From Candidatus Olsenella pullistercoris (lineage in GTDB: Bacteria; Actinomycetota; Coriobacteriia; Coriobacteriales; Atopobiaceae): 64,000 nt of DNA. The stretch covers positions 1 through 64,000 of the forward strand of contig DXBM01000031.1 of the NCBI GenBank assembly GCA_019116525.1, in the 5' to 3' direction. The notes under the pieces are model-generated. The model saw nothing but the letters and a program-made list of their open reading frames with translations. It was not told the DNA's origin and searched no databases. Positions 1-64,000 of this stretch are shown here, one piece after another. The translations under genes were made by a program, and so were the position numbers. Positions within the stretch are counted from its first letter, which is position 1. Every line of letters starts with the position of its first letter.

Positions 1-305
1 TCGCCGATGAAGTCGGCGGGGAGCTCGACCTGCTCGTAGGTCTCGTTGTCCATGAAGTAGAAGGTGCCGCCGTCGTTGTAGAGGTACTGCATCTCCTTGG
101 TGATGAGCTGCACGTTCTCGAACTTGGTGCCCGCGTTGCAGGTCTGGTCGATCACGCGGCCGGTCTTGAGGTCGCGAATCTTGTAGCGGACGAAGGCACC
201 GCCCTTGCCGGGCTTGACGTGCTGGAACTCAACGATCGTGTAGTACTTGCCGTTGATCTTGAGGCCCATGCCGTTCTTGAAGTCTGCGGTGCTGATGGTT
301 GCCAT
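1..305 (-). CDS. efp: Elongation factor P, 3' end beyond the window
   Basis: Translation factor that binds between the P and E sites of the ribosome and relieves stalling at polyproline. About 101 N-terminal residues (KOW-like domain I and the start of the OB domain) are visible; the rest lies before position 1. The loop that reaches the peptidyl-transferase centre reads VKPGKGGAFVR, with Lys34 at the tip where other bacteria carry a lysine modification; no modification gene is visible here. The ATG follows AAAGG at a normal distance. In related genomes efp directly follows pepP, but here the PTS operon and a repeat-filled gap separate them. Identification is secure; the gene is cut by the window edge. 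Confidence 0.96.
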   Translation of the reverse strand, partial: MATISTADFKNGMGLKINGKYYTIVEFQHVKPGKGGAFVRYKIRDLKTGRVIDQTCNAGTKFENVQLITKEMQYLYNDGGTFYFMDNETYEQVELPADFIG

Positions 306-340
306 TTGACGCCTTTCTGCTTGCGCTCACATACGTTTTT

Positions 341-346
341 ATTTTA
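341..346 (-). promoter_or_regulatory. Extended -10 promoter of efp
   Basis: On the minus strand TGC-TAAAAT forms an extended -10 box about 35 bases upstream of the efp ATG. No good -35 hexamer lies 17 bases further up, as expected for an extended -10 promoter. Inference from consensus only. Confidence 0.5.
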
Positions 347-462
347 GCACCGGCTCGTGCGCTGCGCGCAGATTCCACGAGGCGAGGCGACGCGGCCTCC
401 AACCCTACGCCGTCCTTATCGACCATGAGCCTTGTTCCGGGCCCTCCCCTCCCCCTCTTTCT

Positions 463-742
463 CATAAACGTCAACCTGACGGAAGTGAGGAGCCTCCGGT
501 CACGTGGGGCGCCTGCCCCCTTGCGCAGAAACGTCTGCTTGACGGAAGTGAGAAGCTTTTGGGACAGCGAGCGCTCGGCCTCTCCCGCAGAAACGTCAAC
601 CTGACGGAAGTGAGAAGGCCTCAGACGTATGGGGGGCGCAACCCTCTTTGCAGAAACGCCAACCTGAAAGAAGTGAGGAGGCTCGTGCCACAGAGGCAGG
701 GGCCAACACCCGCAGAAACCTCAACTTGGCAGAAGTGAGAAG
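463..742. repeat. Five interspersed direct repeats, 62-63 bp period (CRISPR-like spacing)
   Basis: Five copies of a roughly 31-bp unit occur with invariant cores AAACG/AAACC at 466, 529, 591, 654 and 716, so the period is 62-63 bp and the intervening spacers are about 32 bp and unrelated to each other. The consensus starts GCAGAAACGTCAACC and ends TGACGGAAGTGAGAAG. CGTCA and TGACG within it form a short hairpin that is intact in copies 1 and 3, trimmed in copy 2 and lost in copies 4 and 5. No cas gene is in the window and the copies diverge more than in an active array. The 520-base gap from 306 to 825 otherwise holds only the efp promoter. Confidence 0.75.
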
Positions 743-825
743 CGGCGCCAGAAAAGAACGCGGAGGGTCGAGAAGCCCGCGGGCACGGGAGCGCGCCCCC
801 TTGCGACCTTCGCCCCGGCCCGCCC

Positions 826-1209
826 CTACTGCCGGCGCGTGATGCGGTGCCAGATCCCCACGATCCCGGCGCGCACCACGCCGAGAAAGTCCGCGGAGCG
901 CACGACCTTCTCGTTGCCGATGTGGTCGCGCACGACGCGCAGCGTGGCCCTGTTGTCGCGCGTGGAGAAGGCAAAGTGGCCGTTCTCCTTGGTGAAGACG
1001 GCAAACCGGGAGATGTGGCGCTTGAAGATCACGGACGCAGAGACGTAGTCGATCTGGTCCCACGGGATCTGGATGTAGTCCTCGGGGTTGCGGTCGTTGT
1101 AGAACTCGAGGGCCTTGTCCCCGAGCATCATCTTCCCGTAGGTGCCGAGGCCCACGAAGAAGGTCGCCGGGATGGCGAGCTCAACGGAAGCGTTCTGAGA
1201 CTGGGCCAC
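826..1209 (-). CDS. manO: DUF956 protein of mannose-family PTS operon (ManO-like)
   Basis: Small protein of the DUF956 family, whose members are encoded last in mannose-type PTS operons and are thought to act as regulators of them; the mechanism is not established. The 127-residue product starts at GTG 1209, which is preceded at 7 bases by AGGGAGG; reading further upstream would add about 20 residues without family similarity. It contains no obvious catalytic motif and no membrane segment. It follows the IID gene after 114 bases that hold a terminator-like hairpin, so it is probably expressed at a lower level than the transporter. Symbol by analogy only. Confidence 0.8.
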   Translation of the reverse strand: MAQSQNASVELAIPATFFVGLGTYGKMMLGDKALEFYNDRNPEDYIQIPWDQIDYVSASVIFKRHISRFAVFTKENGHFAFSTRDNRATLRVVRDHIGNEKVVRSADFLGVVRAGIVGIWHRITRRQ

Positions 1210-1235
1210 TGTGGCCCTCCCTTTCTTGTGTGGCG

Positions 1236-1300
1236 ACAAAAGCGAGGGGCCGCGCCCCGTCGCACCTGTCATTGTGACACGTTTGACGAGACGCGGCCCC
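1236..1300 (-). terminator. Intercistronic hairpin between IID and DUF956 genes
   Basis: CGCGGCCCC at 1292-1300 pairs with GGGGCCGCG at 1246-1254, and on the minus strand the stem is followed after a few bases by CTTTTG. It could work as a leaky terminator that lowers expression of the DUF956 gene relative to the PTS subunits. Inferred from structure only. Confidence 0.5.
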
Positions 1301-1323
1301 GAGAAGGCCTGGGCCGTCCGAGC

Positions 1324-2268
1324 CTAGAGCAGGCCGGCGAGGTGACCGAGGATACCAACGGCGAACATGCCGATGATGATCACGATCGGGGAGACCTTCT
1401 TCTTGAGCAGCCAGCAGCACAGCAGCGTCACGCACACGGCGGCGAGGCCGGGGATCAGCTGGTCGAGGTTGGCCTGGAGCGTGGTGACCTTGATCTGCTC
1501 GAGGCCGGTGGCGCCGAGGGAGGCGTACTGCGAGAGCGCGCTGTGAATCGCGTCCGCGACGCCCTGGCCGCCCTGGCCGGCGGTGTCGGCGATGGCGGTC
1601 CAGTCAATGAAGGCGCCGTCGGACTGCTCGACGCGGGAGACGACCGGCGCGAAGGAGATGGAGACCCAGCGCTGGACGAGGCCGCCGATGACGAACATGC
1701 CGAGGATCGAGGCGCCCTCGGTGATCTTGCCCATCAGGCCGCCGCCGAGGTCCTTGGTGATGGAGGTGCCCAGCTTGTAGCCGAACTCCTGCGTGTACCA
1801 CTCGAAGGCGAGGCGGATGACGTTCCAGAGCACGAAGAACAGGATCGGGCCCATGATGTTGCCGCTCATCGCAAGGCCGGCGCCCAGGGCACCGAGCAGC
1901 GGGCGAAGGGTGAACCAGAAGACCGGGTCGCCGACGCCGGCGAGCGGGCCCATCATGCCGACCTTGACGCCCTGGATGGCCGCGTCCTCGACGGGGGCGC
2001 CGTTGGCGCGGTCCTCCTCGAGGGCGAGCGTGACGCCGATGACGGGGGACGAGACGTACGGGTGCGTGTTGTAGAACTCCATGTGACGCTTGAGCGCCGC
2101 GATCTGGTCATCCTTGTTGGGATAGAGCTTCTTGATGGCGGGAATCATCGAGAAGCACCAGCCGCCGTTCTGCATGCGCTCGTAGTTCCAGGAGCCCTGC
2201 AGGTACTGGTGACGGAACCAAACCGCGAGGCGGTCGTTCTTGGAAAGCGTGACCTTGTTCTCTGCCAT
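1324..2268 (-). CDS. manZ: PTS mannose-family transporter subunit IID
   Basis: Membrane subunit IID of a mannose/fructose/sorbose-class phosphotransferase system; with IIC it forms the sugar channel. The 314 residues begin with the typical cytoplasmic part (KNDRLAVWFRHQYLQGSWNY) and the MIPAIKKLYP segment, followed by the conserved GVGDPVFWFTLRPLLGALGA region. One hydrophobic segment at the C-terminal end anchors it. The gene is 18 bases downstream of IIC and in the same operon. The sugar specificity of this class cannot be read from sequence. Confidence 0.96.
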   Translation of the reverse strand: MAENKVTLSKNDRLAVWFRHQYLQGSWNYERMQNGGWCFSMIPAIKKLYPNKDDQIAALKRHMEFYNTHPYVSSPVIGVTLALEEDRANGAPVEDAAIQGVKVGMMGPLAGVGDPVFWFTLRPLLGALGAGLAMSGNIMGPILFFVLWNVIRLAFEWYTQEFGYKLGTSITKDLGGGLMGKITEGASILGMFVIGGLVQRWVSISFAPVVSRVEQSDGAFIDWTAIADTAGQGGQGVADAIHSALSQYASLGATGLEQIKVTTLQANLDQLIPGLAAVCVTLLCCWLLKKKVSPIVIIIGMFAVGILGHLAGLL

Positions 2269-2286
2269 GTTTACTCTCCCCCCTTC

Positions 2287-3099
2287 CTACTCGTAGTCGT
2301 CCAGGATGTCGCCGAGCGGGTCGCCCGAGCCAGCAGCGCCGGCGCCGGACTGGCCGATCTCCTTGAGGCCAAGGTAGATGAGGGCGAGGCAGATGCCGAT
2401 GACGCCGAGGGCGATCAGCGTGAGCTGGGAGATGGCGGCGAGGCAGAAGCCCAGCGCGAAGAACGGCCAGACCTCCTTGGTCGCCATCATGTTGATGACC
2501 ATGGCGTAGCCGACGGCCGCGACCATGCCGCCGCCGATCGTCATGCCCTCGTTGAGCCAGTCGGGCATCATCTCGAGGACGCCCATGACGGCCTCGGACG
2601 GGATGAAGCAGAGCGCCGCGGCCGGAATGGCGATGCGGATGCCCTGCAGGCAGATGGCGATGATGGACCACACGTCGATGGCCATGAAGTCGCCCTTGGC
2701 CGCCGCGCCGTCCATGATGTGGACGATGGGGATGGCGATCGTACGGACGATCATCGTCAGGAACAGGCCGGCCACGGAGAGCGGCACGGCGACGGCGATG
2801 GCCGTGGTGATGGCCGTGGCCTGGTCGGAGCCGCCGATCATGGCGATGACCATGAGGATTGCCGAGGCGACCGACGCGAGCGCCGCGTCAGGGGCGACGG
2901 CCGCGCCGACGTTTGCCCAGCCGAGGGCCATCATCTGGAGCGTGCCGCCCAGGATGATGCCCGCCTCGAAGTAGCCGCTCACCAGACCGATGAGCGTGCA
3001 CGCAACCAGCGGCTGGTGGAACTGCCACTGGTCAAGGACGCCTTCCATGCCGGCGAGGAAGGCAACGATGACAATCAGAATGATTGTGAATACCGACAT
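2287..3099 (-). CDS. manY: PTS mannose-family transporter subunit IIC
   Basis: Polytopic channel subunit IIC (270 residues, normal length). The product is hydrophobic throughout and starts with a helix (SVFTIILIVIVAFLAGMEGVLD) followed by the family-typical QWQFHQPLVACTLIGLVSG and ILGGTLQMMALGWANVGAAVAPD segments. The C-terminal tail is short and polar (GDILDDYE). It lies 13 bases after IIAB and 18 before IID, so the subunits are translated from one message. Membrane location and role follow from the family. Confidence 0.96.
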   Translation of the reverse strand: MSVFTIILIVIVAFLAGMEGVLDQWQFHQPLVACTLIGLVSGYFEAGIILGGTLQMMALGWANVGAAVAPDAALASVASAILMVIAMIGGSDQATAITTAIAVAVPLSVAGLFLTMIVRTIAIPIVHIMDGAAAKGDFMAIDVWSIIAICLQGIRIAIPAAALCFIPSEAVMGVLEMMPDWLNEGMTIGGGMVAAVGYAMVINMMATKEVWPFFALGFCLAAISQLTLIALGVIGICLALIYLGLKEIGQSGAGAAGSGDPLGDILDDYE

Positions 3100-3112
3100 G
3101 TTTCCCTCCTTC

Positions 3113-4111
3113 TTATGCCTGTGCGGCCAGCTCGGACTTGGCCTTCTTCATCATGTTGTCGAAGTTCTCCGGGGAGTCAGCCGGGACCTTGCGGACGTCG
3201 AACTCGACGCCCTTGGCGGCAAGCGCCTCGAGGCACTCGACGTCGGCCTGGTCCATGGCGATGGCGTTGGTCACGACGACCTTGCCCACGGAGTGAGCCA
3301 TGGAGCCGAGGTTGACCTTCTTGATGTCAACGCCGCCCTCGATGCAGGCGAGAAGGTCCTGCGGGGTCTCGAAGAGCAGCATCGCCTTGGTGGCGCCGAA
3401 GCGCGGGTCCTTGGCAACCTCGATCATCTTCTTGATCGGGATGACGTGGGCCTTGACTCCAGGAGGCGCGGCCTGCTGGATCATGGTCTTGCGGAGGTCG
3501 TCGTGCGCGACGGCGTCGGAGACCACGATGATGCGGTCCGGGTTGGTCTGCTTGGTCCAGGTGGTGGCAACCTGGCCGTGGAGCAGGCGCGTGTCGATGC
3601 GGCACATCACGAACTTGATGTGGCCGTCGCCCAGCACGGTGCCCTCGGGGATCGCGCCGGCGGCAGCGGCGACGGGCGCCGCGGCGGCAGGGGCGGCCTC
3701 GGCGGGGGCGAGCTCCTCGGGCTTCACGCAGACGCCAGCCTTGGCCTCGGCATAGATGGCCTTGGCGACGTCAGCCGCGGTCTCGGCGCCCATGCGCTCC
3801 CCGTAGGCGGAGACGAGCATCGGCAGGTTCATGCCGCCGACCGCGACCCAGTTCTCGTGCCCCTCCTCCCCGAGCAGCAGCGAGACCTGGTTCCAGGGGG
3901 TGCCTCCCTGGAGGTCGACCAGGAACAGGACCTGATCCTGGTCTTCGAAGCCGGAGACAGCTTCGAGGATCTTTGCCCTGAGGTCGTCTGGCCCCATCTC
4001 GGGCATGAGCGTCACGGCAGCGACGTTCTCCTGCGGGCCAAAGATCATCTGGCCGGACATCTTTATGCCCTCGGCGAACGTGCCATGACTGGCTAGAACA
4101 ATGCTAACCAC
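3113..4111 (-). CDS. manX: PTS mannose-family fused subunit IIAB
   Basis: Cytoplasmic phosphotransfer subunit with IIA and IIB in one chain (332 residues). In IIA, His9 in LASHGTFAEG is the residue phosphorylated by HPr. In IIB, His178 in RIDTRLLHGQVATTW passes the phosphate to the incoming sugar. The two domains are joined by an Ala/Pro-rich linker at about residues 134-152. It is the first gene of the operon IIAB-IIC-IID-DUF956 and is read from a good promoter about 90 bases upstream of the ATG. Confidence 0.96.
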   Translation of the reverse strand: MVSIVLASHGTFAEGIKMSGQMIFGPQENVAAVTLMPEMGPDDLRAKILEAVSGFEDQDQVLFLVDLQGGTPWNQVSLLLGEEGHENWVAVGGMNLPMLVSAYGERMGAETAADVAKAIYAEAKAGVCVKPEELAPAEAAPAAAAPVAAAAGAIPEGTVLGDGHIKFVMCRIDTRLLHGQVATTWTKQTNPDRIIVVSDAVAHDDLRKTMIQQAAPPGVKAHVIPIKKMIEVAKDPRFGATKAMLLFETPQDLLACIEGGVDIKKVNLGSMAHSVGKVVVTNAIAMDQADVECLEALAAKGVEFDVRKVPADSPENFDNMMKKAKSELAAQA

Positions 4112-4206
4112 CGCTTACCTCCTTCTTTAGATTCGCGGACTCTCCTTGTGCGCGGGGCCGGAGAAGCCTCCACAACTTCTCCCCCGTCGCTCCACGCTCG
4201 CAACAC

Positions 4207-4235
4207 ATTCTAGCAACTTGTGGACAACCTGTGAA
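4207..4235 (-). promoter_or_regulatory. Promoter of the mannose PTS operon
   Basis: On the minus strand TTCACA (4230-4235) and TAGAAT (4207-4212) are 17 bases apart and each matches the sigma-70/SigA consensus at five of six positions. The predicted start is near 4200, giving a leader of about 90 bases before the IIAB ATG. Confidence 0.75.
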
Positions 4236-4307
4236 GACATTTCGGACAGACGGTCCTTCTCCGCTCCCGTACAAGCGCCCCCGCACCAGCCTCTTCCGCC
4301 GCTTCCC

Positions 4308-4451
4308 TCTGATTTCCGGATATCAGAAGAAATCGTCGAAAGCGACGTGAACACAGCGAGAAGAACCGCAGGTCACAGAGCTACGCAACAAAGACGCCTC
4401 TTCTGATTTCCAGATATCAGGCGAGAAGCCATCTGATATCCGGAAATCAGA
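4308..4451. promoter_or_regulatory. Three palindromic operators upstream of the PTS promoter
   Basis: Three 18-bp sites CTGATTTCCGGATATCAG (4309-4326), CTGATTTCCAGATATCAG (4403-4420) and CTGATATCCGGAAATCAG (4433-4450) share the consensus CTGATWTCCGGAWATCAG. Two extend to 20-bp palindromes. They lie about 117, 211 and 241 bases upstream of the predicted start, too far upstream for simple steric repression, so an activator or a looping regulator is more likely. The centre-to-centre distances are 94 and 30 bases, roughly 9 and 3 helical turns. The regulator is not encoded nearby. A LacI-type protein is possible because of the central CpG, but this is a guess. Confidence 0.75.
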
Positions 4452-4479
4452 AGGGAAGGGATGCGAGGGCGTCCCTAAG

Positions 4480-4600
4480 GGCGCGCTCCAAAAAGCGGGC
4501 GCGTCCCCGTTCTGAGACACCTCGGAACGGGGACGCGCCGTGATTTGCGAGCAGATGGCCCTTCTCGTCTGGGACGCGCGCCGATTTGGGAGCGCGCTGC
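4480..4600 (-). terminator. Rho-independent terminator of pepP inside a repeat-family copy
   Basis: A perfect 15-bp stem (4498-4512 with 4525-4539) is followed on the minus strand by CGCTTTTTGG, so it should end transcription from pepP. The surrounding sequence (GCTCCAAAAA at 4486 and ATTTGCGAGCAGATGG near 4543, then CTTCTCG) matches the intergenic palindrome at 18193-18348, so this terminator appears to be built from a repeat element. Apart from the operators and promoter described separately, the gap from 4112 to 4612 holds nothing else that I recognise. Confidence 0.75.
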
Positions 4601-4612
4601 CGCCCTTCTCGC

Positions 4613-5737
4613 CTACTTGCCCACGATCACAAGGTCGTGGGTGGAGGCCGTGAACGGCTCGAAGCCGTCCGCGGTCACGAGGCCAAAGTCCTCGAGGCGG
4701 ATGCCAAAGCGGCCGGGCAGGTAGATGCCAGGCTCCACTGTGACGACGGAGCCCTCGGGCACCGGGCGGTCCCAGCGCGTGTTGAAGTTCGGGTTCTCGT
4801 GGATCTCGAGGCCCACGCCGTGGCCGAGCCCGTGGCCGAAGAACTCGCCGTAGCCCGCCTCGGAGATGACCTTGACCGCAACCTGGTGGACGTCACGGCC
4901 GATCACCCCGGCGTGAATTGCCTCGGCGCACGCCTCGTGGGCACGGCGCACCACGTCGTAGACGGCGCGCTGCTCGGAGCTGGGCTCGCCCACGCAGACC
5001 GTGCGCGTCATGTCGGAGTGGTAGTCGTGGTAGCCGGCGCCGTAGTCCATGACGATGAGGTCGCCCTCGGCCACGCGGCGCTCGCCGGGCTGGGCGTGCG
5101 GGTTCGCGCCGTTGGGACCCGAGGCGATGATCGTGCCGAAGGAGAGCTCGTCAGCGCCATGGCTGAGCATGTAGTTCTCGAGCTCAACGCGAATCTCCTG
5201 CTCGGTCTGGCCGACCTGGATGAACTCGCAGATGTGGGCGAAGGCCTCGTCCGTCACCTCCTGGGCGCGGCGCATGAGGGCGACCTCCTCGGCGTCCTTC
5301 ACCATGCGAAGGTCGCAGATGTCACCGTGCAGGCGCGCAACGAGGCACGCGATGCCACAGGTCATGCACGCGGCGTTGAAGTCGTCAAAGAAGCCCAGCT
5401 CGCAGGTGTCCTCGAGGGCGACCGTGCGTGCGCGCGCCGCGGCGACGCGCCTCGCCGCCCACGTTGCCGGCGGGACGACCTCCATGTCGATCTCCCAGGC
5501 GCAGTCGGCGCCGAGACGCTCCAGGAAGGTGTTGTAGTAGCGGGAGTCGGTGTGCAGCCACAGCCCGTTGGCCGTCACAACAGCGGTGTGGGCGATCTCG
5601 TAGTCAAAGGTCCGCTCCGAGCCCGTGAGCCAGCGGAGGTCGGGGTTGTTGCGCAGGACCACGGCGTCCCAGCCGCGCTCTGCCATGAGGGCGCGGAGCC
5701 GCTCGACGCGACCCGCGCAGGCCTTAGCATCTGCCAT
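4613..5737 (-). CDS. pepP: M24 aminopeptidase (Xaa-Pro aminopeptidase type)
   Basis: Cytoplasmic metallopeptidase that removes N-terminal residues ahead of proline. The 374-residue protein has a creatinase-like N-terminal domain and a C-terminal pita-bread fold with all five metal ligands visible: Asp in VMDYGAGY, Asp in HSDMTRT, His in GHGLGHGVGLEIHE, Glu in VEPGIYL and Glu in IRLEDF. The ATG is preceded by GGAAAGGGAGAAG. It is 27 bases downstream of the aroB-like gene, and in related genomes it is followed by efp. Substrate preference within M24 is by family only. Confidence 0.93.
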   Translation of the reverse strand: MADAKACAGRVERLRALMAERGWDAVVLRNNPDLRWLTGSERTFDYEIAHTAVVTANGLWLHTDSRYYNTFLERLGADCAWEIDMEVVPPATWAARRVAAARARTVALEDTCELGFFDDFNAACMTCGIACLVARLHGDICDLRMVKDAEEVALMRRAQEVTDEAFAHICEFIQVGQTEQEIRVELENYMLSHGADELSFGTIIASGPNGANPHAQPGERRVAEGDLIVMDYGAGYHDYHSDMTRTVCVGEPSSEQRAVYDVVRRAHEACAEAIHAGVIGRDVHQVAVKVISEAGYGEFFGHGLGHGVGLEIHENPNFNTRWDRPVPEGSVVTVEPGIYLPGRFGIRLEDFGLVTADGFEPFTASTHDLVIVGK

Positions 5738-5764
5738 GTTCTTCTCCCTTTCCTTGCGTGCGTG

Positions 5765-6886
5765 CTACTGCTCAGCCGGGCGCGACGCGCACCAGGCGGC
5801 AGCGTGCTCGGCAATGAGGTCGTCGTCGATCGCGGTGAGGCGCACCCTTCCGAGCGCCCTCGGCACCGCGAGCATGAAGCGGTTGGTCCTCGCGAGGCGC
5901 ACCTCGCGGATCTTCTCGACAAGGTCGGCGGCGCTCGGCGCGCAGGCCGCCGGCGCGGTGCCCAGCCCCAGGCGCTCGAGCAGCTCGTCAATCGTGAACA
6001 TGTCGTCCACCGAGAGGTTGCCCTGTCCCACGGCCAGGCGCGAGGCGAAGCGCATGCCATCTGCGAGGGCGACGGCGCGGGACGCTCCCCCGGGCGAGAG
6101 GGCGAGAAGCGCCTCGGCGAACGTGGTGCCAAACTCAAGCGAGGCGCGCACGGCGACGGATGAGGCTGAGGCCACCTTGCCGCGGCTCTTCACCGAGGCC
6201 TGGAGCTGCTCGACCCAGGCGTCGCGGTCGCCGCGGGCGAGGTCGTCGGCAGCGTCCCAGAGCTTGCCAAAGGAGCGGTCGGAGTCGCAGACGGCGGTCT
6301 GGGCCATCAGCGCGAGCGCGAGGGGAAGCTCCCTGCCGGCGGGGTCGAGGTCAAAGAGGTCAACGTCAAGCGAGGAGTAGCGCGCGCTGCCGTCCTGGCA
6401 CAGGACGTCACGCCTCCCCGCAGCGCCGAGGGCGAGCGGCGTCACCGCGGCGGCAACGGCGCTCGGCAGGTCGCAGGGCACCTCCGCGAGCGAGACGCCC
6501 CCGTACCAGGCGGAGCAGGCGAATGAGGCAACGGAGAGCGTCTCCATGCCACCCACGGCGCAGACGAGGTCGTCGGACGTGACGCGCGCCTCGGCGAGCT
6601 GGGAGAGCAGCGCCTCGAGCGCGGCAAGGTCGCGGCCGCCTCGCTCGAGCGGCACCAGGCGCACGTCAAAGCCCTGGTCGCAGAGGTTGAGGCGCAGCGT
6701 CTCGACGACCTCCTCCGGCGCCTCCCGACCGCTCACGAGCGCACAGGCGTGCGGACGGCCCGCCGCCGACCGAAGCGCGCGCGGGAAGTCCCCCACGATG
6801 CCGGCGCCCACGCGCAGGTCCATGGAGGCGTTCCTCATGACGACCCACTGACGCGCCGGCTGGGGCGCGACCGTCTCCTCACTCAT
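5765..6886 (-). CDS. AroB (3-dehydroquinate synthase)-like protein without active site
   Basis: A 373-residue homologue of 3-dehydroquinate synthase, recognisable by overall order: VGG and SLAEVPCDLPSAV align with the NAD-binding and VPTTLL regions, GRELPLALALMAQTAV with the LAEVIKYG region, and LEFGTTFAEALL then SRAVALADGM with the HTFGH and HGEAVA regions. The zinc-binding Glu and both His are replaced, and the GGKT lysine is also gone, so catalysis is unlikely. The ATG at 6886 overlaps the aroK stop as ATGA, which indicates translational coupling; an earlier ATG at 6904 is possible. It may be a structural or regulatory partner of AroK, or a decaying gene. It shows no frameshift or stop. 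Confidence 0.8.
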   Translation of the reverse strand: MSEETVAPQPARQWVVMRNASMDLRVGAGIVGDFPRALRSAAGRPHACALVSGREAPEEVVETLRLNLCDQGFDVRLVPLERGGRDLAALEALLSQLAEARVTSDDLVCAVGGMETLSVASFACSAWYGGVSLAEVPCDLPSAVAAAVTPLALGAAGRRDVLCQDGSARYSSLDVDLFDLDPAGRELPLALALMAQTAVCDSDRSFGKLWDAADDLARGDRDAWVEQLQASVKSRGKVASASSVAVRASLEFGTTFAEALLALSPGGASRAVALADGMRFASRLAVGQGNLSVDDMFTIDELLERLGLGTAPAACAPSAADLVEKIREVRLARTNRFMLAVPRALGRVRLTAIDDDLIAEHAAAWCASRPAEQ

Positions 6887-7428
6887 AGAAGGCCCTTCTC
6901 CCACAAGAGGCGCCCCGACTCGAGGGCCACCTGCTCGAACGTCTTGCTCCTGATGTCGATCGTGATGTCCGCAGCACGCTCGTAGAGCGGGCGGCGCCGG
7001 CGGTAGACGAGCGCCGCGTGCTCGGCGGACCCGAGGTCGGGGCGCAGCTCGGGGCGGCGGATCTGGCGCAGCGAGTCCTCGAGGTCCCCGTCGAGAAAGA
7101 CGACCACGCCCATCTCGTGCATGAGCTCGCTGTTCTCCGGTCGCTCCACGATCCCGCCGCCACAGCTCACGAGCAGCGACTTGCGCGAGGCGAGGCGCCT
7201 CAGCTGGGCGGTCTCCTCCTCGCGGAAGCGCTCCTCGCCGAGCTCCTCAAACGCCTCCGCCACGCTCCTGCCGAGCGCGCGCTCAACGAGACGGTCGGTG
7301 TCGACGTGCGGGCGATGGAAGAGCGAGCCGAGGTTGCGCGCGAGGGTGGACTTGCCAGCGCCGAGAAACCCCACGAAGAAGAGGTGATCGCACCCCTCGT
7401 GGACCACGTATCCCGCCGCTGCTGACAA
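6883..7428 (-). CDS. aroK: Shikimate kinase
   Basis: Phosphorylates shikimate at the 3-hydroxyl with ATP in the chorismate pathway. I chose the TTG at 7428 because it sits 7 bases after a strong GGAGGGAGG and downstream of a TAGAAT promoter; an ATG at 7503 would start upstream of that promoter. The 181-residue protein then has normal length. Visible are the Walker A GFLGAGKST (about 20-28), the shikimate-binding Asp in VDTD, Arg in FREEE, and the CGGGIV loop. It is coupled to the degenerate AroB downstream, while the usual aroC and aroE neighbours are absent. Confidence 0.93.
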   Translation of the reverse strand: MSAAAGYVVHEGCDHLFFVGFLGAGKSTLARNLGSLFHRPHVDTDRLVERALGRSVAEAFEELGEERFREEETAQLRRLASRKSLLVSCGGGIVERPENSELMHEMGVVVFLDGDLEDSLRQIRRPELRPDLGSAEHAALVYRRRRPLYERAADITIDIRSKTFEQVALESGRLLWEKGLL

Positions 7429-7460
7429 AGCCGAGCCTCCCTCCAAAACCGACTTGAACG

Positions 7461-7466
7461 ATTCTA
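7461..7466 (-). promoter_or_regulatory. -10 box of aroK promoter
   Basis: TAGAAT on the minus strand lies about 20 bases upstream of the aroK Shine-Dalgarno sequence. It supports the TTG start at 7428. No clear -35 box. Confidence 0.5.
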
Positions 7467-7503
7467 GCAGAGGGCCCGCACCGCCCGCCCCACTCGCCCA
7501 CAT

Positions 7504-7572
7504 GCCCCACTTGTACCAGGTACAAGTGGGGCGACACCGCGTTGCCCCATCTGTACCTGGTACAAGTGGGGC
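7504..7572. repeat. REPIN upstream of the RAYT gene (two inverted REPs)
   Basis: REP 1 at 7504-7532 is a palindrome with arms GCCCCACTTGTACC and GGTACAAGTGGGGC. REP 2 at 7544-7572 is the same unit in inverted orientation (centre CCTGG instead of CCAGG). They are separated by 11 bases (GACACCGCGTT). The same REP-11-REP arrangement recurs at 8450-8518 and 25696-25763. The pair should fold into a long hairpin, the usual substrate form of REP-associated transposases. Confidence 0.9.
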
Positions 7573-7696
7573 ATGCGGGGCATGCGTGCGCGCCCTGCAG
7601 CGCAGCTCCGCGTAATGTTCCGGGAAGAGACAAACCCGAGGTCAGACGTTATGCTCCAGCCACGGAGACCAGTTGGCACGAGGGCAGGGGGAGCAC

Positions 7697-8491
7697 ATGG
7701 GCAGGACGCCACGAGAGAAGTCGGAATTCGGGCTCTATCACGTTAGGCTCCGAGGAAACGACCGCCAGATTCTCTTCGACTCCGACGCCGAGCGGCTCGA
7801 TTTCCTTCGGCTGATGCGAGAGCGCCTCGTTAGCCAGGGTGTCACCGTGCTGGCCTGGTGCCTGATGAGCAACCATGTCCACATCGTCGCGCTCGACGAG
7901 GGCGACCTTCTCAGCTCCTGCTTTCACGACCTCGCGAGCATCTACGCGCGCGAGCACAACACGAGGACCGGCCATCTCGGCCACGTGTTCCAGACCCCGT
8001 TCAGGAGCTCCCCCATCAACGATGAGAGCTACCTCCTCGAGGCTGTGCGCTACGTGCACAACAACCCCGCCCACGAGGGCATCTGCACCGCAAGCGAGTG
8101 GCCCTGGAGCAGCTACCAGGAGTACGTCGGCCGCTCGGACCACGGCATAGCGAGCACTGGCCTGGTTCTCGACCTGCTCGGCGGCGTGCGGCAGTTCGAG
8201 GAGTTCACGGCTCACTTCGACGACGAGAGCCTCCTCACCAGCCCATCCACGCGCATGTCGGACGACGGGGCACTCGGGCTGGCGCGGCGCGTCCTTCCGG
8301 GGTGTGACCCGAGGGGGCTCAAGGGGAGCGACCCCAGCGAGCGAGACAGGGCCCTGCGTGCCCTGAGCGCGGCGGGGCTCAGCAACCGGCAGATCGAGAG
8401 GGTCTGCGGCATAGGGAGAAAGACGGTCGCCCGCGCCGTTCGCAACGCTGCCCCACTTGTACCAGGTACAAATGGGGCGACACGGTGTTGA
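7697..8491 (+). CDS. REP-associated tyrosine transposase (RAYT, Y1/IS200-like)
   Basis: A 264-residue HUH-type single-strand transposase of the RAYT group. The HUH motif is HVHIV (His60, His62) within WCLMSNHVHIVALDE, and the downstream helix with YLLEAVRYVHNNP carries the candidate catalytic tyrosines. The C-terminal part has a helix-turn-helix-like stretch (LSNRQIERVCGIGRKTVARAV). The ATG at 7697 follows AGGGGGAG; a TTG at 7673 is the alternative. It is bracketed by REPINs on both sides, its last codons and stop lie inside the downstream REPIN, and it runs against its neighbours. Such genes normally are single-copy and move REPs rather than themselves. Confidence 0.93.
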   Translation: MGRTPREKSEFGLYHVRLRGNDRQILFDSDAERLDFLRLMRERLVSQGVTVLAWCLMSNHVHIVALDEGDLLSSCFHDLASIYAREHNTRTGHLGHVFQTPFRSSPINDESYLLEAVRYVHNNPAHEGICTASEWPWSSYQEYVGRSDHGIASTGLVLDLLGGVRQFEEFTAHFDDESLLTSPSTRMSDDGALGLARRVLPGCDPRGLKGSDPSERDRALRALSAAGLSNRQIERVCGIGRKTVARAVRNAAPLVPGTNGATRC

Positions 8492-8518
8492 CCCACTTGA
8501 ACCTGGTACAAGTGGGGC
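8450..8518. repeat. REPIN downstream of the RAYT gene
   Basis: REP at 8450-8478 (arms GCCCCACTTGTACC and GGTACAAATGGGGC) and an inverted REP at 8490-8518 (one arm carries TTGAACC) are separated by GACACGGTGTT. The orientation matches the upstream REPIN. It provides the RAYT stop codon at 8489-8491 and lies between convergent RAYT and yqeG, so it may also terminate both transcripts. Confidence 0.9.
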
Positions 8519-8537
8519 AGGGGGCAGGTGGGGAGGT

Positions 8538-9038
8538 TTATTCGCCCTCGAAGGTGACGCCGCGCAGGGCGAGGCGCTCGAACACGCGAAAGACGTGCGT
8601 GTACCAGAGGTCGCTGCGCGACTGCGGCCGCACGAGCACGGTGCGGACGCGCGCGAGGTTGCCGGCCACAACGTCGGTGAACACCTGGTCGCCGATCATG
8701 ACGGCCTCGCCGGGCATCACGGCGTGCATCCGCATCGCGCGGCGCAGCGCGAAGGGGGCGGGCTTCATCGCGTGGTCCACGACCTCGCAGCCCATGAGGC
8801 GCGCCGTCGCGCCCACCTGCGAGGAGTGGAAGTTGTTCGAGACGAGGCAGACCGTGAGCCCTGCCGCGCGTGCGCGCGCGAGCCACGCCATGACCTCGGC
8901 GGGCGGCTCGCTCGCGTCGCGCGGGACGCAGGTGTTGTCGCGGTCAAGCAGGACGAGCCGCACACCCTCGGCCGCGAGAGCCTCGGCGTCAACGAGCGGC
9001 AGCGATGCCACGTAGCGCGTGGCGCGAAAGATCCCCAT
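8538..9038 (-). CDS. yqeG: YqeG-family HAD (IIIA) phosphatase
   Basis: A 166-residue HAD-superfamily phosphatase of the YqeG type. The nucleophile motif is LLDRDNT (Asp32, Asp34), motif II is VSNN, the lysine lies in MKPAPF and motif IV is GDQVFTDV. The physiological substrate of the family is not settled. It is 11 bases downstream of mltG and belongs to the alaS-ruvX-mltG block. The 3' end is 19 bases from the REPIN. Confidence 0.9.
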   Translation of the reverse strand: MGIFRATRYVASLPLVDAEALAAEGVRLVLLDRDNTCVPRDASEPPAEVMAWLARARAAGLTVCLVSNNFHSSQVGATARLMGCEVVDHAMKPAPFALRRAMRMHAVMPGEAVMIGDQVFTDVVAGNLARVRTVLVRPQSRSDLWYTHVFRVFERLALRGVTFEGE

Positions 9039-9049
9039 CTGCTGCGCCC

Positions 9050-10324
9050 CTACGAGTACGTCTGCTGGTGCTCGTCGTAGGTCTCGGAGAACTGCGCAGA
9101 GTCCTGCGTGATGAAGAAGTAGTAGTAGTTGGTGTTGGGCGGCTCCGCGGCAGCCTGGAGCGACGCCAGCGACGGCGAGCAGATCGGCGTGGGCGTGAGG
9201 CCGTCAATGAAGTAGGTGTTGTAGGGGTCCTCGACCGTCTGCAGCTCCTCGGCAGAGGGCGCGTGCCCGAGCGAGTAGGTCAGCGTGGCGTCGGACTGGA
9301 TGCGCATGCCCGCGCCGAGGCGGTTGTAGAAGACCGAGGCGACGTTGCCGCGCTGGTCGTCGGTCACGGCCTCGCGCTCCACGATGGAGGCCATGGTCAC
9401 GACGTCGTTGGCGTCGATCTCGTATCCAAAGCGCTCGGAGAGCGAGGCGGCCGTGGCGTCGAGGTCGATGCCGGCCGAGGAGAGCTCGAGCTCGAACTGG
9501 TCGAGCATCGCGCGGATGACGGCGTCGGCGGTCACCTCGGAGAGGCTCGAGAAGTCATAGGTCTTGGGGAAGAGGTAGCCCTCGAGCGAGTCGTTCTGGG
9601 CGGTGGCGAGGAAGGCGTAGTCGGCGGCGTAGTTGGAGGCCTTCGCCTGCGCGATGAACTCGTCGGCGGGAATGCCGAGCGACTCCTCCGCCGTGGCCGC
9701 GATCTGCTCGACGGTGTAGCCCTCGGGAATCACGAACTGCGCGTTGGTGACGTTAGGACCAGAGATGAGCTGCTCGATGATCGCCGAGGCGTCCGAGCCG
9801 GCGATGATCTGGTACGAGCCGCTCTTGATGTCCTGCTCGGCGTCGGCACGCCGGACCTGCGTGAGGAAGTCGGCAGTGTCCTCGATGAGGCCGCTGTCGT
9901 AGAGGACCTGCGCCACGGCAGCTGCCCCGGAGCCCTCGGGGATGGTGAACGAGACCTGGGTGCCGGCCTCGGCCATCTCGTGCTCGGCCTGCTGCTCGCC
10001 GGCCGGGAAGAGCATGGGGACAACAACGAACGCGAAGAGGGCGGCAAGGGCGAGCGCGCCCACAACGGCAACGATCACGAGCGGCAGGCGGCTCTTTCCG
10101 CCGCCGCCTCCCCCCTGGCGAGCGCGGGCATGCTTGGTGGCGCCGGCGCGCTGCGTCGCCGCGGCCGTTCGGCTCGAGACGCGGCCCGTCGAGAGCGCGG
10201 ACTGCGGCGCGCTCGCGCCCGAGCGCTGGGCCCTGGGCTGGCGCGGCGCGTGGGACGCCGAGGACGGGCCCGACGAGAAGTGGGATCCCCCGCGGCGAGG
10301 GGGCATGCTGCTGGAAGTGGCCAT
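9050..10324 (-). CDS. mltG: Endolytic murein transglycosylase MltG
   Basis: Membrane-anchored lytic transglycosylase that cuts nascent peptidoglycan glycan strands. The 424-residue protein has a polar, Ser/Arg/Ala-rich cytoplasmic N-terminus, one transmembrane helix at about 85-108 (LPLVIVAVVGALALAALFAF), a LysM-like region and the YceG domain with the catalytic Glu in MASIVEREA. NRLGAGMRIQSDATLTYSLG and DPYNTYFIDGLTPTPICSP are further family blocks. It lies 9 bases after ruvX. Confidence 0.93.
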   Translation of the reverse strand: MATSSSMPPRRGGSHFSSGPSSASHAPRQPRAQRSGASAPQSALSTGRVSSRTAAATQRAGATKHARARQGGGGGGKSRLPLVIVAVVGALALAALFAFVVVPMLFPAGEQQAEHEMAEAGTQVSFTIPEGSGAAAVAQVLYDSGLIEDTADFLTQVRRADAEQDIKSGSYQIIAGSDASAIIEQLISGPNVTNAQFVIPEGYTVEQIAATAEESLGIPADEFIAQAKASNYAADYAFLATAQNDSLEGYLFPKTYDFSSLSEVTADAVIRAMLDQFELELSSAGIDLDATAASLSERFGYEIDANDVVTMASIVEREAVTDDQRGNVASVFYNRLGAGMRIQSDATLTYSLGHAPSAEELQTVEDPYNTYFIDGLTPTPICSPSLASLQAAAEPPNTNYYYFFITQDSAQFSETYDEHQQTYS

Positions 10325-10333
10325 CTTGCCCTT

Positions 10334-10747
10334 TCAGGTCTGCCTGGCGTCCAGCCAGGACTGGAGGAACAGTGAGGCCGCGACCATGTCGACCTTGCCG
10401 CGCATGGCACGCTCCGAGAGGCCCTGTTCCCTCAGGATACGCCTCGCCTCTGCGGACGAGAGGCGCTCGTCGACAAATTCCAGCGGAATTCCGCAGGTGG
10501 AGGCGATTCTTTGCGCCTGCTCCCTTATACGGTCGGCCTGCGGCCCCTCCTCCCCCGCCAGCGTCCTGGGCAGGCCGCAGACGAGCAGGTCGGGCTCCCA
10601 GTCCTCGAGCACGCGCCGGAAGGTGGCGGCGTGCGCGAGCACCTCTGCCGCGGGGAGCACGCAGACGGGCGAGGCGACGCGGCCCGCCGGGTCGCTCACG
10701 GCGACGCCGACGCGCACCTCGCCTATGTCGAGCGCAAGCGCGCGCAC
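10334..10747 (-). CDS. ruvX: RuvX/YqgF RNase H-fold nuclease
   Basis: A 137-residue YqgF/RuvX protein, a family implicated in pre-16S rRNA 5' processing and sometimes described as a Holliday junction resolvase. The RNase H-fold acidic residues are visible: Asp7 in LALDIGEVRVGVAVSD, the VDERLSS block at 92-98 and Asp120 in GKVDMVAA. The gene abuts alaS with no spacing and is followed by mltG, the usual arrangement. Confidence 0.93.
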   Translation of the reverse strand: MRALALDIGEVRVGVAVSDPAGRVASPVCVLPAAEVLAHAATFRRVLEDWEPDLLVCGLPRTLAGEEGPQADRIREQAQRIASTCGIPLEFVDERLSSAEARRILREQGLSERAMRGKVDMVAASLFLQSWLDARQT

Positions 10748-13408
10748 CTAGATGCCGAGCGCCGAGCGGGCCGCGTCGAGGGCGGCGTCGATGCCGGAGG
10801 CGTCGGAGCCGCCGGCCTGCGCCATGGCGGGCTTGCCGCCGCCGCGGCCGCCCACGAGGCCCGCGATGTCCCTGATGATGGAGCCCGCCGAGAAGCCCTT
10901 GGCCACGGCGCCGTCGGTGCCGCCGGCGAGCAGCGCCACCTTTCCGTCGGGCGTGGCGGAGGCGATCACGCAGGCCACCGGCTCGCCGCCGGCCGCGTCG
11001 CGGATGCCGTCCCACGCGGAGCGCATCTCCTTGCCGGAAAGCCCGTCGAGGCGCGCGACGACCGCCTTGTAGCCGTCGAGCTGCACGGCGCCCTTGAAGG
11101 CGTCGGCGACCTTGCCGGCCCCGGCGCCGGTCGTGGCGGCCTCGAGCGCCTTGCGCGTCTCGCGCAGCTCCTGCTGGAGCGCGGCCACGCGCTCCGCGAC
11201 GTCGTCCGGGCGGCACTTGAGCTCGCGGGCCACGTCGTCGAGGGCGAGCAGGCGCTCGTCAACGTACTCGATGGCGCCCATCGAGGTCACGGCCTCGATG
11301 CGGCGGGCGTTGGAGCCAACGGAGCCCTCCGAGACGATCTTGAACAGCCCGAGGTCGGCCGTGTTCCTGGCGTGCGTGCCGCCGCAGAGCTCGCGCGAGA
11401 AGGGCTCCTCGGACTCGCCGGTGGATACCACGCGCACGACGTCGCCGTACTTCTCGCCGAAGAGCGCCACGGCGCCGGAGGCCTTGGCCTCCTCGATGCC
11501 CATGACGCGGGTGACGACGGGCTCGGCGGCAAAGATCTCGGCGTTGACCATGCCCTCGATGCGGGCGAGCTCGTCGGCGGTCACGGCCTCGAAGTGGGTG
11601 AAGTCAAAGCGCAGGCGGTCGGGCGCCACGAGCGAGCCGGCCTGGGAGACGTGCTCGCCGAGCACGCGCTTGAGCGCGGCGTCGAGCAGGTGGGTGGCGG
11701 TGTGGTTGCGACGGATGAGCTCGCGGCGGCCGGCGTCGATCGCCGCGCTCACCTCGTCGCCCACGGCGAGCGCGCCCTCCTCGACGGTGGCCACGTGCAC
11801 GTAGAGGCCGCCCTTGACCTTGGTGTCGGAGACGCGCAGGCGCGCGGCCTCGCAGGAGATGACGCCGGTGTCGCCCACCTGGCCGCCCATCTCGGCGTAG
11901 AACGGCGTGCGGTCGAGAACGACCTCTACCTCGGCGCCCGCCTCGGCACGCTCGAGCTCGGCGCCGTCAGCCACGACGGCGAGCACGGTCGCGGAGGCCT
12001 CGTCCTGGTCGTAGCCGACGAACTCCGTGGCGGGAAGGCGATCTTCCAGCTCGGTCCAGACGTCGTTGAAGGTGCCCCAGGCGTCGCGGTTCGCGGAGGC
12101 GCGGGCGCGCTCGCGCTGCTCGGTCATGCACGCGTCGAAGGCGGCCATGTCCACCGTGCGCCCGGCCGCCTCGCAGATCTCGCGGGTGAGGTCGATCGGG
12201 AAGCCGTACGTGTCGTGGAGCTTGAAGGCCACCTCGCCGGGCAGCGGGGCGCCCTCGGACAGCTGCTCGAGCTCGGCGGCGAGGCTCTGCTCGCCGGCGT
12301 CGAGCGTCGCGCCGAAGCGCTCCTCCTCAGCGGCGACGATGCCGTCGATGAGCGCGCGGCTCTCCACGATGGCCGGGTAGTTGTCGCCCATGAGGCGGCA
12401 GATCTCCTCGACGTAGGCGGTGAGGAACTCCCCCTCGACGCCGAGGAGGCGCCCGTGGTAGACCGCGCGGCGGAGCAGCCGGCGCAGCACGTAGCCGCGG
12501 CCCTCGTTGCCCGGCAGGATGCCGTCGCCGATCATGAAGGTGACGGCGCGGGCGTGGTCGGCCACGATGCGCAGGGAGCGGTCGCGCGCGGCGTCGTCGC
12601 CGTAGGACCTGCCGGAGAGGCGCTCGCCCACGCCGATCAGGCCCTGCAGGAGGTCGCCGTCATAGTTGGTGGACTTGTGCTGCATGATGGCCGCGATGCG
12701 CTCGAGGCCCATGCCGGTGTCGATGTTTCGGTGCGGCAGCTCCGGCATGGAGCCGTCCTCCTGGCGGTCGTACTGCGTGAAGACGAGGTTCCAGAACTCG
12801 AGGAAGCGGTCGCAGTCGTCACAGCCGGGGCCGCAGTGCTCGCCGCCGCAGCCGAACTCCTCGCCCTGGTCGAAGTAGATCTCGGAGCACGGGCCGCAGG
12901 GGCCGGTGGGGCCGGCGGCCCAGAAGTTGTCATCGGCGCCGAGGCGGCTGATGTGGTCGTAGGGGACGCCCTGCTCGTGCCAGAGCTCGATGGCCTCGTC
13001 GTCGTCCTCGAAGACGGTCATGTAGAGGCGCTCGGGGGGCAGGCCCAGGTGCTCGGGCGCCGAGATGAAGTCATAGGCCCAGGCGATGGCGTCGGCCTTG
13101 GAGTAGCCGCCGAAGGAGAAGTTGCCGAGCATCTCAAAGAAGGAGAGGTGCGTGGCGTCGCCGATGTTGTCGATGTCGTTGGTGCGCAGGCACTTCTGGC
13201 AGGAGCACGCGCCGATCTCGGGCATGGTGCGCTTGCCCTGGTAGTACTCCTTGAACTGGTTCATGCCCGCGTTGGTGAGCAGAAGCGAGGGATCGTCCGG
13301 GACGAGCGACGAGGACGGGTACAGCTTGCAGCCCTTGCCCTCGAAGAAGCGAAGGAAGTCCTCGCGGATCTCGGCGGTGGTCATGGTCTTGTAGTCGGCG
13401 GCGCTCAT
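10748..13408 (-). CDS. alaS: Alanyl-tRNA synthetase
   Basis: Charges tRNA-Ala. The 886-residue protein is full length with class II catalytic core (HLSFFEMLGNFSFGGY, RNIDTGMGLERIA), the editing domain zinc site (HTATHLLDAAL and CGGTHARNT) and a C-terminal C-Ala domain ending in a glycine-rich stretch (GRGGGKPAMAQAGG). An extra Cys-rich insertion (FGCGGEHCGPGCDDC) in the catalytic domain is seen in many actinobacterial enzymes. It has its own promoter and starts the alaS-ruvX-mltG-yqeG unit. Confidence 0.98.
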   Translation of the reverse strand: MSAADYKTMTTAEIREDFLRFFEGKGCKLYPSSSLVPDDPSLLLTNAGMNQFKEYYQGKRTMPEIGACSCQKCLRTNDIDNIGDATHLSFFEMLGNFSFGGYSKADAIAWAYDFISAPEHLGLPPERLYMTVFEDDDEAIELWHEQGVPYDHISRLGADDNFWAAGPTGPCGPCSEIYFDQGEEFGCGGEHCGPGCDDCDRFLEFWNLVFTQYDRQEDGSMPELPHRNIDTGMGLERIAAIMQHKSTNYDGDLLQGLIGVGERLSGRSYGDDAARDRSLRIVADHARAVTFMIGDGILPGNEGRGYVLRRLLRRAVYHGRLLGVEGEFLTAYVEEICRLMGDNYPAIVESRALIDGIVAAEEERFGATLDAGEQSLAAELEQLSEGAPLPGEVAFKLHDTYGFPIDLTREICEAAGRTVDMAAFDACMTEQRERARASANRDAWGTFNDVWTELEDRLPATEFVGYDQDEASATVLAVVADGAELERAEAGAEVEVVLDRTPFYAEMGGQVGDTGVISCEAARLRVSDTKVKGGLYVHVATVEEGALAVGDEVSAAIDAGRRELIRRNHTATHLLDAALKRVLGEHVSQAGSLVAPDRLRFDFTHFEAVTADELARIEGMVNAEIFAAEPVVTRVMGIEEAKASGAVALFGEKYGDVVRVVSTGESEEPFSRELCGGTHARNTADLGLFKIVSEGSVGSNARRIEAVTSMGAIEYVDERLLALDDVARELKCRPDDVAERVAALQQELRETRKALEAATTGAGAGKVADAFKGAVQLDGYKAVVARLDGLSGKEMRSAWDGIRDAAGGEPVACVIASATPDGKVALLAGGTDGAVAKGFSAGSIIRDIAGLVGGRGGGKPAMAQAGGSDASGIDAALDAARSALGI

Positions 13409-13449
13409 GTGTCTCCCCTGCGGTCAGGTGAAATCTCTGCAACTGTTGA

Positions 13450-13455
13450 AGTATA
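13450..13455 (-). promoter_or_regulatory. -10 box of alaS promoter
   Basis: TATACT (five of six matches) about 42 bases upstream of the alaS ATG on the minus strand, in the 92-base gap after the AI-2E-type gene. No convincing -35 box and no T-box structure was seen. Confidence 0.55.
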
Positions 13456-13500
13456 GCGCGCAGAGGGCGCGAGCGCGAGCTGGGCGCGAGCCGCGCGAGG

Positions 13501-14859
13501 CTACTCCCCTGCCGCGGGGCCCTTGGGGGCGCCGGCGTCGGCGGGCTTCTCGGCGTCCGAGGGCTTCTCGGCGTCCGAGGGCTTCTCGGCGTCCGCGGGG
13601 GCGCCCTCATCCGGGCCCTCGTGCCCGTGCAGGCGCGCGAGCCCGGCGAGCAGGCGCGAGCGCGCGATGAAGGTGTCGTCGTCGAGCGCGTCGAAGGTCG
13701 GGCGCGGGCGGCCCGCGGCGTCGCGGAAGGGCGTGCCGCCGAAGAAGGCGCCCCTCTCCGAGACGAGCTGGCGGCCGGTGCGGCTCTCGAAGAAGTAGAC
13801 GAAGAGCCCCTTGATCGCGGCGGTGAGCGGGACGGCGAGGACCATGCCCACCGCGCCGCCCACGGCGCCGCCCGCGACGATGCCCACGAGCGAGAGCGCC
13901 GGGTGGATCTTGACGGCGGAGCGCATCACGAGCGGCGAGAGGACGTTGTCGGTGACGTTTTGCGCCACGACCGTGATCACGAGCGTCCAGAAGGCGGTCA
14001 CGGGGCTCACGAACAGGCCCAGCAGGACCGCCGAGACGGACGAGAGCATCGGGCCCACCACGGGGATGAAGTGCAGGACGAACGTGGCTATGCCGAGAAG
14101 CCCGGCGTAGGGATGCCCCACGAGCGCGAGGCCCGCCGCCACCATGACGCCGTTGGCCGCCGAGGTGATGAGCGTGCCGCGCATGTACCCGCCGACGGAG
14201 CGGGACAGCACCGCGAGGCTCAGCACGAGCTCGTCGTCGTACTCGGGGCCCGCGATCACCGCGAGCTCTCGCATGATGCGGGGGTAGTCGAGGGCAAACC
14301 AGTACGCGAGGATCATGGCGAGGAAGATCGTCACGAGGTGGCCCGCGAAGTCCGTGAGGCTCGCCATGAGGCCCGTCGAGAGCTGCCGAGCGAGGTCGGA
14401 GGCCACCTGGGTGCCCGCGTCGACGAGCACGTTCACGACCGCGTTCACCGCGTTCTGGACGTTGGTGCCGCTCGAGGAGCCAAAGGTTGCCCAGAAGGTC
14501 TCGAGGGCGTCCTGGAGCTGCGTGAAGTAGGAGGGGACGTTGCGCAGGAGCACCGTGAGCTCGCGCAGGAACGGCCCCACGAACAGGGCGACAAGGGCAA
14601 CGATCGCGGCGAGCACCACCACGAGCGAGAGGAGGGCCGCGGCGCCCCGCGGCACGCGCCGGTCCTCCAGCCAGTTGGTGAGCGGGCTGCACGCGAAGCC
14701 CACGATGGTCCCCACGAGCAGGAGCTCCACGGCCTGCCCCACGACCGAGAGGCCGCGGACCGCGAGCATGAACACGAGGGCGGCGCCCACGATCGTCCAC
14801 GTCACGACGCCGCGCAGGCGCCACTTCTCGTAGGTCTTGGTGCGCGAGCGTGCTGCCAC
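13501..14859 (-). CDS. AI-2E family (PerM/YtvI) membrane protein
   Basis: A 452-residue polytopic protein of the AI-2E transporter (PF01594) family, whose members include Na+/H+ antiporters and efflux proteins; the substrate here is unknown. Hydrophobic segments at about 19-75, 85-105 and in the C-terminal half, with the conserved LGIATFVLHFIPVVGPMLSS block, mark the family. The start is GTG 14859 after GAGAGGAG. The C-terminal cytoplasmic tail is Ala/Glu/Lys/Pro-rich and built from 18-bp tandem DNA repeats. The gene follows the sigma factor operon by 22 bases and may be co-transcribed with it. Confidence 0.88.
   Translation of the reverse strand: MAARSRTKTYEKWRLRGVVTWTIVGAALVFMLAVRGLSVVGQAVELLLVGTIVGFACSPLTNWLEDRRVPRGAAALLSLVVVLAAIVALVALFVGPFLRELTVLLRNVPSYFTQLQDALETFWATFGSSSGTNVQNAVNAVVNVLVDAGTQVASDLARQLSTGLMASLTDFAGHLVTIFLAMILAYWFALDYPRIMRELAVIAGPEYDDELVLSLAVLSRSVGGYMRGTLITSAANGVMVAAGLALVGHPYAGLLGIATFVLHFIPVVGPMLSSVSAVLLGLFVSPVTAFWTLVITVVAQNVTDNVLSPLVMRSAVKIHPALSLVGIVAGGAVGGAVGMVLAVPLTAAIKGLFVYFFESRTGRQLVSERGAFFGGTPFRDAAGRPRPTFDALDDDTFIARSRLLAGLARLHGHEGPDEGAPADAEKPSDAEKPSDAEKPADAGAPKGPAAGE
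13535..13600. repeat. 18-bp tandem repeat in the C-terminal tail of the AI-2E-type gene
   Basis: Units at 13535-13552, 13553-13570 and 13571-13588 (GCGTCCGAGGGCTTCTCG in two of them, two substitutions in the first), plus a partial unit from 13589. In frame they encode the hexapeptide DAEKPS or variants of it. Unit number could vary between strains. Confidence 0.85.
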
Positions 14860-14881
14860 GGGGGCTCCTCTCCCGCCCGCG

Positions 14882-15709
14882 CTAGGCGCGGACCAGGCTC
14901 TCTGGGTCGATCTTCTCCTGGATGCGCCGCAGGGTGCGCCTCAGCAGGCGCGAGACCTGCACCTGGGACACGCCCAGGCGCTCGGCGATCTCGACCTGCG
15001 TGAGCCCCTCGACGAAGCGCATGTGAATGACCTCCTGCTCGCGCGGCGAGAAGTCCGCGATGGCCTCCTCGAGCACGATGCGGTCGTCGGAGGCGGCGAG
15101 GTCGGCGTCCTCGGTCACGTAGTGGTCGATGACGGAGGCGCTCTCCTCGTCCTCCGAGGACGAGCCGCCCTCGAGCGGGACGGAGCTGTAAGCGCTCGAG
15201 GACTCCATCGCCTCGAGGACCTCGTCCACCGAGGCGCCCACGCGCTCGGCGACCTCGTCGACGGAGGGGCTGCGCTGAAGCTGGTTGGTGAGCTCGTCGG
15301 TGGCCTGGTTGACCTTCGCCGAGAGCTCCTGCAGGCGCCGCGGGACGCGAACCGACCAGCCCTTGTCGCGGAAGTGGCGCTTGATCTCGCCCATGATCGT
15401 GGGCGTGGCGTAGGTGGTGAACTCCAGGCCGCGCTCCGGGTCAAAGCGGTCGATGGCCTTGATCAGGCCGATAGTGCCCACCTGCACGAGGTCCTCGAGC
15501 GACTCGCCGCGGTTCTTGAACTTGGAGGCAAGGAAGCGAACGAGGTTCAGGTGGCTCACGATCAGCTGGTCGCGCGCCTCGGAGCTGCCCTCCTCCTTGT
15601 ACTGTCTGAAGAGCTCGCGCGTGCGGTCCTTGTCCCAGGCGGCCTTGCCCTCGGGGACGCGCCTCAGGCTGCGGGGGCTCGCGTGCGCGGCGCGCACCCT
15701 ACTCGCCAT
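14882..15709 (-). CDS. sigB: RNA polymerase sigma factor, SigB/SigF family
   Basis: A 275-residue alternative sigma factor of the general-stress/sporulation group. Region 2 (DQLIVSHLNLVRFLASKFKN, DLVQVGTIGLIKAIDRFDPE, FTTYATPTIMGEIKRHFRD), region 3 (VPRRLQELSAKVNQA) and region 4 with its helix-turn-helix (LTQVEIAERLGVSQVQVSRLL) are all present. Between regions 3 and 4 is an acidic, Ser/Glu-rich insert (GGSSSEDEESASV). The ATG at 15709 overlaps the RsbW-like stop by 11 bases, so the two are translationally coupled, the usual sigma/anti-sigma order. Confidence 0.93.
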   Translation of the reverse strand: MASRVRAAHASPRSLRRVPEGKAAWDKDRTRELFRQYKEEGSSEARDQLIVSHLNLVRFLASKFKNRGESLEDLVQVGTIGLIKAIDRFDPERGLEFTTYATPTIMGEIKRHFRDKGWSVRVPRRLQELSAKVNQATDELTNQLQRSPSVDEVAERVGASVDEVLEAMESSSAYSSVPLEGGSSSEDEESASVIDHYVTEDADLAASDDRIVLEEAIADFSPREQEVIHMRFVEGLTQVEIAERLGVSQVQVSRLLRRTLRRIQEKIDPESLVRA

Positions 15710-16067
15710 GAGCGGAACCCGAGCGCTTTGCGAGACGCAGCGCGAAGCCGTCGTCAGAGACGCTGAACTCGTCGCACACGGCGGCGAGAAGGACGCGGAC
15801 CAGCTCGATGGACTCGTCGTCGGGGTCCTCGGAGCCGAGCGAGAACTCCATGGACACGACGCCCGGGGCCAGCGAGAAGCTCGCCTCGACGAGGTCCGCG
15901 CCCGTGGCGCAGGCGTAGACGAACCCCTCCTCGGCGATCATGCGGACGTCCTCGACGTCCTCGAGGCTCATCTCGCACCCCGCGGCAAGGCTCGCCGCCA
16001 TCATGCGCACCGGCCGGGCGAAGGTCGCCTCGGCAGGGACGCTCAGCCGCACGCACTTCTCGTCCAT
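15699..16067 (-). CDS. RsbW-like anti-sigma protein, kinase motifs missing
   Basis: A 122-residue protein with the layout of the RsbW/SpoIIAB GHKL fold: ARPVRMMAASLAAGCEMSLEDVEDVRMIAEEG matches the first helices of the family. The Asn of the N-box (normally EACTNAV) is not conserved and no DxGxG ATP-lid motif is visible, so it probably binds the sigma factor without being an active anti-anti-sigma kinase. The start ATG overlaps the stop of the upstream DUF948-like gene (TGATG). No RsbV-like antagonist lies in the window. Confidence 0.7.
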   Translation of the reverse strand: MDEKCVRLSVPAEATFARPVRMMAASLAAGCEMSLEDVEDVRMIAEEGFVYACATGADLVEASFSLAPGVVSMEFSLGSEDPDDESIELVRVLLAAVCDEFSVSDDGFALRLAKRSGSAHGE

Positions 16068-16669
16068 CAGGCCTCCTCGGGCGCGTCCGCGCCGCTCGTG
16101 TCCGTGCTCTTGTCCTTGTCCTCGTCCGCGCCCTGCGAGGGGCGGGCGTCGCCCTTCTCGCTCGAGGCGGCGATGTCGGCGTAGTCGACGTAGCGGGTCG
16201 GGGCGGACGGCTCCTGCTCGCGGACGGGCTCTTCGGAGAGAGCCCCGTCGAGGCGCGCGGGAGCGTCGGCGGGACGGCCGCCCTTGAGGCGGGAGACCAT
16301 GCCGGCAACGCCCGAGGCGGCGCTCTCGGCGACGCGGTTCACGGCGCCGGTCACGCTCGAGGCGGCCCCGGAGACGGAGCTGACGTCATCGAGGATGCCG
16401 TTCAGGCGCCCGAGCGAGGCGTTGGCCGACTCGACGGCGACCCCGGCCTGCCGGAGCAGGGGCGCCACCTGCTTGGCAGCGGGCTCGAGCTCGTCGGCGA
16501 TGCCGTCGAGCTTGGCCACGACCGGCTGGGCCTGCTCCACGACCTCGCGGGCCGAGTCGCAGACGCGGCCGACGTCGCGACGGGTCGCGCGCATCGTGAG
16601 CGCGAGCTCCACGACGGCCCACACGCCGGCCACCACCAGGACGATGAGAGCAATCTGCAGGTAATCCAT
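16067..16669 (-). CDS. DUF948-like membrane-anchored protein
   Basis: A 200-residue protein with one N-terminal membrane helix (about 3-26, LQIALIVLVVAGVWAVVELAL), a predicted coiled/helical Ala/Val-rich middle (about 30-130) and a polar, disordered C-terminus. This layout resembles YtxG/DUF948 general-stress proteins, which fits its place as first gene of the sigma operon. No enzymatic motif. It starts at ATG after AAGGAGG. Confidence 0.65.
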   Translation of the reverse strand: MDYLQIALIVLVVAGVWAVVELALTMRATRRDVGRVCDSAREVVEQAQPVVAKLDGIADELEPAAKQVAPLLRQAGVAVESANASLGRLNGILDDVSSVSGAASSVTGAVNRVAESAASGVAGMVSRLKGGRPADAPARLDGALSEEPVREQEPSAPTRYVDYADIAASSEKGDARPSQGADEDKDKSTDTSGADAPEEA

Positions 16670-16717
16670 TGCGCCCTCCTTAGAGCGTAGAGCGGGGCAC
16701 CCTGCCCCTAGTCCCCT

Positions 16718-16723
16718 ATTCTA
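16718..16723 (-). promoter_or_regulatory. -10 box of the sigma factor operon, over the rarA stop
   Basis: TAGAAT, preceded by GGG, lies about 50 bases upstream of the DUF948-like ATG and overlaps the TAG stop of rarA. The GGGTAG part resembles a SigB -10 (GGGTAT), which would mean autoregulation, but no matching -35 box was found. Confidence 0.4.
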
Positions 16724-18088
16724 CCCAACCGGGGCGCCCTGCCCGCCGCCGGCCGTCCCCTCGCCGCCGGCGTCAGCGAGGTCTCGCCCGATGGCCTCCT
16801 CGCGCCACGCCTCCCAGCCGCGCCCGCTCGGCTTCCAGAAGCACCCCCGCTCGAGGCCCTCGGGCAGGTAGCGCTGCGCCACCCAGCCGCCAGGGTAGTT
16901 GTGCGGGTAGAGGTAGGGGCCGTACTCGTCCGAGCCGGGTCGGTGGCGGTCGCGCAGGTAGCTCGGCACCTCGCGACGGGGGCCGGAGCGCACCTCGGCG
17001 AGGGCGGCGTCTATGCCCGCCTCGGCGGCGTTGGACTTGGGGGCGAGCGCCACGTAGGTCGCGGCCTGCGCGAGGTTGATGCGGCACTCGGGCATGCCGA
17101 TGACCTCGGTCGCCCGGAAGGCTGCGTGCGCCACCAGAAGCGCCTGGGGGTCGGCGTTGCCCACGTCCTCGGAGGCACAGATCATGATGCGGCGGGCTAT
17201 GAACTTCGGGTCCTCCCCGGCGTCGAGCATGCGCGCCAGCCAGTAGAGCACGGCGTCGGGGTCCGAGCCGCGCATGGACTTGATGAAGGCGGAGATCACG
17301 TCATAGTGCATGTCCCCGGACTTGTCGTAGGGCAGGCCGCGACGGGGGTTGGCCTCGAGGACGTGCTCGGGCAGGATGCGCGCGGGCGCCCCGGGCGCCG
17401 CGTCCGGGTCCGAGTCCACCATCTGGCTCGCAAGCTCGAGCGAGGTGAGGGCGGCGCGCCCGTCCCCGCCGGCGAGGCGCACGATCTCCTCCGCCGCCCC
17501 GTCCGTGAGCTCGAAGCGCCCGCCGAGCCCCTCGGGGGCCTCCACGGCGCGGCGAAGGAGCTCGCGCACCGAGGCGTCGTCGAGCGCGGTGAGCTCCACG
17601 ACGCGGCTGCGGCTGATGAGGGCTGAGTTGACCTCGAAGTAGGGGTTCTCGGTCGTGGCGCCCACCAGGACCACCGTGCGGTCCTCGACGGCGTGCAGCA
17701 GGGCGTCCTGCTGGCTGCGGTTGAAGCGGTGTATCTCGTCCACGAACAGGATCGTGCGCCGGCCGAGCGAGAGCAGGCGGCTCTCCGCGGACTCGATCTC
17801 ACGGCGAAGGTCCTTCACCGTCCCCGTGACGGCCGAGACCTCGACGAACTCCGCGTGCGTGGAGTGCGCGATAATGCGGGCGAGCGTGGTCTTGCCCGTC
17901 CCCGCCGGCCCGTAGAGGATGACCGACGAGAGCGTGTCGTGCTCGATGGCGCGACGCAGCCAGCTGCCGGGGCCCACGGCCCTCTCCTGGCCGACGAACC
18001 CCTCGAGCGACGTGGGCCTCATGCGCGCCGCGAGCGGCGCGTTCTCGTTTTTGCGCGCGGTCTCGACGCGCGTGAACAGCGTATCCAT
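16721..18088 (-). CDS. rarA: Replication-associated recombination protein A (RarA/MgsA)
   Basis: AAA+ ATPase acting at stalled replication forks. The 455-residue protein has Walker A GPAGTGKTT, Walker [11 protein letters not shown], sensor 1 GATTENP, Arg finger ISRSRVV and the C-terminal tetramerisation region (KFIARRIMICASEDVGNADPQAL, YLRDRH, YPHNYPGGWVAQRYLP). I start it at ATG 18088 (MDTLFTRVE); the frame stays open upstream but without family similarity. There is no Shine-Dalgarno sequence, while a -10 box lies just upstream, so the mRNA may be leaderless. Confidence 0.95.
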   Translation of the reverse strand: MDTLFTRVETARKNENAPLAARMRPTSLEGFVGQERAVGPGSWLRRAIEHDTLSSVILYGPAGTGKTTLARIIAHSTHAEFVEVSAVTGTVKDLRREIESAESRLLSLGRRTILFVDEIHRFNRSQQDALLHAVEDRTVVLVGATTENPYFEVNSALISRSRVVELTALDDASVRELLRRAVEAPEGLGGRFELTDGAAEEIVRLAGGDGRAALTSLELASQMVDSDPDAAPGAPARILPEHVLEANPRRGLPYDKSGDMHYDVISAFIKSMRGSDPDAVLYWLARMLDAGEDPKFIARRIMICASEDVGNADPQALLVAHAAFRATEVIGMPECRINLAQAATYVALAPKSNAAEAGIDAALAEVRSGPRREVPSYLRDRHRPGSDEYGPYLYPHNYPGGWVAQRYLPEGLERGCFWKPSGRGWEAWREEAIGRDLADAGGEGTAGGGQGAPVG

Positions 18089-18095
18089 GGGAGCG

Positions 18096-18101
18096 ATTGT
18101 A
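18096..18101 (-). promoter_or_regulatory. -10 box giving a leaderless rarA transcript
   Basis: TACAAT on the minus strand ends 7 bases before the rarA ATG, which puts the expected transcription start at or one base before the A of the start codon. No ribosome-binding site fits in between. Confidence 0.55.
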
Positions 18102-18192
18102 CGCCAGCGGGCGCGCAGAGCGCCCGGGACGCCTTGCCGCCCCTGTCGCCCGAGCGCCCCCACCGCCCTTGTCGCTCGCAAAACGGGGCATG

Positions 18193-18348
18193 TTCCAGCC
18201 GAGAAGGACGTTTTGCTCCAAAATCTCCGCACGTCCCAGCTGAAACCTCCCCCTAGGCTGGGACATGGCGCACTTTTGGAGCGCCGGCGCGCGGGAAACT
18301 GGGACGCGCGGCGATTCGCGAGCAAGACGCTCTTCTCGGCGACTGGAA
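18193..18348. repeat. Long nested intergenic palindrome
   Basis: Nested inverted repeats: an outer pair TTCCAGCCGAGAAGGACG near 18194 with CTTCTCGGCGACTGGAA near 18332, a middle pair GCTCCAAAA with TTTTGGAGC, and an inner pair GTCCCAGC with GCTGGGAC around a 16-base loop. The right-hand part (GGGACGCGCGGCGATTCGCG, then CTTCTCG) matches the sequence beside the pepP terminator at 4530-4571. In the gap 18089-18610 it is followed by a degenerate copy of the 130-bp element. Confidence 0.75.
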
Positions 18349-18413
18349 TCGCGTCGAGTGCGCGCCCGGGCCATCCGTCGCCCCCGGCGCCCCGCCTCCC
18401 TCGCCCCGTTCTG

Positions 18414-18540
18414 CGGTGAGTGCGCGAAAGTACGGGCTAACTTTTTTGCGTTGGCGAGAAAAACCACCGCCCGGCGACAAGAACCGACCGCTCGCGGAAG
18501 AAGTCAGCATCACGAAACTCGGAATATCGCGCACTCGCGG
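18414..18540. repeat. Degenerate solo copy of the 130-bp palindromic element
   Basis: The left end GAGTGCGCGAAAGTACGGGC then TAACTTTTTT and the right end CGCGCACTCGC correspond to the terminal inverted repeats of the two well-conserved copies at 33509 and 34938. The middle is not conserved. No gene of the associated type is next to this copy. Confidence 0.7.
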
Positions 18541-18610
18541 GAGAAGCGGGGCGCACTCGCGGGAGAGGGGGGGACGAGGGGGGCGCAGCCTGCGAGAAAC
18601 CCGCGCGCGG

Positions 18611-19858
18611 CTAGGGGCGAACGGACGCGGGGAAGTAGCCGCGGTGCGGGAAGAGCGAGGCGGCTCCCGGGAAGAGCTCCTGGCACGTCGCCACGAAGTA
18701 GTCGTCGGTCATCGAGGAGATGAAGTCGACCACGGTGCGGTCGGGGTCGGCCTCCCAGTCGTAGGTCCGCCCGTAGAAGGCCAGGCGCCTCTGCGTGGGG
18801 AGCACGTGGTGCGCAAAGATCGCCGAGGACTCGTCGCCCGCTGCCAGCGCGTCGAGCTCATGGGCGTAGAGCTTCCCAAAGAGCTCGGCGACGTCGCGCG
18901 AGAAGTCCCCGTTCACCTCGCCGGCCCCGTAGATCTTCTCGTAGTTCTCGCGCTTGGCGCGCCGCATCTCGGCGAACGCCTCCTCGCTCATGGCAACGTG
19001 ATCGCGCCCGACGCTCGACTCCACCACGTCGGCGACAAAGGCGGAGAGCGCCCACGCGTTGTAGGCGCCGCCCAGCCCGTCGTCGAAGGAGCCCTCGTCG
19101 CAGATGCCGGCGCGAAGGGCGTCCTGACGGTCCTTGCCCACGTAGGCGATGATGTCGGAGACGCGCACCACGCACCCCTCGAGCGTCATCGGCCTCAGGT
19201 GCGAGATCGCCTCGTCCCCGCGCTCCCAGCACGACGCCACCACGCGCTCGAAGGTGTCGAACTCGGCGAGCCCGCTCGTCTCGAAGCGCTGGAGCTCGAA
19301 CTCGCCGTTATGGCAGAGGGCGCCGTCGAGCGTCTGCAGGCTCACGTTTCGGCCCGCGAGCTCGTCCATCACGCGAACGCTCTGGACGTTGTGGAAGAAC
19401 CAGCGCCCGGTGCGCTCGTGGTAGACGTCGGAGAGGAAGCGCTCCCCAGCGTGGCCGAAGGGCGTGTGGCCGAGGTCGTGCCCGAGCGCGATCGCCTCGA
19501 TGAGGTCGAGGTTGAGCCCAAGGGCGCGCCCGATGTCGCGCGCCACGCGCGCCACGAGCTGCACGTGCAGGCCGCGCCGCGCAAGGTCGTCGTTCGCGCG
19601 GAACGAGAAGACCTGCGTCTTGCCCGCCAGCCGGTTGTAGGCCGGGAGGTGCACGACCTTCTCGGCGTCGCGCACGAAGGCGGGGCGCAGCGCGCTGTCA
19701 CGGTCGCGCTCGCAGGGGTCGCGGCGGATGGCGGAGGCGTCGCGGCACGCGTGCGGGGAGAGCCGCCCCGAGGAGAGGTTCTCAGCCACGAGGCGCTCGG
19801 CGCGCTCGGAGAGGCGCCCGGTGAGCCCGGGCGCGAGCCTGTTCGCGGGCGCGGACAT
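18611..19858 (-). CDS. dgt: dGTPase-like HD-domain triphosphohydrolase
   Basis: A 415-residue HD-superfamily protein of the deoxyguanosinetriphosphate triphosphohydrolase-like family, which hydrolyses dNTPs to nucleoside and triphosphate. Visible are RLAGKTQVF, GLHVQLVARVARDIG (first metal His), GHDLGHTPFGHAGE (HD) and SDIIAYVGKD (last Asp). It lies 4 bases after the gene upstream and is probably co-transcribed with it. dNTP preference cannot be read from sequence. Confidence 0.9.
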   Translation of the reverse strand: MSAPANRLAPGLTGRLSERAERLVAENLSSGRLSPHACRDASAIRRDPCERDRDSALRPAFVRDAEKVVHLPAYNRLAGKTQVFSFRANDDLARRGLHVQLVARVARDIGRALGLNLDLIEAIALGHDLGHTPFGHAGERFLSDVYHERTGRWFFHNVQSVRVMDELAGRNVSLQTLDGALCHNGEFELQRFETSGLAEFDTFERVVASCWERGDEAISHLRPMTLEGCVVRVSDIIAYVGKDRQDALRAGICDEGSFDDGLGGAYNAWALSAFVADVVESSVGRDHVAMSEEAFAEMRRAKRENYEKIYGAGEVNGDFSRDVAELFGKLYAHELDALAAGDESSAIFAHHVLPTQRRLAFYGRTYDWEADPDRTVVDFISSMTDDYFVATCQELFPGAASLFPHRGYFPASVRP

Positions 19859-19862
19859 GCGG

Positions 19863-21254
19863 CTAGTCAGAGACGACGAGGCTGCCCATGGTTACGCGGT
19901 GGCTCCAGGGGCCGGCGATGCCGTCGTAGCCGCCGCGAGCGTAGATGCCGCCGAACTTGCCGCGGAAGAGGAAGAGGCCAAGGACGTTGCTCGCCTCGAC
20001 GAGCTCCGCCTCGGCGCCAACCTCGCCGCCGTCCGCAGGACCGCCCAGGTAGGCGGGGGTGCGGTACGCGGGCTCGTAGGCCTCCACCGTGCCGCCCTCC
20101 TCGGCGCAGGCGAGAAGGACGCGCCACCAGTCGTCGCGGTCCTGGCAGTCGGCGCCGGAGACGACCTCGCCGGCGCTGTACGGGCCGGCGGGGCGGGCCA
20201 GCCAGCGCTCGCGCTCGGCAAGGTAGGGCGCGAGGTCGCTGTCGCGGGTCAGGCGGTGGGTCTCGGGAACGTGAGCGCGCACAAAGGCGAGCTCGAACGG
20301 GTCGAGGACGTCCTCGATGGCATCGGAGGAGAGCACCGAGAAGAGCTCGAGCGTCGAGGCCGGCCAGGTGCGGAAGCCGCCGATGACGCAGGCGATGCCG
20401 CGACGGGAAGCCTCGACGAGCGCGTCGACGCCCTCGCAGGGCTTGTCGAGCATCTCGGAGAGGAGCGCGCGACGGTACACGCACGCGATCGGGCCCTCGG
20501 AGTCAACGAGGCGGCGGATGCCGGCGCCCTCCTCGATGCGCAGGTCGCGAATGTCAACGAAGCGCGCGAACACGCCCTCGTCGGCGAGGCGCTCCACAAT
20601 GTCTGAGAACTCCCCGGGCGTCGCGCTCTCGGGGTAGTCAACGATGCCGACGACGGGACGCTCGGGGTTGCGCGTGCCGGTGTCGGCGTTGGCCCAGGAG
20701 GTGTAGGTCTCGCGCAGCGCGTCAATCACGCCGCCCGTGACGTCGAACGTCTCGATCCTGGGGTGGCGCTCGGCGAAGCGGCGGTAGCTCTCGGTGAGCT
20801 GGACGGCGCGGGTGACGTCGACGGAGGTGGTCATGCCGGTGGAGCTGTCCGTGACCACGCCCACGACCTTGAAGTCGCCCGACTCCTCGTCAAAGATCAC
20901 GTCCACGCGGGCGAAGGGGACAAGCTGCTCGTAGCCGGTCGGGATGAGCGCGAGCTCCTCGATGCCCTCGGGGAGGCCGAACAGCGCCCGGAAGTCGGCG
21001 TCGGTCAGGTAGCGCGCCGTGACCTTCTCCACGATCCTGCCCATCGTCTCTGCCGCGGAGGAGAGAATCTCAAGCTCGGCGGAGCCGAACACCTTGGGGG
21101 TGAGGACCCAGGAGCGGGTCTTCTCGGCATCGGAGATGGGGTGAGAGGAAGCGAGGTAGGAGGCGGCCTGCGCCCTTCCGTTGACGTCGCCCGCGAGGTC
21201 GGAGACGATTCCGTTGAACTCGTCCTCGAGGGAGCGACCGCGAAGGTTTGCCAT
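19863..21254 (-). CDS. Conserved protein, possibly ATP-grasp-like; function unknown
   Basis: A 463-residue soluble protein. I do not recognise a characterised family with confidence. An N-terminal half with a domain boundary near PVVGIVDYPES and a C-terminal block (LGLFLFRGKFGGIYARGGYD and HRVTMGSLVVSD) resemble circularly permuted ATP-grasp/glutathionylspermidine-synthase-like proteins, but the catalytic residues cannot be assigned. It has its own promoter and precedes the dGTPase-like gene by 4 bases, which suggests a shared message. Confidence 0.5.
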   Translation of the reverse strand: MANLRGRSLEDEFNGIVSDLAGDVNGRAQAASYLASSHPISDAEKTRSWVLTPKVFGSAELEILSSAAETMGRIVEKVTARYLTDADFRALFGLPEGIEELALIPTGYEQLVPFARVDVIFDEESGDFKVVGVVTDSSTGMTTSVDVTRAVQLTESYRRFAERHPRIETFDVTGGVIDALRETYTSWANADTGTRNPERPVVGIVDYPESATPGEFSDIVERLADEGVFARFVDIRDLRIEEGAGIRRLVDSEGPIACVYRRALLSEMLDKPCEGVDALVEASRRGIACVIGGFRTWPASTLELFSVLSSDAIEDVLDPFELAFVRAHVPETHRLTRDSDLAPYLAERERWLARPAGPYSAGEVVSGADCQDRDDWWRVLLACAEEGGTVEAYEPAYRTPAYLGGPADGGEVGAEAELVEASNVLGLFLFRGKFGGIYARGGYDGIAGPWSHRVTMGSLVVSD

Positions 21255-21323
21255 GGTTTCTCCAGTTCAAGTCAGTCAGGCGCCCCGAGCGCGCGCCCTA
21301 AGCTACAGCTACATGCGGAGCGA

Positions 21324-21352
21324 ATTGTAGGTGTTCCCAGCTCAGCGCGCAA
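21324..21352 (-). promoter_or_regulatory. Promoter of the ATP-grasp-like/dgt pair
   Basis: TTGCGC (21347-21352) and TACAAT (21324-21329) are 17 bases apart on the minus strand, about 70 bases upstream of the ATG at 21254. The 218-base gap contains no repeat that I recognise. Confidence 0.5.
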
Positions 21353-21472
21353 ACGCAAGCCCCAAAACAGTACAGAATGTGAACTAGGTGTGGAGCGCGC
21401 GAGCATCCGGGCGCCGCGATGCCCCAAGCGCCCTCCCCACCCCGCCGCGCCGCGCGGGGAGCCACGGCGCGC

Positions 21473-23281
21473 CTAGCTCACGAACCACATCCCCTCGGCA
21501 GGGAGCACCTCGAGGCCCATCGAGCGAAGGAGCGCGAGCGAGGCGTCGTTGTCGGGCCAGACCTCGGCCCAGGGAGTCCTGCCCGCGGCGAGCACCTGCC
21601 GAATCTTGGCGCCCGCAAGGGCCCGGCCCCAGCCCCGGCGGCGCGCCTCCTCAAAGACCTCGAGCATGCCCATCGACCCCTCCGGGTGCTCTCCCACGAA
21701 GCCCACGAGCCTCCCCCGCTCGAATCCGCCCAGGACGACCCCCTCGGCGAGAAGCCCCTCGAGCTCGCCGGGGGCAAGGTACTCCGGGTGGGAGTAGCGC
21801 TCACGCACGGTGCCGGCGTACGCAGCCCCGAGCGGGCGGACGTCGAACCCAGGGGCCGGGGCGGGGGCCTCCGGAGAGCGCCACACCGCGAGGTGGCACG
21901 AGCGCGCGCGGCCACGTGCGGAGCGCGCGACCTCCCGGGCTATGGAGCGGCTGCCGCAGACGCAGGTCACGCCCGCCGGGCCCAGGCAGGCGAGAGCGCG
22001 GCGCACGAGCTTGCGGTCGCGCGCCCACATGACGCGGACGCCGTGCGGCCCGTCCACGATTACGGCGCCCGGGTCTGCAAGGCGGGGCTCGAACCCCTCG
22101 CGGCCCAGGGCGTCGAGAACGGGCAGCGCCTCGTCCCCGAGCTCGGCCAGGACGGAGCGGGCGGCGGCTCGGCGCTCGCGGGCGGGGGCGCGCGTGGAGT
22201 CCATGACAAAGGACAGGCGCTCGGCGAGCATGAGCTGGCCGGCGTCGCCAGGGTGATCGGACCCGTCGGCGAGCAGGCGCGGCAGGAGGCGCTCGTCGAG
22301 AAGGGCCGAGGCGCGCACGAGGCGCATCTGGGGGTGCCGGCGGACCTCGGCCTCGATGATGCCGTCAACCTCCGCCGCGCAGCTGCGCGGGTCCGTGGGG
22401 TAGAGGGCCTCGGTGTGCGGGGGCGTCGTGAGGACCCAGGTGGGGACGTCGGGCCACGACGCCGAGACCTCCCCCAGGTAGGCGCGCGCGTCGCGCGCGA
22501 CGGCAGCGGACGAGCAGGGCTCGAAGCGATAGTTGTCGGCGAGCTCAACGACGATGGCCGCGGGGTCGAGCGCGCTCGGGGCGTCGGCGAGCGAGCCGGG
22601 CTGGAACACCTGAGCCCCGATCCCCTGATTCACGAGGTCGAGGCCGAGGTGGTCCGCCACGAGCGCCGGCCAGGTGCGGGCCGGGTCGCTGGCGACAAAC
22701 CCTTGGGCGATGGAGTCGCCGAGCACGAGCAGCTCGGGGCGCGCGGGGACGGGCCCGAGGCAGGTGCCGTCGCCCGCCACCTCGCGGACCGAGCAGGGCG
22801 CGAGGCACGGGAGCCACACGCGCACGCGGCGCCGCGGCCCCATGCCCGGCAGAGGCAGCGTCGCCTGCGCGCCGCTCTCCTCGAGCTCGAGCTCGAGCGC
22901 CTCCCCGTCGAGGGCAAACGGGCCGAGATGGCGCCCGTCCACGTCGACAGAGGCAACGTCGGCGCGCGGGGGCTCCTCGCCCGTGTGGGAGGAGACGTCG
23001 CGCAGGACCGCCAGCGAGCCGCGCGGAACCTCGCCGGCGCGCAGCTCCACGCGCACGCGGGACGAGTCGGTCTCAAACTCGAGACGGATGCCGCTCGCGC
23101 AGGCGGCCATCTGCTTGAAGAGGCCCGGGTGCCAGGCTCGCACGCTGCCGAGCGCGCGCATCTGCGCCGCGCTCACGCGCTGCGGGCGAACCCAGCCGTC
23201 CTTCTCGGCGACAACTGCGAGGGAGCCGCGCAGGAGGTCCTCGGCGCGCGCCGAGACCGTCCAGGGCGAGGGGTCTGCCAT
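21473..23281 (-). CDS. SGNH/GDSL hydrolase fused to a GNAT acetyltransferase
   Basis: A 602-residue fusion. Residues to about 150 form a beta-rich region like the jelly-roll part of CE2-type esterases. The SGNH hydrolase follows: nucleophile Ser in VLGDSIAQGF and the catalytic Asp/His in SDHPGDAG. From about residue 465 (GFDVRPLGAAYAGTVRERYSH) to the end is a GNAT domain, with the acetyl-CoA loop at EARRRGWGRALAGAKI. No signal peptide, so it is probably cytoplasmic. One chain could deacylate and acylate related substrates, but that is a guess. A gap of 3 bases separates it from the phosphatase upstream. Confidence 0.8.
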   Translation of the reverse strand: MADPSPWTVSARAEDLLRGSLAVVAEKDGWVRPQRVSAAQMRALGSVRAWHPGLFKQMAACASGIRLEFETDSSRVRVELRAGEVPRGSLAVLRDVSSHTGEEPPRADVASVDVDGRHLGPFALDGEALELELEESGAQATLPLPGMGPRRRVRVWLPCLAPCSVREVAGDGTCLGPVPARPELLVLGDSIAQGFVASDPARTWPALVADHLGLDLVNQGIGAQVFQPGSLADAPSALDPAAIVVELADNYRFEPCSSAAVARDARAYLGEVSASWPDVPTWVLTTPPHTEALYPTDPRSCAAEVDGIIEAEVRRHPQMRLVRASALLDERLLPRLLADGSDHPGDAGQLMLAERLSFVMDSTRAPARERRAAARSVLAELGDEALPVLDALGREGFEPRLADPGAVIVDGPHGVRVMWARDRKLVRRALACLGPAGVTCVCGSRSIAREVARSARGRARSCHLAVWRSPEAPAPAPGFDVRPLGAAYAGTVRERYSHPEYLAPGELEGLLAEGVVLGGFERGRLVGFVGEHPEGSMGMLEVFEEARRRGWGRALAGAKIRQVLAAGRTPWAEVWPDNDASLALLRSMGLEVLPAEGMWFVS

Positions 23282-23284
23282 GGG

Positions 23285-24055
23285 CTACTCGCCCTCCAGC
23301 ACCGGCTCGTAGAACTCCTCGCCGTCATCGAGCCTGAGCACGAGGACCTGCCCGAACCCGGCGCCTCCCGCCGCGCCGCAGTCGACGTCCCAGCGGTCGC
23401 CGCCCACGCGCACCATGCGCGCGAGGCCGTCGGGCCCGACGGGGCTTCGGTCGAGCCGGGAGGTCATCCGCTCGAGGTACGGGGTCGGCGTGTGCCCCGC
23501 GATCACGACGGGTCCGCTCCCCGCGCCGGAGAGCCCGCGCGAGGCTCCCCAGAACTCGTCGCGAATCCATGTGAGGTCCTCGCCGTCCTGGGCCGCGAGG
23601 TAGGCCCTGGCGGCGGCCTCATCCCACGCGGGGGGCACCGCGGCGGAGAGGTTCACGCCGGCGTGCACGAGCAGGTAGAGCCTCTCCCCCACCTCGGCGC
23701 ACGCCCAGCGGGGCAGGCCGCCCACCCACTCGACGAGCTCCTCGAGCTCGTCCTCGGGGAGCGCCGCGAGCCCCTCCGAGGTCGTGGTGCCGCCGTTTAT
23801 CGCCCAGTTCATCGCGGCCACAAAGTCATCGGCCTCGTCGAGGCACGAGAGCATGAGGTCCTCGTGGTTGCCCATCAGGGCGCACGCGCCCGGGAGGGAG
23901 CGGACCGTGCGCATGACCCCCACCGGGTCCGGGCCGCGGTCGATCATGTCCCCCAGGCAGAAGATGCGGTCGTCCGCGGACGGCGAGACGCGGTCAAGGG
24001 CGCGCTCGAGGGCGGCACGGTGACCGTGCACGTCCGAGAAAACGTATGTGGCCAC
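23285..24055 (-). CDS. Calcineurin-like metallophosphoesterase (PrpA/ApaH type)
   Basis: A 256-residue protein with the full phosphoesterase signature: VFSDVHGH, LGDMIDRGPDPVG, MGNHED, VHAGV and AGHTPTP. This set is typical of bacterial Ser/Thr protein phosphatases and diadenosine tetraphosphatases, and the substrate is uncertain. It is transcribed with the SGNH-GNAT gene 3 bases downstream. Confidence 0.88.
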   Translation of the reverse strand: MATYVFSDVHGHRAALERALDRVSPSADDRIFCLGDMIDRGPDPVGVMRTVRSLPGACALMGNHEDLMLSCLDEADDFVAAMNWAINGGTTTSEGLAALPEDELEELVEWVGGLPRWACAEVGERLYLLVHAGVNLSAAVPPAWDEAAARAYLAAQDGEDLTWIRDEFWGASRGLSGAGSGPVVIAGHTPTPYLERMTSRLDRSPVGPDGLARMVRVGGDRWDVDCGAAGGAGFGQVLVLRLDDGEEFYEPVLEGE

Positions 24056-24103
24056 GCTCGCCTCCTTGCCGTCTTCCCTCGGTCTCCCCTGCGCCCCAGG
24101 CCC

Positions 24104-24109
24104 AGCCTA
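24104..24109 (-). promoter_or_regulatory. Extended -10 promoter of the metallophosphatase
   Basis: TGC-TAGGCT on the minus strand, about 50 bases upstream of the ATG. The same extended -10 (GGTGCTAGGCT) is found upstream of the lysine riboswitch at 62786. Confidence 0.45.
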
Positions 24110-24161
24110 GCACCTGCGGCGCACTCGGCCGCCCTGGCTCTGGCGAGCGGTCGCCAGCGCT

Positions 24162-24695
24162 CTAGGAGCGCCGCCTGCGCGCCCGACGGGCCCGCTCGGC
24201 GCGCAGACGCCATGCCGGGCTCGCCCCCACGTCGACCACGCCCGCCGGAAGGCCGCCCTCCCCCGCGAGCCGCACGAGGCGCACGAGCCTCGCCGTGGTC
24301 CTCTCGATCCTCCCGCGCCCGAGCTCGCACTCCCAGACCACCAGGACCGTCCAGCCGCCCTCCACGAGCAGCGCCTCGTCGCGCGCGTCGCGCTCGCGGT
24401 TGCGAGCGAACTTCTCCTCCCAGTAGGAGGCGTGGGCGCGCGGGCGCGAGAGGGAGCAGTGCGGGCAGCGATGCCAGAAGCAGCCGTGAACAAAGATCGC
24501 GACGCGACGACCGGGGAAGCACACGTCCGGGCGGCCCGGCGCCTTCTTCCAGTGGAGCCGATAGCCCGTGAGCCCCGCCTCGCGCAGCGCCGCACGGACC
24601 TTGAGCTCGGGACCCGTGTTCTTGCTCTTGTTCGCCTGCATCACGTGGCGCGTCGCGAGCGAGCTCGCCTCGGGCGCGCGCCGGGCGGCTACCAC
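24162..24695 (-). CDS. vsr: Very short patch repair endonuclease
   Basis: Nicks 5' of the T in T:G mismatches arising from deamination of 5-methylcytosine. The family blocks are all visible: SKNTGPELKVRAAL, the metal-binding Asp in PGRPDVCF, AIFVHGCFWHRC with the zinc ligands, and GGWTVLVVWECEL. The C-terminal 50 residues are Arg-rich and extend beyond the usual end. The start is GTG 24695, which overlaps the neighbouring stop by 7 bases; the internal ATG (MQANKS) is too late to keep the N-terminal helix. No C5 methyltransferase is in the window, although Vsr usually accompanies one. Confidence 0.92.
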   Translation of the reverse strand: MVAARRAPEASSLATRHVMQANKSKNTGPELKVRAALREAGLTGYRLHWKKAPGRPDVCFPGRRVAIFVHGCFWHRCPHCSLSRPRAHASYWEEKFARNRERDARDEALLVEGGWTVLVVWECELGRGRIERTTARLVRLVRLAGEGGLPAGVVDVGASPAWRLRAERARRARRRRS

Positions 24696-25657
24696 GCGAG
24701 CGTCTCCCGCGGGCTGCGGGGAGCGCCCTCGAAGTTGAGGTCCCCGGTGATCGCGCTCGCCCCCGCGACGTCCAGGTCCTCGGCGCGCAAGAGCGCGTCA
24801 ACCACGGGCAGGACGCGCTCCCGGGCGCCGTCCCACAGGTCCCAGAAGCTCGCCGCGGAGGTCTCGTGCGTGAAGGGGTTCTCCCACGTCGCACGGTCGC
24901 GGTTGTCAAAGTCCGAGGTCTCCTCGGGACGGGCGCGGTGGGACATCGCGCAGACCAGCGAGTACGGGGTCCGTCCCACCAGGCGCTCGATCGTCCCCAC
25001 GAGGGCGCGCTTGCGGCCGCGCGGCGAGTCCAGGACGCGCTGCGCGAGGCGGAACTCGTGCACGGCCGTCGAGAAGGTCCTCGGGTCGATGGGCCTGTCG
25101 TAGACCCACAGGGCAACGTAGAAGTACAGCTTGTCTATCGCGGCCAGCGTGGTGCGCGTCGCGCCGAGGGCGCGCTCGTGCGGGACCCAGCGCTCGACCG
25201 TGCGCCCCGTGAGCGTGAAGAGCGCCATCTCGTCGAGGTCGCGCTCTATCTCGGCGTGCACCTTGGAGCCGTCCCGCTCGCTGAGCCCGGGGACGCCGGC
25301 GCGGCAGATGCCGTGCTGCCAGTGGTAGACGAAGGGGTGCATCGTGGAGTCGAGCAGCCAGTGGCAGGCGAACCCGGCCACGTAGGCGCGCGCGACCTGA
25401 CGCTCGTGTCCCTCGAGGCGCAGGTACGCCTCGCGCATGGCGAGCAGGAGCTCGGCGGGGCTGCCGCCGTGCATGTCGCTGCCGAGCGGGGACCACTTGT
25501 GCATGAGCGGGTCGACGACGAGGTAGAAGAGCGGGTCCGGCCCCTGGTTGCCGAGCAGGAACGCGTCGCGCTCGTCGTGCGAGCGCAGGCCCAGGAGCTT
25601 GGTGACGTCCTCGAGGACGCCCCGTCCGAAGAGGTCGTGCGAGAGAATGGCTGGCAT
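24689..25657 (-). CDS. Zinc-dependent phospholipase C-like protein
   Basis: A 322-residue protein of the S1/P1-nuclease/zinc-dependent PLC-like family. Candidate metal ligands are His and Asp in SHDLFGRG, LGNQGPDPLFY, GFACHWLLDSTMHPFVYHW and the Asp/His-containing HAEIERDLDEM. It has no signal peptide, unlike secreted PLCs, so the substrate is likely internal and is unknown. It starts at ATG 25657 after AAAGGCG and is followed directly by vsr. Confidence 0.8.
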   Translation of the reverse strand: MPAILSHDLFGRGVLEDVTKLLGLRSHDERDAFLLGNQGPDPLFYLVVDPLMHKWSPLGSDMHGGSPAELLLAMREAYLRLEGHERQVARAYVAGFACHWLLDSTMHPFVYHWQHGICRAGVPGLSERDGSKVHAEIERDLDEMALFTLTGRTVERWVPHERALGATRTTLAAIDKLYFYVALWVYDRPIDPRTFSTAVHEFRLAQRVLDSPRGRKRALVGTIERLVGRTPYSLVCAMSHRARPEETSDFDNRDRATWENPFTHETSAASFWDLWDGARERVLPVVDALLRAEDLDVAGASAITGDLNFEGAPRSPRETLAW

Positions 25658-25695
25658 GGCGCGCCTTTCGTCTGTGGTTGCTCCCCCAGATTATG

Positions 25696-25763
25696 CACCA
25701 CTTGTACCAGGTACAAATGGCTCAACACTGTGTCGCCCCATTTGTACCTGGTACAAGTGGGGA
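25696..25763. repeat. Orphan REPIN
   Basis: Two inverted REPs of the same family as those around the RAYT gene: ACTTGTACC/GGTACAAATGG at about 25696-25722 and CCCCATTTGTACC/GGTACAAGTGGGG at 25735-25763, with a linker containing AACACTGTGTC. No transposase is adjacent, so it was probably mobilised in trans by the RAYT at 7697. The outer arm of the first REP is decayed. It lies between divergently read genes. Confidence 0.88.
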
Positions 25764-25827
25764 CATCCGTGCGGCTTCCCTGACCCAGCGCTTACCCCGC
25801 AACCCCCAAAAAAGGTCTCAGGACGAA

Positions 25828-25833
25828 TAGAAT
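25828..25833 (+). promoter_or_regulatory. -10 box of the MFS gene
   Basis: TAGAAT 34 bases upstream of the ATG at 25868. The leader contains GAGGGGA as ribosome-binding site. No -35 match. Confidence 0.45.
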
Positions 25834-25867
25834 TGAGGGGTTATGCGGCATCGTTGAGGGGACAAAC

Positions 25868-27094
25868 ATGGCCCACCGGAAAATGACCAAGGCCGAGAAG
25901 AGCTGGATCGTCTATGACGTGGGCAACTCCGCGCTCGTCCTTCTCGCCACGAGCGTCATCCCCATCTACTTCTCGTCGCTCTCGCCCGACGGCGGGGTCG
26001 TCGTGGCGTGGAGCTACGCCGAGACGGTGGCGTCGCTCATCATCGCGCTGCTCATGCCCGTCCTCGGCTCCATCGCGGACATGCAGGGCATGAAGAAGAA
26101 GTTCATCGTGGGGTGCGTGGGCACGGGCGTCGTGGCGACGGTGGCGCTCGGCTTTGTGACGACCGCCCTCGCGTTCCTCGTCATCTACGTGATCTCCTCC
26201 GTGGCGCTCAACTCCTCGATGGTCTTCTACGACGCGCTGCTCGTTGACACGACCACCGACGACCGCATGGACGAGATCTCCTCTGCGGGCTACGCCTGGG
26301 GCTACATCGGGAGCTGCGTGCCGTTCATCGCCTGCCTCGGAGTTGTGCTCGGGTACGAGGCGCTCGGCATCACGCTGCAGACGGCCATGCAGATCGCGTT
26401 CTGCATCACGGGCGCGTGGTGGGCGGTCTTCACGGTGCCGCTACTCAGGAACGTGCAGCAGAGGCACTACAAGCCGCGCGCCCCGCACGCCGTGGCAAAC
26501 GCCGTGCGCGGGCTCGCCGGGACGCTCCGCGAGATCTGGGCCAACCGCTCGATCCGCTACTACATGATCGCGTACTTCTTCTACATCGACGGCGTCCACA
26601 CCATCATCAAGCTCTCGACGAGCTACGGCACCGAGCTGGGGATCGACTCCACGCAGCTCGTGCTCGCCCTTCTCGTCACGCAGTTCGTGGCGTTCCCCTC
26701 GGCGATCATCTACGGGCGCCTCTCGTCCAAGTACGGCACGCGGCGCATGCTGCTCATCGCCATCGCGGCGTACTTTGGCATCACGCTCTTTGCTGCGTTC
26801 TTCCTGCGCTCGGCAACGGAGTTCTGGTTCCTCGCCATCCTGGTTGGCATGTTCCAGGGCGGCATCCAGGCGCTCTCGCGCAGCGAGTTCGGCAAGCTCT
26901 GCCCCAAGGACCGCTCCAACGAGTACTTTGGCTTCTTCGACATCTTTGGCAAGTACGCCGCCATTCTCGGCACGTTCTTGGTGGGCACGTTCACGGCGCT
27001 CACCGGCAACTCGAGCCTCGGCGTGCTCTCGATCGCGGTGCTGTTCGTGGTTGGCTTCCTGATGATGCTGCGCGTCCCGGAGCGCACGGCGTAA
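25868..27094 (+). CDS. MFS transporter, UMF1/Atg22 family
   Basis: A 408-residue membrane protein with about 12 hydrophobic segments. The N-terminal WIVYDVGNSALVLLATSVIPIYF matches the UMF1/Atg22-like major facilitator group, which includes vacuolar amino-acid exporters. The YDVGNSA motif in the first helix and LGSIADMQGMKKKF after helix 2 are family marks. Substrate unknown. It is a plus-strand gene alone in a minus-strand region, and the cassette-A repeat follows its stop. Confidence 0.88.
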   Translation: MAHRKMTKAEKSWIVYDVGNSALVLLATSVIPIYFSSLSPDGGVVVAWSYAETVASLIIALLMPVLGSIADMQGMKKKFIVGCVGTGVVATVALGFVTTALAFLVIYVISSVALNSSMVFYDALLVDTTTDDRMDEISSAGYAWGYIGSCVPFIACLGVVLGYEALGITLQTAMQIAFCITGAWWAVFTVPLLRNVQQRHYKPRAPHAVANAVRGLAGTLREIWANRSIRYYMIAYFFYIDGVHTIIKLSTSYGTELGIDSTQLVLALLVTQFVAFPSAIIYGRLSSKYGTRRMLLIAIAAYFGITLFAAFFLRSATEFWFLAILVGMFQGGIQALSRSEFGKLCPKDRSNEYFGFFDIFGKYAAILGTFLVGTFTALTGNSSLGVLSIAVLFVVGFLMMLRVPERTA

Positions 27095-27111
27095 GGGTCG
27101 GCCCGCGGCCG

Positions 27112-27240
27112 CCAACCGACTTCCATCCACAAAAGGGCAGCTCCCGGACGCTCTGGCACTCCAAAACGTCCGGGAGCTATGACTTACTTTGGTAGGGGCA
27201 GGTTCCGGACGGTCTTGGGGGCCAAACTGTCATGAATCTG
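27112..27240. repeat. Cassette A repeat, left copy
   Basis: An 83-base core at 27132-27214 matches 28591-28673 in the same register. A hairpin with arms AGCTCCCGGACG and CGTCCGGGAGCT around 16 variable bases is followed by TATGACTTACTTTGG TAGGGG and a second hairpin that ends at GAATCTGCCCC. It lies just after the stop of the AbiEi-like gene and is in direct orientation to the right copy. Confidence 0.88.
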
Positions 27241-27270
27241 CCCCCAGGAGTTTGCCCTTCCATCGAGTCG

Positions 27271-28332
27271 TCAGCGGAGTCCCGTGCGACGTCGCAACCT
27301 GTCCCAGTCAGGGGTCACGCACACTCCGTCAGGCAGCGCGAGGGGCGTCCCCCGCTTGGGCACCCCGTACTCGTCGAGCAGGGCCGCGAAGTCACCCGGG
27401 CGCTCCGTCACGCCAAAGCGAAACCTCACCAGCGAGACGTCATAGAGCGAGAAGCGAGAACCACGAATGTTCTCGTCCGAGATGACGTCGTCAATGTCGC
27501 GCCCGCCCATCAGCTCCTCCTCCACGTATTTCACCCGACCGTCGAGCTCCCCCAAGATCACGGCACCGTCCGTGCGAACCCAACAGTAGTCCGCCCGGTA
27601 CGGCTGCCCGCGCTCCACAACGCGCGGCACCTCCACCTGGAGCTCGGGACGGGCGTAGCCGAGAAGGAGCATCCTGCCGCGGGCGATGGACTCACCGCCG
27701 TTCTCGCTGCGAGGGTCGGCCCACGCAAGCGTTGCGAGAGCGCGGTCCACGCCGCGACGAAGCCCGCGCTGCCCCTCGATGAACTCTGCGATCCCCTCCG
27801 CACCCACGAGTCCGAGACGCAGCGCCGAGTCTATGACGCCGAGACCGTGCGCGAAGTCAGACCAGCGCAGGCAGTCAAAGACCGTCTGGTCGGGTGGAGT
27901 GACCCGCAATCCCGCGACCTGCTCGAACGCAGGATCCTCTCCGTCACTGGAAGACAAGCGGTGACGGGCCAGGCTCGGCGTCCCCGAGGCGCACCCGCGA
28001 GCCCCAACGGCAAGGTGCGTGCGACCAGTCAAGGCATCCGACACGTCAATCCCATGGGCAAGCGCCGCCGTTGGCCCGCAGAACACCCAGTCAGGGTGCA
28101 GCGCCTGGAGCCCGCGAGCAATCATGAGCGCGCGAGCGGGCGGCTTGGAGGCCAGCCAGGTGTCCGTCTCCGCGAACATGCCTCGCGCGGGCGAGACGAC
28201 GTCGCCGCGCGCGACCCTGCGCACAAGGGCGCGTCGTACGTCATCGCCCTGCCCCTCCGGAACGTAGCAGCTGCCCCGCGCCGCCGCCTCAGCCAGGCGC
28301 TCAGCAATCCCCGCGTCAACCGCCCTGCTCAT
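27271..28332 (-). CDS. AbiEi/DUF559-like protein with PD-(D/E)XK-type C-terminus (cassette A)
   Basis: A 353-residue protein. An N-terminal winged-helix of the AbiEi-antitoxin type (RRALVRRVARGDVVSPARGMF) and a middle region with VFCGPTAALAHGID and RVTPPDQTVFDCLR are followed by a Vsr/DUF559-like restriction-endonuclease fold, with candidate acidic residues in SENGGESIAR, YRADYCW and ILGELDGR. Function is not established for such proteins. It is closely similar to the protein at 46510. ATG 28332 follows GAGAGGGG; an ATG at 28371 is less likely. Both sides carry the same hairpin repeat. No partner toxin gene lies next to it. Confidence 0.8.
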   Translation of the reverse strand: MSRAVDAGIAERLAEAAARGSCYVPEGQGDDVRRALVRRVARGDVVSPARGMFAETDTWLASKPPARALMIARGLQALHPDWVFCGPTAALAHGIDVSDALTGRTHLAVGARGCASGTPSLARHRLSSSDGEDPAFEQVAGLRVTPPDQTVFDCLRWSDFAHGLGVIDSALRLGLVGAEGIAEFIEGQRGLRRGVDRALATLAWADPRSENGGESIARGRMLLLGYARPELQVEVPRVVERGQPYRADYCWVRTDGAVILGELDGRVKYVEEELMGGRDIDDVISDENIRGSRFSLYDVSLVRFRFGVTERPGDFAALLDEYGVPKRGTPLALPDGVCVTPDWDRLRRRTGLR

Positions 28333-28572
28333 AGACCCCTCTCGCCCATCCGCAACGTGTTGATGGCACATTGTTGCCCCAGGGCGATGCGCGGGCAGCC
28401 GATGATTTGGTAGGTGGTTCTACTTCCTATCTGTGATGTCGATACGACGCACATGGACAGCGAGGTCGCGCCCGTGCACGACGCGCCACGTCAAACACAG
28501 TCAGCTACGTGATAGATTCACAGACGGTCGGTTTTGTCGGCGAGTGGTCGAGCGCGCACCGCCAAGCTCGGC

Positions 28573-28700
28573 CCAACCGGTTCCATATATAAAGGGCAGC
28601 TCCCGGACGTTCTTGTCGATAAGAACGTCCGGGAGCTATGACTTACTTTGGTAGGGGAAGAATCAGGACGGTCCTGGATGAAAAACCGTCCGCGAAGTAT
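28573..28700. repeat. Cassette A repeat, right copy
   Basis: Direct repeat of the left copy, core 28591-28673, with fully paired first hairpin (ACGTTCTT with AAGAACGT extends the stem) and a second hairpin GGACGGT/ACCGTCC. It lies between argD and the AbiEi-like gene. The rest of the gap from 28333 to 28572 shows only a short fragment (TTTGGTAGG near 28411) of the same repeat. Confidence 0.88.
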
Positions 28701-28733
28701 GACGCAACGAGAAGTGCGTCCGGTCGCTCCCCC

Positions 28734-29996
28734 CTACGAGAGCCGCTTGATGACGGCCTCGAGACGGTCGCAGGCCTCGTCGACCTCCTCGCACGTAATG
28801 ACCAGCGGCGGCAGCATCCGCAGGATGAAGTTGCCCACGTGGTTGAGGACGAGGCCCTCGGCCAGCGCCTCCTCCACGACGCGCGCCGCGATCGGGGCGT
28901 CGAGCTGGGCGCCGCGCATGAGGCCGTGCCCGCGCACCTCGGTGACGTGCGCCATGGCGGTGAGCCGGTGGCGCAGGTGGCGCCCGACGGACAGGACGTG
29001 CTCGCCGATCTCGGCGTCGTCAAAGGCGCGGAGGGTCGCCAGGGCGGCCGCGCAGGCGAGCGGGTTGCCGCCGAAGGTCGAGCCGTGGTCGCCCGGGGCC
29101 ATGAGGTCGGCGACCTCGGCACGCGCGGCGACAGCGCCCATGGGGAAGCCGTCCGCGATGCCCTTGGCCATGGAGACGACGTCCGGCTCGATGCCCGAGC
29201 GCTGGAAGCAGAAGGGCGAGCCGCAGCGGAAGAAGCCCGTCTGCACCTCGTCGCAGATCAGCAGGACGCCCTTCTCGTCACAGAGCTCGCGCACGTCCTG
29301 GAGGTAGTCGTAGTTGGCGTTCCAAACGCCGCCCTCGCCCTGCACGCACTCGAGCATGACGGCGCATGCCCCGCCGCGCTCGAGCGCCTCGCGCAGTGCG
29401 TAGATGTCGTTCAGCGGCACGGAGACAAATCCGGCCGGCATGGGAAGGAAGCTCTCGTGGAAGCTGTCCTGCCCCGTGGCGGCGAGCATGGCCAGCGTGC
29501 GGCCGTGGAAGCTGCGGCGCGCGGTGATGATGGTGCTCGCGCCGCCCAGCCGGCGCTCCCCCCAGCGACGGGCGACCTTCACGGCGCCCTCGTTGGCCTC
29601 GGCGCCCGAGTTGGCAAAGAACGTCTTCCAGTGCGTCCCGGTGGAGCCCATCTGGTGGCCGCCCTCGTCCGTGGTGGTGGAGAGCATCGAGGAGAGCGCC
29701 GCCGCGAGCTCGCCGCGGTTCTCGACGTAGAAGTAGTTGCCCACCTGCCAGAGCTTGTCCACCTGCTCGTGCAGGGCGCGCGCGACGTCCTCGTTGGCGT
29801 GCCCCATGCTCACGCAGCCGATGCCGGCGAGCAGGTCGATGTACTCCTTGCCCGTGGAGTCAACGAGCGTCGCGTCGTGGCCGGAGACGAACTCGACCGG
29901 CAGGCGGGAGTAGGTGGGCATGACAAAGGCATCGTCGAGGCGCGCGACCCTCTCGGGGACGGTGGATGCGGTCGCTCTCTTCTCGTCGGCGGACAT
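28734..29996 (-). CDS. argD: Acetylornithine aminotransferase
   Basis: PLP enzyme of the arginine pathway that converts N-acetylglutamate semialdehyde to N-acetylornithine. The 420 residues hold all class III aminotransferase blocks: FANSGAEANEGAVKVAR, SFHGRTLAMLAATGQ, LICDEVQTGFFRCGS and the Schiff-base Lys in VVSMAKGIADGFPMGA. ATG 29996 follows AAGGAGG. It is the last gene of argC-argJ-argB-argD, 20 bases after argB. Confidence 0.96.
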   Translation of the reverse strand: MSADEKRATASTVPERVARLDDAFVMPTYSRLPVEFVSGHDATLVDSTGKEYIDLLAGIGCVSMGHANEDVARALHEQVDKLWQVGNYFYVENRGELAAALSSMLSTTTDEGGHQMGSTGTHWKTFFANSGAEANEGAVKVARRWGERRLGGASTIITARRSFHGRTLAMLAATGQDSFHESFLPMPAGFVSVPLNDIYALREALERGGACAVMLECVQGEGGVWNANYDYLQDVRELCDEKGVLLICDEVQTGFFRCGSPFCFQRSGIEPDVVSMAKGIADGFPMGAVAARAEVADLMAPGDHGSTFGGNPLACAAALATLRAFDDAEIGEHVLSVGRHLRHRLTAMAHVTEVRGHGLMRGAQLDAPIAARVVEEALAEGLVLNHVGNFILRMLPPLVITCEEVDEACDRLEAVIKRLS

Positions 29997-30016
29997 CGAG
30001 GCCTCCTTCGTCTGGG

Positions 30017-30892
30017 CTAGTCCTGCGTAAACATGGTACCGCAGCCAGCGTCCGTAAAGATCTCAAGCAGAAGCGAATGTGGGAAGGTTCCGTTCAGGAT
30101 GACGACCTCGGAGACCCCAGCCTCAAGCGCCTCGGAGATCGAGCGGATCTTGGGCAGCATGCCGCCGTCGAGGCGCCCGGACTCGAGGAGCTCGTGGGTC
30201 TCGGAGCGGGTGAGGCTCTGGATGAGGGTGTCCTCGTCGCCCACGTCCCCGTACAGGCCGTCGACGTCGGTGAGATAGATGAGCTTGTCGGCGCCCATGG
30301 CCTCGGCGATCTTGCCGGCGGCGACGTCAGCGTTGATGTTGAAGAAGCCGTCGGGCGCGCAGCCCACCGTGGCCACCACGGGGATGTAGCCGTCCTCGAG
30401 TATGGTCTCGATGAGGCTCGGGTCCACCTCGCGGATGCGTCCGACGCGCCCGAGCGCGGGGTCGATGGGCTCGGCCTTGAGCGTCTTGCCGTCAGCGCCC
30501 GAGATTCCCACCGCGTTGTGGCCGTACTCGTTGAGGGCCCAGACGAGGTCCTGGTTGACCTTGCCCACGAGCACCTCGCGCACCGCCTCCATCGTGGCGT
30601 CGTCGGTCACGCGCAGGCCGCCGCTGAACCTCACGGGCAGGCCGAGCGCCTTCACGTGCGCGCTGATGGCCTTGCCGCCGCCGTGCACGAGCACGATGCG
30701 GATGCCCAGCAGTTTGAGCATCTCGATGTCCGCAACGACCTGTCGGCAGAGCTCGGGGTTCTCCATGGCGGAGCCGCCGTACTTGATGACGAAGGTCTTT
30801 CCGGACATGCGGTGGATCCACGGCAGGGCCTCGTTCAGGACGTCGACCTTCGATGCGGCGCGCTCGCGCTCCTGCCTGTCGCGCTGCTTCAT
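30017..30892 (-). CDS. argB: Acetylglutamate kinase
   Basis: Phosphorylates N-acetylglutamate, the committed and usually arginine-inhibited step. The 291-residue chain shows FVIKYGGSAM (phosphate-binding Lys and Gly), VLVHGGGKAIS, RFSGGLRVT and TDVDGLYGD. An N-terminal extension of about 25 residues with a helix (EALPWIHRM) is the feature of hexameric, arginine-sensitive kinases, so feedback control is likely. It lies between argJ and argD. Confidence 0.96.
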   Translation of the reverse strand: MKQRDRQERERAASKVDVLNEALPWIHRMSGKTFVIKYGGSAMENPELCRQVVADIEMLKLLGIRIVLVHGGGKAISAHVKALGLPVRFSGGLRVTDDATMEAVREVLVGKVNQDLVWALNEYGHNAVGISGADGKTLKAEPIDPALGRVGRIREVDPSLIETILEDGYIPVVATVGCAPDGFFNINADVAAGKIAEAMGADKLIYLTDVDGLYGDVGDEDTLIQSLTRSETHELLESGRLDGGMLPKIRSISEALEAGVSEVVILNGTFPHSLLLEIFTDAGCGTMFTQD

Positions 30893-30935
30893 CTGTGCCT
30901 CCCATCTGGGACGGAAGCGGGGACGGGACGTCCCG

Positions 30936-32222
30936 CTACGTCCGGTAGTCTCCGTTGATGGTCACGTAGTCGTGGGTGAGGTCGCAGGTCCAGACGCGCG
31001 CGCAGGACCCTCCCGACCCAAGGCTCACGGTGACGCTCACCTCGGGCGCCTCAAAGCGGCGCAGCATGTCCTCCTCGTCCATCGGCACGGCAAGGCCCGC
31101 GCGGCACACGGGCACGCCGAGAAAGTCGATGTCCACCTCGCGCTGGTCGAACGCCACGCCGCACTTGCCGGCCGCGGCGGCAACGCGCCCCCAGTTGGCG
31201 TCGTGCCCAAAGATCGCCGTCTTGACGAGCGGCGAGTTGGCAATCGCGCGTGCCACCGTGTCGGCGTCGCCCTCGCTCTCGGCGCCCATGACCGTGACGG
31301 TCACGAGCTTGGTCGAGCCCTCGCCGTCAGCGGCGATCTTGCGCGCCAGCTCCACGCACGCAGCGCGCAGGGCTCCGGCGATAACGGGATAGGCGGGGTG
31401 CGAGCAGTCGATCTTCTCGCCGCCCGCCGCGCCTGTGGCAAGCAGGAAGCACGAGTCGTTGGTTGAGGTGTCGGAGTCGACGGTCACCTTGTTGAAGGAG
31501 CAAGAGACCGCCTCGCGCAGCGCGGCCTGGGCCGCCTCGTGCGTGAGCGGGGCGTCGGTGGCGAGAACCGCGAGCATGGTCGCCATGTTGGGCTGGATCA
31601 TGCCCGATCCCTTGACGAAGCCGCCCACGTGGACGCGCACGCCCTCGCCGGCAAGCTGAGGGGCCACGCCCTCGATCGAGACCTCCTTGGCCACGGTGTC
31701 GGTGGTCATGACGGCGCACGCCGCGTCATGGGCGGCCTCGGGCGTGCGGGCGAGCGCCCTTACCGCTGCGGGCACGCCCGTCTCGAACGGCTCGAACGGC
31801 AGCTGAACGCCGATGACGCCGGTCGAGGCCACGAGGACGTCGTCCGCGTCGCAGCCCAGCTCACGAGCAACGAGCTGCGCCGAGCGCTCGGCGACCTCCA
31901 GGCCCGGCTCCCCCGTTGCGGCGTTCGCGTTGCCCGAGTTGAGCACGACCGCGCGGGCGGTGCCGGAGGCAACGTGCGCGCGGGAGACGCTCACGGGCGC
32001 CGCGCAGAAGCGGTTGGTCGTAAAGGTCGCCGCCGCCACGCAGGGCTTCTCAGCAGCAACGAGCGCAAGGTCAAGACGGTTGGGATTCCTGCGAAAGCCC
32101 GCGCTCACGCCAGCGGCACGCACACCGGCGGCGCAGCAGACGCCGCCCTCGCAGGGGGCAAAGCCAAACGCCGCGGACTCGTCCTGGGCGGACGGCACGG
32201 CCAAGGGCTCAAAGCGTTCCAT
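30936..32222 (-). CDS. argJ: Glutamate N-acetyltransferase (ornithine acetyltransferase)
   Basis: Transfers the acetyl group from N-acetylornithine to glutamate and so recycles it. The 428-residue precursor is expected to self-cleave before the nucleophilic Thr in NMATMLAVLATDAPL. VSIEGVAPQLAGEG, FNKVTVDSDTSTNDS and FGHDANWGRV are further blocks. I take ATG 32222, 8 bases after AGGAG, instead of a GTG at 32228 that is too close to it. Presence of argJ indicates the acetyl-recycling route, and no argA is seen. Confidence 0.95.
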   Translation of the reverse strand: MERFEPLAVPSAQDESAAFGFAPCEGGVCCAAGVRAAGVSAGFRRNPNRLDLALVAAEKPCVAAATFTTNRFCAAPVSVSRAHVASGTARAVVLNSGNANAATGEPGLEVAERSAQLVARELGCDADDVLVASTGVIGVQLPFEPFETGVPAAVRALARTPEAAHDAACAVMTTDTVAKEVSIEGVAPQLAGEGVRVHVGGFVKGSGMIQPNMATMLAVLATDAPLTHEAAQAALREAVSCSFNKVTVDSDTSTNDSCFLLATGAAGGEKIDCSHPAYPVIAGALRAACVELARKIAADGEGSTKLVTVTVMGAESEGDADTVARAIANSPLVKTAIFGHDANWGRVAAAAGKCGVAFDQREVDIDFLGVPVCRAGLAVPMDEEDMLRRFEAPEVSVTVSLGSGGSCARVWTCDLTHDYVTINGDYRT

Positions 32223-32246
32223 ATGCACTTCTCCTGAGTTCAGAGG

Positions 32247-33323
32247 CTAGATCAAGGGCGCCGGGGCGAGAAGCCCCGTGGTCTCGGGAAGGCCGAGCAC
32301 GATGTTGGCGCACTGGACGGCCTGGGCGGCCGCGCCCTTCCCGAGGTTGTCGATCGCGCAGGACGCGATGATCGTGCGTCGTCGGCGCGCGTCGAGGGCG
32401 ACGCCCACCTGGGCGCGGGCGGTGGCGGCGACGGAGGCCGTCGAGGGCATCTGACCCGCCGGCAGCGTCGTGACCAGCGGTTCGTTCGCATAGGCGCGCT
32501 CGTAGGCATCCTGGACGTCCTCAGCGGTGACATCGGGAGCGGCCTCCAGGTAGACCGTAGAGAGAAGGCCGCGCGTGAGCGGTGCGAGGTGCGGCGTGAA
32601 GATGACGGACATCTCGCGACCCGCCACCTCGGAGAGCGTCTGCTCGATCTCGGGGGTGTGGCGGTGCTTGGCCACGCCGTAGGCCTCGACGGACTCGTTG
32701 GCATGGCAGAAGTGCGTGCGCGCGTTGCAGCCGCGCCCGGCGCCGGAGACGCCCGAGATGGCGTCGGCGATCACCAGCTCGCCGGTCGCGACGCCAGAGG
32801 CCAGCGCCGGTGCGGCAGCAAGAGCCGTCGCCGTGGGGTAGCAGCCTGGAACGGCCACGAGCACGGCCTCGCCGGCGGAAGCGCGCTCGGCGAGCGCGGA
32901 CACGCCGTCGCGGAAGAGCTCGGGCAGGCCGTAGACGGTCTGCGACAGCAGCTCGGGGGTCGTGTGCGGCGTGGCGTACCAGGCCTCGTAGGTGGCTGGG
33001 TCGTGCAGGCGATAGTCGGCGGAGAGGTCGATCACGTGCACGCCGCGCGCGAGCAGCTCCGGCGTGAGCGCCAGGCTCGCGGTGTGCGGCACGGCGAGAA
33101 ATGCCACGTCCGCGGCAGCGGCAATTGCGTCCGGCTCGGGCAAAGAGAGCACGATGTCGCAGCAGCCTGCCAGCGACGGGTACACGGCGTCAAGGCGCGT
33201 GCCCGCCTCCTTGCGGTCCGTTGCCATCACGAGCTCGAGGTCGGGGTGAGCGAGCACGAGGCGGCATACCTCCACGCCCGCGTAGCCCGTGGCCCCAACG
33301 ACGCAAGCCCGAATGCTCCCCAT
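32247..33323 (-). CDS. argC: N-acetyl-gamma-glutamyl-phosphate reductase
   Basis: NADPH-dependent reduction of acetylglutamyl phosphate. The 358-residue protein starts at ATG 33323 after AAGGAGG. The Rossmann motif is VVGATGYAGVEVCRLV and the catalytic Cys lies in VAVPGCYPTATALA. HTPEIEQTLSEV and FTPHLAPLTRGLLST are family blocks. First gene of the arg operon; no clear ArgR box was recognised upstream. Confidence 0.96.
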   Translation of the reverse strand: MGSIRACVVGATGYAGVEVCRLVLAHPDLELVMATDRKEAGTRLDAVYPSLAGCCDIVLSLPEPDAIAAAADVAFLAVPHTASLALTPELLARGVHVIDLSADYRLHDPATYEAWYATPHTTPELLSQTVYGLPELFRDGVSALAERASAGEAVLVAVPGCYPTATALAAAPALASGVATGELVIADAISGVSGAGRGCNARTHFCHANESVEAYGVAKHRHTPEIEQTLSEVAGREMSVIFTPHLAPLTRGLLSTVYLEAAPDVTAEDVQDAYERAYANEPLVTTLPAGQMPSTASVAATARAQVGVALDARRRRTIIASCAIDNLGKGAAAQAVQCANIVLGLPETTGLLAPAPLI

Positions 33324-33508
33324 CCCGCGACCTCCTTGTGCGAGCGCCCGCGCGCGGGCGCAGCCTGCGATGCGTAGACGATAGCACGCGCACACGCGCT
33401 CGCCTTGGTTCGGTCACGCGCTTGTCACACTTCTCGTCCTTCTCGCCGCCCCGACCGCAGCGCCGTCCCGACCGCGGCGCCGTCCCGACCGCGGCGCCGC
33501 CGCTCCCC

Positions 33509-33661
33509 CTGCGAGTGCGCGAAAGTTTTGGCTAACTTTTTCGTTTTTCTCGCCTTGCTCGGACGTTTCCCCAGTTGCGAACCTGAAAGAACCGTCAGAC
33601 TCGAAAAAGTTAGCCCGGACTTTCGCGCACTCGCAAAGGGGGGAGGGCGGAGCGGGGCGGG
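33509..33661. repeat. 130-bp palindromic element, copy downstream of cassette C gene
   Basis: Terminal inverted repeats TGCGAGTGCGCGAAAG then GGCTAACTTTTTCG (left) and their mirror on the right end at 33602-33635, with an inner part CTCGGACGTTTCCCCAG TTGCGAA. It is over 90 percent alike by eye to the copy at 34938 and in the same direction. The homology continues on the right into GGGAGGGCG and AGCGGGGCGGGG. The gap 33324-33508 has only short 17-bp GC-rich tandem repeats near 33452-33497. Confidence 0.9.
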
Positions 33662-33678
33662 GCGAGGCGACACGCGTC

Positions 33679-34872
33679 TCAGGACAGCAGGGCGTCCCAG
33701 CTCGTGAGGACCTCGTGCCTGAGGTGCGCGCGGGCGGCGAGAAACTCGGGCGTGCGCGCGGGCGGCTCGTGCCCGATCTTCTCAGCGACCGTCTGGGAGA
33801 GCGCGTCAAAGCGCGACACCGTGGCAAACTGCCCCCATGTGGCGAGAAGAACCTCGATGTCCATGCTCTGAAGCGCCGTCGTCCGGTCGGAGTCGGAGAG
33901 CCCCCTCTCCCCGCCAGCGTGCCACTCAAAGCTCTGGCACTCGAGGTCGAGCGCGCGCCATCCGTCACTGGCACCCCAGAAGAGGTCGCAGCGGCACGTC
34001 CTTCTCCGCGCGAGGCGCATCGCCGTTGGGCTGAGCCGCACCTCCACGTTGTGCTCGAAGCCACCGTAGCCCTCCCCTCCCAGCTCAGGCGGAAGGCCGA
34101 GGAGCATTCCCGCGCGCACCTCGAAGGGAGACGCCGCCCCCGACCGGACGAGCTCGGCAGCGCGATGGAGCTTGTCGCGGCCACGCTTGCCCTTCGCCTC
34201 GCGCGCGAGGGACGCAATGCGCCCGGGCGTCGTGAGCGGCGGTCTCGCCCACAGGTCCGTGAGCCTGCCGTTTCGGTCGAGCGAGGGGACCCACGAGCCC
34301 ATGCGCGGCAGCACGCGCTCGCGCTCCATCCGCTCGATGGCGTCACGCAGAGCTTCGGGCATGCGAAAGACCGTGAAGCTGCCGCACAGCTCGGCGGCGA
34401 CCATCACGAGGCGCTCAAGCGAGAGGCGCGGCGCGAGCGTGAGCAGCGTGAGCTCTGGCGACGCAACGAGAAGGGCCCGTGTCAGCCGCTGAGAGTGAGC
34501 GCGCGCCAGCACAGGATCCAACACGCGGGACACCAGGAGGCCTGACCTCCTTCGGTCGGCGGGTGCTGGGACGAGTACCTCGACGGGCAGCGTCACGCTC
34601 GGCGCCAGGCACACGATGGAGTCGAGCACGTCGAGGGCGCTCTCGGCGATCACCGGGCGCCCCCGTCTGCCCAGGAAGGCGTTGTTGCGCCAGACCGCGA
34701 GCTCGCGATGGGCGGCAGAGCGCACGTTGTTCAGTTCGCGACTGCTCAGGGGAAGCTCCTCATCAGCAATCGAGGGGCTGAGAAGCGCGCGCACGATCGG
34801 CGGTGTGCGCCAGACCGCGAGCGCCGATGAGCCCGATACGATCGTGCTCTTCTCGTTCTTGTCAGCCTCCAT
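33679..34872 (-). CDS. Unknown protein with Vsr/PD-(D/E)XK-like C-terminus (cassette C)
   Basis: A 397-residue protein of no family that I can name. The N-terminal part begins with SALAVWRTPPIVRALLSPSI; the C-terminal third has FEVRAGMLLGLPPELGG, then RRRTCRCDLFWG and ALDLECQSFEWH, which look like the Glu...Asp...ExQ core of a restriction-endonuclease fold. The layout resembles the AbiEi/DUF559-like proteins at 27271 and 46510, but the sequence is distinct. ATG 34872 follows AGGGGG at 6 bases; the frame stays open upstream through the repeat. It is flanked on both sides by the 130-bp element in direct orientation. Confidence 0.65.
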   Translation of the reverse strand: MEADKNEKSTIVSGSSALAVWRTPPIVRALLSPSIADEELPLSSRELNNVRSAAHRELAVWRNNAFLGRRGRPVIAESALDVLDSIVCLAPSVTLPVEVLVPAPADRRRSGLLVSRVLDPVLARAHSQRLTRALLVASPELTLLTLAPRLSLERLVMVAAELCGSFTVFRMPEALRDAIERMERERVLPRMGSWVPSLDRNGRLTDLWARPPLTTPGRIASLAREAKGKRGRDKLHRAAELVRSGAASPFEVRAGMLLGLPPELGGEGYGGFEHNVEVRLSPTAMRLARRRTCRCDLFWGASDGWRALDLECQSFEWHAGGERGLSDSDRTTALQSMDIEVLLATWGQFATVSRFDALSQTVAEKIGHEPPARTPEFLAARAHLRHEVLTSWDALLS

Positions 34873-34937
34873 GCTCGCCCCCTGACGTCCCATCGCCGCC
34901 CGCGACCGCGCCTCGTTCTCGCGTCCCCGCCCCGCCC

Positions 34938-35092
34938 CCCTTTGCGAGTGCGCGAAAGCCTTGGCTAACTCTTTCGCTTTTCTCGCCTCGCTCGGACGTT
35001 TCCCCAGTTGCGAATCTGAAAGAACCGTCAGACTCGAAAAAGTTAGCCCGGACTTTCGCGCACTCGCAAAGGGAGGGCGAAGCGGGGCGGGG
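34938..35092. repeat. 130-bp palindromic element, copy upstream of cassette C gene
   Basis: Terminal inverted repeats TTTGCGAGTGCGCGAAAG then GGCTAACTCTTTCG (left) and the mirror at 35034-35070 (right), with about four mismatches over 36 positions. MITE-like in size and symmetry, with no coding capacity. It ends about 150 bases from the DJ-1 gene stop, and no target-site duplication could be identified because both flanks are GC-rich. Nothing else was seen in 34873-35240. Confidence 0.9.
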
Positions 35093-35240
35093 CAGACGGG
35101 CGAGGCGGGGCGGAGCGGGGACGCGAGCGCATCGACACAAAACTGCCGGGGCACCCGGCGGGGCGCCCCGGCGAAGACGGTATCACGTTGTGCGCGGGGC
35201 CCTGTTGCGCAGGGGCAACGGCCTGGCACGGGAGCTCGAA

Positions 35241-35822
35241 TCAGCGCAGGACGACTCCCTCGCGAACGCGCTCCACGGCCTCGTCGCCCAGGAAGTGGCG
35301 GACGATCTCGAGCGCGAAGAGCATTGCCGTGCCCGCACCCTGGCTCGTGATGAGGCTGCCGTCCACGACGACGGGCTCCTCAGCGAGAAGCTCTGCGCCG
35401 CTCTCGGCGAGGACGTGCTGGAAGCCGGGGTTGGACGTCGCGCGGCGCCCAGCGAGCAGCCCGAGCTCGGCCAGGATCGAGGGGGCGGCGCAGATGGCCG
35501 CGAGCGGACGGCCCGCCTCGGCAAAGCGCACGAGGGCGTCGCAGAGCGGCTCGCACGCGAGAAGGTTGGGAGTCCCGGGAATGCCGCCCGGCAGCACGAG
35601 CATGTCGTAGTCGTCAAACGAGAAGCCCTCGTCGCCGATGGTGCGGTCGCACACGATCGTGACCTCGTGCGAGGACGTCACCTGGCGCCCCTGAGCAACC
35701 GAGACCGTGTCGCAGGGAATCCCCGCGCGGAAGAGCAGGTCAACAACGGTCAGCCCCTCTATCTCCTCGAGCCCCGGGGCAACGAGAACCGCGACGCGGG
35801 CGTCGCACGCCTGTCTGAACAT
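35241..35822 (-). CDS. DJ-1/PfpI family protein
   Basis: A 193-residue DJ-1/ThiJ/PfpI-superfamily protein. The nucleophile-elbow Cys lies in LAAICAAPSILAELGLLAG and the conserved acidic residue in LEEIEGLTVVDLLFRAG. Members act as deglycases, chaperones or amidases, and this one cannot be assigned. It follows the PTS IIA gene by 9 bases and has GGAGG before its ATG. Confidence 0.88.
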   Translation of the reverse strand: MFRQACDARVAVLVAPGLEEIEGLTVVDLLFRAGIPCDTVSVAQGRQVTSSHEVTIVCDRTIGDEGFSFDDYDMLVLPGGIPGTPNLLACEPLCDALVRFAEAGRPLAAICAAPSILAELGLLAGRRATSNPGFQHVLAESGAELLAEEPVVVDGSLITSQGAGTAMLFALEIVRHFLGDEAVERVREGVVLR

Positions 35823-35831
35823 CCTGCCTCC

Positions 35832-36308
35832 CTATTCCGTGGCGAGGTCGAGACCCTCGTCAAGTCCCTCGTTGATGGCGTCGGCGATGGCGCGCGGGTC
35901 GTCCGTGTCGCGAACCAGCCGCTTGAACTCGTCCCGCATGAGCAGCACCGCCGTGCGGGAGAGGAGCCGCATGTGGACATCGCTCGCGTCTGCCTCGGGC
36001 ACGAGCAGGGCAACGGCGATGTCAACGGGCTTGTCGTCAAAGCTTGGCCACTCGACCGGGCGGTCGTTCTTCACCACGAGCACGGCCGCCTCGGCGATGG
36101 CCGCCGACTTGGCGTGAGGCACGGCAAAGCCGTCGGTCATGCCCGTCTCGCCAAGCTCCTCGCGCGCGAGAAGGGCGGAGAGCACGGCCTCCGCGTCCGC
36201 GGCGACCCCCACCTCCACCGCGCGCTGCGCGATGAGGCGAAGCATCTCCTCCCGCGTTGTCGCGACCTGTCCGACCATGACGCCGCGCTCGCTGGCAAAC
36301 CCGCTCAC
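35832..36308 (-). CDS. PTS fructose/nitrogen-type IIA domain protein
   Basis: A 158-residue single-domain EIIA of the fructose/mannitol/PtsN group. The phosphorylated His lies in GFAVPHAKSAAI. I start it at GTG 36308, four bases after AGAGGGGG, because the reading from VSGFASERGVM fits the family N-terminus. No IIB or IIC gene is nearby, so a regulatory or orphan role is likely. It is followed by the DJ-1 gene. Confidence 0.87.
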   Translation of the reverse strand: MSGFASERGVMVGQVATTREEMLRLIAQRAVEVGVAADAEAVLSALLAREELGETGMTDGFAVPHAKSAAIAEAAVLVVKNDRPVEWPSFDDKPVDIAVALLVPEADASDVHMRLLSRTAVLLMRDEFKRLVRDTDDPRAIADAINEGLDEGLDLATE

Positions 36309-36345
36309 GCTGCCCCCTCTCTCACGTGCACACACTGTCGCCCCC

Positions 36346-36374
36346 ATGATAACCGCTGGGGCATCGAATGCCGA
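36346..36374 (-). promoter_or_regulatory. Promoter of the PTS IIA/DJ-1 pair
   Basis: TCGGCA (36369-36374) and TATCAT (36346-36351) are 17 bases apart on the minus strand, about 38 bases upstream of the GTG start. Confidence 0.5.
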
Positions 36375-36382
36375 GGAGGACG

Positions 36383-37444
36383 CTAGCGCGCGGGCGGCTC
36401 GATGCCGAGGTGGTCAAAAGCAGCGAGCGTGGCCTGGCGGCCCTGGGGCGTGCGGACGATGAGCCCGCGCTGCAGGAGGTACGGCTCGTAGACGTCCTCG
36501 AGCGTCGAGGGGTCCTCGGAGACGGCGCTCGCGACCGTCGACAGGCCGACAGGACGCCCGCGGAACGTCTGACAGAGCGCCGTGAGTATCCGCACGTCCA
36601 TGGTGTCGAGCCCCATGGCGTCTATCTCAAAGAACTCGAGCGCCTCGGCAGCCACCTCGGCAGTGATCGTTCCTTCGCGCTTGACCTGCGCATAGTCGCG
36701 CACGCGCTTGAGAAGGCGGTTGGCTAGGCGCGGCGTGCCGCGCGAGCGCGAGGCGATCTCGGCGGCGCCGTCCGCGTCGATGCCCGCGCCCAGGATCCGG
36801 GCCGAGCGCACAACGATCACGGCGAGCTCCGCGGGCGTGTAGTAGTCGAGCCGGTAGGAGATGCCAAAGCGGTCGCGCAGGGGCCCGGTAAGAAGCCCGG
36901 TGCGCGTGGTTGCCCCCACGAGCGTGAAGCGGGGCACGTCGATGCGAATCGAGCGGGCGGCAGGTCCCTTGCCAATGACGATGTCCAGGAAGAAGTCCTC
37001 CATGGCCGGGTAGAGGACCTCCTCGATCTGGTGGTTCAGCCGGTGAATCTCGTCCACGAAGAGAACGTCGCCCTCCTCGAGGTTGGTGAGGATGGCGGCG
37101 AGGTCCCCGGCGCGCTCGATGGCCGGGCCGGAGGTGGTGTGCATCTTCGCGCCCATCTCGTTTGCCACGATGCCCGCGAGCGTGGTCTTGCCGAGCCCCG
37201 GGGGGCCCGAGAAGATCACGTGATCGAGGGCCTCGCCGCGGTCGCGCGCGGCCTGTATGAGCACGCGCAGGTTCTCGCGGACGCGCTCCTGGCCGATGTA
37301 CTCGTCAAGGGTGCGCGGCCTGAGCGTGCGGTCCTGGTCGAGGTCGTCGGCGGTGAGCTCTCCCGAGACGTCGCGCGGGCGCTCGCGGCCGGCGCTCGAC
37401 GGGGTGGCGGCGAACAGGTCCGACTCGCTGGCCTCCCACATCAT
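36383..37444 (-). CDS. ruvB: Holliday junction branch migration helicase RuvB
   Basis: Hexameric AAA+ motor that drives branch migration. The 353-residue chain has Walker [11 protein letters not shown], Walker [11 protein letters not shown], sensor [17 protein letters not shown] and the C-terminal winged helix with RTPQGRQAT. The ATG overlaps the ruvA stop (ATGA). Last gene of the LexA-controlled ruvC-ruvA-ruvB operon. Confidence 0.98.
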
Positions 37445-38070
37445 CGACCACTCCCCAGGCGGCGCAGCGCGTAGGCGAGCACCTGCTCGATCGTGGCGGC
37501 GCCGGACTCGGCGTGGCCCTCGAGCGCGAGCGAGGCCTCCTGCGAGGTGAAGCCCATCGAGAGCAGCGCCTCGGTCGCCTCCGCCTCAACGCCGACCGGC
37601 CCCGCGGCGACGCCGGGGACGGACGACGGCTCCGTGAGCCCCACGAGGCCTCGCAGCTCGGCGCTCTTGGAGAAGACGTCGGAGAGCTCCACGATGAGCC
37701 GGCTCGCCTTCTTGCGCCCGACGCCCGGAACCTGCGCCATCCTCCCGGCGTCCTGCGTGGTCACGACCTGCGCAAGCGCGGCCGGGGAGAATGTGGAGAG
37801 CACCGAGAGCGCGAGCTTGGGGCCAACGCCCGAGATGGCGCGCAGCTGGTCGAACAGGGCCCGCTCGTCGCGCGAGGCGAAGCCGTAGAGCTCCATCGCG
37901 TCCTCGCGCACGACCATGCGTACGTTGAGCGTGACGCCCGACTCGCCCACGGGCGGCAGCTGAGCCGCGGTGGTGGAGGAGACGCCGAGCTCGAAGCCAA
38001 CGCCCCCCACGTCGAGCACCACGCGCGACGGCAGCGCCTCGAGGAGCGTGCCGGTGAGCTGAACTATCAC
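37441..38070 (-). CDS. ruvA: Holliday junction DNA helicase subunit RuvA
   Basis: Tetrameric junction-binding protein that loads RuvB. The 209-residue protein starts at GTG 38070, 7 bases after GGAGG, and the GTGA overlaps the ruvC stop. The OB fold is followed by the two helix-hairpin-helix motifs ([15 protein letters not shown] and [17 protein letters not shown]) and a C-terminal RuvB-binding domain after a flexible linker. Confidence 0.97.
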
Positions 38071-38573
38071 GTGAGGACCTCCCTCTGCCTTCTCAGGCGC
38101 TCTGTCCTGGTCATGTTGGCGTGGCACACCGCCGCCGCCAGCGCGTCGGCCGCGTGGTCGGGGCGCGGCTCGTGGTCGAGCCCGAGGATGCTCCTGACCA
38201 TGTACGCGACCTGCCGCTTGTCCGCCGCGCCCGTCCCCACGACGGCCTGCTTGATCTGCATGGGCGTGTACTCCCCCACCTTGAGGCCGGCCGACGAGCA
38301 GGCGACGATGGCCGCCCCGCGGGCCTGGGCCGTGGCGATGGCCGACTTGGTGTTCTCGCCGAAGTAAATGCTCTCAATGGAGAGCTCGGTGGGCCCGTAC
38401 TTCTCGATCGCCTCGGCGAGGGTCCGGCAGATCCTGCCCAGCCGCGCGTCGATCGGCTCCGAGGCGTGCGTGGTCACGCAGCCGTAGGCGCGGGCGCGGC
38501 ACACGGAGCCCCGCGTCTCTATGACGCCCCAGCCCGTGTGGGCGAGGCCCGGGTCTATGCCGAGTATGACCAT
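38067..38573 (-). CDS. ruvC: Crossover junction endodeoxyribonuclease RuvC
   Basis: Dimeric Holliday junction resolvase. The 168-residue chain shows the catalytic acids: Asp in GIDPGLAHTGWG, Glu in SIESIYFGENTKSA, and the C-terminal Asp pair in RPDHAADALAAAVCH. The ATG at 38573 follows AAGGGGGG. It is coupled to ruvA by a 4-base overlap. Confidence 0.97.
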   Translation of the reverse strand: MVILGIDPGLAHTGWGVIETRGSVCRARAYGCVTTHASEPIDARLGRICRTLAEAIEKYGPTELSIESIYFGENTKSAIATAQARGAAIVACSSAGLKVGEYTPMQIKQAVVGTGAADKRQVAYMVRSILGLDHEPRPDHAADALAAAVCHANMTRTERLRRQREVLT

Positions 38574-38589
38574 GCGCCCCCCTTCGATG

Positions 38590-38609
38590 CGAACGTTCGT
38601 TCTATGGTA
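38590..38609 (-). promoter_or_regulatory. LexA (SOS) box at the ruvCAB promoter
   Basis: CGAACGTTCGTTC contains GAAC-N4-GTTC (38591-38602), the Gram-positive SOS-box pattern. It is immediately downstream of an extended -10 (TGC-TACCAT, 38604-38609), where a bound repressor would block initiation. Control of ruv genes by LexA is well known in several phyla. This is the only such site I found next to a promoter in the window. Confidence 0.7.
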
Positions 38610-38634
38610 GCACACGGGGCGGGAAGCAGCGTCG

Positions 38635-40443
38635 TCAGTTCTCGGAGAAGGGGCCGTCCCAAAGGCCCGTGCCGGGCGCACCGGCACCGGGCGCGGGGCC
38701 CGATGTGTCGCGCGGCCCCCCGTCGAGCGTCGAGAACCCCCCTCCCGCCGAGAAGTCCCGCAGGTAGCCGAGAAGGTCCGCGACGTCGCGGTCTCGGTCG
38801 GCACCTCGCTCGTCGCTCGGGGCTCCCCCCTGCGACGCCGTGACCGCCCCGCTCGCGAACTGTGCGAGGCGCCCCTCGAGGCGCTCGTCCTTCTCGCGCG
38901 GGCGATCGCGCCAGCTGAGCCCGACCGGACCGCGAGCCTCGTCGAGGGTCTTGGTGGAGAGGGTGAACGAGGGCGGGCAGGCGGGCCGGGCGCCCTCGAG
39001 CTCGCGAAGGCGCGAGACGACGGCCTCAACGGCTGCGGCGTGCCCGCGCTCCGCCGCGATGTCGGAGACGGGCAGCTCCCACTCGACGTAGCTCGAGAGC
39101 ACGAGGTCCATGAAGGCCAGGCGCGTCTCCGCGGCGGGAAACTCCGCGTCCAGCCCCTCGACCTCCGGAACGCGCACGCCCGCGAAGGCCTCCTGGCCCA
39201 CGACGGGGGACATCGTGTTGCGCATCCGGGCAAGGGCCACCACGTCCGAGCGGTAGAGGTCGGCGAGCGGCTCGAGCTGGGAGGCGCGCGCCCCGTCCTG
39301 GGGCTCGAGAGCAAGCCCGGTCTTGTCGGCAAAGCCCAGCGCAACGGCGCCCGTCCTGCGCGCCAGGTCGGCGAGGTGGGCCTGTGCGAGGTCGCGCTCG
39401 AGCCCCGGGCTGCCCGCGCCGCTCACGTCGACGCGCTCGACGTTGTCCTCGGGGATGCGCAGGGCGCGCACGAGGGAGAGCGCCACGGAGTCGGACTCGG
39501 GGCGGGAGGTCACGGGCGCGAGGACGCGCACGCCCATGGGGCCGAGCGCGTCGGCGGCAAGGGTGAGCGCGAGCAGGGCGGGAAGCTCGCCGACGGCGAG
39601 CGCGCAGGCGCCCCGGCCCTCGCCGCCGCAGGCCTCCGCGAGCCCGAGCGTGAGCGCTCCCCAGGTCATGAGCGGGGCATCGTAGACCTCGGGCGTGAGC
39701 GGCCCCTCGAGCGGGCCCTCGTCGGACGGGTCCACGTCGCAGACGAGCAGGGCCTCCTCGAGCGTGGGCGCCTGGGCGGCGAGCTCCCCCCAGGGCGCGA
39801 GCACGAAGCTCGACCCGCAGAACACCTGCGCGTCGTAGCAGCCGAGCGAGCCCGCTGCCACGAGCCACGCCCCCGTGGCCTCCGCGTCGGCGGGAAAGCG
39901 ACTCTCGGCGAGGGCGCAGCCGAGCGCGCTCGAGGGGTCGTCGACGGCAAAGCCGTAGCCGGACAGGAATATCACGACGTCGACGTCATAGTCGTACTCG
40001 TCATAGGCGTCGAGCTCCTCGTAGGTGAAGGCGACCCCGAGCCGCGCGCCTCGGAAGGCGAGCTCGGGAAGGCCGTCCGACGGCTCGTCGCCCCCCGACG
40101 CAGCCATCGCCTCGAGGCGTGCCGCAAGGCGGACCGGGGTGATGTCGCCCCCGTCGATGAGCAGCGCCTCGGCCGTTGCCCTGTCGTCGAACTCAGTCAG
40201 CACGGGAACGAGGCACGGGCACGCGAGCTCCTCCGCGAGGCGCATCACGCACCCCGCCACGTCGAGCAGGAACCCCTCGCGGTCCACCGCCGAGACCGGG
40301 CTCGCGCCGCAGAGCGCCGCCAGCGGAAAGACGAGCAGGTCAACGTTCTTCTCGGCAGCGAGGCGCGACTGCTCGACCATGCGCTCGCAGGTCCGCCCCA
40401 GCTCACCGGCGCGCGTCGCTATCTGCGCGACCCCGATTCTCAT
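38635..40443 (-). CDS. NadE-like (nitrilase plus NAD synthase) protein without active sites
   Basis: A 602-residue protein with the domain order of glutamine-dependent NAD synthetase. In the N-terminal nitrilase domain the Glu (VFPLAALCG instead of VFPE) and the Cys (GVAFTYEEL instead of GVxICED) are both replaced. In the C-terminal domain the SGGxDS P-loop is replaced by AVGELPA and the TGNKSE motif by FADKTG, although ADLYRSDVVALAR is still recognisable. The last 100 residues are low complexity (Gly/Pro/Arg/Asp). It is intact as a reading frame, so it is probably expressed as a non-enzymatic protein. ATG 40443 follows GAGGGGAG. Confidence 0.75.
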   Translation of the reverse strand: MRIGVAQIATRAGELGRTCERMVEQSRLAAEKNVDLLVFPLAALCGASPVSAVDREGFLLDVAGCVMRLAEELACPCLVPVLTEFDDRATAEALLIDGGDITPVRLAARLEAMAASGGDEPSDGLPELAFRGARLGVAFTYEELDAYDEYDYDVDVVIFLSGYGFAVDDPSSALGCALAESRFPADAEATGAWLVAAGSLGCYDAQVFCGSSFVLAPWGELAAQAPTLEEALLVCDVDPSDEGPLEGPLTPEVYDAPLMTWGALTLGLAEACGGEGRGACALAVGELPALLALTLAADALGPMGVRVLAPVTSRPESDSVALSLVRALRIPEDNVERVDVSGAGSPGLERDLAQAHLADLARRTGAVALGFADKTGLALEPQDGARASQLEPLADLYRSDVVALARMRNTMSPVVGQEAFAGVRVPEVEGLDAEFPAAETRLAFMDLVLSSYVEWELPVSDIAAERGHAAAVEAVVSRLRELEGARPACPPSFTLSTKTLDEARGPVGLSWRDRPREKDERLEGRLAQFASGAVTASQGGAPSDERGADRDRDVADLLGYLRDFSAGGGFSTLDGGPRDTSGPAPGAGAPGTGLWDGPFSEN

Positions 40444-40543
40444 GTGCTCTCCCCTCGTTGCGTCTCGCCCCATTGTGCCACACGAGCCGGACGGCGCTTG
40501 GCTCTTGCGGTGGCCGCGCCGAGCCAACGTCCCCCATTAACAC

Positions 40544-40605
40544 GCAGAATCAGGTTTCAATTCATATATGCGCAGGAAACCAATCTAATACCACCCGGAT
40601 TCTGC
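40544..40605. other. AT-rich nested inverted repeat upstream of the NadE-like gene
   Basis: GCAGAATC (40544-40551) pairs with GATTCTGC (40598-40605), and GGTTTC (40553-40558) with GAAACC (40576-40581) inside it. The segment is clearly more AT-rich than its surroundings and lies about 100 bases upstream of the NadE-like start, so it may hold that promoter and a regulator site, or end the PASTA gene transcript. No consensus regulator recognised. Confidence 0.5.
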
Positions 40606-40662
40606 ATGTTATTTGACGCGCACCCATCTGGCGAGAAGAACGTGGGGCCGAAAGTCCGCCCC

Positions 40663-41427
40663 TTACGGCACTGTCGTGTACGTGAGTTCCACCACATCGC
40701 CCACGCGAAGCGGCATGCCCGCCTCCACGGATGCGCTCTCGACCGTTGGGGTGAGGCCGTTAGCCCCCGAGATGCCTGTGGTGAAGGGCTCGGGTTCGAG
40801 CCCCAGCTCCATCAGGCGCATCTGTGCCGTAAAAAGATCGGCGCCCTGGACGTTCGGCATCGTGACGTCGCTCGTCACCGTGATGGTGACCGACTCCCCG
40901 TCCATAACCCACGCGCCGCAGAGCGGCGCGACCTCCGTCACCACGTTCGCCGTCTCGTCCACGTCGCCGACGTACGAGACCTCAACCTCCGCAATTCCCG
41001 CCTCCTCCAGCTGGGCGCGAGCCTCAGCCTCGGAGTAGCCCAGCGTAAGCTGTAAGGGAATTTGGTTCATACTGCACAGACCGCAGACCGCGCTTGCCAT
41101 CCAAGAGGCGTCGTCGTACTCCTCGTGAATCTCTCCGTTGGCATCGAGGATTGACGAAACTGCGTCTGGGACCTCTCGCGCCTCGAGCGAAACGACCGTT
41201 CCTGGCTCGCCCTCGTCATCGGAGCGCTCGAAGCGCGGGAGGAATCCGACCTCCACCAGTGTGGTCCACGCCTCCTGAGCCTGCATGCCCACCACATTGG
41301 GCATGTCTCCCCACTCCGTCTCAACGGTCGCAGACACTGTTTCTGCCCCGTCACAGCCGACGGCGCACGCCGCGAGCGCGCCGCCGCAAAGCCCCAGAAA
41401 GCTCCTTCTCGAAAGTGCTGCAGCCAT
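40663..41427 (-). CDS. Tat-exported lipoprotein with PASTA repeats
   Basis: A 254-residue exported protein. The N-terminus has a twin-arginine motif (SRRSFLGL), a hydrophobic stretch and a lipobox LAAC at about 18-21 (an alternative AVGC follows). The mature part holds three PASTA-like repeats, starting at MPNVVGMQAQEAW, IPLQLTLGYSEAEARAQL and VTMPNVQGADLFTAQMRL. PASTA domains usually bind muropeptides as the outer part of PknB-type kinases or PBPs; here there is no kinase or transpeptidase domain. It may be a stand-alone cell-wall sensor. ATG 41427 follows GGGGGG. Confidence 0.8.
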   Translation of the reverse strand: MAAALSRRSFLGLCGGALAACAVGCDGAETVSATVETEWGDMPNVVGMQAQEAWTTLVEVGFLPRFERSDDEGEPGTVVSLEAREVPDAVSSILDANGEIHEEYDDASWMASAVCGLCSMNQIPLQLTLGYSEAEARAQLEEAGIAEVEVSYVGDVDETANVVTEVAPLCGAWVMDGESVTITVTSDVTMPNVQGADLFTAQMRLMELGLEPEPFTTGISGANGLTPTVESASVEAGMPLRVGDVVELTYTTVP

Positions 41428-41445
41428 GGCGCCCCCCTTCGTGCC

Positions 41446-41471
41446 AAAAGGGCCCCGGATGTCCGGGGCCC
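41446..41471 (-). terminator. Rho-independent terminator of the superoxide reductase gene
   Basis: GGGCCCCGGA pairs with TCCGGGGCCC (41450-41471) around a 2-base loop, followed on the minus strand by TTTT. It lies 25 bases after the dfx stop. Confidence 0.8.
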
Positions 41472-41495
41472 TCGAGTCGCCGTTGCGTGCCGCGC

Positions 41496-41876
41496 CTAGA
41501 CGTCGGCCTTCCAGAGGCCGTGGAGGTTGCAGTACGCGTAGACCGTGCCGCCCTCCGAGCAGCACGCGCCGAACTTGGTGCTCGGCTCGTCGCCGGGCTT
41601 CAGGTGCTTCAGGCAAAGCTTGCCGTCGGTCACGAGCGCGATCCACTCGATGTAGTGCTCGGGGAGCATGGGGTGGGCGACCTCGCCCACGGTGACGACG
41701 ATGTGGTTGCCATCCTTGGTGACGACGGGCACGTGCTTCTCGGTGGCGGCATCGGTGGAGCCGGCGACGAGCAGCTCCATCGGCTCGCCGCAGCAGCTCG
41801 GGGTGACGCCCGCGTCCTTCACGACGGCCACGATGTTGCCACAGTGGTTGCAGCGGTAGAACTTGACCTCGGCCAT
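41496..41876 (-). CDS. dfx: Desulfoferrodoxin / 2Fe superoxide reductase
   Basis: Reduces superoxide to peroxide without forming oxygen, a defence typical of anaerobes. The 126-residue protein has an N-terminal desulforedoxin domain (CNHCG and SCCGEP, four Cys) and a neelaredoxin domain with the active-site His and Cys in EKHVPVV, GEVAHPMLPEHYIEWI and AYCNLHGLWKA. It is a single-gene unit with its own terminator. Confidence 0.96.
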   Translation of the reverse strand: MAEVKFYRCNHCGNIVAVVKDAGVTPSCCGEPMELLVAGSTDAATEKHVPVVTKDGNHIVVTVGEVAHPMLPEHYIEWIALVTDGKLCLKHLKPGDEPSTKFGACCSEGGTVYAYCNLHGLWKADV

Positions 41877-41987
41877 GGCTGGTCCTCTCTCGGAGAGTGC
41901 GGGCGCCCTCTGCGCCCACTGCCCTTCTCATACCCGTTCCCGCGATAGCCTACGCCGAGAAAGGCGTGTCCACCACAAATCCCGACA

Positions 41988-42094
41988 AGTGCGCGCTGGA
42001 ACGAGTCGCCGGGCGCGCACTCGACGCACTTCTCGTCCAAACGGACAGAAATCCCGCCGAATGTACGCCAGCGGGCGCGCACTCGGCGGGATTC
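41988..42094. repeat. Intergenic palindromic repeat, family shared with 54609
   Basis: Two hairpins: AGTGCGCGC/GCGCGCACT (41988-41996 with 42013-42021) and AATCCCGCCGA/TCGGCGGGATT (about 42050-42060 with 42083-42093). The string GTCC-N4-GGACA then GCCGAATG and CGC is shared with 54609-54640. It fills the gap between dfx and dnaE. Confidence 0.7.
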
Positions 42095-42147
42095 TTGGCC
42101 GCGGGACCTGAGGCCGCAGCCCCGCGGCCCGCGGTCCGGATGCGCCC

Positions 42148-45100
42148 CTACGCCACGAGCACCTTGCCCTGGCGCCCCACAAGGTCGGTCATCTCGGCGA
42201 GAAGGACCATGTTGCGTGCGTCGATCCGACAGGGCAGCTCCATGCGCATGACGTCCCCGGAAGTGGCCTCCACGCGCAGCTCCACGTGATCGAGCCCGGG
42301 GTAGCGGCCAAGGATCTGCCCGAGCGTGTCCATGTAGGGAGGCGTGAGCAGGCTCGCGGGGACGTTCACCTCGAGCACCTTGGGGCGGTTGCTCCGCTCG
42401 TCGAGCACGAGCGGCTCCACCGAGAGGCAGATGATCTGGCTGCCGCGATCTGAGCGCTCGAGCTTGCCCTCCACGCGCACAAAGACGTCCCCCTGGCTCT
42501 CGCCAGTCTCGTCGACCTGCCCGGCCAGCGTTGCCGCGCACTTCTTGTAGAGCTTGGGGAAGACGACGAGCGTGACCTCGCCCTCCATGTCCTCGAGCGT
42601 GACGATGGCCATGGAGTCGCCGTTCTTGGTGGTCTTCTTCTGCACGGCCGTGACCATGCCGGCGAGGCGGATGGGCTTGCCCTCGGGCACCTTGAAGCGC
42701 TCGCGCACCGCGCCCGTGGGGTCAACGTACTCCTCGGAGACCTCGATGTCGGCAATGGTGTAGTCGCGGTTCTTGGCGAGCGCGTACTCGTAGGGGCGCA
42801 GCGGGTGGTCGGAAACGTACAGGCCAAGGACCTCGTGCTCGCGGGCGAGCTTGACCGAGCGGTCCCACTCCACGCCGTCCGGCTCGGGGACCGAGTTCTC
42901 AAAGCCCGAGCCCTCCACGTCGCCAAAAAGGTCGAACATCGAGAACTGGCCGGCGGCGCGAACCTTCTGCTGGCGCGCCGCGGCGTCGATGATGTTCTCG
43001 GGGTTGTTCTTGTCCACGAAGCGCATGAGCTGCATGCGGGTGTAGCCCGTCGAGTCAAAGGCGCCCGAGCAGATCAGTGCCTCGACCACGCGTCGGTTGG
43101 CCTGGCTCGTGTCCATGCGGTCGACGAAGTCGTGGAGGTTCTTGAAGGGGCCGTTCTTCTCGCGCTCCTCCATGATCGCCTCGCCCACGCCCTCGCCCAC
43201 GCCGCGGATGCCGGCGAAGCCGAAGCGCACGCCCTCGCTCGTGGCCGTGAAGTCACGGCCCGACTCGTTGATGTCGGGGGGCAGGATGGCCACGCCCTCG
43301 TGGCGGTAGGCCGTGACGTAGTGCACGATCTTGTCAGTCTTGCCCATGTAGGACGTGAGGACCGAGGCCATGTACTCGCGCGGGTAGTGGGCCTTCAGCC
43401 ACGCCGTCTGCATGACGAGGATGGCGTAGCCCGCCGAGTGGGACTTGTTGAAGGCGTAGGAGGCGAACTCAAGGACGTCGTCCCAGATGCGCTGGGCGAT
43501 CTCGCGCGTGTAGCCGTTGGTGACGGCGCCGTTCATCCAGTGGTCGTAGGTGGTCTCGTCCTTGCCGTCGTCCCAGTGGAAGACCGTGGACGTGAGGAGC
43601 TTGATCTTCTTCTTGGCCACGGGCTTTCTGATGCGGCTGTCCGACTCGCCGGCCGAGAAGCCCGACATCTTCATCGAGATCTTCATGACCTGCTCCTGGT
43701 AGACCATCGTTCCGTAGGTCTCACCCAGAATGTCGTCGAGGCGCGGGTCGTAGGAGACGGCCTCCTCGCGGCCGTTCATGCGGTTGATGTAGCTCGTGAC
43801 CATGCCGGCGCCCAGCGGGCCCGGTCGGTACAGGGCGATAAGGGCGACCACCTGCTTGTACTCGGTAGGTCGCATGTTCTTGATCGTGGAGGTCATGCCG
43901 GCGGACTCGATCTGGAAGACGCCCGCGGTGCGGCCCTCGCGCATGAGCTTGTAGATCTCTGGGTCGTCGAAGGGGATCTCGTCCACGTTGATGTCGATCC
44001 CGTGGTTGGCCTTGATGTTGGCGAGCGCCTTGGAGATGACCGTGAGGGTGCGAAGCCCCAGGAAGTCCATCTTGAGCAGGCCCATGTCGGCGACGGAGTG
44101 GCCCTCGTACTGGGTGATCTCGACACCGCCCTTGGTGTCGATCTTGGTGGGGACGTGGTCGTTGACCGGCGTGGGCGTGATGAGCACGGCGCAGGCATGG
44201 ACGCCCTCGCCGCGGTGCAGCCCCTCGATCGAGAGGGCCGCGTCGATGATGCGGCGGGAGTCCTCCTCGTTCTGGTAGGCGCTCTCAAAGTCGGGAGAGT
44301 ACTGGTCGGGGTGCTTCTCGCTCTTGTGCAGGGCGTTCTCAAGCGTGAGCTTGGGGTCGTTGTTGAGCATCTTCGAGAGCTTCTGCGCCTGCCAGACGGG
44401 GAAGTCGAGCACGCGCGCGGCGTCGTTGATGGCCTGCTTCGCCTTGATCGTGGAGTAGGTGATGACGTGGCAGACGCGCTCGGGGCCATAGAGCTGGCGG
44501 ACGTGCTCGACGACCTCGAGGCGCCGCTCGTCGTCGAAGTCCATGTCGATATCGGGCATCTCCGAGCGCTGCGGCGAGAGGAAGCGCTCGAACATGAGGC
44601 CGTTGTCGAGCGGGTCGAAGGTCGTGATGTCCATGGCGTAGGCCACGATGGCGCCGGCCGCGCTGCCGCGGCCCGGGCCCACGCCGATGCCGTTCCTCTT
44701 GGCCCAGCGCACGTACTCCTGGACGATCAGGAAGTAGTCCGCGAAGCCCTTCTCGCAGATGACCTTGTACTCGTACTCAAAGCGCTCTGAGACGTTCTCC
44801 CCGCCGATGGTGAGCGTGCGCCAGTCGGGCCCGTAGCGCCGCGCGAGGCCCTCCTCGCACTCCTTGCGGAAGCGCTCCTCGGAGGTCTCCCCCTCGTCGA
44901 GGTCGGGGAACTTGGGCAGGTACATGTGCGTCCAGTCGAGCTCGTAGGAGCACTTCTCGGCCACCTCGAGCGTGTTGTCGATGACCTCGGGCGCCCAGGA
45001 GAACAGCTCGCGCATCTCCTCCTCGCTCTTGATGTAGAACTCGGAGCCCGTCATGCGCTTGCGGTTGACGTCGTCGAGCTTGGAGGCAGTGCCGATGCAG

Positions 45101-45975
45101 GAGAGGACGTCCTGGGTGGGCGCGTCCTCACGCGTGAGATAGTGGTTGTCGTTGGTGGCGACGACCTTGATGCCGAGCTCGGCGCCCATGCGCACGATCT
45201 GCTCGGAGAGGGTGCGGTCGGTGAAGCCTCCCCAGTTGGGGTCGGAGAGGCCGTGGTCCTGCACCTCGAGGTAGAAGTCGTCGCCAAAGATCTCCTTGAA
45301 GGTGAGCGCCCAGCGGCGCGCCTCCTCGGGTCGCCCGTCGAAGAACATGCGCGGGATGATGCCCGAGACGCACGCGGAGGTGCAGATGATGCCCTCGTGA
45401 TAGCGGCGCAGCATGTCAAGGGTGGTGCGCGGGTAGTAGTAGAACATCTCGCCCGAGGCGGCCTCGCTCATCATCTTCATGAGGTTCTCGTAGCCGCGCT
45501 CGTCCTTGGCGAGCAGGATCAGGTGGTAGCGGTGCTGGCGGGTGCCCTTCTCGATGCAGTCGTCCGTGATGAAGTAGGCCTCGCAGCCAAAGATCGGCTT
45601 GATGAGCAGGCTCGGGCGGTTGGCGCGCACGGCCTCGAGGTCGTGTGTCTCGTTCCAGACGCGCACGTCGGAGGCCCACTGGGCGTGGACGCGGTCGTGG
45701 GGGGCGGCGTCCGGGGCGTCCGGCTCGGGCTCCTCGAGCTCCCAGCCCTTCTGGAAGCACTCGATGTCGTGGCGCCACTGCCCCATGTCCTTCTGGGCGT
45801 CGTTGTACTTGCGGCACTCAAGGTCGAAGTCAGGGATGCCGAACATGTAGCCGTGGTCGGTGAGGGCAAGCGCCGGCATCCCGAGGTCGACGGCGCGCTT
45901 GACCATGTCCGAGACGCGCGTGGCGGCGTCGAGGATCGAGAAGTCCGAGTGGTTGTGCAGGTGTACGAAGGCCAT
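42148..45975 (-). CDS. dnaE: DNA polymerase III alpha subunit
   Basis: Replicative polymerase of the DnaE1 type. The 1275-residue chain starts with a PHP domain (VHLHNHSDFSILD), contains the polymerase catalytic acids in PDIDMDFDDERR and the palm region with GPGRGSAAGAIVAYAM, then HhH, OB-fold (ITLVVFPKLYKK region) and a short C-terminal domain. It is about 100 residues longer than the E. coli protein, mainly because of an Asp/Glu/Pro-rich PHP insert (LEEPEPDAPDAA). It is transcribed alone. Confidence 0.97.
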   Translation of the reverse strand: MAFVHLHNHSDFSILDAATRVSDMVKRAVDLGMPALALTDHGYMFGIPDFDLECRKYNDAQKDMGQWRHDIECFQKGWELEEPEPDAPDAAPHDRVHAQWASDVRVWNETHDLEAVRANRPSLLIKPIFGCEAYFITDDCIEKGTRQHRYHLILLAKDERGYENLMKMMSEAASGEMFYYYPRTTLDMLRRYHEGIICTSACVSGIIPRMFFDGRPEEARRWALTFKEIFGDDFYLEVQDHGLSDPNWGGFTDRTLSEQIVRMGAELGIKVVATNDNHYLTREDAPTQDVLSCIGTASKLDDVNRKRMTGSEFYIKSEEEMRELFSWAPEVIDNTLEVAEKCSYELDWTHMYLPKFPDLDEGETSEERFRKECEEGLARRYGPDWRTLTIGGENVSERFEYEYKVICEKGFADYFLIVQEYVRWAKRNGIGVGPGRGSAAGAIVAYAMDITTFDPLDNGLMFERFLSPQRSEMPDIDMDFDDERRLEVVEHVRQLYGPERVCHVITYSTIKAKQAINDAARVLDFPVWQAQKLSKMLNNDPKLTLENALHKSEKHPDQYSPDFESAYQNEEDSRRIIDAALSIEGLHRGEGVHACAVLITPTPVNDHVPTKIDTKGGVEITQYEGHSVADMGLLKMDFLGLRTLTVISKALANIKANHGIDINVDEIPFDDPEIYKLMREGRTAGVFQIESAGMTSTIKNMRPTEYKQVVALIALYRPGPLGAGMVTSYINRMNGREEAVSYDPRLDDILGETYGTMVYQEQVMKISMKMSGFSAGESDSRIRKPVAKKKIKLLTSTVFHWDDGKDETTYDHWMNGAVTNGYTREIAQRIWDDVLEFASYAFNKSHSAGYAILVMQTAWLKAHYPREYMASVLTSYMGKTDKIVHYVTAYRHEGVAILPPDINESGRDFTATSEGVRFGFAGIRGVGEGVGEAIMEEREKNGPFKNLHDFVDRMDTSQANRRVVEALICSGAFDSTGYTRMQLMRFVDKNNPENIIDAAARQQKVRAAGQFSMFDLFGDVEGSGFENSVPEPDGVEWDRSVKLAREHEVLGLYVSDHPLRPYEYALAKNRDYTIADIEVSEEYVDPTGAVRERFKVPEGKPIRLAGMVTAVQKKTTKNGDSMAIVTLEDMEGEVTLVVFPKLYKKCAATLAGQVDETGESQGDVFVRVEGKLERSDRGSQIICLSVEPLVLDERSNRPKVLEVNVPASLLTPPYMDTLGQILGRYPGLDHVELRVEATSGDVMRMELPCRIDARNMVLLAEMTDLVGRQGKVLVA

Positions 45976-46025
45976 GGGGCTCCCTGTCAGCGTGGTGAGA
46001 GGTCCGCGTCATTTCGCTGCAACCT

Positions 46026-46031
46026 AGAATA
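46026..46031 (-). promoter_or_regulatory. -10 box of dnaE
   Basis: TATTCT on the minus strand about 50 bases upstream of the ATG. No -35 match. The remainder of 45976-46509 holds the left half of the cassette B repeats. Confidence 0.4.
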
Positions 46032-46175
46032 GCCGATGGGGCGGACGAATTTGTGGGGCGAAACATGGGCCCGAGCAGGGCTTTCACGCGGACGCGCAGC
46101 TCAGGAGGGCGAGAAAATCCACGGCATGCGCGCGAGCGGCGAGGCGCCGGCCCTTGTCGGCCCTCCCACCCTGAG

Positions 46176-46280
46176 CGTAGGCAGCAAACGACAGAATCTT
46201 CCTCCAGAGTGTCGGCAGCTGCCCACGGGAGGAGCATGTGGGAATCAGCCGTCACTTTCGGCCGAAAAAGTGTCGGCAGC
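46176..46280. repeat. Cassette B repeats, left pair
   Basis: Two units of about 50 bp, 61 bp apart. Unit a (46176-46227) starts CGTAGGCAGCAAACGACA and contains TGTCGG. Unit b (46237-46280) is a hairpin with arms around 46248-46260 and 46263-46277 (CACTTTCGG with CCGAAAAAGTG). They correspond to units d and c on the other side of the gene, so the pairs are mirror-ordered. Confidence 0.8.
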
Positions 46281-46509
46281 CTCCTGCGCTCCCCTGTTGG
46301 CCTCGGGTGCCGCTCACCGAGAAAAACCTGCCGCAGGTGAATCTTCCACGAGTCTTTCGTGCCAGGTTCGCGCATGACTGCGCGCCCAGTACCAGCAACA
46401 ATCCCCCTCCCGCTTTCATTTTCGCATCAATAGTCTACGTGCACGGGTTTTCGCGGGCGGAGCTTTGCCCGATTTGGGGGAACAATCTGCGTCCAGCGAA
46501 GGGAGGCAC

Positions 46510-47565
46510 ATGAGCCGGAGCGTGGACCATGAGATCGCCGGGCTGCTCGATGCGGCAGAGGACAGGGGGAGCTGCCTCGCCGTCTCGGAAGAGATCCCAG
46601 GAAGGCTGTGCCGGGCGCTGGAGCGGCGCGCCAAGTCAGGGGAGGTGACCTCGCCGGCGCGCGGCCTCTTTGTGCGGACCGACCTGTGGCGCGACCTCGG
46701 GCGTGACCAGCGGACGCTCTTCACCGCGCGCGGGCTGCAGGCGCTCCACCCCGGCTGGGTCTTCTGCGGGCCCACGGCAGCCGTTGCCTACGGGATCGAC
46801 GTCTCGTGGTCGCTGCAGTCATCGATACACGTTGCCACCACGCGCTCGGGGTTTCGTGGCGGGGCGGGCATCGTGAGGCGCCACGCGATCCTGCCCGAGG
46901 GCGGAGGCCTCGCGGACGTCAGATTGGAGGGCGGCCTGCGCGTGACGCCCCCGGAGCGCACAGTCTACGACTGCCTGCGCCGCACGGACTTCCCGCTGGG
47001 GCTCGGCGTCGCGGACTCCGCGCTCAGGCAGGGCGTGGTGACGGAAGAGGGACTCAGCGCCTTCGTCGAGTCCGTGCCCCGTGACCCGCGCGGCAGGGAG
47101 CAGGCGCTCGGAACCCTCGCGTGGGCGGACCCTCGCAGCGAGAACGGCGGCGAGTCGATCGCGCGGGGGCGGATGCTGGCGCTCGGCTATGCCCGCCCCG
47201 AGCTGCAGGTCGAGGTTCCACGCCCAGCAGACGGGGGCACGCCGTACCGGGCTGACTTTGCCTGGGTGCGCACCGACGGCCTCGTGATCCTGGGCGAGCT
47301 CGACGGCACGGACAAGTACCTGCGCACGGAGATGACGCACGGGCGCACGATCGAGGAGGTGCTCTCCGACGAGCGCGAACGGGGTTCTCGCATCACGCTC
47401 TACGATGTGTCCATCCTGCGGTTTCGCTTTGAGCTCACGGACGACCCCGCACGCTTCTCGGCCCTGCTGAGCGAGTACGGGGTGCCGAGGCGCGGCTCGG
47501 CACTGGCACAGCCGGACGGGGTTCGCGCACTGCCGGACTGGGATGCCCTGCGCCGCAGCACGTAG
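46510..47565 (+). CDS. AbiEi/DUF559-like protein with PD-(D/E)XK-type C-terminus (cassette B)
   Basis: A 351-residue paralogue of the protein at 27271, alike over its whole length and nearly identical around LAWADPRSENGGESIARGRM and LGYARPELQVEVPR. The same N-terminal winged helix (CRALERRAKSGEVTSPARGLF), VFCGPTAAVAYGID and candidate nuclease residues (GESIAR, YRADFAW, ILGELDG) are visible. ATG 46510 follows AAGGGAGG. The TAG stop is inside the first downstream repeat. The repeats around it are a different family from those around its paralogue. No toxin partner adjacent. Confidence 0.82.
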   Translation: MSRSVDHEIAGLLDAAEDRGSCLAVSEEIPGRLCRALERRAKSGEVTSPARGLFVRTDLWRDLGRDQRTLFTARGLQALHPGWVFCGPTAAVAYGIDVSWSLQSSIHVATTRSGFRGGAGIVRRHAILPEGGGLADVRLEGGLRVTPPERTVYDCLRRTDFPLGLGVADSALRQGVVTEEGLSAFVESVPRDPRGREQALGTLAWADPRSENGGESIARGRMLALGYARPELQVEVPRPADGGTPYRADFAWVRTDGLVILGELDGTDKYLRTEMTHGRTIEEVLSDERERGSRITLYDVSILRFRFELTDDPARFSALLSEYGVPRRGSALAQPDGVRALPDWDALRRST

Positions 47566-47673
47566 GCGCGATACGACGCTTTTGTCGGCAAAAGTGTCGG
47601 TTGACGCCTACAGCTTGGGGAACGTAGGCAGAAAACGACACTTCGAGGGTCCAAACTGTCGGTTCGCGCCCAT
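47561..47673. repeat. Cassette B repeats, right pair
   Basis: Unit c (47561-47611) is a near-perfect palindrome: CGTAGGCG with CGCCTAC outside, CGAC and CTTTTG with CAAAAG and GTCG inside, loop TCGG. Unit d (47623-47673) starts CGTAGGCAGAAAACGACA and contains TGTCGG. The starts are 62 bp apart. Unit c supplies the stop codon of the gene. Confidence 0.85.
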
Positions 47674-47717
47674 GTTTTGAGCTGGGCGAGAAGGACATGC
47701 GCCCGCGACGTCGCCCG

Positions 47718-50700
47718 TCAACGACCCCCAAACTCGTAGCGCGCCACCAGCGGCTCCCCCGGCGCGTCTGGGTCGTCGCGCTCCACGCAGACGAAGGCGC
47801 ACTCCACCCGCTCGAACCCCTCGGCGAGAAGGACGCCGGCGTAGAACTCGGCCTGCATGGCATGGCGTTCGCGCACCTCCTCGAGCGTGAGACCGGCGTC
47901 ACCGGTCTTGTAGTCGACCACGAGCGCGCGCCCGCTCTCAATGTCCGTGCAGAGCAGGTCGATCGCGCCCTCGAGGTAATCTCCGTGGGGCGATCCCTCC
48001 TGGAGCTGGAAGAACGGAGCCTCGGGACGGACGAGCGGCCAGGAGAGCGCCTCGGCACGCAACGACGAGCGCTCCCAGCGCGCAAGTGCGGAGCGCAGGC
48101 GGAGCGCGGCACGCTCGGAGAGGTGCCACTGGCGCACCTGCGCCGCGATGCGCTCCTCGCCGACGGCTCCCCCGCCCTCGACCATCGCCTGCGCGAGCTC
48201 GTGGAAGGCAGATCCGAGGTTCGTGGCGCGGTCGGCGTCCTCGGACGAGGGCGCGCCCTCGGCCTCGGCGGCGCGCTCGGTGCGCGAGGGCGCGGGAGCC
48301 TCCGCCGCGAGCGCGGCATGGACGCTCGAGTAGCTGAAGACGCCCTCACGGGCGCGCCACGCGCTCGCGCTCGGGACGGCGCTCTCCTCCATCTCGAAGA
48401 GCGCAAAGGGCTCCGGGGCCACGTCCTTCTCGGCAGATGCCCCGGCGCTCGGGGTCCCAAGGCGAACCGCGTCCGCCGGGCGAGCGGGGAGCGCCCCGTC
48501 AAAGCCGGCGAGCGTGCCGCCGGACGCCGCGACAACGACCTTGTCGGCGCCCCTGCCCTCGACTGCCACCTCAACGCAGCGCAGGCGCGCAGGCTCGCTT
48601 CCGCCGTAGTCCACCCGCGCCTCCCCCGGCGCGGGCGCGCACGGCTCGCCGAGAAGGGCCTCGAGCGTCCCTGCGGCGAGCGCCGACGAGATCACGCCGT
48701 CCTTGTTTCCCGCGGCGGGAATTGCCAGGACGAGCGCCTCGCGGGCGCGCGTCATGGCAACGTAGAGCAGCCGCGCGCGCTCGCGTGCGTCCGCCGCCTC
48801 GTCCTCGGCGCGCAGCACGGAGTAGCGAACTGCAAGCGGCGTGCGCTCCCAGCCCCCGAGGCTCACCTCAAGCTCCTCGGGGTCGATCCCGCCAAGGACC
48901 GTGGAGAGCTTGTTGCGCGCGCCGTCCTCGCGCGGGCGCAGCACGAAGGCGCGCCTCCCCTCCTTGAGGGGACCAAACGTGATCGGCGCGCCGGTCTGCG
49001 GGCGGCCCCAGCACTCCGCAACGGCGCAGACCCCAAACTCAAGGCCCTTGGAGGCATGGATCGTCATCACGCGCACCGTGCCGTCGCCCGTCGAGCCGTC
49101 GCCGCCGGCAAGGGAGGCCGGCGGAACCTTGGCCACGTCGAGCCACGCCTCGAACTCCTTGGCGGCGCGAGCCGCCCCGAGCCCCAGGCTCTCCGTGAGG
49201 TCGCGCACGTAGCGCACGGCAGCGAGCACGTTTGCCGCGCGCGCCCTGCCCTCGGCGCCGGCCGCCTCGAGGCGCGCGAGCCAGCCGGAGTCCCGCACGA
49301 CGTCGGCGCACACGTCTGCCACGCCGCGCCAGCGCACCTGCTCGAGCGCGCGGGCGAGCACCTCGTGAGCGCGAGCGAGACGGCCGGAGGGCTCGTGCCC
49401 GCCATAGAACTCCATGGTCTCGAGGCCGCGCTCGATCGTGCGCTTGGCGGGGGCGTCGAGCTTCTCCTGCGGCCGCGACCCCAGCTCGCAGAAGTCGTTG
49501 GCGTCGAGGCCGAACACCTCGCTCGCCAGAAGGCGGAAGAGGCCGGACTGGGTGTCGGCGGGGTTGGCGAGCGTGTGCAGGAGGGCGCACACGACCTTCA
49601 CCTCGTCGGTCGAGGTGAAGGTGGAGCCACCCGTGACCACGCACTCCATCCCGCGCGAGCGGATGGCGTCGATGTAGAGCTCGGCGTTGGTGGTCACGCC
49701 GAGCAGAAGGGCCATGCTTCCGGCGCGCTCTCCCGCGGCCCGGTAGCTCGCGAGGGCGTCAGCCACCTGGGCCGCCGCCGTAGCCACCTGGTGCTTGGAG
49801 GGGCGGCCCGACGAGCCCTGCCCCGAGCAGACCTCGATGTCGATGCGCGGCAGGGAACGGGCGTGGTAGCCGTCCTTGCGCGTGGGGCAGGCGTCGAGGT
49901 GCATGAAGTCCTCGAGCACGCCGGCGCCGCCCGCCTCTCCGCCCGTGCACACGCGCTCCACGAGCGCGAGCACGTCGGCGTGGCTGCGGTAGTTGGTGTC
50001 AAGGCGAACGCGCCCCGCCTCCGCGACCCGCTCGCCGTGACGGCGAAACACGCTGACGTCGGCGCCGCGGAAGCGGTAGATCGACTGCTGGGAGTCACCG
50101 ACGGTGGCCAGGCACGCCCCGTCTCCCCCGGCGAGAAGCCCAATGAGCTCGAGCTGCATCTCGTCAGTGTCCTGGAACTCGTCCACCATCACGAGGCGGA
50201 AGCGGCCCGCGTAGTCGCGCCGCACCTCGGGGTTGTCCCGCACGGCGAGAAGCGCCTCGCGCACGAGGTCGTTGTTGTCCAGGCAGCGATCGGCGTCCTT
50301 GAGCTCGCGGTAGCGGCGCTCCACGCGGCGCGCCAGCTCGAGAACGGCGTCCACGTGCGAGGCCGCCGAGCAGAGGCGAGCCTCGGCGAGCGCGAGGGCC
50401 CGGGCAGACCTTGCGGCCCCGACCTCGTCCTTGGTCTTCTCGGACGCCTTGGGGAGCGTAATGCCGTCCACAAGGGCGGCAACCGCCTCCGGCGTGCGAT
50501 CCCGGCGCGCCCGGCACTCGAAGTCGCGCAGCGCCTCGAGGGCGGGAACCACCTTCTCACGCGCCTTGGGCGTGAGCGGGCGCGCGCCAAGCTCCTCCAT
50601 GCGCGCCGTGAAGGCGGCAAGCGCCTCCCCCACGAGGTCATCGTCGGCGCGGGCGCCCACAAGCGACTCCACGCCATCGGCACAGGAGGCGCCGGCGTCA

Positions 50701-51251
50701 ACGAGGGCCTGGACGATGCCCAGGACGCCCGAGTAGCCGTGCTTGGTCTTGACGCCCAGGTCGTATGCGGCAAAGAGCGCGGAGAAGCCCTCGTCCTCGC
50801 GCGCCGCGCGCATGACGTCGTCGAGCGCGCGGTCAAAGAGGACCTCCTGTGCCGAGTCGGCCACGATCGAGAACTGCGGGTCAAGGCCAAGGTCGAGCGC
50901 GTGACGGTGCAGGATGCGCGAGCACATGCCATGGATCGTGGAGATCCAGGCGTCGTCAACGGCGAGCGCCTGCTCGACAAGGCCGACCGAGCGCAGTGTC
51001 CTTCTCACCCGCTCCTTGATCTCGCGGGCGGCCGGCTCGGTGAAGGTGATGACGAGCACCTCCCCCAGCCCAGAGAGGAAGGCCCCGCCGTCGGGGGCGG
51101 ACCCCGGCGAGAGCGCCCAGGCAATGCGCTGCGTGAGCGTGAAGGTCTTGCCGGACCCCGCGCCCGCCTCCACGAACAGGGGCGCGTCGAGGGTGGTGGC
51201 AATCGTGCGCTGGCTGTCGTTCAGCTGCGAGAGGTCGAGCCTCTGGCTCAT
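47718..51251 (-). CDS. addA: AddA-type helicase-nuclease subunit
   Basis: UvrD-family helicase with a C-terminal RecB-like nuclease, the A subunit of AddAB, which resects double-strand breaks and responds to Chi. The 1177-residue chain has Walker A EAGAGSGKT (28-36), motif Ia ITFTEPAA, motif II VMVDEFQDTD, motif III GDSQQSIYRFRGAD, motif V TIHASKGLEF and motif VI RLLYVAMTRARE. The nuclease domain ends with EGAIDLLC and LVVDYKTGD. The ATG overlaps the addB stop (ATGA). Confidence 0.93.
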   Translation of the reverse strand: MSQRLDLSQLNDSQRTIATTLDAPLFVEAGAGSGKTFTLTQRIAWALSPGSAPDGGAFLSGLGEVLVITFTEPAAREIKERVRRTLRSVGLVEQALAVDDAWISTIHGMCSRILHRHALDLGLDPQFSIVADSAQEVLFDRALDDVMRAAREDEGFSALFAAYDLGVKTKHGYSGVLGIVQALVDAGASCADGVESLVGARADDDLVGEALAAFTARMEELGARPLTPKAREKVVPALEALRDFECRARRDRTPEAVAALVDGITLPKASEKTKDEVGAARSARALALAEARLCSAASHVDAVLELARRVERRYRELKDADRCLDNNDLVREALLAVRDNPEVRRDYAGRFRLVMVDEFQDTDEMQLELIGLLAGGDGACLATVGDSQQSIYRFRGADVSVFRRHGERVAEAGRVRLDTNYRSHADVLALVERVCTGGEAGGAGVLEDFMHLDACPTRKDGYHARSLPRIDIEVCSGQGSSGRPSKHQVATAAAQVADALASYRAAGERAGSMALLLGVTTNAELYIDAIRSRGMECVVTGGSTFTSTDEVKVVCALLHTLANPADTQSGLFRLLASEVFGLDANDFCELGSRPQEKLDAPAKRTIERGLETMEFYGGHEPSGRLARAHEVLARALEQVRWRGVADVCADVVRDSGWLARLEAAGAEGRARAANVLAAVRYVRDLTESLGLGAARAAKEFEAWLDVAKVPPASLAGGDGSTGDGTVRVMTIHASKGLEFGVCAVAECWGRPQTGAPITFGPLKEGRRAFVLRPREDGARNKLSTVLGGIDPEELEVSLGGWERTPLAVRYSVLRAEDEAADARERARLLYVAMTRAREALVLAIPAAGNKDGVISSALAAGTLEALLGEPCAPAPGEARVDYGGSEPARLRCVEVAVEGRGADKVVVAASGGTLAGFDGALPARPADAVRLGTPSAGASAEKDVAPEPFALFEMEESAVPSASAWRAREGVFSYSSVHAALAAEAPAPSRTERAAEAEGAPSSEDADRATNLGSAFHELAQAMVEGGGAVGEERIAAQVRQWHLSERAALRLRSALARWERSSLRAEALSWPLVRPEAPFFQLQEGSPHGDYLEGAIDLLCTDIESGRALVVDYKTGDAGLTLEEVRERHAMQAEFYAGVLLAEGFERVECAFVCVERDDPDAPGEPLVARYEFGGR

Positions 51252-54200
51252 GGGCGCAGCCTCCTCTCACAGTTCAGGACCGGGCAGTGCTCGCACGCCC
51301 ACGCGTCCAGCGGGCGCGCCTCGATGTCTCCGGCGAGCAGCCTCTCCATCTTCCGGGCAATTGCCTCCTCGCTCGCGTCGAGCAGGGCCTCCATGCCCGA
51401 GGAGCCCTCGCGGCCGAACGTCTCGTGGCGGGGCACGGCCACGGAGGCCGCGCGCTTGAACGAGGGACCAAAGACCACGTCAACGAGGTTCTCGTCAACG
51501 GCGCCCGAGAGGGCGTGGGCGCCCTTGGTGCAGAGGTAGAGCGCCGCGCGAACCGTGAGGTCCGGGAAGGCACGGCGGGCGACCTGGGCGTAGATGAGCG
51601 ACTGCACGCGGCGCGGCAGCGAGAAGGACCCTGGCTCCATGTCCGTGCCAAAGACGTCGTATTCCTTGGCAAAGCCTCTGTCCTGCTTGTGCTTGTAGTC
51701 GATGACGACGGCCTGGCCATGGGCGTCCACGTCGATGCGGTCGACCGTGCCCGTGAGCAGGACGCCGGCATAGGCGACCTTGGGCGAGCTCCCGCGACCG
51801 AAGCCCCACTCAAAGAAGCGCGGCTCGAAGCCCCGGAGCAGCCCCCGCTCGAACTCGAGCAGGGTGCCCAGGTCGCGCCTGAGCCCGGCAAGCTGGCCGT
51901 GCTCGCGCGCGAGGTGCGGCACGAGCGCCTGCGGCACGGGCCTCCTGCCGCCAACGAGCTGGTACTGGTGGCTGAGGTGGGCGTCGAACTCCTCGTTCAG
52001 GACGCGCCTTGCCTCCTCGAGCGCCTCCTCGTCGCCCTCCTCCAGCGCAGAGCCCGGCAGGCGCGTGGCGGGGCTCTTCTGCGCGCTCTCCAGGAGACGG
52101 GTCACCTCTGCGCGATAGTCGCTCTGCTGCATGGCGTCGGCGCACTCGGAGCGCAGGTCGGCGAGGACGGGCGTGCCCTCGAGTCGCTCCTGGGCGCGCG
52201 CCGTGAGCTCGCGACGGCTCACCTCGAGCACGCGGTGGGCAAAGGTGCCCATCTCCGCGCCCGTAAAGCCGGCATCGACGCCCTGGAGGCGCAGCCGCCT
52301 CAGGCTGAACCACTTGTAGGGACACTCGAGGTAGCTCTCGATCTGCGATGCGGACAGGACCGGCCGTGGGTCCTCGGCCACCATTCCCTCGGGCGGCGGC
52401 GAGACGAGCTCGCGCTCGGACTCGTTGATGCGGCCCGCGGGCGCCGGCGTCTCGCTGCCGGTCAACGCGGCGGCAGCGCCCGCCAGCGACACGTTCTCGG
52501 AGACGCTGGCCTCCGAGCGCGAGAGCACGTTCTTCTCGCCGAGTGACTGGGAGATCTCCGAAGGCTTGGCCTCGGCGCCGAGGCCATAGCAGGCCATGAC
52601 CTCGGAGAGCATGACCGAGGGGTAGCACTCCTTGCCATCGGCGCCGAAGAGCGTCCGCTCGAGGACGAGCACCCGGCGCGGCACCTGGGCGATCTGGCTG
52701 AAGCGCTCGCGCGCGAGCTCCATCGCGCTCGGGGGCTCCTCGACGCCCCAGGCACGCAGGACGTAGGCGCGCGCGTCGTCGGCCTCGGACACGGCGGACT
52801 CGGTGGAGGTCTGGCCGAGCATGACGAGGGCGTCGGCCGAGGCGGGGGCAAGGCGGCTCGCCGCGGCGGCGTCGAGCAGGAGCACCGACGCGCGCGCCTC
52901 CTGCGCGACGCGCTCAGGGCGCAGCACGATGCCGCCGCGCGAGAGCGCGGCCTCCGCGAGCGAGACGAGCTCGGAGAGCGAGACCATGGCCCCCTGCGAG
53001 GGGTCTGCCGTGACGCCCAGCTCCTTGAGCGTGCGGGCGACGTCCAGAACCGCGCCGAGCGCGGCGGGGACGTCCAGGGGGGCCGGGCTGGCACCCTCCC
53101 TCTGAACGAAGGGGGCGAGCAGCTTGGAGGCGGCCGAGCCCAGCCTTCCGCGCAGAAGCTCGCGCGTGGCGGAGGCCACCTCCGGGCAGACCACCTTCGA
53201 AGAGGTCAGCTGGTCGAGAAGGACACGCGGCGTGAGCAGGCGGTTCGCGCGCCACTCCGCGTCAAGGCGGCGCGCGCGGCCCAGGTCCATGTGAGACGCC
53301 TCGGAGAGGAGGAAGTCGGAGAGGTCGCGCGGCGGCCACCACGACATGTCCTCGAGCGTCACGCGCACGGTGCCCTTGCGCGGCGCATCGGGCACCGGCA
53401 CCGTCTCCGGCCACCCCTGGGCGAGCTCCGCGAGGCGGGCCACGCTGCGGGCGTACCCCATGAAGGCGCGCCCGCACTCAAGCTCCGTCATGGAGCAGGA
53501 GAGCTGCGCGCGCGAGGAGATGCCGCGCGCGGCAAAGCGCGGCGAGAGCTCCCGCCAGGCGCGCGCGGCGTCTGGGGCAACCACGACGATGTCAGAGCAG
53601 CCCTCCCCCACGAGCTCGTCCACGGCGCGGCAGACGAGCTCGTTCTCGGCGGAGGGGCCTGCCGGAAGCAGCATGCGCACGGCGCCCGTTGCCCTCACGG
53701 GCTCGGAGACGGGCCCAAAGATCGTGGCGAGAAGCTCCGCGAGCTCGTCCGCTCGCGCGCCGCCCGCCCCAGCGCTGCCGCGCTCGAGGACGCAGATGTC
53801 AAAGCGCTCGCCCAGCCCCTCGACAAGGGCTCGCTCCGCGCGTCGCAGCCAGCCAAATCCCGCAAGGATGACCGGGGGCACGTCCACGCCGGCCCTGGCG
53901 AGCGCGCCGGGGAGCTCTGCCATGACCTCGCAGCCCTCCACGAGCCCCTGCGCGCGAAGCTCCGCGTCGAGCGCCGGGAGCAGCCCCACGAGGGCGCGCT
54001 CCGCCTCGCTCGAGCCATCCGGCGCCGCAGCGCCGTCCGTCAGCCACGGGAGGCCCACGCGAGAGAGGTCGGCGAGCAGAGACGCGGTTCCAACGGTGTC
54101 CGCGACCGGAAAGCCCGGGCTCCAGCAGGCGCGCCGCAGCACGCGGGCTGCCAGCAGGTCGCGCGAGGCGCCGTCCGCGACGCGGCGGCCGTCCCCCCAG

Positions 54201-54418
54201 ACCTCCCAGCGCTCCGACGCCCACGCGAGCGGCGTGCTCACGGTGACGCCGAGCGTAAGGCCGCGGGCGGCGAGCGCGCGCTGCACGTCAAGCGCCTGGG
54301 CAAAGCTCGGCACGAGCACGACCGCCCGCCCGCGCGACGAGAGGGCGCCCCGCACGCGCGAGACCAGCTCGTCCGTGGCAAGCCCCTCGGCTGTTGTGGC
54401 CTGAACGCTCAGCGGCAT
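51248..54418 (-). CDS. addB: AddB-type nuclease/inactivated helicase subunit
   Basis: Partner of AddA. The 1056-residue protein has an N-terminal region with the helicase fold but no Walker A, and a C-terminal PD-(D/E)XK nuclease (TGTVDRIDVD and VVIDYKHKQD). The iron-sulfur cluster ligands are visible: Cys in YLECPYKW, then ACEHC and LNCERR near the C-terminus. It lies first in the addB-addA operon and is coupled to addA. AddB-like nucleases are poorly conserved, which leaves some doubt over details but not over the assignment. Confidence 0.88.
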   Translation of the reverse strand: MPLSVQATTAEGLATDELVSRVRGALSSRGRAVVLVPSFAQALDVQRALAARGLTLGVTVSTPLAWASERWEVWGDGRRVADGASRDLLAARVLRRACWSPGFPVADTVGTASLLADLSRVGLPWLTDGAAAPDGSSEAERALVGLLPALDAELRAQGLVEGCEVMAELPGALARAGVDVPPVILAGFGWLRRAERALVEGLGERFDICVLERGSAGAGGARADELAELLATIFGPVSEPVRATGAVRMLLPAGPSAENELVCRAVDELVGEGCSDIVVVAPDAARAWRELSPRFAARGISSRAQLSCSMTELECGRAFMGYARSVARLAELAQGWPETVPVPDAPRKGTVRVTLEDMSWWPPRDLSDFLLSEASHMDLGRARRLDAEWRANRLLTPRVLLDQLTSSKVVCPEVASATRELLRGRLGSAASKLLAPFVQREGASPAPLDVPAALGAVLDVARTLKELGVTADPSQGAMVSLSELVSLAEAALSRGGIVLRPERVAQEARASVLLLDAAAASRLAPASADALVMLGQTSTESAVSEADDARAYVLRAWGVEEPPSAMELARERFSQIAQVPRRVLVLERTLFGADGKECYPSVMLSEVMACYGLGAEAKPSEISQSLGEKNVLSRSEASVSENVSLAGAAAALTGSETPAPAGRINESERELVSPPPEGMVAEDPRPVLSASQIESYLECPYKWFSLRRLRLQGVDAGFTGAEMGTFAHRVLEVSRRELTARAQERLEGTPVLADLRSECADAMQQSDYRAEVTRLLESAQKSPATRLPGSALEEGDEEALEEARRVLNEEFDAHLSHQYQLVGGRRPVPQALVPHLAREHGQLAGLRRDLGTLLEFERGLLRGFEPRFFEWGFGRGSSPKVAYAGVLLTGTVDRIDVDAHGQAVVIDYKHKQDRGFAKEYDVFGTDMEPGSFSLPRRVQSLIYAQVARRAFPDLTVRAALYLCTKGAHALSGAVDENLVDVVFGPSFKRAASVAVPRHETFGREGSSGMEALLDASEEAIARKMERLLAGDIEARPLDAWACEHCPVLNCERRLRP

Positions 54419-54484
54419 GGCGTCTCCCTCCCGGCGCTCGTCCTTCTCGGCAGCGTTCCCGCGCCCTTGCTCTTCTCGACAGAA

Positions 54485-54490
54485 ATCCTA
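54485..54490 (-). promoter_or_regulatory. -10 box of addB-addA
   Basis: TAGGAT on the minus strand about 65 bases upstream of the addB ATG. No -35 match. Confidence 0.35.
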
Positions 54491-54529
54491 CCGCAGGGAC
54501 CGGACACAAATGGGAGTCGGGACGCGGCC

Positions 54530-54690
54530 GCCACGAATCCGGACGCGTCTCGAAACCACGAATCCCGCCCACTGCGCGGTGCGAAGGGCGCATTGGGCTG
54601 GTTTTTTGTCCCTTTGGACACGAGGCGCGCCGAATGCGCGCAAACCGGGCGCCGCGAGCGCGCACTCGACGCGCTTCGTGGGGGCGCAAG
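54530..54690. repeat. Intergenic repeat, family shared with 41988
   Basis: GTCC-N4-GGACA (54609-54620) followed by GCCGAATGCGCGC and GCGCGCACTCGACGCGCTTC repeats the order found at 42035-42094 and 42013-42032. A further fragment (GCGTCGAGTGCGCGCCCGGG) is at about 18350-18369. It fills the gap between yerC and addB. Confidence 0.65.
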
Positions 54691-54703
54691 CGGCCCCACG
54701 CCC

Positions 54704-55000
54704 CTAGCGCAGCCCCAGGCGCCCGAGCACCGTGCGATAGCCGCCGGCGGGTCCGTTCAGGCACTTAGAGACGCGGCTCACCGTGGTCGAGGAGGCTCCG
54801 GTCGCGTGGATGACGTCCATGTAGGACGCCCCCTGCGAGAGCATCAGCGCCACGTCAAGGCGCTGCGAGAGGTCCTCGAGCTCGCGAGGGGTGCAGAGGT
54901 CGGCGAGAAGGGCGCGGGCGTCCTCGGGCGTTGCCGCAGCGGCGATGGCGCGCTCCAGCAGGTCGCTCGCCCGATCGGTCGCGCGCTCGCGTGCTCCCAT
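54704..55000 (-). CDS. YerC/YecD family TrpR-related regulator
   Basis: A 98-residue TrpR-fold DNA-binding protein of the YerC/YecD family. The helix-turn-helix is TPRELEDLSQRLDVALML followed by SYMDVIHATGASSTTVSRVS. The target genes are not known. ATG 55000 follows GGAGGGAGG; an in-frame ATG at 55030 precedes the ribosome-binding site and is rejected. It is divergent from the HAD gene. Confidence 0.88.
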   Translation of the reverse strand: MGARERATDRASDLLERAIAAAATPEDARALLADLCTPRELEDLSQRLDVALMLSQGASYMDVIHATGASSTTVSRVSKCLNGPAGGYRTVLGRLGLR

Positions 55001-55032
55001 GTGCCCTCCCTCCGCGGTGATCCTCCGCAACC

Positions 55033-55090
55033 ACTTTAGCGTACTAGAGCGTCGTCCGCCTGGGTCGCGCGCGACAACTCACGCTAGAAT
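55033..55090. promoter_or_regulatory. Divergent promoters of yerC and the HAD gene
   Basis: TAAAGT on the minus strand (55033-55038) for yerC and TAGAAT on the plus strand (55085-55090) for the HAD hydrolase. Only the -10 boxes can be recognised. Confidence 0.4.
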
Positions 55091-55120
55091 TGTCCCGCAC
55101 ACCAAGACGAAGGGGGAAGC

Positions 55121-55954
55121 ATGCTCGGATACGAGATGGACACCAACCTCGCCGACATCCGGCTCGTGGCAAGCGACATGGACTTCACGCTGCTCGCCGA
55201 CGACAAGTCCATGCCCGAGGGGATGGACGAGCGCATCGCTGAGCTCGAGCGTGTCGGCGTCACGTTCGCCGCCGCGAGCGGGCGTCCCCTCTACACGCTG
55301 CGCGACCTCTTCCCCGTCTCGCACGAGCGCATGGCGCTCGTCTCCGACAACGGCGCGGCGGTCGTGTGCCGCGGCGAGGTCGTGTTCAAGAGCCTGATCG
55401 ACCCGGCCGACCTCGAGGCCCTGCTCGCCTTCACGCGCGAGCGCACGGACGGCGTGCCGATCGTCTGCGGGCTCGACGCCGGCTACGTGCCCGAGTACGC
55501 CCGCTGCTACGACGAGGTCTTCCGCGAGTTCTACCACGAGATCGTCTACGTCGAGTCGCTCGAGGGCCTCGGGCGCGAGGCAAACAAGTACACGGTCTAC
55601 TTCCCCGAGGGCAACGCCGTGGCAATGCGCGACGAGGTGTTCATCCCCGCCTTCGGCGAGCGCCTCTCGGTCACCTGCGGCGGCTCGGTCTGGATCGACA
55701 TCATGAACAAGGGCGTCGACAAGGGCACGGGCCTCGCGCGGCTCTGCGCGCACCTCGGCATCGCGCAGGCTGACGCCGCCGCCTTCGGCGACACGGACAA
55801 CGACGTCGAGATGCTCGAGTGGGCCGGCCACAGCTACCTTATGGCCAACGCCGAGCAGCGCATGGAGCCTCACGCCCGCTTCCGCGCGCCCTCCTGCAAC
55901 GACCGCGGCGTGGCCGTGGTGATCGACCGCATCCTCGAGGCGAAGCGGGCCTAG
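55121..55954 (+). CDS. Cof-type HAD-IIB hydrolase
   Basis: A 277-residue HAD-superfamily phosphatase with C2B cap, of the Cof/YkrA type, acting on small phosphorylated metabolites that cannot be specified. Motif I is SDMDFTLL (both Asp present), motif II AASGRPL, the Lys is in NKGVDKGTGL and motif IV is AFGDTDNDVEML. ATG 55121 follows AAGGGGGAAG. It converges with the Mbeg1-like gene and the two stop codons share the bases CTAG. Confidence 0.9.
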   Translation: MLGYEMDTNLADIRLVASDMDFTLLADDKSMPEGMDERIAELERVGVTFAAASGRPLYTLRDLFPVSHERMALVSDNGAAVVCRGEVVFKSLIDPADLEALLAFTRERTDGVPIVCGLDAGYVPEYARCYDEVFREFYHEIVYVESLEGLGREANKYTVYFPEGNAVAMRDEVFIPAFGERLSVTCGGSVWIDIMNKGVDKGTGLARLCAHLGIAQADAAAFGDTDNDVEMLEWAGHSYLMANAEQRMEPHARFRAPSCNDRGVAVVIDRILEAKRA

Positions 55955-57078
55955 CCCCGCGCGCCGAGCCTCCGGGCCACAGCGTCGCGCGCGGCCAGGG
56001 CCGTGCCGCTCGCGAGCTCGCCCACGAGCCGCCACATCATGTCGTAGGTGCGCCGGTCGATTCCGCCGAGCGCGGAGAGCACCTTCTGCGCCGCGGCTGG
56101 GCTAGAGAGCACGTCCTCGAAGCGCTCGGCGCCGCCCGCCGCGAGCGCGTCGAAGAGCTCGTCGGTGAGCAGGCGCCGGTCCTCGGGCGCGAGCCGTGCG
56201 AGCCACGTCGAGAACGCCCCGGACGCCACGAGGCACTCGGGGTCGGGGCCGTCAGCCTCGAGGAAGCCCGCCGGCCCCACCTGCCAGGTGAGCGGGTCGT
56301 GCTGCAGGGTCCTTGTCGCTGAGCTCCTCACCACCTGGAACGGCGCGTTGTCGGAGAAGAGGCGGCCCACGACGCTGTAGGCGGGAAGGATGCGGCGATA
56401 GCGCTCGCCCACCACGTCGTAGCAGCTCACGGGCATGACGGAGCGATCCATCCCCGGCCCGTCGTTGCTCCAGGCGCACGCGATCGCGCCCGCGAGCGCC
56501 ACGGGGCACGAGGCCACGGCGTAGGCAGCGAGGTTGCCTCCCTTGGAGTGCCCGCCCACGAGGACACGCCGCCCCTCCCCCGTCGCGCGCTCGAGCTCGC
56601 GCGCGAGGTAGGCCGCCGCCGCGCGCTGCGCCTCGGTCACGGCAAAGCTCAGGTGGAAGTTCTCGCGCCAGCCCACGAGCGTGGTGTCGGTACCGCGAAA
56701 CGCCACGTAGGTCAGGCCCGGGGCAAGGTCGAAGGTCATGGCCGAGAACTGCATGACGAGCTCGTCGCTGCGCACGTCAACGTAGTCGCGAACGCGGACG
56801 TCCCCAAAACGTGCCGAGCCCCCGAGCGCGACCACGAAGCGCTCGTCGATGGTCGCGAGCGAGCGCACGCGGGTCGAGACGTCCCCGCCGGAGCGTGCGA
56901 GAAGCTCGGCGCAGGCGTCCGTCAGGCACACGCCGCCCTGCTCGCCGGGCGCGGGGGCGATGCCGGTGAGGTCAAGGTAGGACGCCGTGGCCAGCACAAG
57001 GTTGTCCACGTCGTTGAAGGGGCGCTCCGCGAGCGTGATGTCCCCGCGCAGCTCCAGGTAGTCCCGAACGTCGGCCAT
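55951..57078 (-). CDS. Mbeg1-like (DUF2974) alpha/beta-hydrolase
   Basis: A 375-residue lipase-like protein of the DUF2974/Mbeg1 group. The nucleophile Ser lies in VGGHSKGGNLAAYA, YVAFRGTDTTLVGWRENF is the typical preceding block, and candidate Asp/His are in AWSNDGPGMD and the LQHDPLTW region. No signal peptide. Substrate unknown. Only a weak ribosome-binding site (GGTGGG) precedes ATG 57078. Confidence 0.83.
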   Translation of the reverse strand: MADVRDYLELRGDITLAERPFNDVDNLVLATASYLDLTGIAPAPGEQGGVCLTDACAELLARSGGDVSTRVRSLATIDERFVVALGGSARFGDVRVRDYVDVRSDELVMQFSAMTFDLAPGLTYVAFRGTDTTLVGWRENFHLSFAVTEAQRAAAAYLARELERATGEGRRVLVGGHSKGGNLAAYAVASCPVALAGAIACAWSNDGPGMDRSVMPVSCYDVVGERYRRILPAYSVVGRLFSDNAPFQVVRSSATRTLQHDPLTWQVGPAGFLEADGPDPECLVASGAFSTWLARLAPEDRRLLTDELFDALAAGGAERFEDVLSSPAAAQKVLSALGGIDRRTYDMMWRLVGELASGTALAARDAVARRLGARG

Positions 57079-57223
57079 GCCCACCGTCCTTCTCGCCAGC
57101 GCCGAACCATGCGGCGACCCCGCCGCATGCCGTCCCTTGCATGTTGCATGGCACCATTTTGCCGGTTTTGCACCGAGAAGGGCCTCTCGTCGACGCAGTC
57201 GCCCCACAGGCGCCTTTCCCGGC

Positions 57224-57356
57224 GATTGTGTGCAACACGTTTGATGAGTCACATCAAAGTTGTTGCTCACAATCAGCAAACGAGGCGGTATCGTTCGTAA
57301 CAACACCTCTATACGAACGTTTTTCTCCCCCATCATCAAAGATGTTGCTCACAACC
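57224..57356. repeat. 133-bp palindromic element, left copy
   Basis: A hairpin at 57224-57274 (arms GATTGTGTGCAACACGTTTG and CAAAGTTGTTGCTCACAATC), then about 56 bases ending ATACGAACGTTTTTCTC, then a single arm at 57331-57356 (TCATCAAAGATGTTGCTCAC). The same element is found inverted at 62940-63082. No coding capacity. The gap 57079-57535 also holds the terminator of the alcohol dehydrogenase gene. Confidence 0.85.
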
Positions 57357-57437
57357 AAGGAAGCCGCAAGGCAACGGCAGCCGAGAAGCGCGCGCACGGC
57401 CGCGGCCGGGCGACCAGGCGGCCAGGAGCCCCGACAC

Positions 57438-57514
57438 GAAAGGGCCTCGCCCCCTCGCGGAGCAAGCCGCCCAGCGCCGTGCGCGAAGCAGCTTGCGCGC
57501 GAGGGGACGAGGCC
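57438..57514 (-). terminator. Terminator of the alcohol dehydrogenase gene
   Basis: GGGCCTCGCCCCCTCGCG (57442-57459) pairs with CGCGAGGGGACGAGGCCC (57497-57514), with an inner GCAAGC/GCTTGC stem. On the minus strand TTTC follows. The stem is long and the U-tract short, so termination may be partial. Confidence 0.6.
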
Positions 57515-57535
57515 CCCTGCGGTGTCAGAAGGATG

Positions 57536-58699
57536 CTACGCCATCACCTTGCGGAAGAGCTCCACCACGGCGGCGTGGTCGGCGTCGCGCGGGTTGCCCG
57601 GGAAGCAGGCGTCGGCGAGCGCGTCGTCAGCGAGCTGGTCGAGGTCCTCCTCGACGAGCCCGTCGCAGGTCGGCTTGATGTCGACGTCGGCAGAGAGCTG
57701 GCGCACCGCGGCGATAGCAGCGTCAGCGGCCTCGTCCGTGCTCATGCCCGAGGTGTCAACGCCCATGGCACGTGCCACGTCGGCAAGGCGCTCCGCGACG
57801 ACGGGCTTGTTGTATTCCATGGCAACGGGAAGCAGCATCGCGCAGGCAACGCCGTGCGGGGTGTCGTAGTGCGCGGAGAGCGTGTGCGCCATGGCGTGGT
57901 CGATTCCGAGGCCCACGTTGGAGAAGCCCATGCCAGCGATGTACTGGCCGAGCGCCATGCCCTCGCGGCCGGAGCCAGGCTCGCCGCTCTTGGCCTCGGC
58001 GACGGCGTCGCGCAGGCTGCGCGCGATGACCTCGATGGCCTTGAGGTGGAACATGTCGGAGAGCTCCCAGGCGCCCTTGGTGGTGTAGCCCTCGATCGCG
58101 TGGGTAAGCGCGTCCATGCCGGTGGCGGCGGTGAGGCCGGCGGGCATGGAGGCCATCATGTCAGGGTCGACGACGGCAACGTCGGGGATGTCGTTGACGT
58201 CAACGCAGACGAACTTGCGGACCTTCTCGGGGTCGGTGATCACGTAGTTGATCGTGACCTCGGCCGCGGTGCCGGCGGTGGTGGGCACGGCGACGGTGAA
58301 GACGGCGTGCCTCTTGGTGGGGGCGACGCCCTCGAGGGAGACGACGTCGGCGAACTCGGGGTTCTCGACGATGATGCCGATGGCCTTGGCGGTGTCCATC
58401 GAGGAGCCGCCGCCGATGGTGACGATGCAGTCGGCGCCGGAGGCCTGGTAGGCGGCCACGCCGTCCTGAACGTTCTTGATGGTGGGGTTGGGCTTGATCT
58501 CGGAGTAGAGCTCCCAGGGGATGCCGGCCTCGTCGAGAAGGTCGGTCACCTTGGCGGTGACGCCGAACTTCACGAGGTCGGGGTCGGAGCAGACGAACGC
58601 CTTCTTGTGGCCGCGACGCTCGAGCTCGCCGGGAATCTCCTTGATCGCCCCCGAGCCGTGGTAGGAGATGTTGTTCAGGACGAAGCGATTGGCTGCCAT
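57536..58699 (-). CDS. Iron-containing alcohol dehydrogenase (FucO-like)
   Basis: A 387-residue group III alcohol dehydrogenase, likely reducing lactaldehyde or another short aldehyde with NADH during fermentation. NAD binding: TIGGGSSMDTAKAIG. Iron ligands: Asp and His in ATGMDALTHAIEGY, His in GIDHAMAHTLSAHY and HGVACAMLLP. It is followed by a terminator, and a 115-bp hairpin separates it from dapH. The exact substrate is open between lactaldehyde, propanediol and butanol types. Confidence 0.92.
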   Translation of the reverse strand: MAANRFVLNNISYHGSGAIKEIPGELERRGHKKAFVCSDPDLVKFGVTAKVTDLLDEAGIPWELYSEIKPNPTIKNVQDGVAAYQASGADCIVTIGGGSSMDTAKAIGIIVENPEFADVVSLEGVAPTKRHAVFTVAVPTTAGTAAEVTINYVITDPEKVRKFVCVDVNDIPDVAVVDPDMMASMPAGLTAATGMDALTHAIEGYTTKGAWELSDMFHLKAIEVIARSLRDAVAEAKSGEPGSGREGMALGQYIAGMGFSNVGLGIDHAMAHTLSAHYDTPHGVACAMLLPVAMEYNKPVVAERLADVARAMGVDTSGMSTDEAADAAIAAVRQLSADVDIKPTCDGLVEEDLDQLADDALADACFPGNPRDADHAAVVELFRKVMA

Positions 58700-58811
58700 G
58701 CTGGTTCCCTTCTGGGTCTTATGCGTGCCGGATGCCCGGCGGTCCGCTGGGTAGTATTCCCCGCGCCGAGACCCGCCCCGCCAACTTCTCCGCGAGCGGC
58801 GCGCGGCATCG

Positions 58812-58926
58812 GTGACGAACCTGACGGAGGGGACGGGGGGATCTGTCAGGTCTCCGGGACTTCCGTCAAGGGTTGACAGAGGGGACGGAGACCTGACAGA
58901 TCCCCCCGTCCCCTCTGTCAGGTCAC
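58812..58926. repeat. 115-bp cruciform-like hairpin between adh and dapH
   Basis: The left arm (from CCTGACGGAGGGGACGG to TCTGTCAGGTCTCCG, 58820-58856) pairs with the right arm (58889-58925) with about one mismatch in 37. Each arm is itself palindromic (CCTGAC with GTCAGG). The loop contains CTTCCGTCAAGGGTTGACAG, which recalls the CGTCA/TGACG repeats at 463-742. It overlaps the dapH stop codon. It may terminate the dap operon, and looks REPIN-like. Confidence 0.85.
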
Positions 58927-59624
58927 AGCGCGCGAAGGGCGTCCACGAGTGCGGTCTTGTCCGCGGTGCGCTCGTCCTTCATCTTGATGACGCGCGCAGG
59001 GCAGCCCGCGACGACAGCGCCGGCAGGAACGTCCTCCACGACGACGGCGCCGGCCGCCACCACGGCTCCCTCGCCCACGCGGCAGCCCTCGATCACCACG
59101 GCGTTCGCGCCGATCATGACGTCGTCCTCAACGACGACGGGAGTGGCGCTCGCCGGCTCCACCACGCCCGCGAGCACGGCGCCGGCGCCCACGTGGCAGC
59201 GTGCGCCCACGATCGCGCGACCGCCGAGGACGGCTCCCATGTCGATCATCGTGCCCGCCCCCACGACGGCGCCGATGTTGATGACGGCACCCATCATGAC
59301 CACGGCGTTGTCGCCTATCTCAACCTGGTCGCGAATGATCGCGCCCGGCTCGATGCGCGCGTTCACGCCCCTGAGGTCGAGCAGCGGCACGGCAGAGTTT
59401 CGACGGTCGCACTCGACGTCGGCGTACTCGATCGAGTCTGCGTGGGCGCGCAGCACCGGCTCGACGTCGGCCCACTCCCCGATGACGACCTTCCCCTCTC
59501 GGCCCCCGTAGACATGGGCCGTCCCCCAGTCCACGCGCATGCCGCACCGCTCGCGAACGTAAAGCTTGACCGGCGTCCTCTTCGGCGCGCTCGCTATGAA
59601 GTCGATGATCTCCTGAGCGTCCAC
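58923..59624 (-). CDS. dapH: Tetrahydrodipicolinate N-acetyltransferase
   Basis: Acetylates tetrahydrodipicolinate in the acetyl branch of the diaminopimelate pathway. The 233-residue protein has a helical N-terminus and a left-handed beta-helix of hexapeptide repeats from about residue 90 ([24 protein letters not shown] onward in part), ending with the short tail [12 protein letters not shown]. Last gene of lysA-dapA-dapB-dapH. It indicates that DAP is made by the acetyl route. Confidence 0.93.
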
Positions 59625-59649
59625 AGCTTGTTCCCTCCTGTCGCGGGGT

Positions 59650-60369
59650 CTACCCGAACATCAGCGTATCAAAGTCATAGAGGCCCGCCGGGCGCTCGAG
59701 CAGGCGCCGCGCCGCCGTCACGGCGCCAACGACGAAGATCTGGCGGCTCGCGGCGCGATGCGTGAGGCAGAGCTCCTCGTCGGTGCCAAAGAAGTGCACC
59801 TCGTGCGTTCCCGCCACGGTGCCGCCGCGAACGGCGTGCACGCCGATCTCGCCGGGAACGCGAGCCCCCACGAGACCCTCGCGACTGCTCGCAACGGGCC
59901 GCTCCCCCGTCGGGTCAACGGCGGCGAGGAGCGCCTTTGCCGTGCCGCTCGGGGCGTCGACCTTCTGGTTGTGGTGGGTCTCCACTATCTCGACGTCCCA
60001 GTCCGCGAGCGCCTCGGCAACCATCGCCGTGGCGCGACGCAGGACCGCCACCCCGAGGGAGTAGTTTGACGCCCAGACCACGCGGTTCGTCTCGCCCAGC
60101 GCGCGAAGGTCGTCCAGCTGCCCCGCGGAGAGGCCGGTCGTGCCGCAGACCAGCGCCGCTCCCGTGCGCCGGGCGTAGGCGAGCGTGTGCGACAGGGAGG
60201 CGGGCGCCGAGAAGTCAACGGCAACGTCCGCCGCGGGCGCGACGTCGTCCAGCTCGGAGACGTTGTCAACGTCATAGGAGCCCAGCACCTCAAAGCCCCT
60301 GGCGAGAAGCTCCTCGCGCACGAGGCGCCCCATGCGGCCGCTGCCGCCGACGACGATCGCGCTAGCCAA
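59650..60369 (-). CDS. dapB: 4-hydroxy-tetrahydrodipicolinate reductase
   Basis: NAD(P)H-dependent reductase of the DAP/lysine pathway. The 239-residue chain has the Rossmann motif [27 protein letters not shown], the catalytic [15 protein letters not shown] and [11 protein letters not shown]. The start overlaps the dapA stop by 8 bases. Confidence 0.96.
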
Positions 60370-61252
60370 TCAGACCAACCCCCCTCATGGCCGCCAGGAG
60401 CTGCTCGCGCCCGGCGTCGGAGATCTGCCAGAGCGGCTGGCGGTAGTGCTCGCCGATCATGCCCATCTCGGCCAGGGCGCACTTGACCGGGATCGGATTG
60501 ACCTCGCAGAAGAGCGCGTGGATGAGGTCGAGGTTCTCGAGCTGCGCGCGGCGGGCAGCCTCGATGTTGCCGGCGAGAAAATCGGCGCACATCTGGTGCA
60601 CCGTGGCGGGCGCGACGTCGGCCCACACGGAGATGACGCCCTTTGCCCCGAGGCTCATGAGCGGCACCACGATGTCGTCGTTGCCCGAGAACATGCGGAA
60701 GTCGTCAGAGAGGTAGCGGGCTGCCATGGTCGCGTAGCCGATGGAGCCCGAGGCCTCCTTTATGCCCCACGCGTTGGGGTGGCTGGCCAGGCGAGCGAGG
60801 TTCTTCTCGCTGATGGAGCAGCCCGTGCGGCCGGGGATGTTGTAGAGGATGCACGGCACGTCGACCTTGTCCATGACCGCGGTGAAGTGCCGGTAGATGC
60901 CCTCCTCGTTGGACTTGTTGTAGTACGGCGTGATGAGCAGCAGGCCGTCGACGCCGATGCGCACGAGGCCGGCGGCCTTGCGCTCCGACTCGAAGGTGGC
61001 ATTGGAGCCCGCGCCGCCGATCACCGGGACGCGCCCGGCGACGCGCTCCACCACGCAGCGCGCGACCTCATAGTCCTCGTCGTCGGTCATCGTGGAGGAC
61101 TCTCCGGTGGTGCCGAGCACGAGGATGCCGTCGGTGCCGCCCTCCAGCTGGAAGTCAACGAGGCGCTCGAGCGCGGCGAAGTCCACCGAGCCGTCCTCCG
61201 CGAAGGGCGTCACAAGCGCGACGACCGATCCGGTCAGGTTGGTCATGTCCAT
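60362..61252 (-). CDS. dapA: 4-hydroxy-tetrahydrodipicolinate synthase
   Basis: Condenses pyruvate with aspartate semialdehyde. The 296-residue TIM barrel shows GTTGESSTM, the Tyr in ITPYYNKSN, the YNIPGRTG loop and the Schiff-base Lys in WGIKEASGS. ATG 61252 follows GAGAGAGG. It lies 50 bases after lysA, with a palindrome in between. Confidence 0.96.
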   Translation of the reverse strand: MDMTNLTGSVVALVTPFAEDGSVDFAALERLVDFQLEGGTDGILVLGTTGESSTMTDDEDYEVARCVVERVAGRVPVIGGAGSNATFESERKAAGLVRIGVDGLLLITPYYNKSNEEGIYRHFTAVMDKVDVPCILYNIPGRTGCSISEKNLARLASHPNAWGIKEASGSIGYATMAARYLSDDFRMFSGNDDIVVPLMSLGAKGVISVWADVAPATVHQMCADFLAGNIEAARRAQLENLDLIHALFCEVNPIPVKCALAEMGMIGEHYRQPLWQISDAGREQLLAAMRGVGLIG

Positions 61253-61273
61253 GGTTGCCTCTCTCCTCTCTAT

Positions 61274-61304
61274 AGGCCAAAGGGGGACAGTCCCCTTTTG
61301 ACCT
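61274..61304. repeat. 31-bp palindrome between lysA and dapA
   Basis: AGGCCAAAGGGGGAC and GTCCCCTTTTGACCT form an almost perfect palindrome that overlaps the lysA stop codon (61303-61305). It could act as a partial terminator or RNA stability element between lysA and dapA. Confidence 0.7.
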
Positions 61305-62550
61305 ACACGTCCAGCGTTGCCAGGTAGTCGGCGGGGGTCTCGGCGCGGCGAATGAGTTCGACCGTGCCGTCACAGCGCAAAAGCAGCTCAGCGGAGCGCA
61401 GCGTGCCGTTGTAGTTGTAGCCCATGGAGTGGCCGTGGGCGCCCGCGTCGTGAATGAAGAGCAGGTCGCCGACGTGGCACTCGGGCATGAGACGGTCACG
61501 GGCGAACTGGTCGCTGTTCTCGCAGAGCCGGCCGACCACGTTGTAGCGGCGCGTGCGCGGCGCGTCCTCGGAGCCCATCACGGAGACGTGGTGGTACGCG
61601 TCGTAGATCGCCGGGCGCATGAGGTTGGCCGCGCAGGCATCGACGCCCAGGTAGTCGCGGTAGGTGACCTTCTCGTGGATGACGCGGGTGACGAGCGCGC
61701 CCGCGGGCGCGAGCATCCAGCGCCCCAGCTCCGAGAAGATCGCGACGTCTCCCATGCCAGAGGGGACGAGCGCGTCCTCGTACGCCTGACGCACTCCCTC
61801 TCCAATGACGGCCAGTTCACAGGGGGTATCGTCCGGACGATATGCCACGCCGATGCCACCCGAGAGGTCAACGAAGCCCACGTGGACGCCCAGCCGCGCC
61901 GAGAGGTCCGCCGCCATCTCAAAGAGCTGGCGCGCGAGCCGCGGGTAGTAGTCGTTCACCTGCGTGTTGCTGGCGAGAAACGCGTGGATGCCAAACTCCT
62001 CCACGCCGAGGGCGGCAAGCTCTCGGAACGCCTGCTCGAGCTGGGCCGGCGTCATGCCGAACTTTGAGTCGGCCGGCGAGCCGATGATGCCGTTCTCGCT
62101 CTCGAAGGTGCCGCCCGGGTTCACGCGGCAGCACGCCGTGCGCGGCACGCGGCCGCCGAGCGCGCGCTGGAGGCACGCCACCATGTCGAGGGAGTCCAGG
62201 TTGATGATCGCCCCGCGCGCGTCCGCCGCGCGGAAGTCCTCGTCGGGCGTGTCGCTCGAGGAGAGGATGATGTCGCGACCAGTGACGCCCGCGCGGTCAG
62301 CGAGCAGGAGCTCGACGCCCGTGGCACAGTCGCAGCCGCAGCCGCACTCCGCGAGGATCCGCAGGATGGCGGGGTTGGGCGTGGCCTTGACGGCAAAGTA
62401 CTCCTTGAAGCCGGGGTTCCACGAGAAGGCGGCGGAGAGCTCCGCCGCGCGACGGCGGATCTGCGCCTCGTCGTAGAGGTAGAAGGGCGTGGGGTACACG
62501 TCCGCTATGGCCTCGAGCTGGTCCTTGGTGACAAACGGCCGCTTAACCAT
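61303..62550 (-). CDS. lysA: Diaminopimelate decarboxylase
   Basis: PLP enzyme that makes lysine from meso-DAP. The 415-residue alanine-racemase-fold protein has the Schiff-base Lys in YFAVKATPNPAIL, FVDLSGGIGVAYRPDD, the Cys in GRLCENSDQFA and the C-terminal HDAGAHGHSMGYNYNG. The clade differs from the E. coli enzyme. ATG 62550 follows GAGAGG; the frame is open upstream through the riboswitch. First gene of the operon. Confidence 0.95.
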   Translation of the reverse strand: MVKRPFVTKDQLEAIADVYPTPFYLYDEAQIRRRAAELSAAFSWNPGFKEYFAVKATPNPAILRILAECGCGCDCATGVELLLADRAGVTGRDIILSSSDTPDEDFRAADARGAIINLDSLDMVACLQRALGGRVPRTACCRVNPGGTFESENGIIGSPADSKFGMTPAQLEQAFRELAALGVEEFGIHAFLASNTQVNDYYPRLARQLFEMAADLSARLGVHVGFVDLSGGIGVAYRPDDTPCELAVIGEGVRQAYEDALVPSGMGDVAIFSELGRWMLAPAGALVTRVIHEKVTYRDYLGVDACAANLMRPAIYDAYHHVSVMGSEDAPRTRRYNVVGRLCENSDQFARDRLMPECHVGDLLFIHDAGAHGHSMGYNYNGTLRSAELLLRCDGTVELIRRAETPADYLATLDV

Positions 62551-62617
62551 GGCGCCTCTCGCTTCTCGCTTCTCGGGCAGGTTCGCGACCCCGAGCGGAG
62601 CGTGCGTCCGCGGCAAA

Positions 62618-62782
62618 GGATAGCGCCCCTGCGAGCTCTTCTCGCAGACAGTCCCGCGGGTCTTTCCCGCGGGCCCACCACCTCGCCGCGCCCGGCTCGG
62701 CAGTTCGGCGGGCCTCGCCTCCCCCCAGAATCGACGCCCGCCGGCTCCCCTGGAGATCTTCGTGTCCGCTCCTCTATCTGGG
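62618..62782 (-). promoter_or_regulatory. Lysine riboswitch (L box) upstream of lysA
   Basis: On the minus strand the RNA begins with GATAGAGGAGCGGAC, continues with GCCCGCCGAA and GGGACTGTCTGCGAG, and closes with GGGGCGCTATCC. GATAG (62774-62778) pairs with CTATC (62619-62623) as helix P1, and GCGAG/CTCGC forms the P5-like stem next to the GGGACTGTC block. These match the conserved L-box elements in order. It should lower expression of lysA-dapA-dapB-dapH when lysine is plentiful. The lysA ATG is about 68 bases downstream, so either a terminator or translational control is possible. Confidence 0.85.
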
Positions 62783-62785
62783 GCA

Positions 62786-62814
62786 AGCCTAGCACCGGCG
62801 CTCGGGCGCCACAA
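62786..62814 (-). promoter_or_regulatory. Promoter of the lysine operon
   Basis: TTGTGG (62809-62814) and TGC-TAGGCT (-10 at 62786-62791) are 17 bases apart on the minus strand. The start of transcription would fall just before the riboswitch. Confidence 0.6.
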
Positions 62815-62939
62815 GGCGAATAACGAACCCGAAACATCGAAGGCCCGCCCGCGGCGCGTAGCCCAGGGCAAGATGAGGCGCATTTGCACCGAGAGCGGGA
62901 GCGCGCGGCCGAGCAGGCCCCAATCGCACCGTTCTTCTC

Positions 62940-63082
62940 GATTGTGGGCAACACCTTTGATGCACAGCGAGAAGAACGTTCTTATCGCCACGCCTTTATG
63001 AGCATTTTGTCCCTCATACGCCGGTTGTGGGCAATACCTTTGATGCAACGCCGCCGCTTGCATCAAAGGTGTTGCCCACAAC
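62940..63082. repeat. 143-bp palindromic element, right copy (inverted)
   Basis: A single arm at 62940-62964 (GATTGTGGGCAACACCTTTG), about 58 bases, then a hairpin at 63023-63082 (arms GGTTGTGGGCAATACCTTTG and CAAAGGTGTTGCCCACAACC). Read on the minus strand it is collinear with the copy at 57224, including GAACGTTCTTCTC in the middle. It lies between the lysine operon promoter and the M20 peptidase gene. Nothing else was seen in the rest of 62551-63149. Confidence 0.85.
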
Positions 63083-63149
63083 CACAAGAAACGCCGTCCG
63101 TCTCATCCACGTCCTGCGATACCCTAAGACCCAGAGGTCAGGAGGAGCC

Positions 63150-64000
63150 GTGAACGAGAAGATCAAGCAGATCGCGCAGGACTATGCCAACTCCTGCCAC
63201 GATGAGGAGCTGGCGCTCCTGCGCGAGCTCGCGCAGATTCCCGCCCCGTCCGGCCACGAGGAGCGGCGCGCGGCCTTCATCCGCGACTGGCTGCTCGCCC
63301 AGGGCGCGCCGGTCAGCTCGGTGCGCATTGACGAGGCAAAGAACGTAATCCTCAGCCTTCCCGGCCCCGCCGACGGCGACGACGGCATCACCGTGTTCGC
63401 CGCGCACACGGACGTCGTCTTCCCCGACACCGAGACGCTTCCGCTCGCGGAGAGCGCCGAGCGCCTGCTGTGCCCCGGGGTTGGCGACGACACGGCCAAC
63501 CTCGTGGGGCTTCTCCTCGCCGCGCGCTACCTCCTGCACGAGCGGGTCGCGCTCGACCGTCGCGTGCTCGTGGTGGCCAACTCCTGCGAGGAGGGCCTCG
63601 GCAACCTGGCCGGCACCCGCGAGCTCTTCTCGCACTACGAGGGGCGCGTGCGCGAGTTCACCTCGTTCGACCTCTACCTCGGCACGCACGTCACCTCCGC
63701 GGTGGGCTCGCACCGCTGGCGCGTCCGCTGTCGCACGCAGGGCGGCCACTCCTGGGAGAACTTCGGGCGCGACAACGCCATCGAGGAGCTCTGCTCGTTC
63801 ATCGAGGACCTCTACGCGCTCCCGCTCCCCAAGACCGCCAAGACCACCGTCAACGTGGGGCGCTTCGTGGGCGGCACCACCGTGAACTCCATAGCCGAGG
63901 AGGCGAGCGTGCTCGTGGAGTACCGCTCGAGCTCACAGCGCTGCCTCGAGGAGATGTACGGCATGTTCGTGGTGCTCGTCGAGGAGCACCTGCGGCGCGG
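63150..64000 (+). CDS. M20 family metallopeptidase, 3' end beyond the window
   Basis: About 283 residues of a zinc exopeptidase are visible. It starts at GTG 63150 after AGGAGGA. Metal ligands and catalytic residues: His and Asp in FAAHTDVVF, Asp in GVGDDTANLVG, the Glu pair in NSCEEGLGNLAG; the dimerisation domain begins at TQGGHSWENFGRDNAIEEL. It resembles PepT-like tripeptidases and M20 dipeptidases, and the specificity cannot be told from this part. The C-terminus with the last zinc ligand lies outside. Confidence 0.88.
   Translation, partial: MNEKIKQIAQDYANSCHDEELALLRELAQIPAPSGHEERRAAFIRDWLLAQGAPVSSVRIDEAKNVILSLPGPADGDDGITVFAAHTDVVFPDTETLPLAESAERLLCPGVGDDTANLVGLLLAARYLLHERVALDRRVLVVANSCEEGLGNLAGTRELFSHYEGRVREFTSFDLYLGTHVTSAVGSHRWRVRCRTQGGHSWENFGRDNAIEELCSFIEDLYALPLPKTAKTTVNVGRFVGGTTVNSIAEEASVLVEYRSSSQRCLEEMYGMFVVLVEEHLRR

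What the first reader, a model, noticed from the sequence alone, without database searches (positions are those of the whole stretch)
7504..47673. Common pattern: four single genes each flanked by a cognate palindrome family
The RAYT (7697) and three AbiEi/Vsr-like genes (27271, 33679, 46510) share one layout: one gene, matching palindromes on both sides, a stop codon at or near a repeat, and related solo copies elsewhere for two of the families. A non-HUH protein class that domesticates or spreads REP-like DNA would be new as far as I know.
Basis: inference. Interest (0 to 1): 0.8.

Follow-up and report, generated by a model that had tools for sequence, protein, structure and literature searches.

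The report
Nuclease genes carrying their own repeats
Olsenella-like bacteria and their relatives carry a large family of genes for proteins predicted to bind and cut DNA; more than half of the genes tested sit between two copies of a palindromic repeat of their own, which for the best-studied members is also scattered through the genome, so these proteins likely spread repeats, a job so far credited to an unrelated class of enzymes.

Summary
The layout is real and goes beyond the window. The genes at 27271, 33679 and 46510 belong to one family: predicted AbiEi-like part plus Vsr / I-Bth0305I-like nuclease, 6-18 matches in each of 31 genomes of the genus. Matching flanking repeats (>=40 bits): 6 of 12 family genes of this genome against 8 of 240 other genes (one of them a second RAYT), and 2 of 2 members tested later; 46 of 68 in the genus against 48 of 4556 mismatched flank pairs; 11 of 28 in other genera against 1 of 756. 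The repeat goes with the protein: shared by 0 of 1533 locus pairs below 55% protein identity, 14 of 63 above. One member's 23-bp unit occurs up to 65 times per genome and is found in 11 of 14 other genomes with its ortholog, 1 of 16 without. At two sites close relatives show one element alone or element-gene-element. 33679 and 27271 are strong cases, 46510 is weak; 39 of 96 surveyed loci show no pair. Likely a RAYT-like system run by a non-HUH nuclease; binding, cutting and copying are inferred. Ten paper searches (open-access library, capped listings) showed no such system.

The parts
7697..8491 (+). RAYT (HUH, Y1_Tnp) gene, the known-type comparison
   Evidence: Pfam Y1_Tnp E=7e-7; NCBIfam REP_Tyr_transpos 56.9 bits, below its cut-off of 80
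7478..7598 (.). RAYT-cognate double palindrome, upstream
8448..8520 (.). RAYT-cognate double palindrome, overlapping the stop codon
25694..25762 (.). solo copy of the RAYT-cognate palindrome
27271..28371 (-). family gene g1, AbiEi-like + Vsr-like nuclease (subfamily 1)
27132..27231 (.). g1 element, downstream copy
28591..28690 (.). g1 element, upstream copy
33679..34872 (-). family gene g4, AbiEi-like + EDxHD/Vsr-like nuclease (subfamily 2)
33495..33643 (.). g4 element, downstream copy
34928..35076 (.). g4 element, upstream copy
18418..18446 (.). short solo match to the g4 element
46510..47565 (+). family gene g2 (subfamily 1, 59% identical to g1)
47560..47675 (.). g2 element, downstream; the gene's stop codon lies at its edge
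46173..46285 (.). g2-type units upstream (weak match, 28 bits)
57224..57356 (.). solo element of family gene g9 (gene at C18:46118-47185): three 23-bp units
62940..63083 (.). solo g9 element, three 23-bp units spaced 83 and 38 nt
18198..18340 (.). solo element resembling that of family gene g13 (gene at C40:9560-10669), assigned by eye
4485..4552 (.). shorter g13-like solo, assigned by eye

Best explanation
The three genes belong to a widespread family whose predicted proteins join an AbiEi-like DNA-binding part to a Vsr / homing-endonuclease-type nuclease, many of the genes sit between two copies of a gene-specific palindromic element, and the protein likely recognises and cuts that element and so has spread it, as RAYTs are thought to do for REPs. 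How it would work: the AbiEi-like part would bind the inverted units of the element (23 bp in the member studied best), and the EDxHD nuclease would nick or cut within the element. Repair or replication from another copy would then place the element in other intergenic gaps (inferred). Shown: the pairing, its specificity, copy number that goes with the gene, the conserved active-site residues, and close relatives that differ by element alone versus element-gene-element at the same site. Inferred: binding, cutting, copying. Recombination between the two flanking copies likely removes the gene and leaves one element; at the 27271 site the single element of a gene-less relative reads, by eye, as left part of one copy and right part of the other.
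Against: No biochemistry. No entry of an element into a clean empty site was caught; relatives differ mostly by replacement of one element by another. 22 of 68 genus loci and 17 of 28 other loci show no pair at my threshold. Three genomes with a g9 ortholog have no unit (G001, G012, G018), three more have only 1-2 (G006, G027, G029), and G021 has 7 without an ortholog. The unit pattern was drawn up after seeing the flanks of this genome and of several orthologs, which favours them, and units beside the gene are counted. For 33679 a genome with a 58% ortholog (G025) has no match to the element. Foldseek alone gave no match at E <= 0.001 for either model. I saw no genome with the same gene in several of its solo elements.
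Confidence: 0.56

Rival explanations
1. Homing cassette: the gene plus element moves as a unit into vacant copies of its element after its nuclease cuts them, and dispersed solo elements are vacant or vacated docking sites rather than copies that it spreads.
For: The nuclease part of 33679 resembles the EDxHD homing endonuclease I-Bth0305I; element alone versus element-gene-element at two sites; 6 changes of occupancy on the tree at the argC site (19 scorable genomes); the g9 ortholog of G016 and G017 at a different site from that of 12 others.
Against: No genome examined showed the same gene in several of its solo elements; 12 of 14 g9 orthologs and 7 of 12 relatives of 33679 keep the site of this genome; at the 27271 site the tree favours loss in the G017/G021 clade.
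Confidence: 0.2
2. Regulator: the protein is an AbiEi-like autorepressor, the elements are operators and the solos are its regulon; the nuclease part serves defence.
For: AbiEi binds two 23-bp inverted repeats in its own promoter (PMC7319586, passages), the length of the g9 unit; 17 of 17 g9 units in the 344-kb sample are intergenic; one solo lies at corresponding places in the sister genomes G009 and G010.
Against: The copy after the stop is as elaborate as the one before the start in many loci; sister genomes G017 and G021 differ in units (42 against 7) and carry different elements upstream of argC. No Pfam sign of an AbiEii toxin in the immediate neighbours of the three window genes.
Confidence: 0.13
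3. Passenger: the palindromes are moved by something else (RAYT or another transposase) and these genes merely sit between copies.
For: Two RAYTs live in this genome, and one large palindrome family (TGACAGAGGGGACGG) has no owner found.
Against: The element goes with the protein clade and the g9 unit with its ortholog; the RAYT's own repeat is a different sequence.
Confidence: 0.09
4. Chance: intergenic palindromes are everywhere in this genome.
For: 248 hairpin segments in 344 kb at a loose threshold, coding included; 5 of 58 control genes with wide gaps also have a pair.
Against: Controls.
Confidence: 0.02

Closest known systems
RAYT / REP (REPIN) systems
   Same: One gene between two copies of its own palindrome, solos dispersed between genes, gene evolves faster than its neighbours, repeat abundance goes with the gene (as described in PMC2817692, abstract and passages).
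   Different: The protein is not an HUH tyrosine transposase; the flanking match is longer (median 122 nt, range 28-353) and differs between members; 6-18 family matches per genome in the genus.
EDxHD homing endonucleases (I-Bth0305I) and Vsr
   Same: Predicted fold and E-D-x-H-D residues of the nuclease part.
   Different: No intron or intein seen around it; fused to an AbiEi-like part; target and cutting not shown.
AbiEi (type IV antitoxin)
   Same: Predicted fold of the N-terminal part, PADLOC AbiEi profiles E 2e-6 and 6e-7, inverted sites of the same length, 23 bp.
   Different: No AbiEii toxin found in the immediate neighbours; carries a nuclease part; sites on both sides of the gene and elsewhere.
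MITEs (recalled description)
   Same: Short elements with inverted ends and no gene, related to a gene-bearing unit.
   Different: No transposase family known for them; target-site duplication not tested.

Membership tests
RAYT | HUH / Y1 transposase domain | tested here: not met
   Y1_Tnp found at 7697 only; no Pfam family at E <= 0.01 for the three genes; predicted folds are AbiEi- and Vsr-like
RAYT | gene flanked by two cognate palindromes | tested here: met
   met by many, not all: own genome 6 of 12 plus 2 of 2, genus 46 of 68, other genera 11 of 28
RAYT | cognate palindrome abundance goes with the gene | tested here: met
   g9: 11/14 against 1/16 genomes, 7/14 against 1/16 with a plain DNA query; for 33679 only 2 of 30 other genomes match, both with an ortholog, and a third with an ortholog does not
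RAYT | faster evolution than neighbouring genes | tested here: met
   g9 53-63% against its two neighbours 77-95% in the 12 genomes that share the site
EDxHD homing endonuclease | Vsr-like fold with E-D-x-H-D residues | tested here: met
EDxHD homing endonuclease | gene enters a site that lacks it | tested here: inconclusive
   two sites differ by gene plus one element, but loss explains the 27271 site better
EDxHD homing endonuclease | sequence-specific cleavage | not testable with these tools
   needs purified protein
AbiEi | AbiEi two-domain fold | tested here: met
AbiE type IV toxin-antitoxin | AbiEii toxin gene alongside | tested here: not met
   Pfam on the two immediate neighbours of each of the three genes: MFS, aminotransferase, ArgC, DJ-1, DNA polymerase III alpha, UvrD
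MITE | target-site duplication | not tested
   no clean insertion site was analysed

The most novel reading that the evidence does not exclude
A non-HUH class of REP makers: AbiEi-EDxHD nucleases, a dozen or so per genome, each with its own private palindrome that it writes, trims and rewrites between genes, with protein and repeat co-evolving as a lock and key and the gene itself docking in and popping out of its own element.
Probability: 0.4. Interest if true: 0.93.

Novelty: categorically new. Interest (0 to 1): 0.86.

Why it matters
REP-type palindromes have been tied to one enzyme class. A second, unrelated nuclease class with the same lifestyle would show that the arrangement of one gene, one private palindrome and many solos has evolved more than once. 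It would make the open question of how REPs spread testable in a new system, and it would give a large natural set of protein / DNA-site pairs for studying how DNA recognition evolves. It could also explain part of the fast-changing intergenic DNA of these bacteria.

Tried and rejected
Chance was rejected by three controls. A first count of 27 of 30 genus loci used a looser threshold, contained one match that looked like coding sequence (L031) and one locus read on the wrong strand (L037); I replaced it, from which L030, L083, L085 and L101 were left out as duplicates of loci already in it. The genus loci are the best-scoring ones and the loci best-scoring ones, one per genome there, chosen before their flanks were seen; they are not a random sample. 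A shared core motif was sought: GTTCTTCTCG is 10-fold over-represented; 55 of 117 GTYCTTCTCG sites lie in the 16% of the sample that is intergenic, 62 in genes, so it is not peculiar to the elements and I leave it out. RNA reading: Rfam gave only a lysine riboswitch. Phage and plasmid origin: no phage match for 33679, one weak match for 27271 in a Collinsella record of the plasmid collection; 33679 against plasmids and 27271 against phages were not run. Papers: ten searches ran; none of the listed papers was about such a system by title and abstract start, but lists were capped (15 of 169, 10 of 173, 8 of 11) and one term (PD-(D/E)XK) could not be searched. I saw passages of PMC7319586, PMC3943268 and PMC2817692 (with its abstract in part) and listings only of the rest.
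Full report
WHAT IS THERE. A contig of Olsenella sp. An270 encodes a 43% relative of the 33679 protein, and the homologs that bear names are mostly from Olsenella, Thermophilibacter, Paratractidigestivibacter or unnamed Coriobacteriia, so the host is likely an Olsenella-like species; Olsenella belongs to Atopobiaceae, Coriobacteriales. The RAYT (7697-8491) has cognate palindromes on both sides. The genes at 27271-28371(-) and 33679-34872(-) have direct repeats on both sides, 81% over 100 nt and 91% over 149 nt. The gene at 46510-47565(+) has a palindrome at its stop and only weak matching units upstream (28 bits).

HOW WIDE. All 31 genomes of the genus have 6-18 matches to the subfamily-2 profile. 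In the class 193 of 296 genomes have at least one, 187 of them in the same order; only up to seven candidates per genome were scored there, so copy counts are lower bounds.

CONTROLS. In 344 kb of this genome (nine contigs that hold family genes) I called genes and compared 700 nt before and after each. At 40 bits: 6 of 12 family genes, 8 of 240 others, 5 of 58 others with at least 100 nt of intergenic DNA on both sides (p = 7e-6 and 0.002). Of the 8, one is a second RAYT and two sit between copies of the TGACAGAGGGGACGG family (coordinates). The members on C5 and C41 have pairs of 118 and 60 bits, making 8 of 14. Across the genus 46 of 68 loci (the 12 own genes included) pair with themselves, against 48 of 4556 mismatched pairs; many of the latter are between close family members or look like shared neighbouring DNA. 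In other genera 11 of 28 against 1 of 756. Family genes also have atypical codon usage (0.17 against 0.40 +/- 0.10 per codon).

SPECIFICITY. Of the 96 loci have a pair. Upstream copies are self-complementary (28 bits) in 38 of 57 and in 0 of 57 simple shuffles; the downstream copy starts a median 31 nt after the stop. Elements match between loci at 40 bits only when the proteins are at least 55% identical: 14 of 63 pairs against 0 of 1533.

COPY NUMBER. The 33679 element has two flanking and four other near full-length copies in this genome; of 30 other genomes two have matches, in part short ones, and both carry an ortholog at 57-58%; a third genome with a 58% ortholog, G025, has none. The element of gene g9 (C18:46118-47185) is built of 23-bp units GGTTGTGnGCAAnAnnTTTGATG; where three units occur in the sample, two face each other 28 or 38 nt apart and the third lies 82-83 nt away. 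Unit counts: own 45, G009 65, G010 50, G017 42, G016 34, G024 22, G003 17, G021 7, G013 5, G002 4, G029 2, G006 1, G027 1, and 0 in 18 others; the reversed pattern gave 0 in all 31. These include units beside the gene, and the pattern was drawn up from the flanks of this genome and of orthologs. Orthologs (53% or more, partial ones included; the next best match is 38%) are in 14 of 30 other genomes: 11 of these have units, 1 of the 16 others does (p = 9e-5). With this genome's own element as a DNA query the figures are 7 of 14 and 1 of 16 (p = 0.012). In the listing, counted by eye, base 5 of the unit is T in 61 of 65 (G009), 41 of 50 (G010), 14 of 17 (G003) and 0 of the 13 listed of 45 here; the units beside the gene follow suit in G009, G010 and here, and are mixed in G003. 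All 17 units in the 344-kb sample are intergenic. AbiEi of Streptococcus agalactiae binds 23-bp inverted repeats (PMC7319586, passage); the equal length is suggestive only.

SITE POLYMORPHISM. Of 14 g9 orthologs 12 share this genome's chromosomal site, with its two neighbours 77-95% identical and g9 53-63%; those of G016 and G017 lie at another site, common to the two, with flanks 93-95% alike. Their close relatives G011 and G021 have no ortholog and 0 and 7 units against 34 and 42. Of 12 relatives of 33679 examined, 7 share its site. Upstream of argC, 8 of 30 genomes carry a 33679-type gene, 11 have DJ-1 next to argC without it, and 11 could not be scored. Gene-less sites can keep one element: G004 and G009 match the element of their occupied sisters G015 and G010; G002 and G005 have a palindrome with a similar core, G023 and G026 a worn one (by eye); G003 and G012 have short gaps without one; G007, G020 and G030 were not assigned. 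Sisters G015 (gene) and G004 (none) differ by 1211 bp and one extra 149-bp element copy; at the 27271 site the close relatives G016 (gene) and G021 (none) differ by 1300 bp and one extra 132-bp copy. By reading the sequences, the single copy in G021 resembles one flank on the left and the other on the right, as recombination between the flanks would leave it. At the 27271 site 8 genomes carry the gene, 8 have the neighbours adjacent without it and 13 could not be scored. Parsimony needs 6 changes at the argC site and 2 at the 27271 site, the latter most simply with a loss in the G017/G021 clade. Between G017 and G021 several intergenic gaps hold different palindromic elements although most aligned blocks are 95-99% identical: turnover is fast, but I did not catch a clean insertion.

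READING. The family works like RAYT/REP by the tests that could be made from sequence, and is not a RAYT by its protein. I infer cognate binding by the AbiEi-like part, cutting by the EDxHD nuclease, and repair-driven copying of the element, with gene loss by recombination between the flanks. Homing of gene plus element into vacant copies is the nearest rival. A regulator with a scattered regulon fits less well, because close relatives differ in solos and the element after the stop is often as complete as the one before the start.

LIMITS. Novelty rests on ten searches of an open-access library with capped listings; subscription papers and preprints are mostly not in it.

Noticed in passing
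window 461-743: Five tandem copies, 62-63 nt apart, of a unit that by eye resembles the element beside family gene g6 (C70:34092-35117).
   Followed up: partly
window 58819-58923; C12:66477, 68499; C16:2307, 3614; C30:8406, 10628, 13378; C70:42040; C8:1582, 15069: A large palindrome family (TGACAGAGGGGACGG) with no owner gene found; 19 of 19 exact sites of the motif in the 344-kb sample are intergenic.
   Followed up: no
C18:1327-2037 (L021): A second RAYT gene with a flanking repeat pair.
   Followed up: no
G016:C3:6835-7482 (L167) and G017:C5:74075-75133 (L155): The g9 ortholog sits at a site different from that of 12 other genomes, in the two members of a tight clade that are rich in its units.
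   Followed up: partly
genome-wide (344-kb sample): GTTCTTCTCG and GTCCTTCTCG are about 10 times more frequent than a third-order model predicts (52 against 5.3, 65 against 5.9), in and between genes; role unknown.
   Followed up: partly
upstream of argC: window 33324-35240 and L256, L257, L260, L263: A hot spot: elements of at least three different families sit in this one gap in different species.
   Followed up: partly
33679-type elements across species: A conserved core close to CGTTTYCCCAGTTGGC lies in the middle of elements whose ends differ (by eye); possibly the processed site.
   Followed up: no
window 62613-62784 (-): Lysine riboswitch, 57.5 bits.
   Followed up: no
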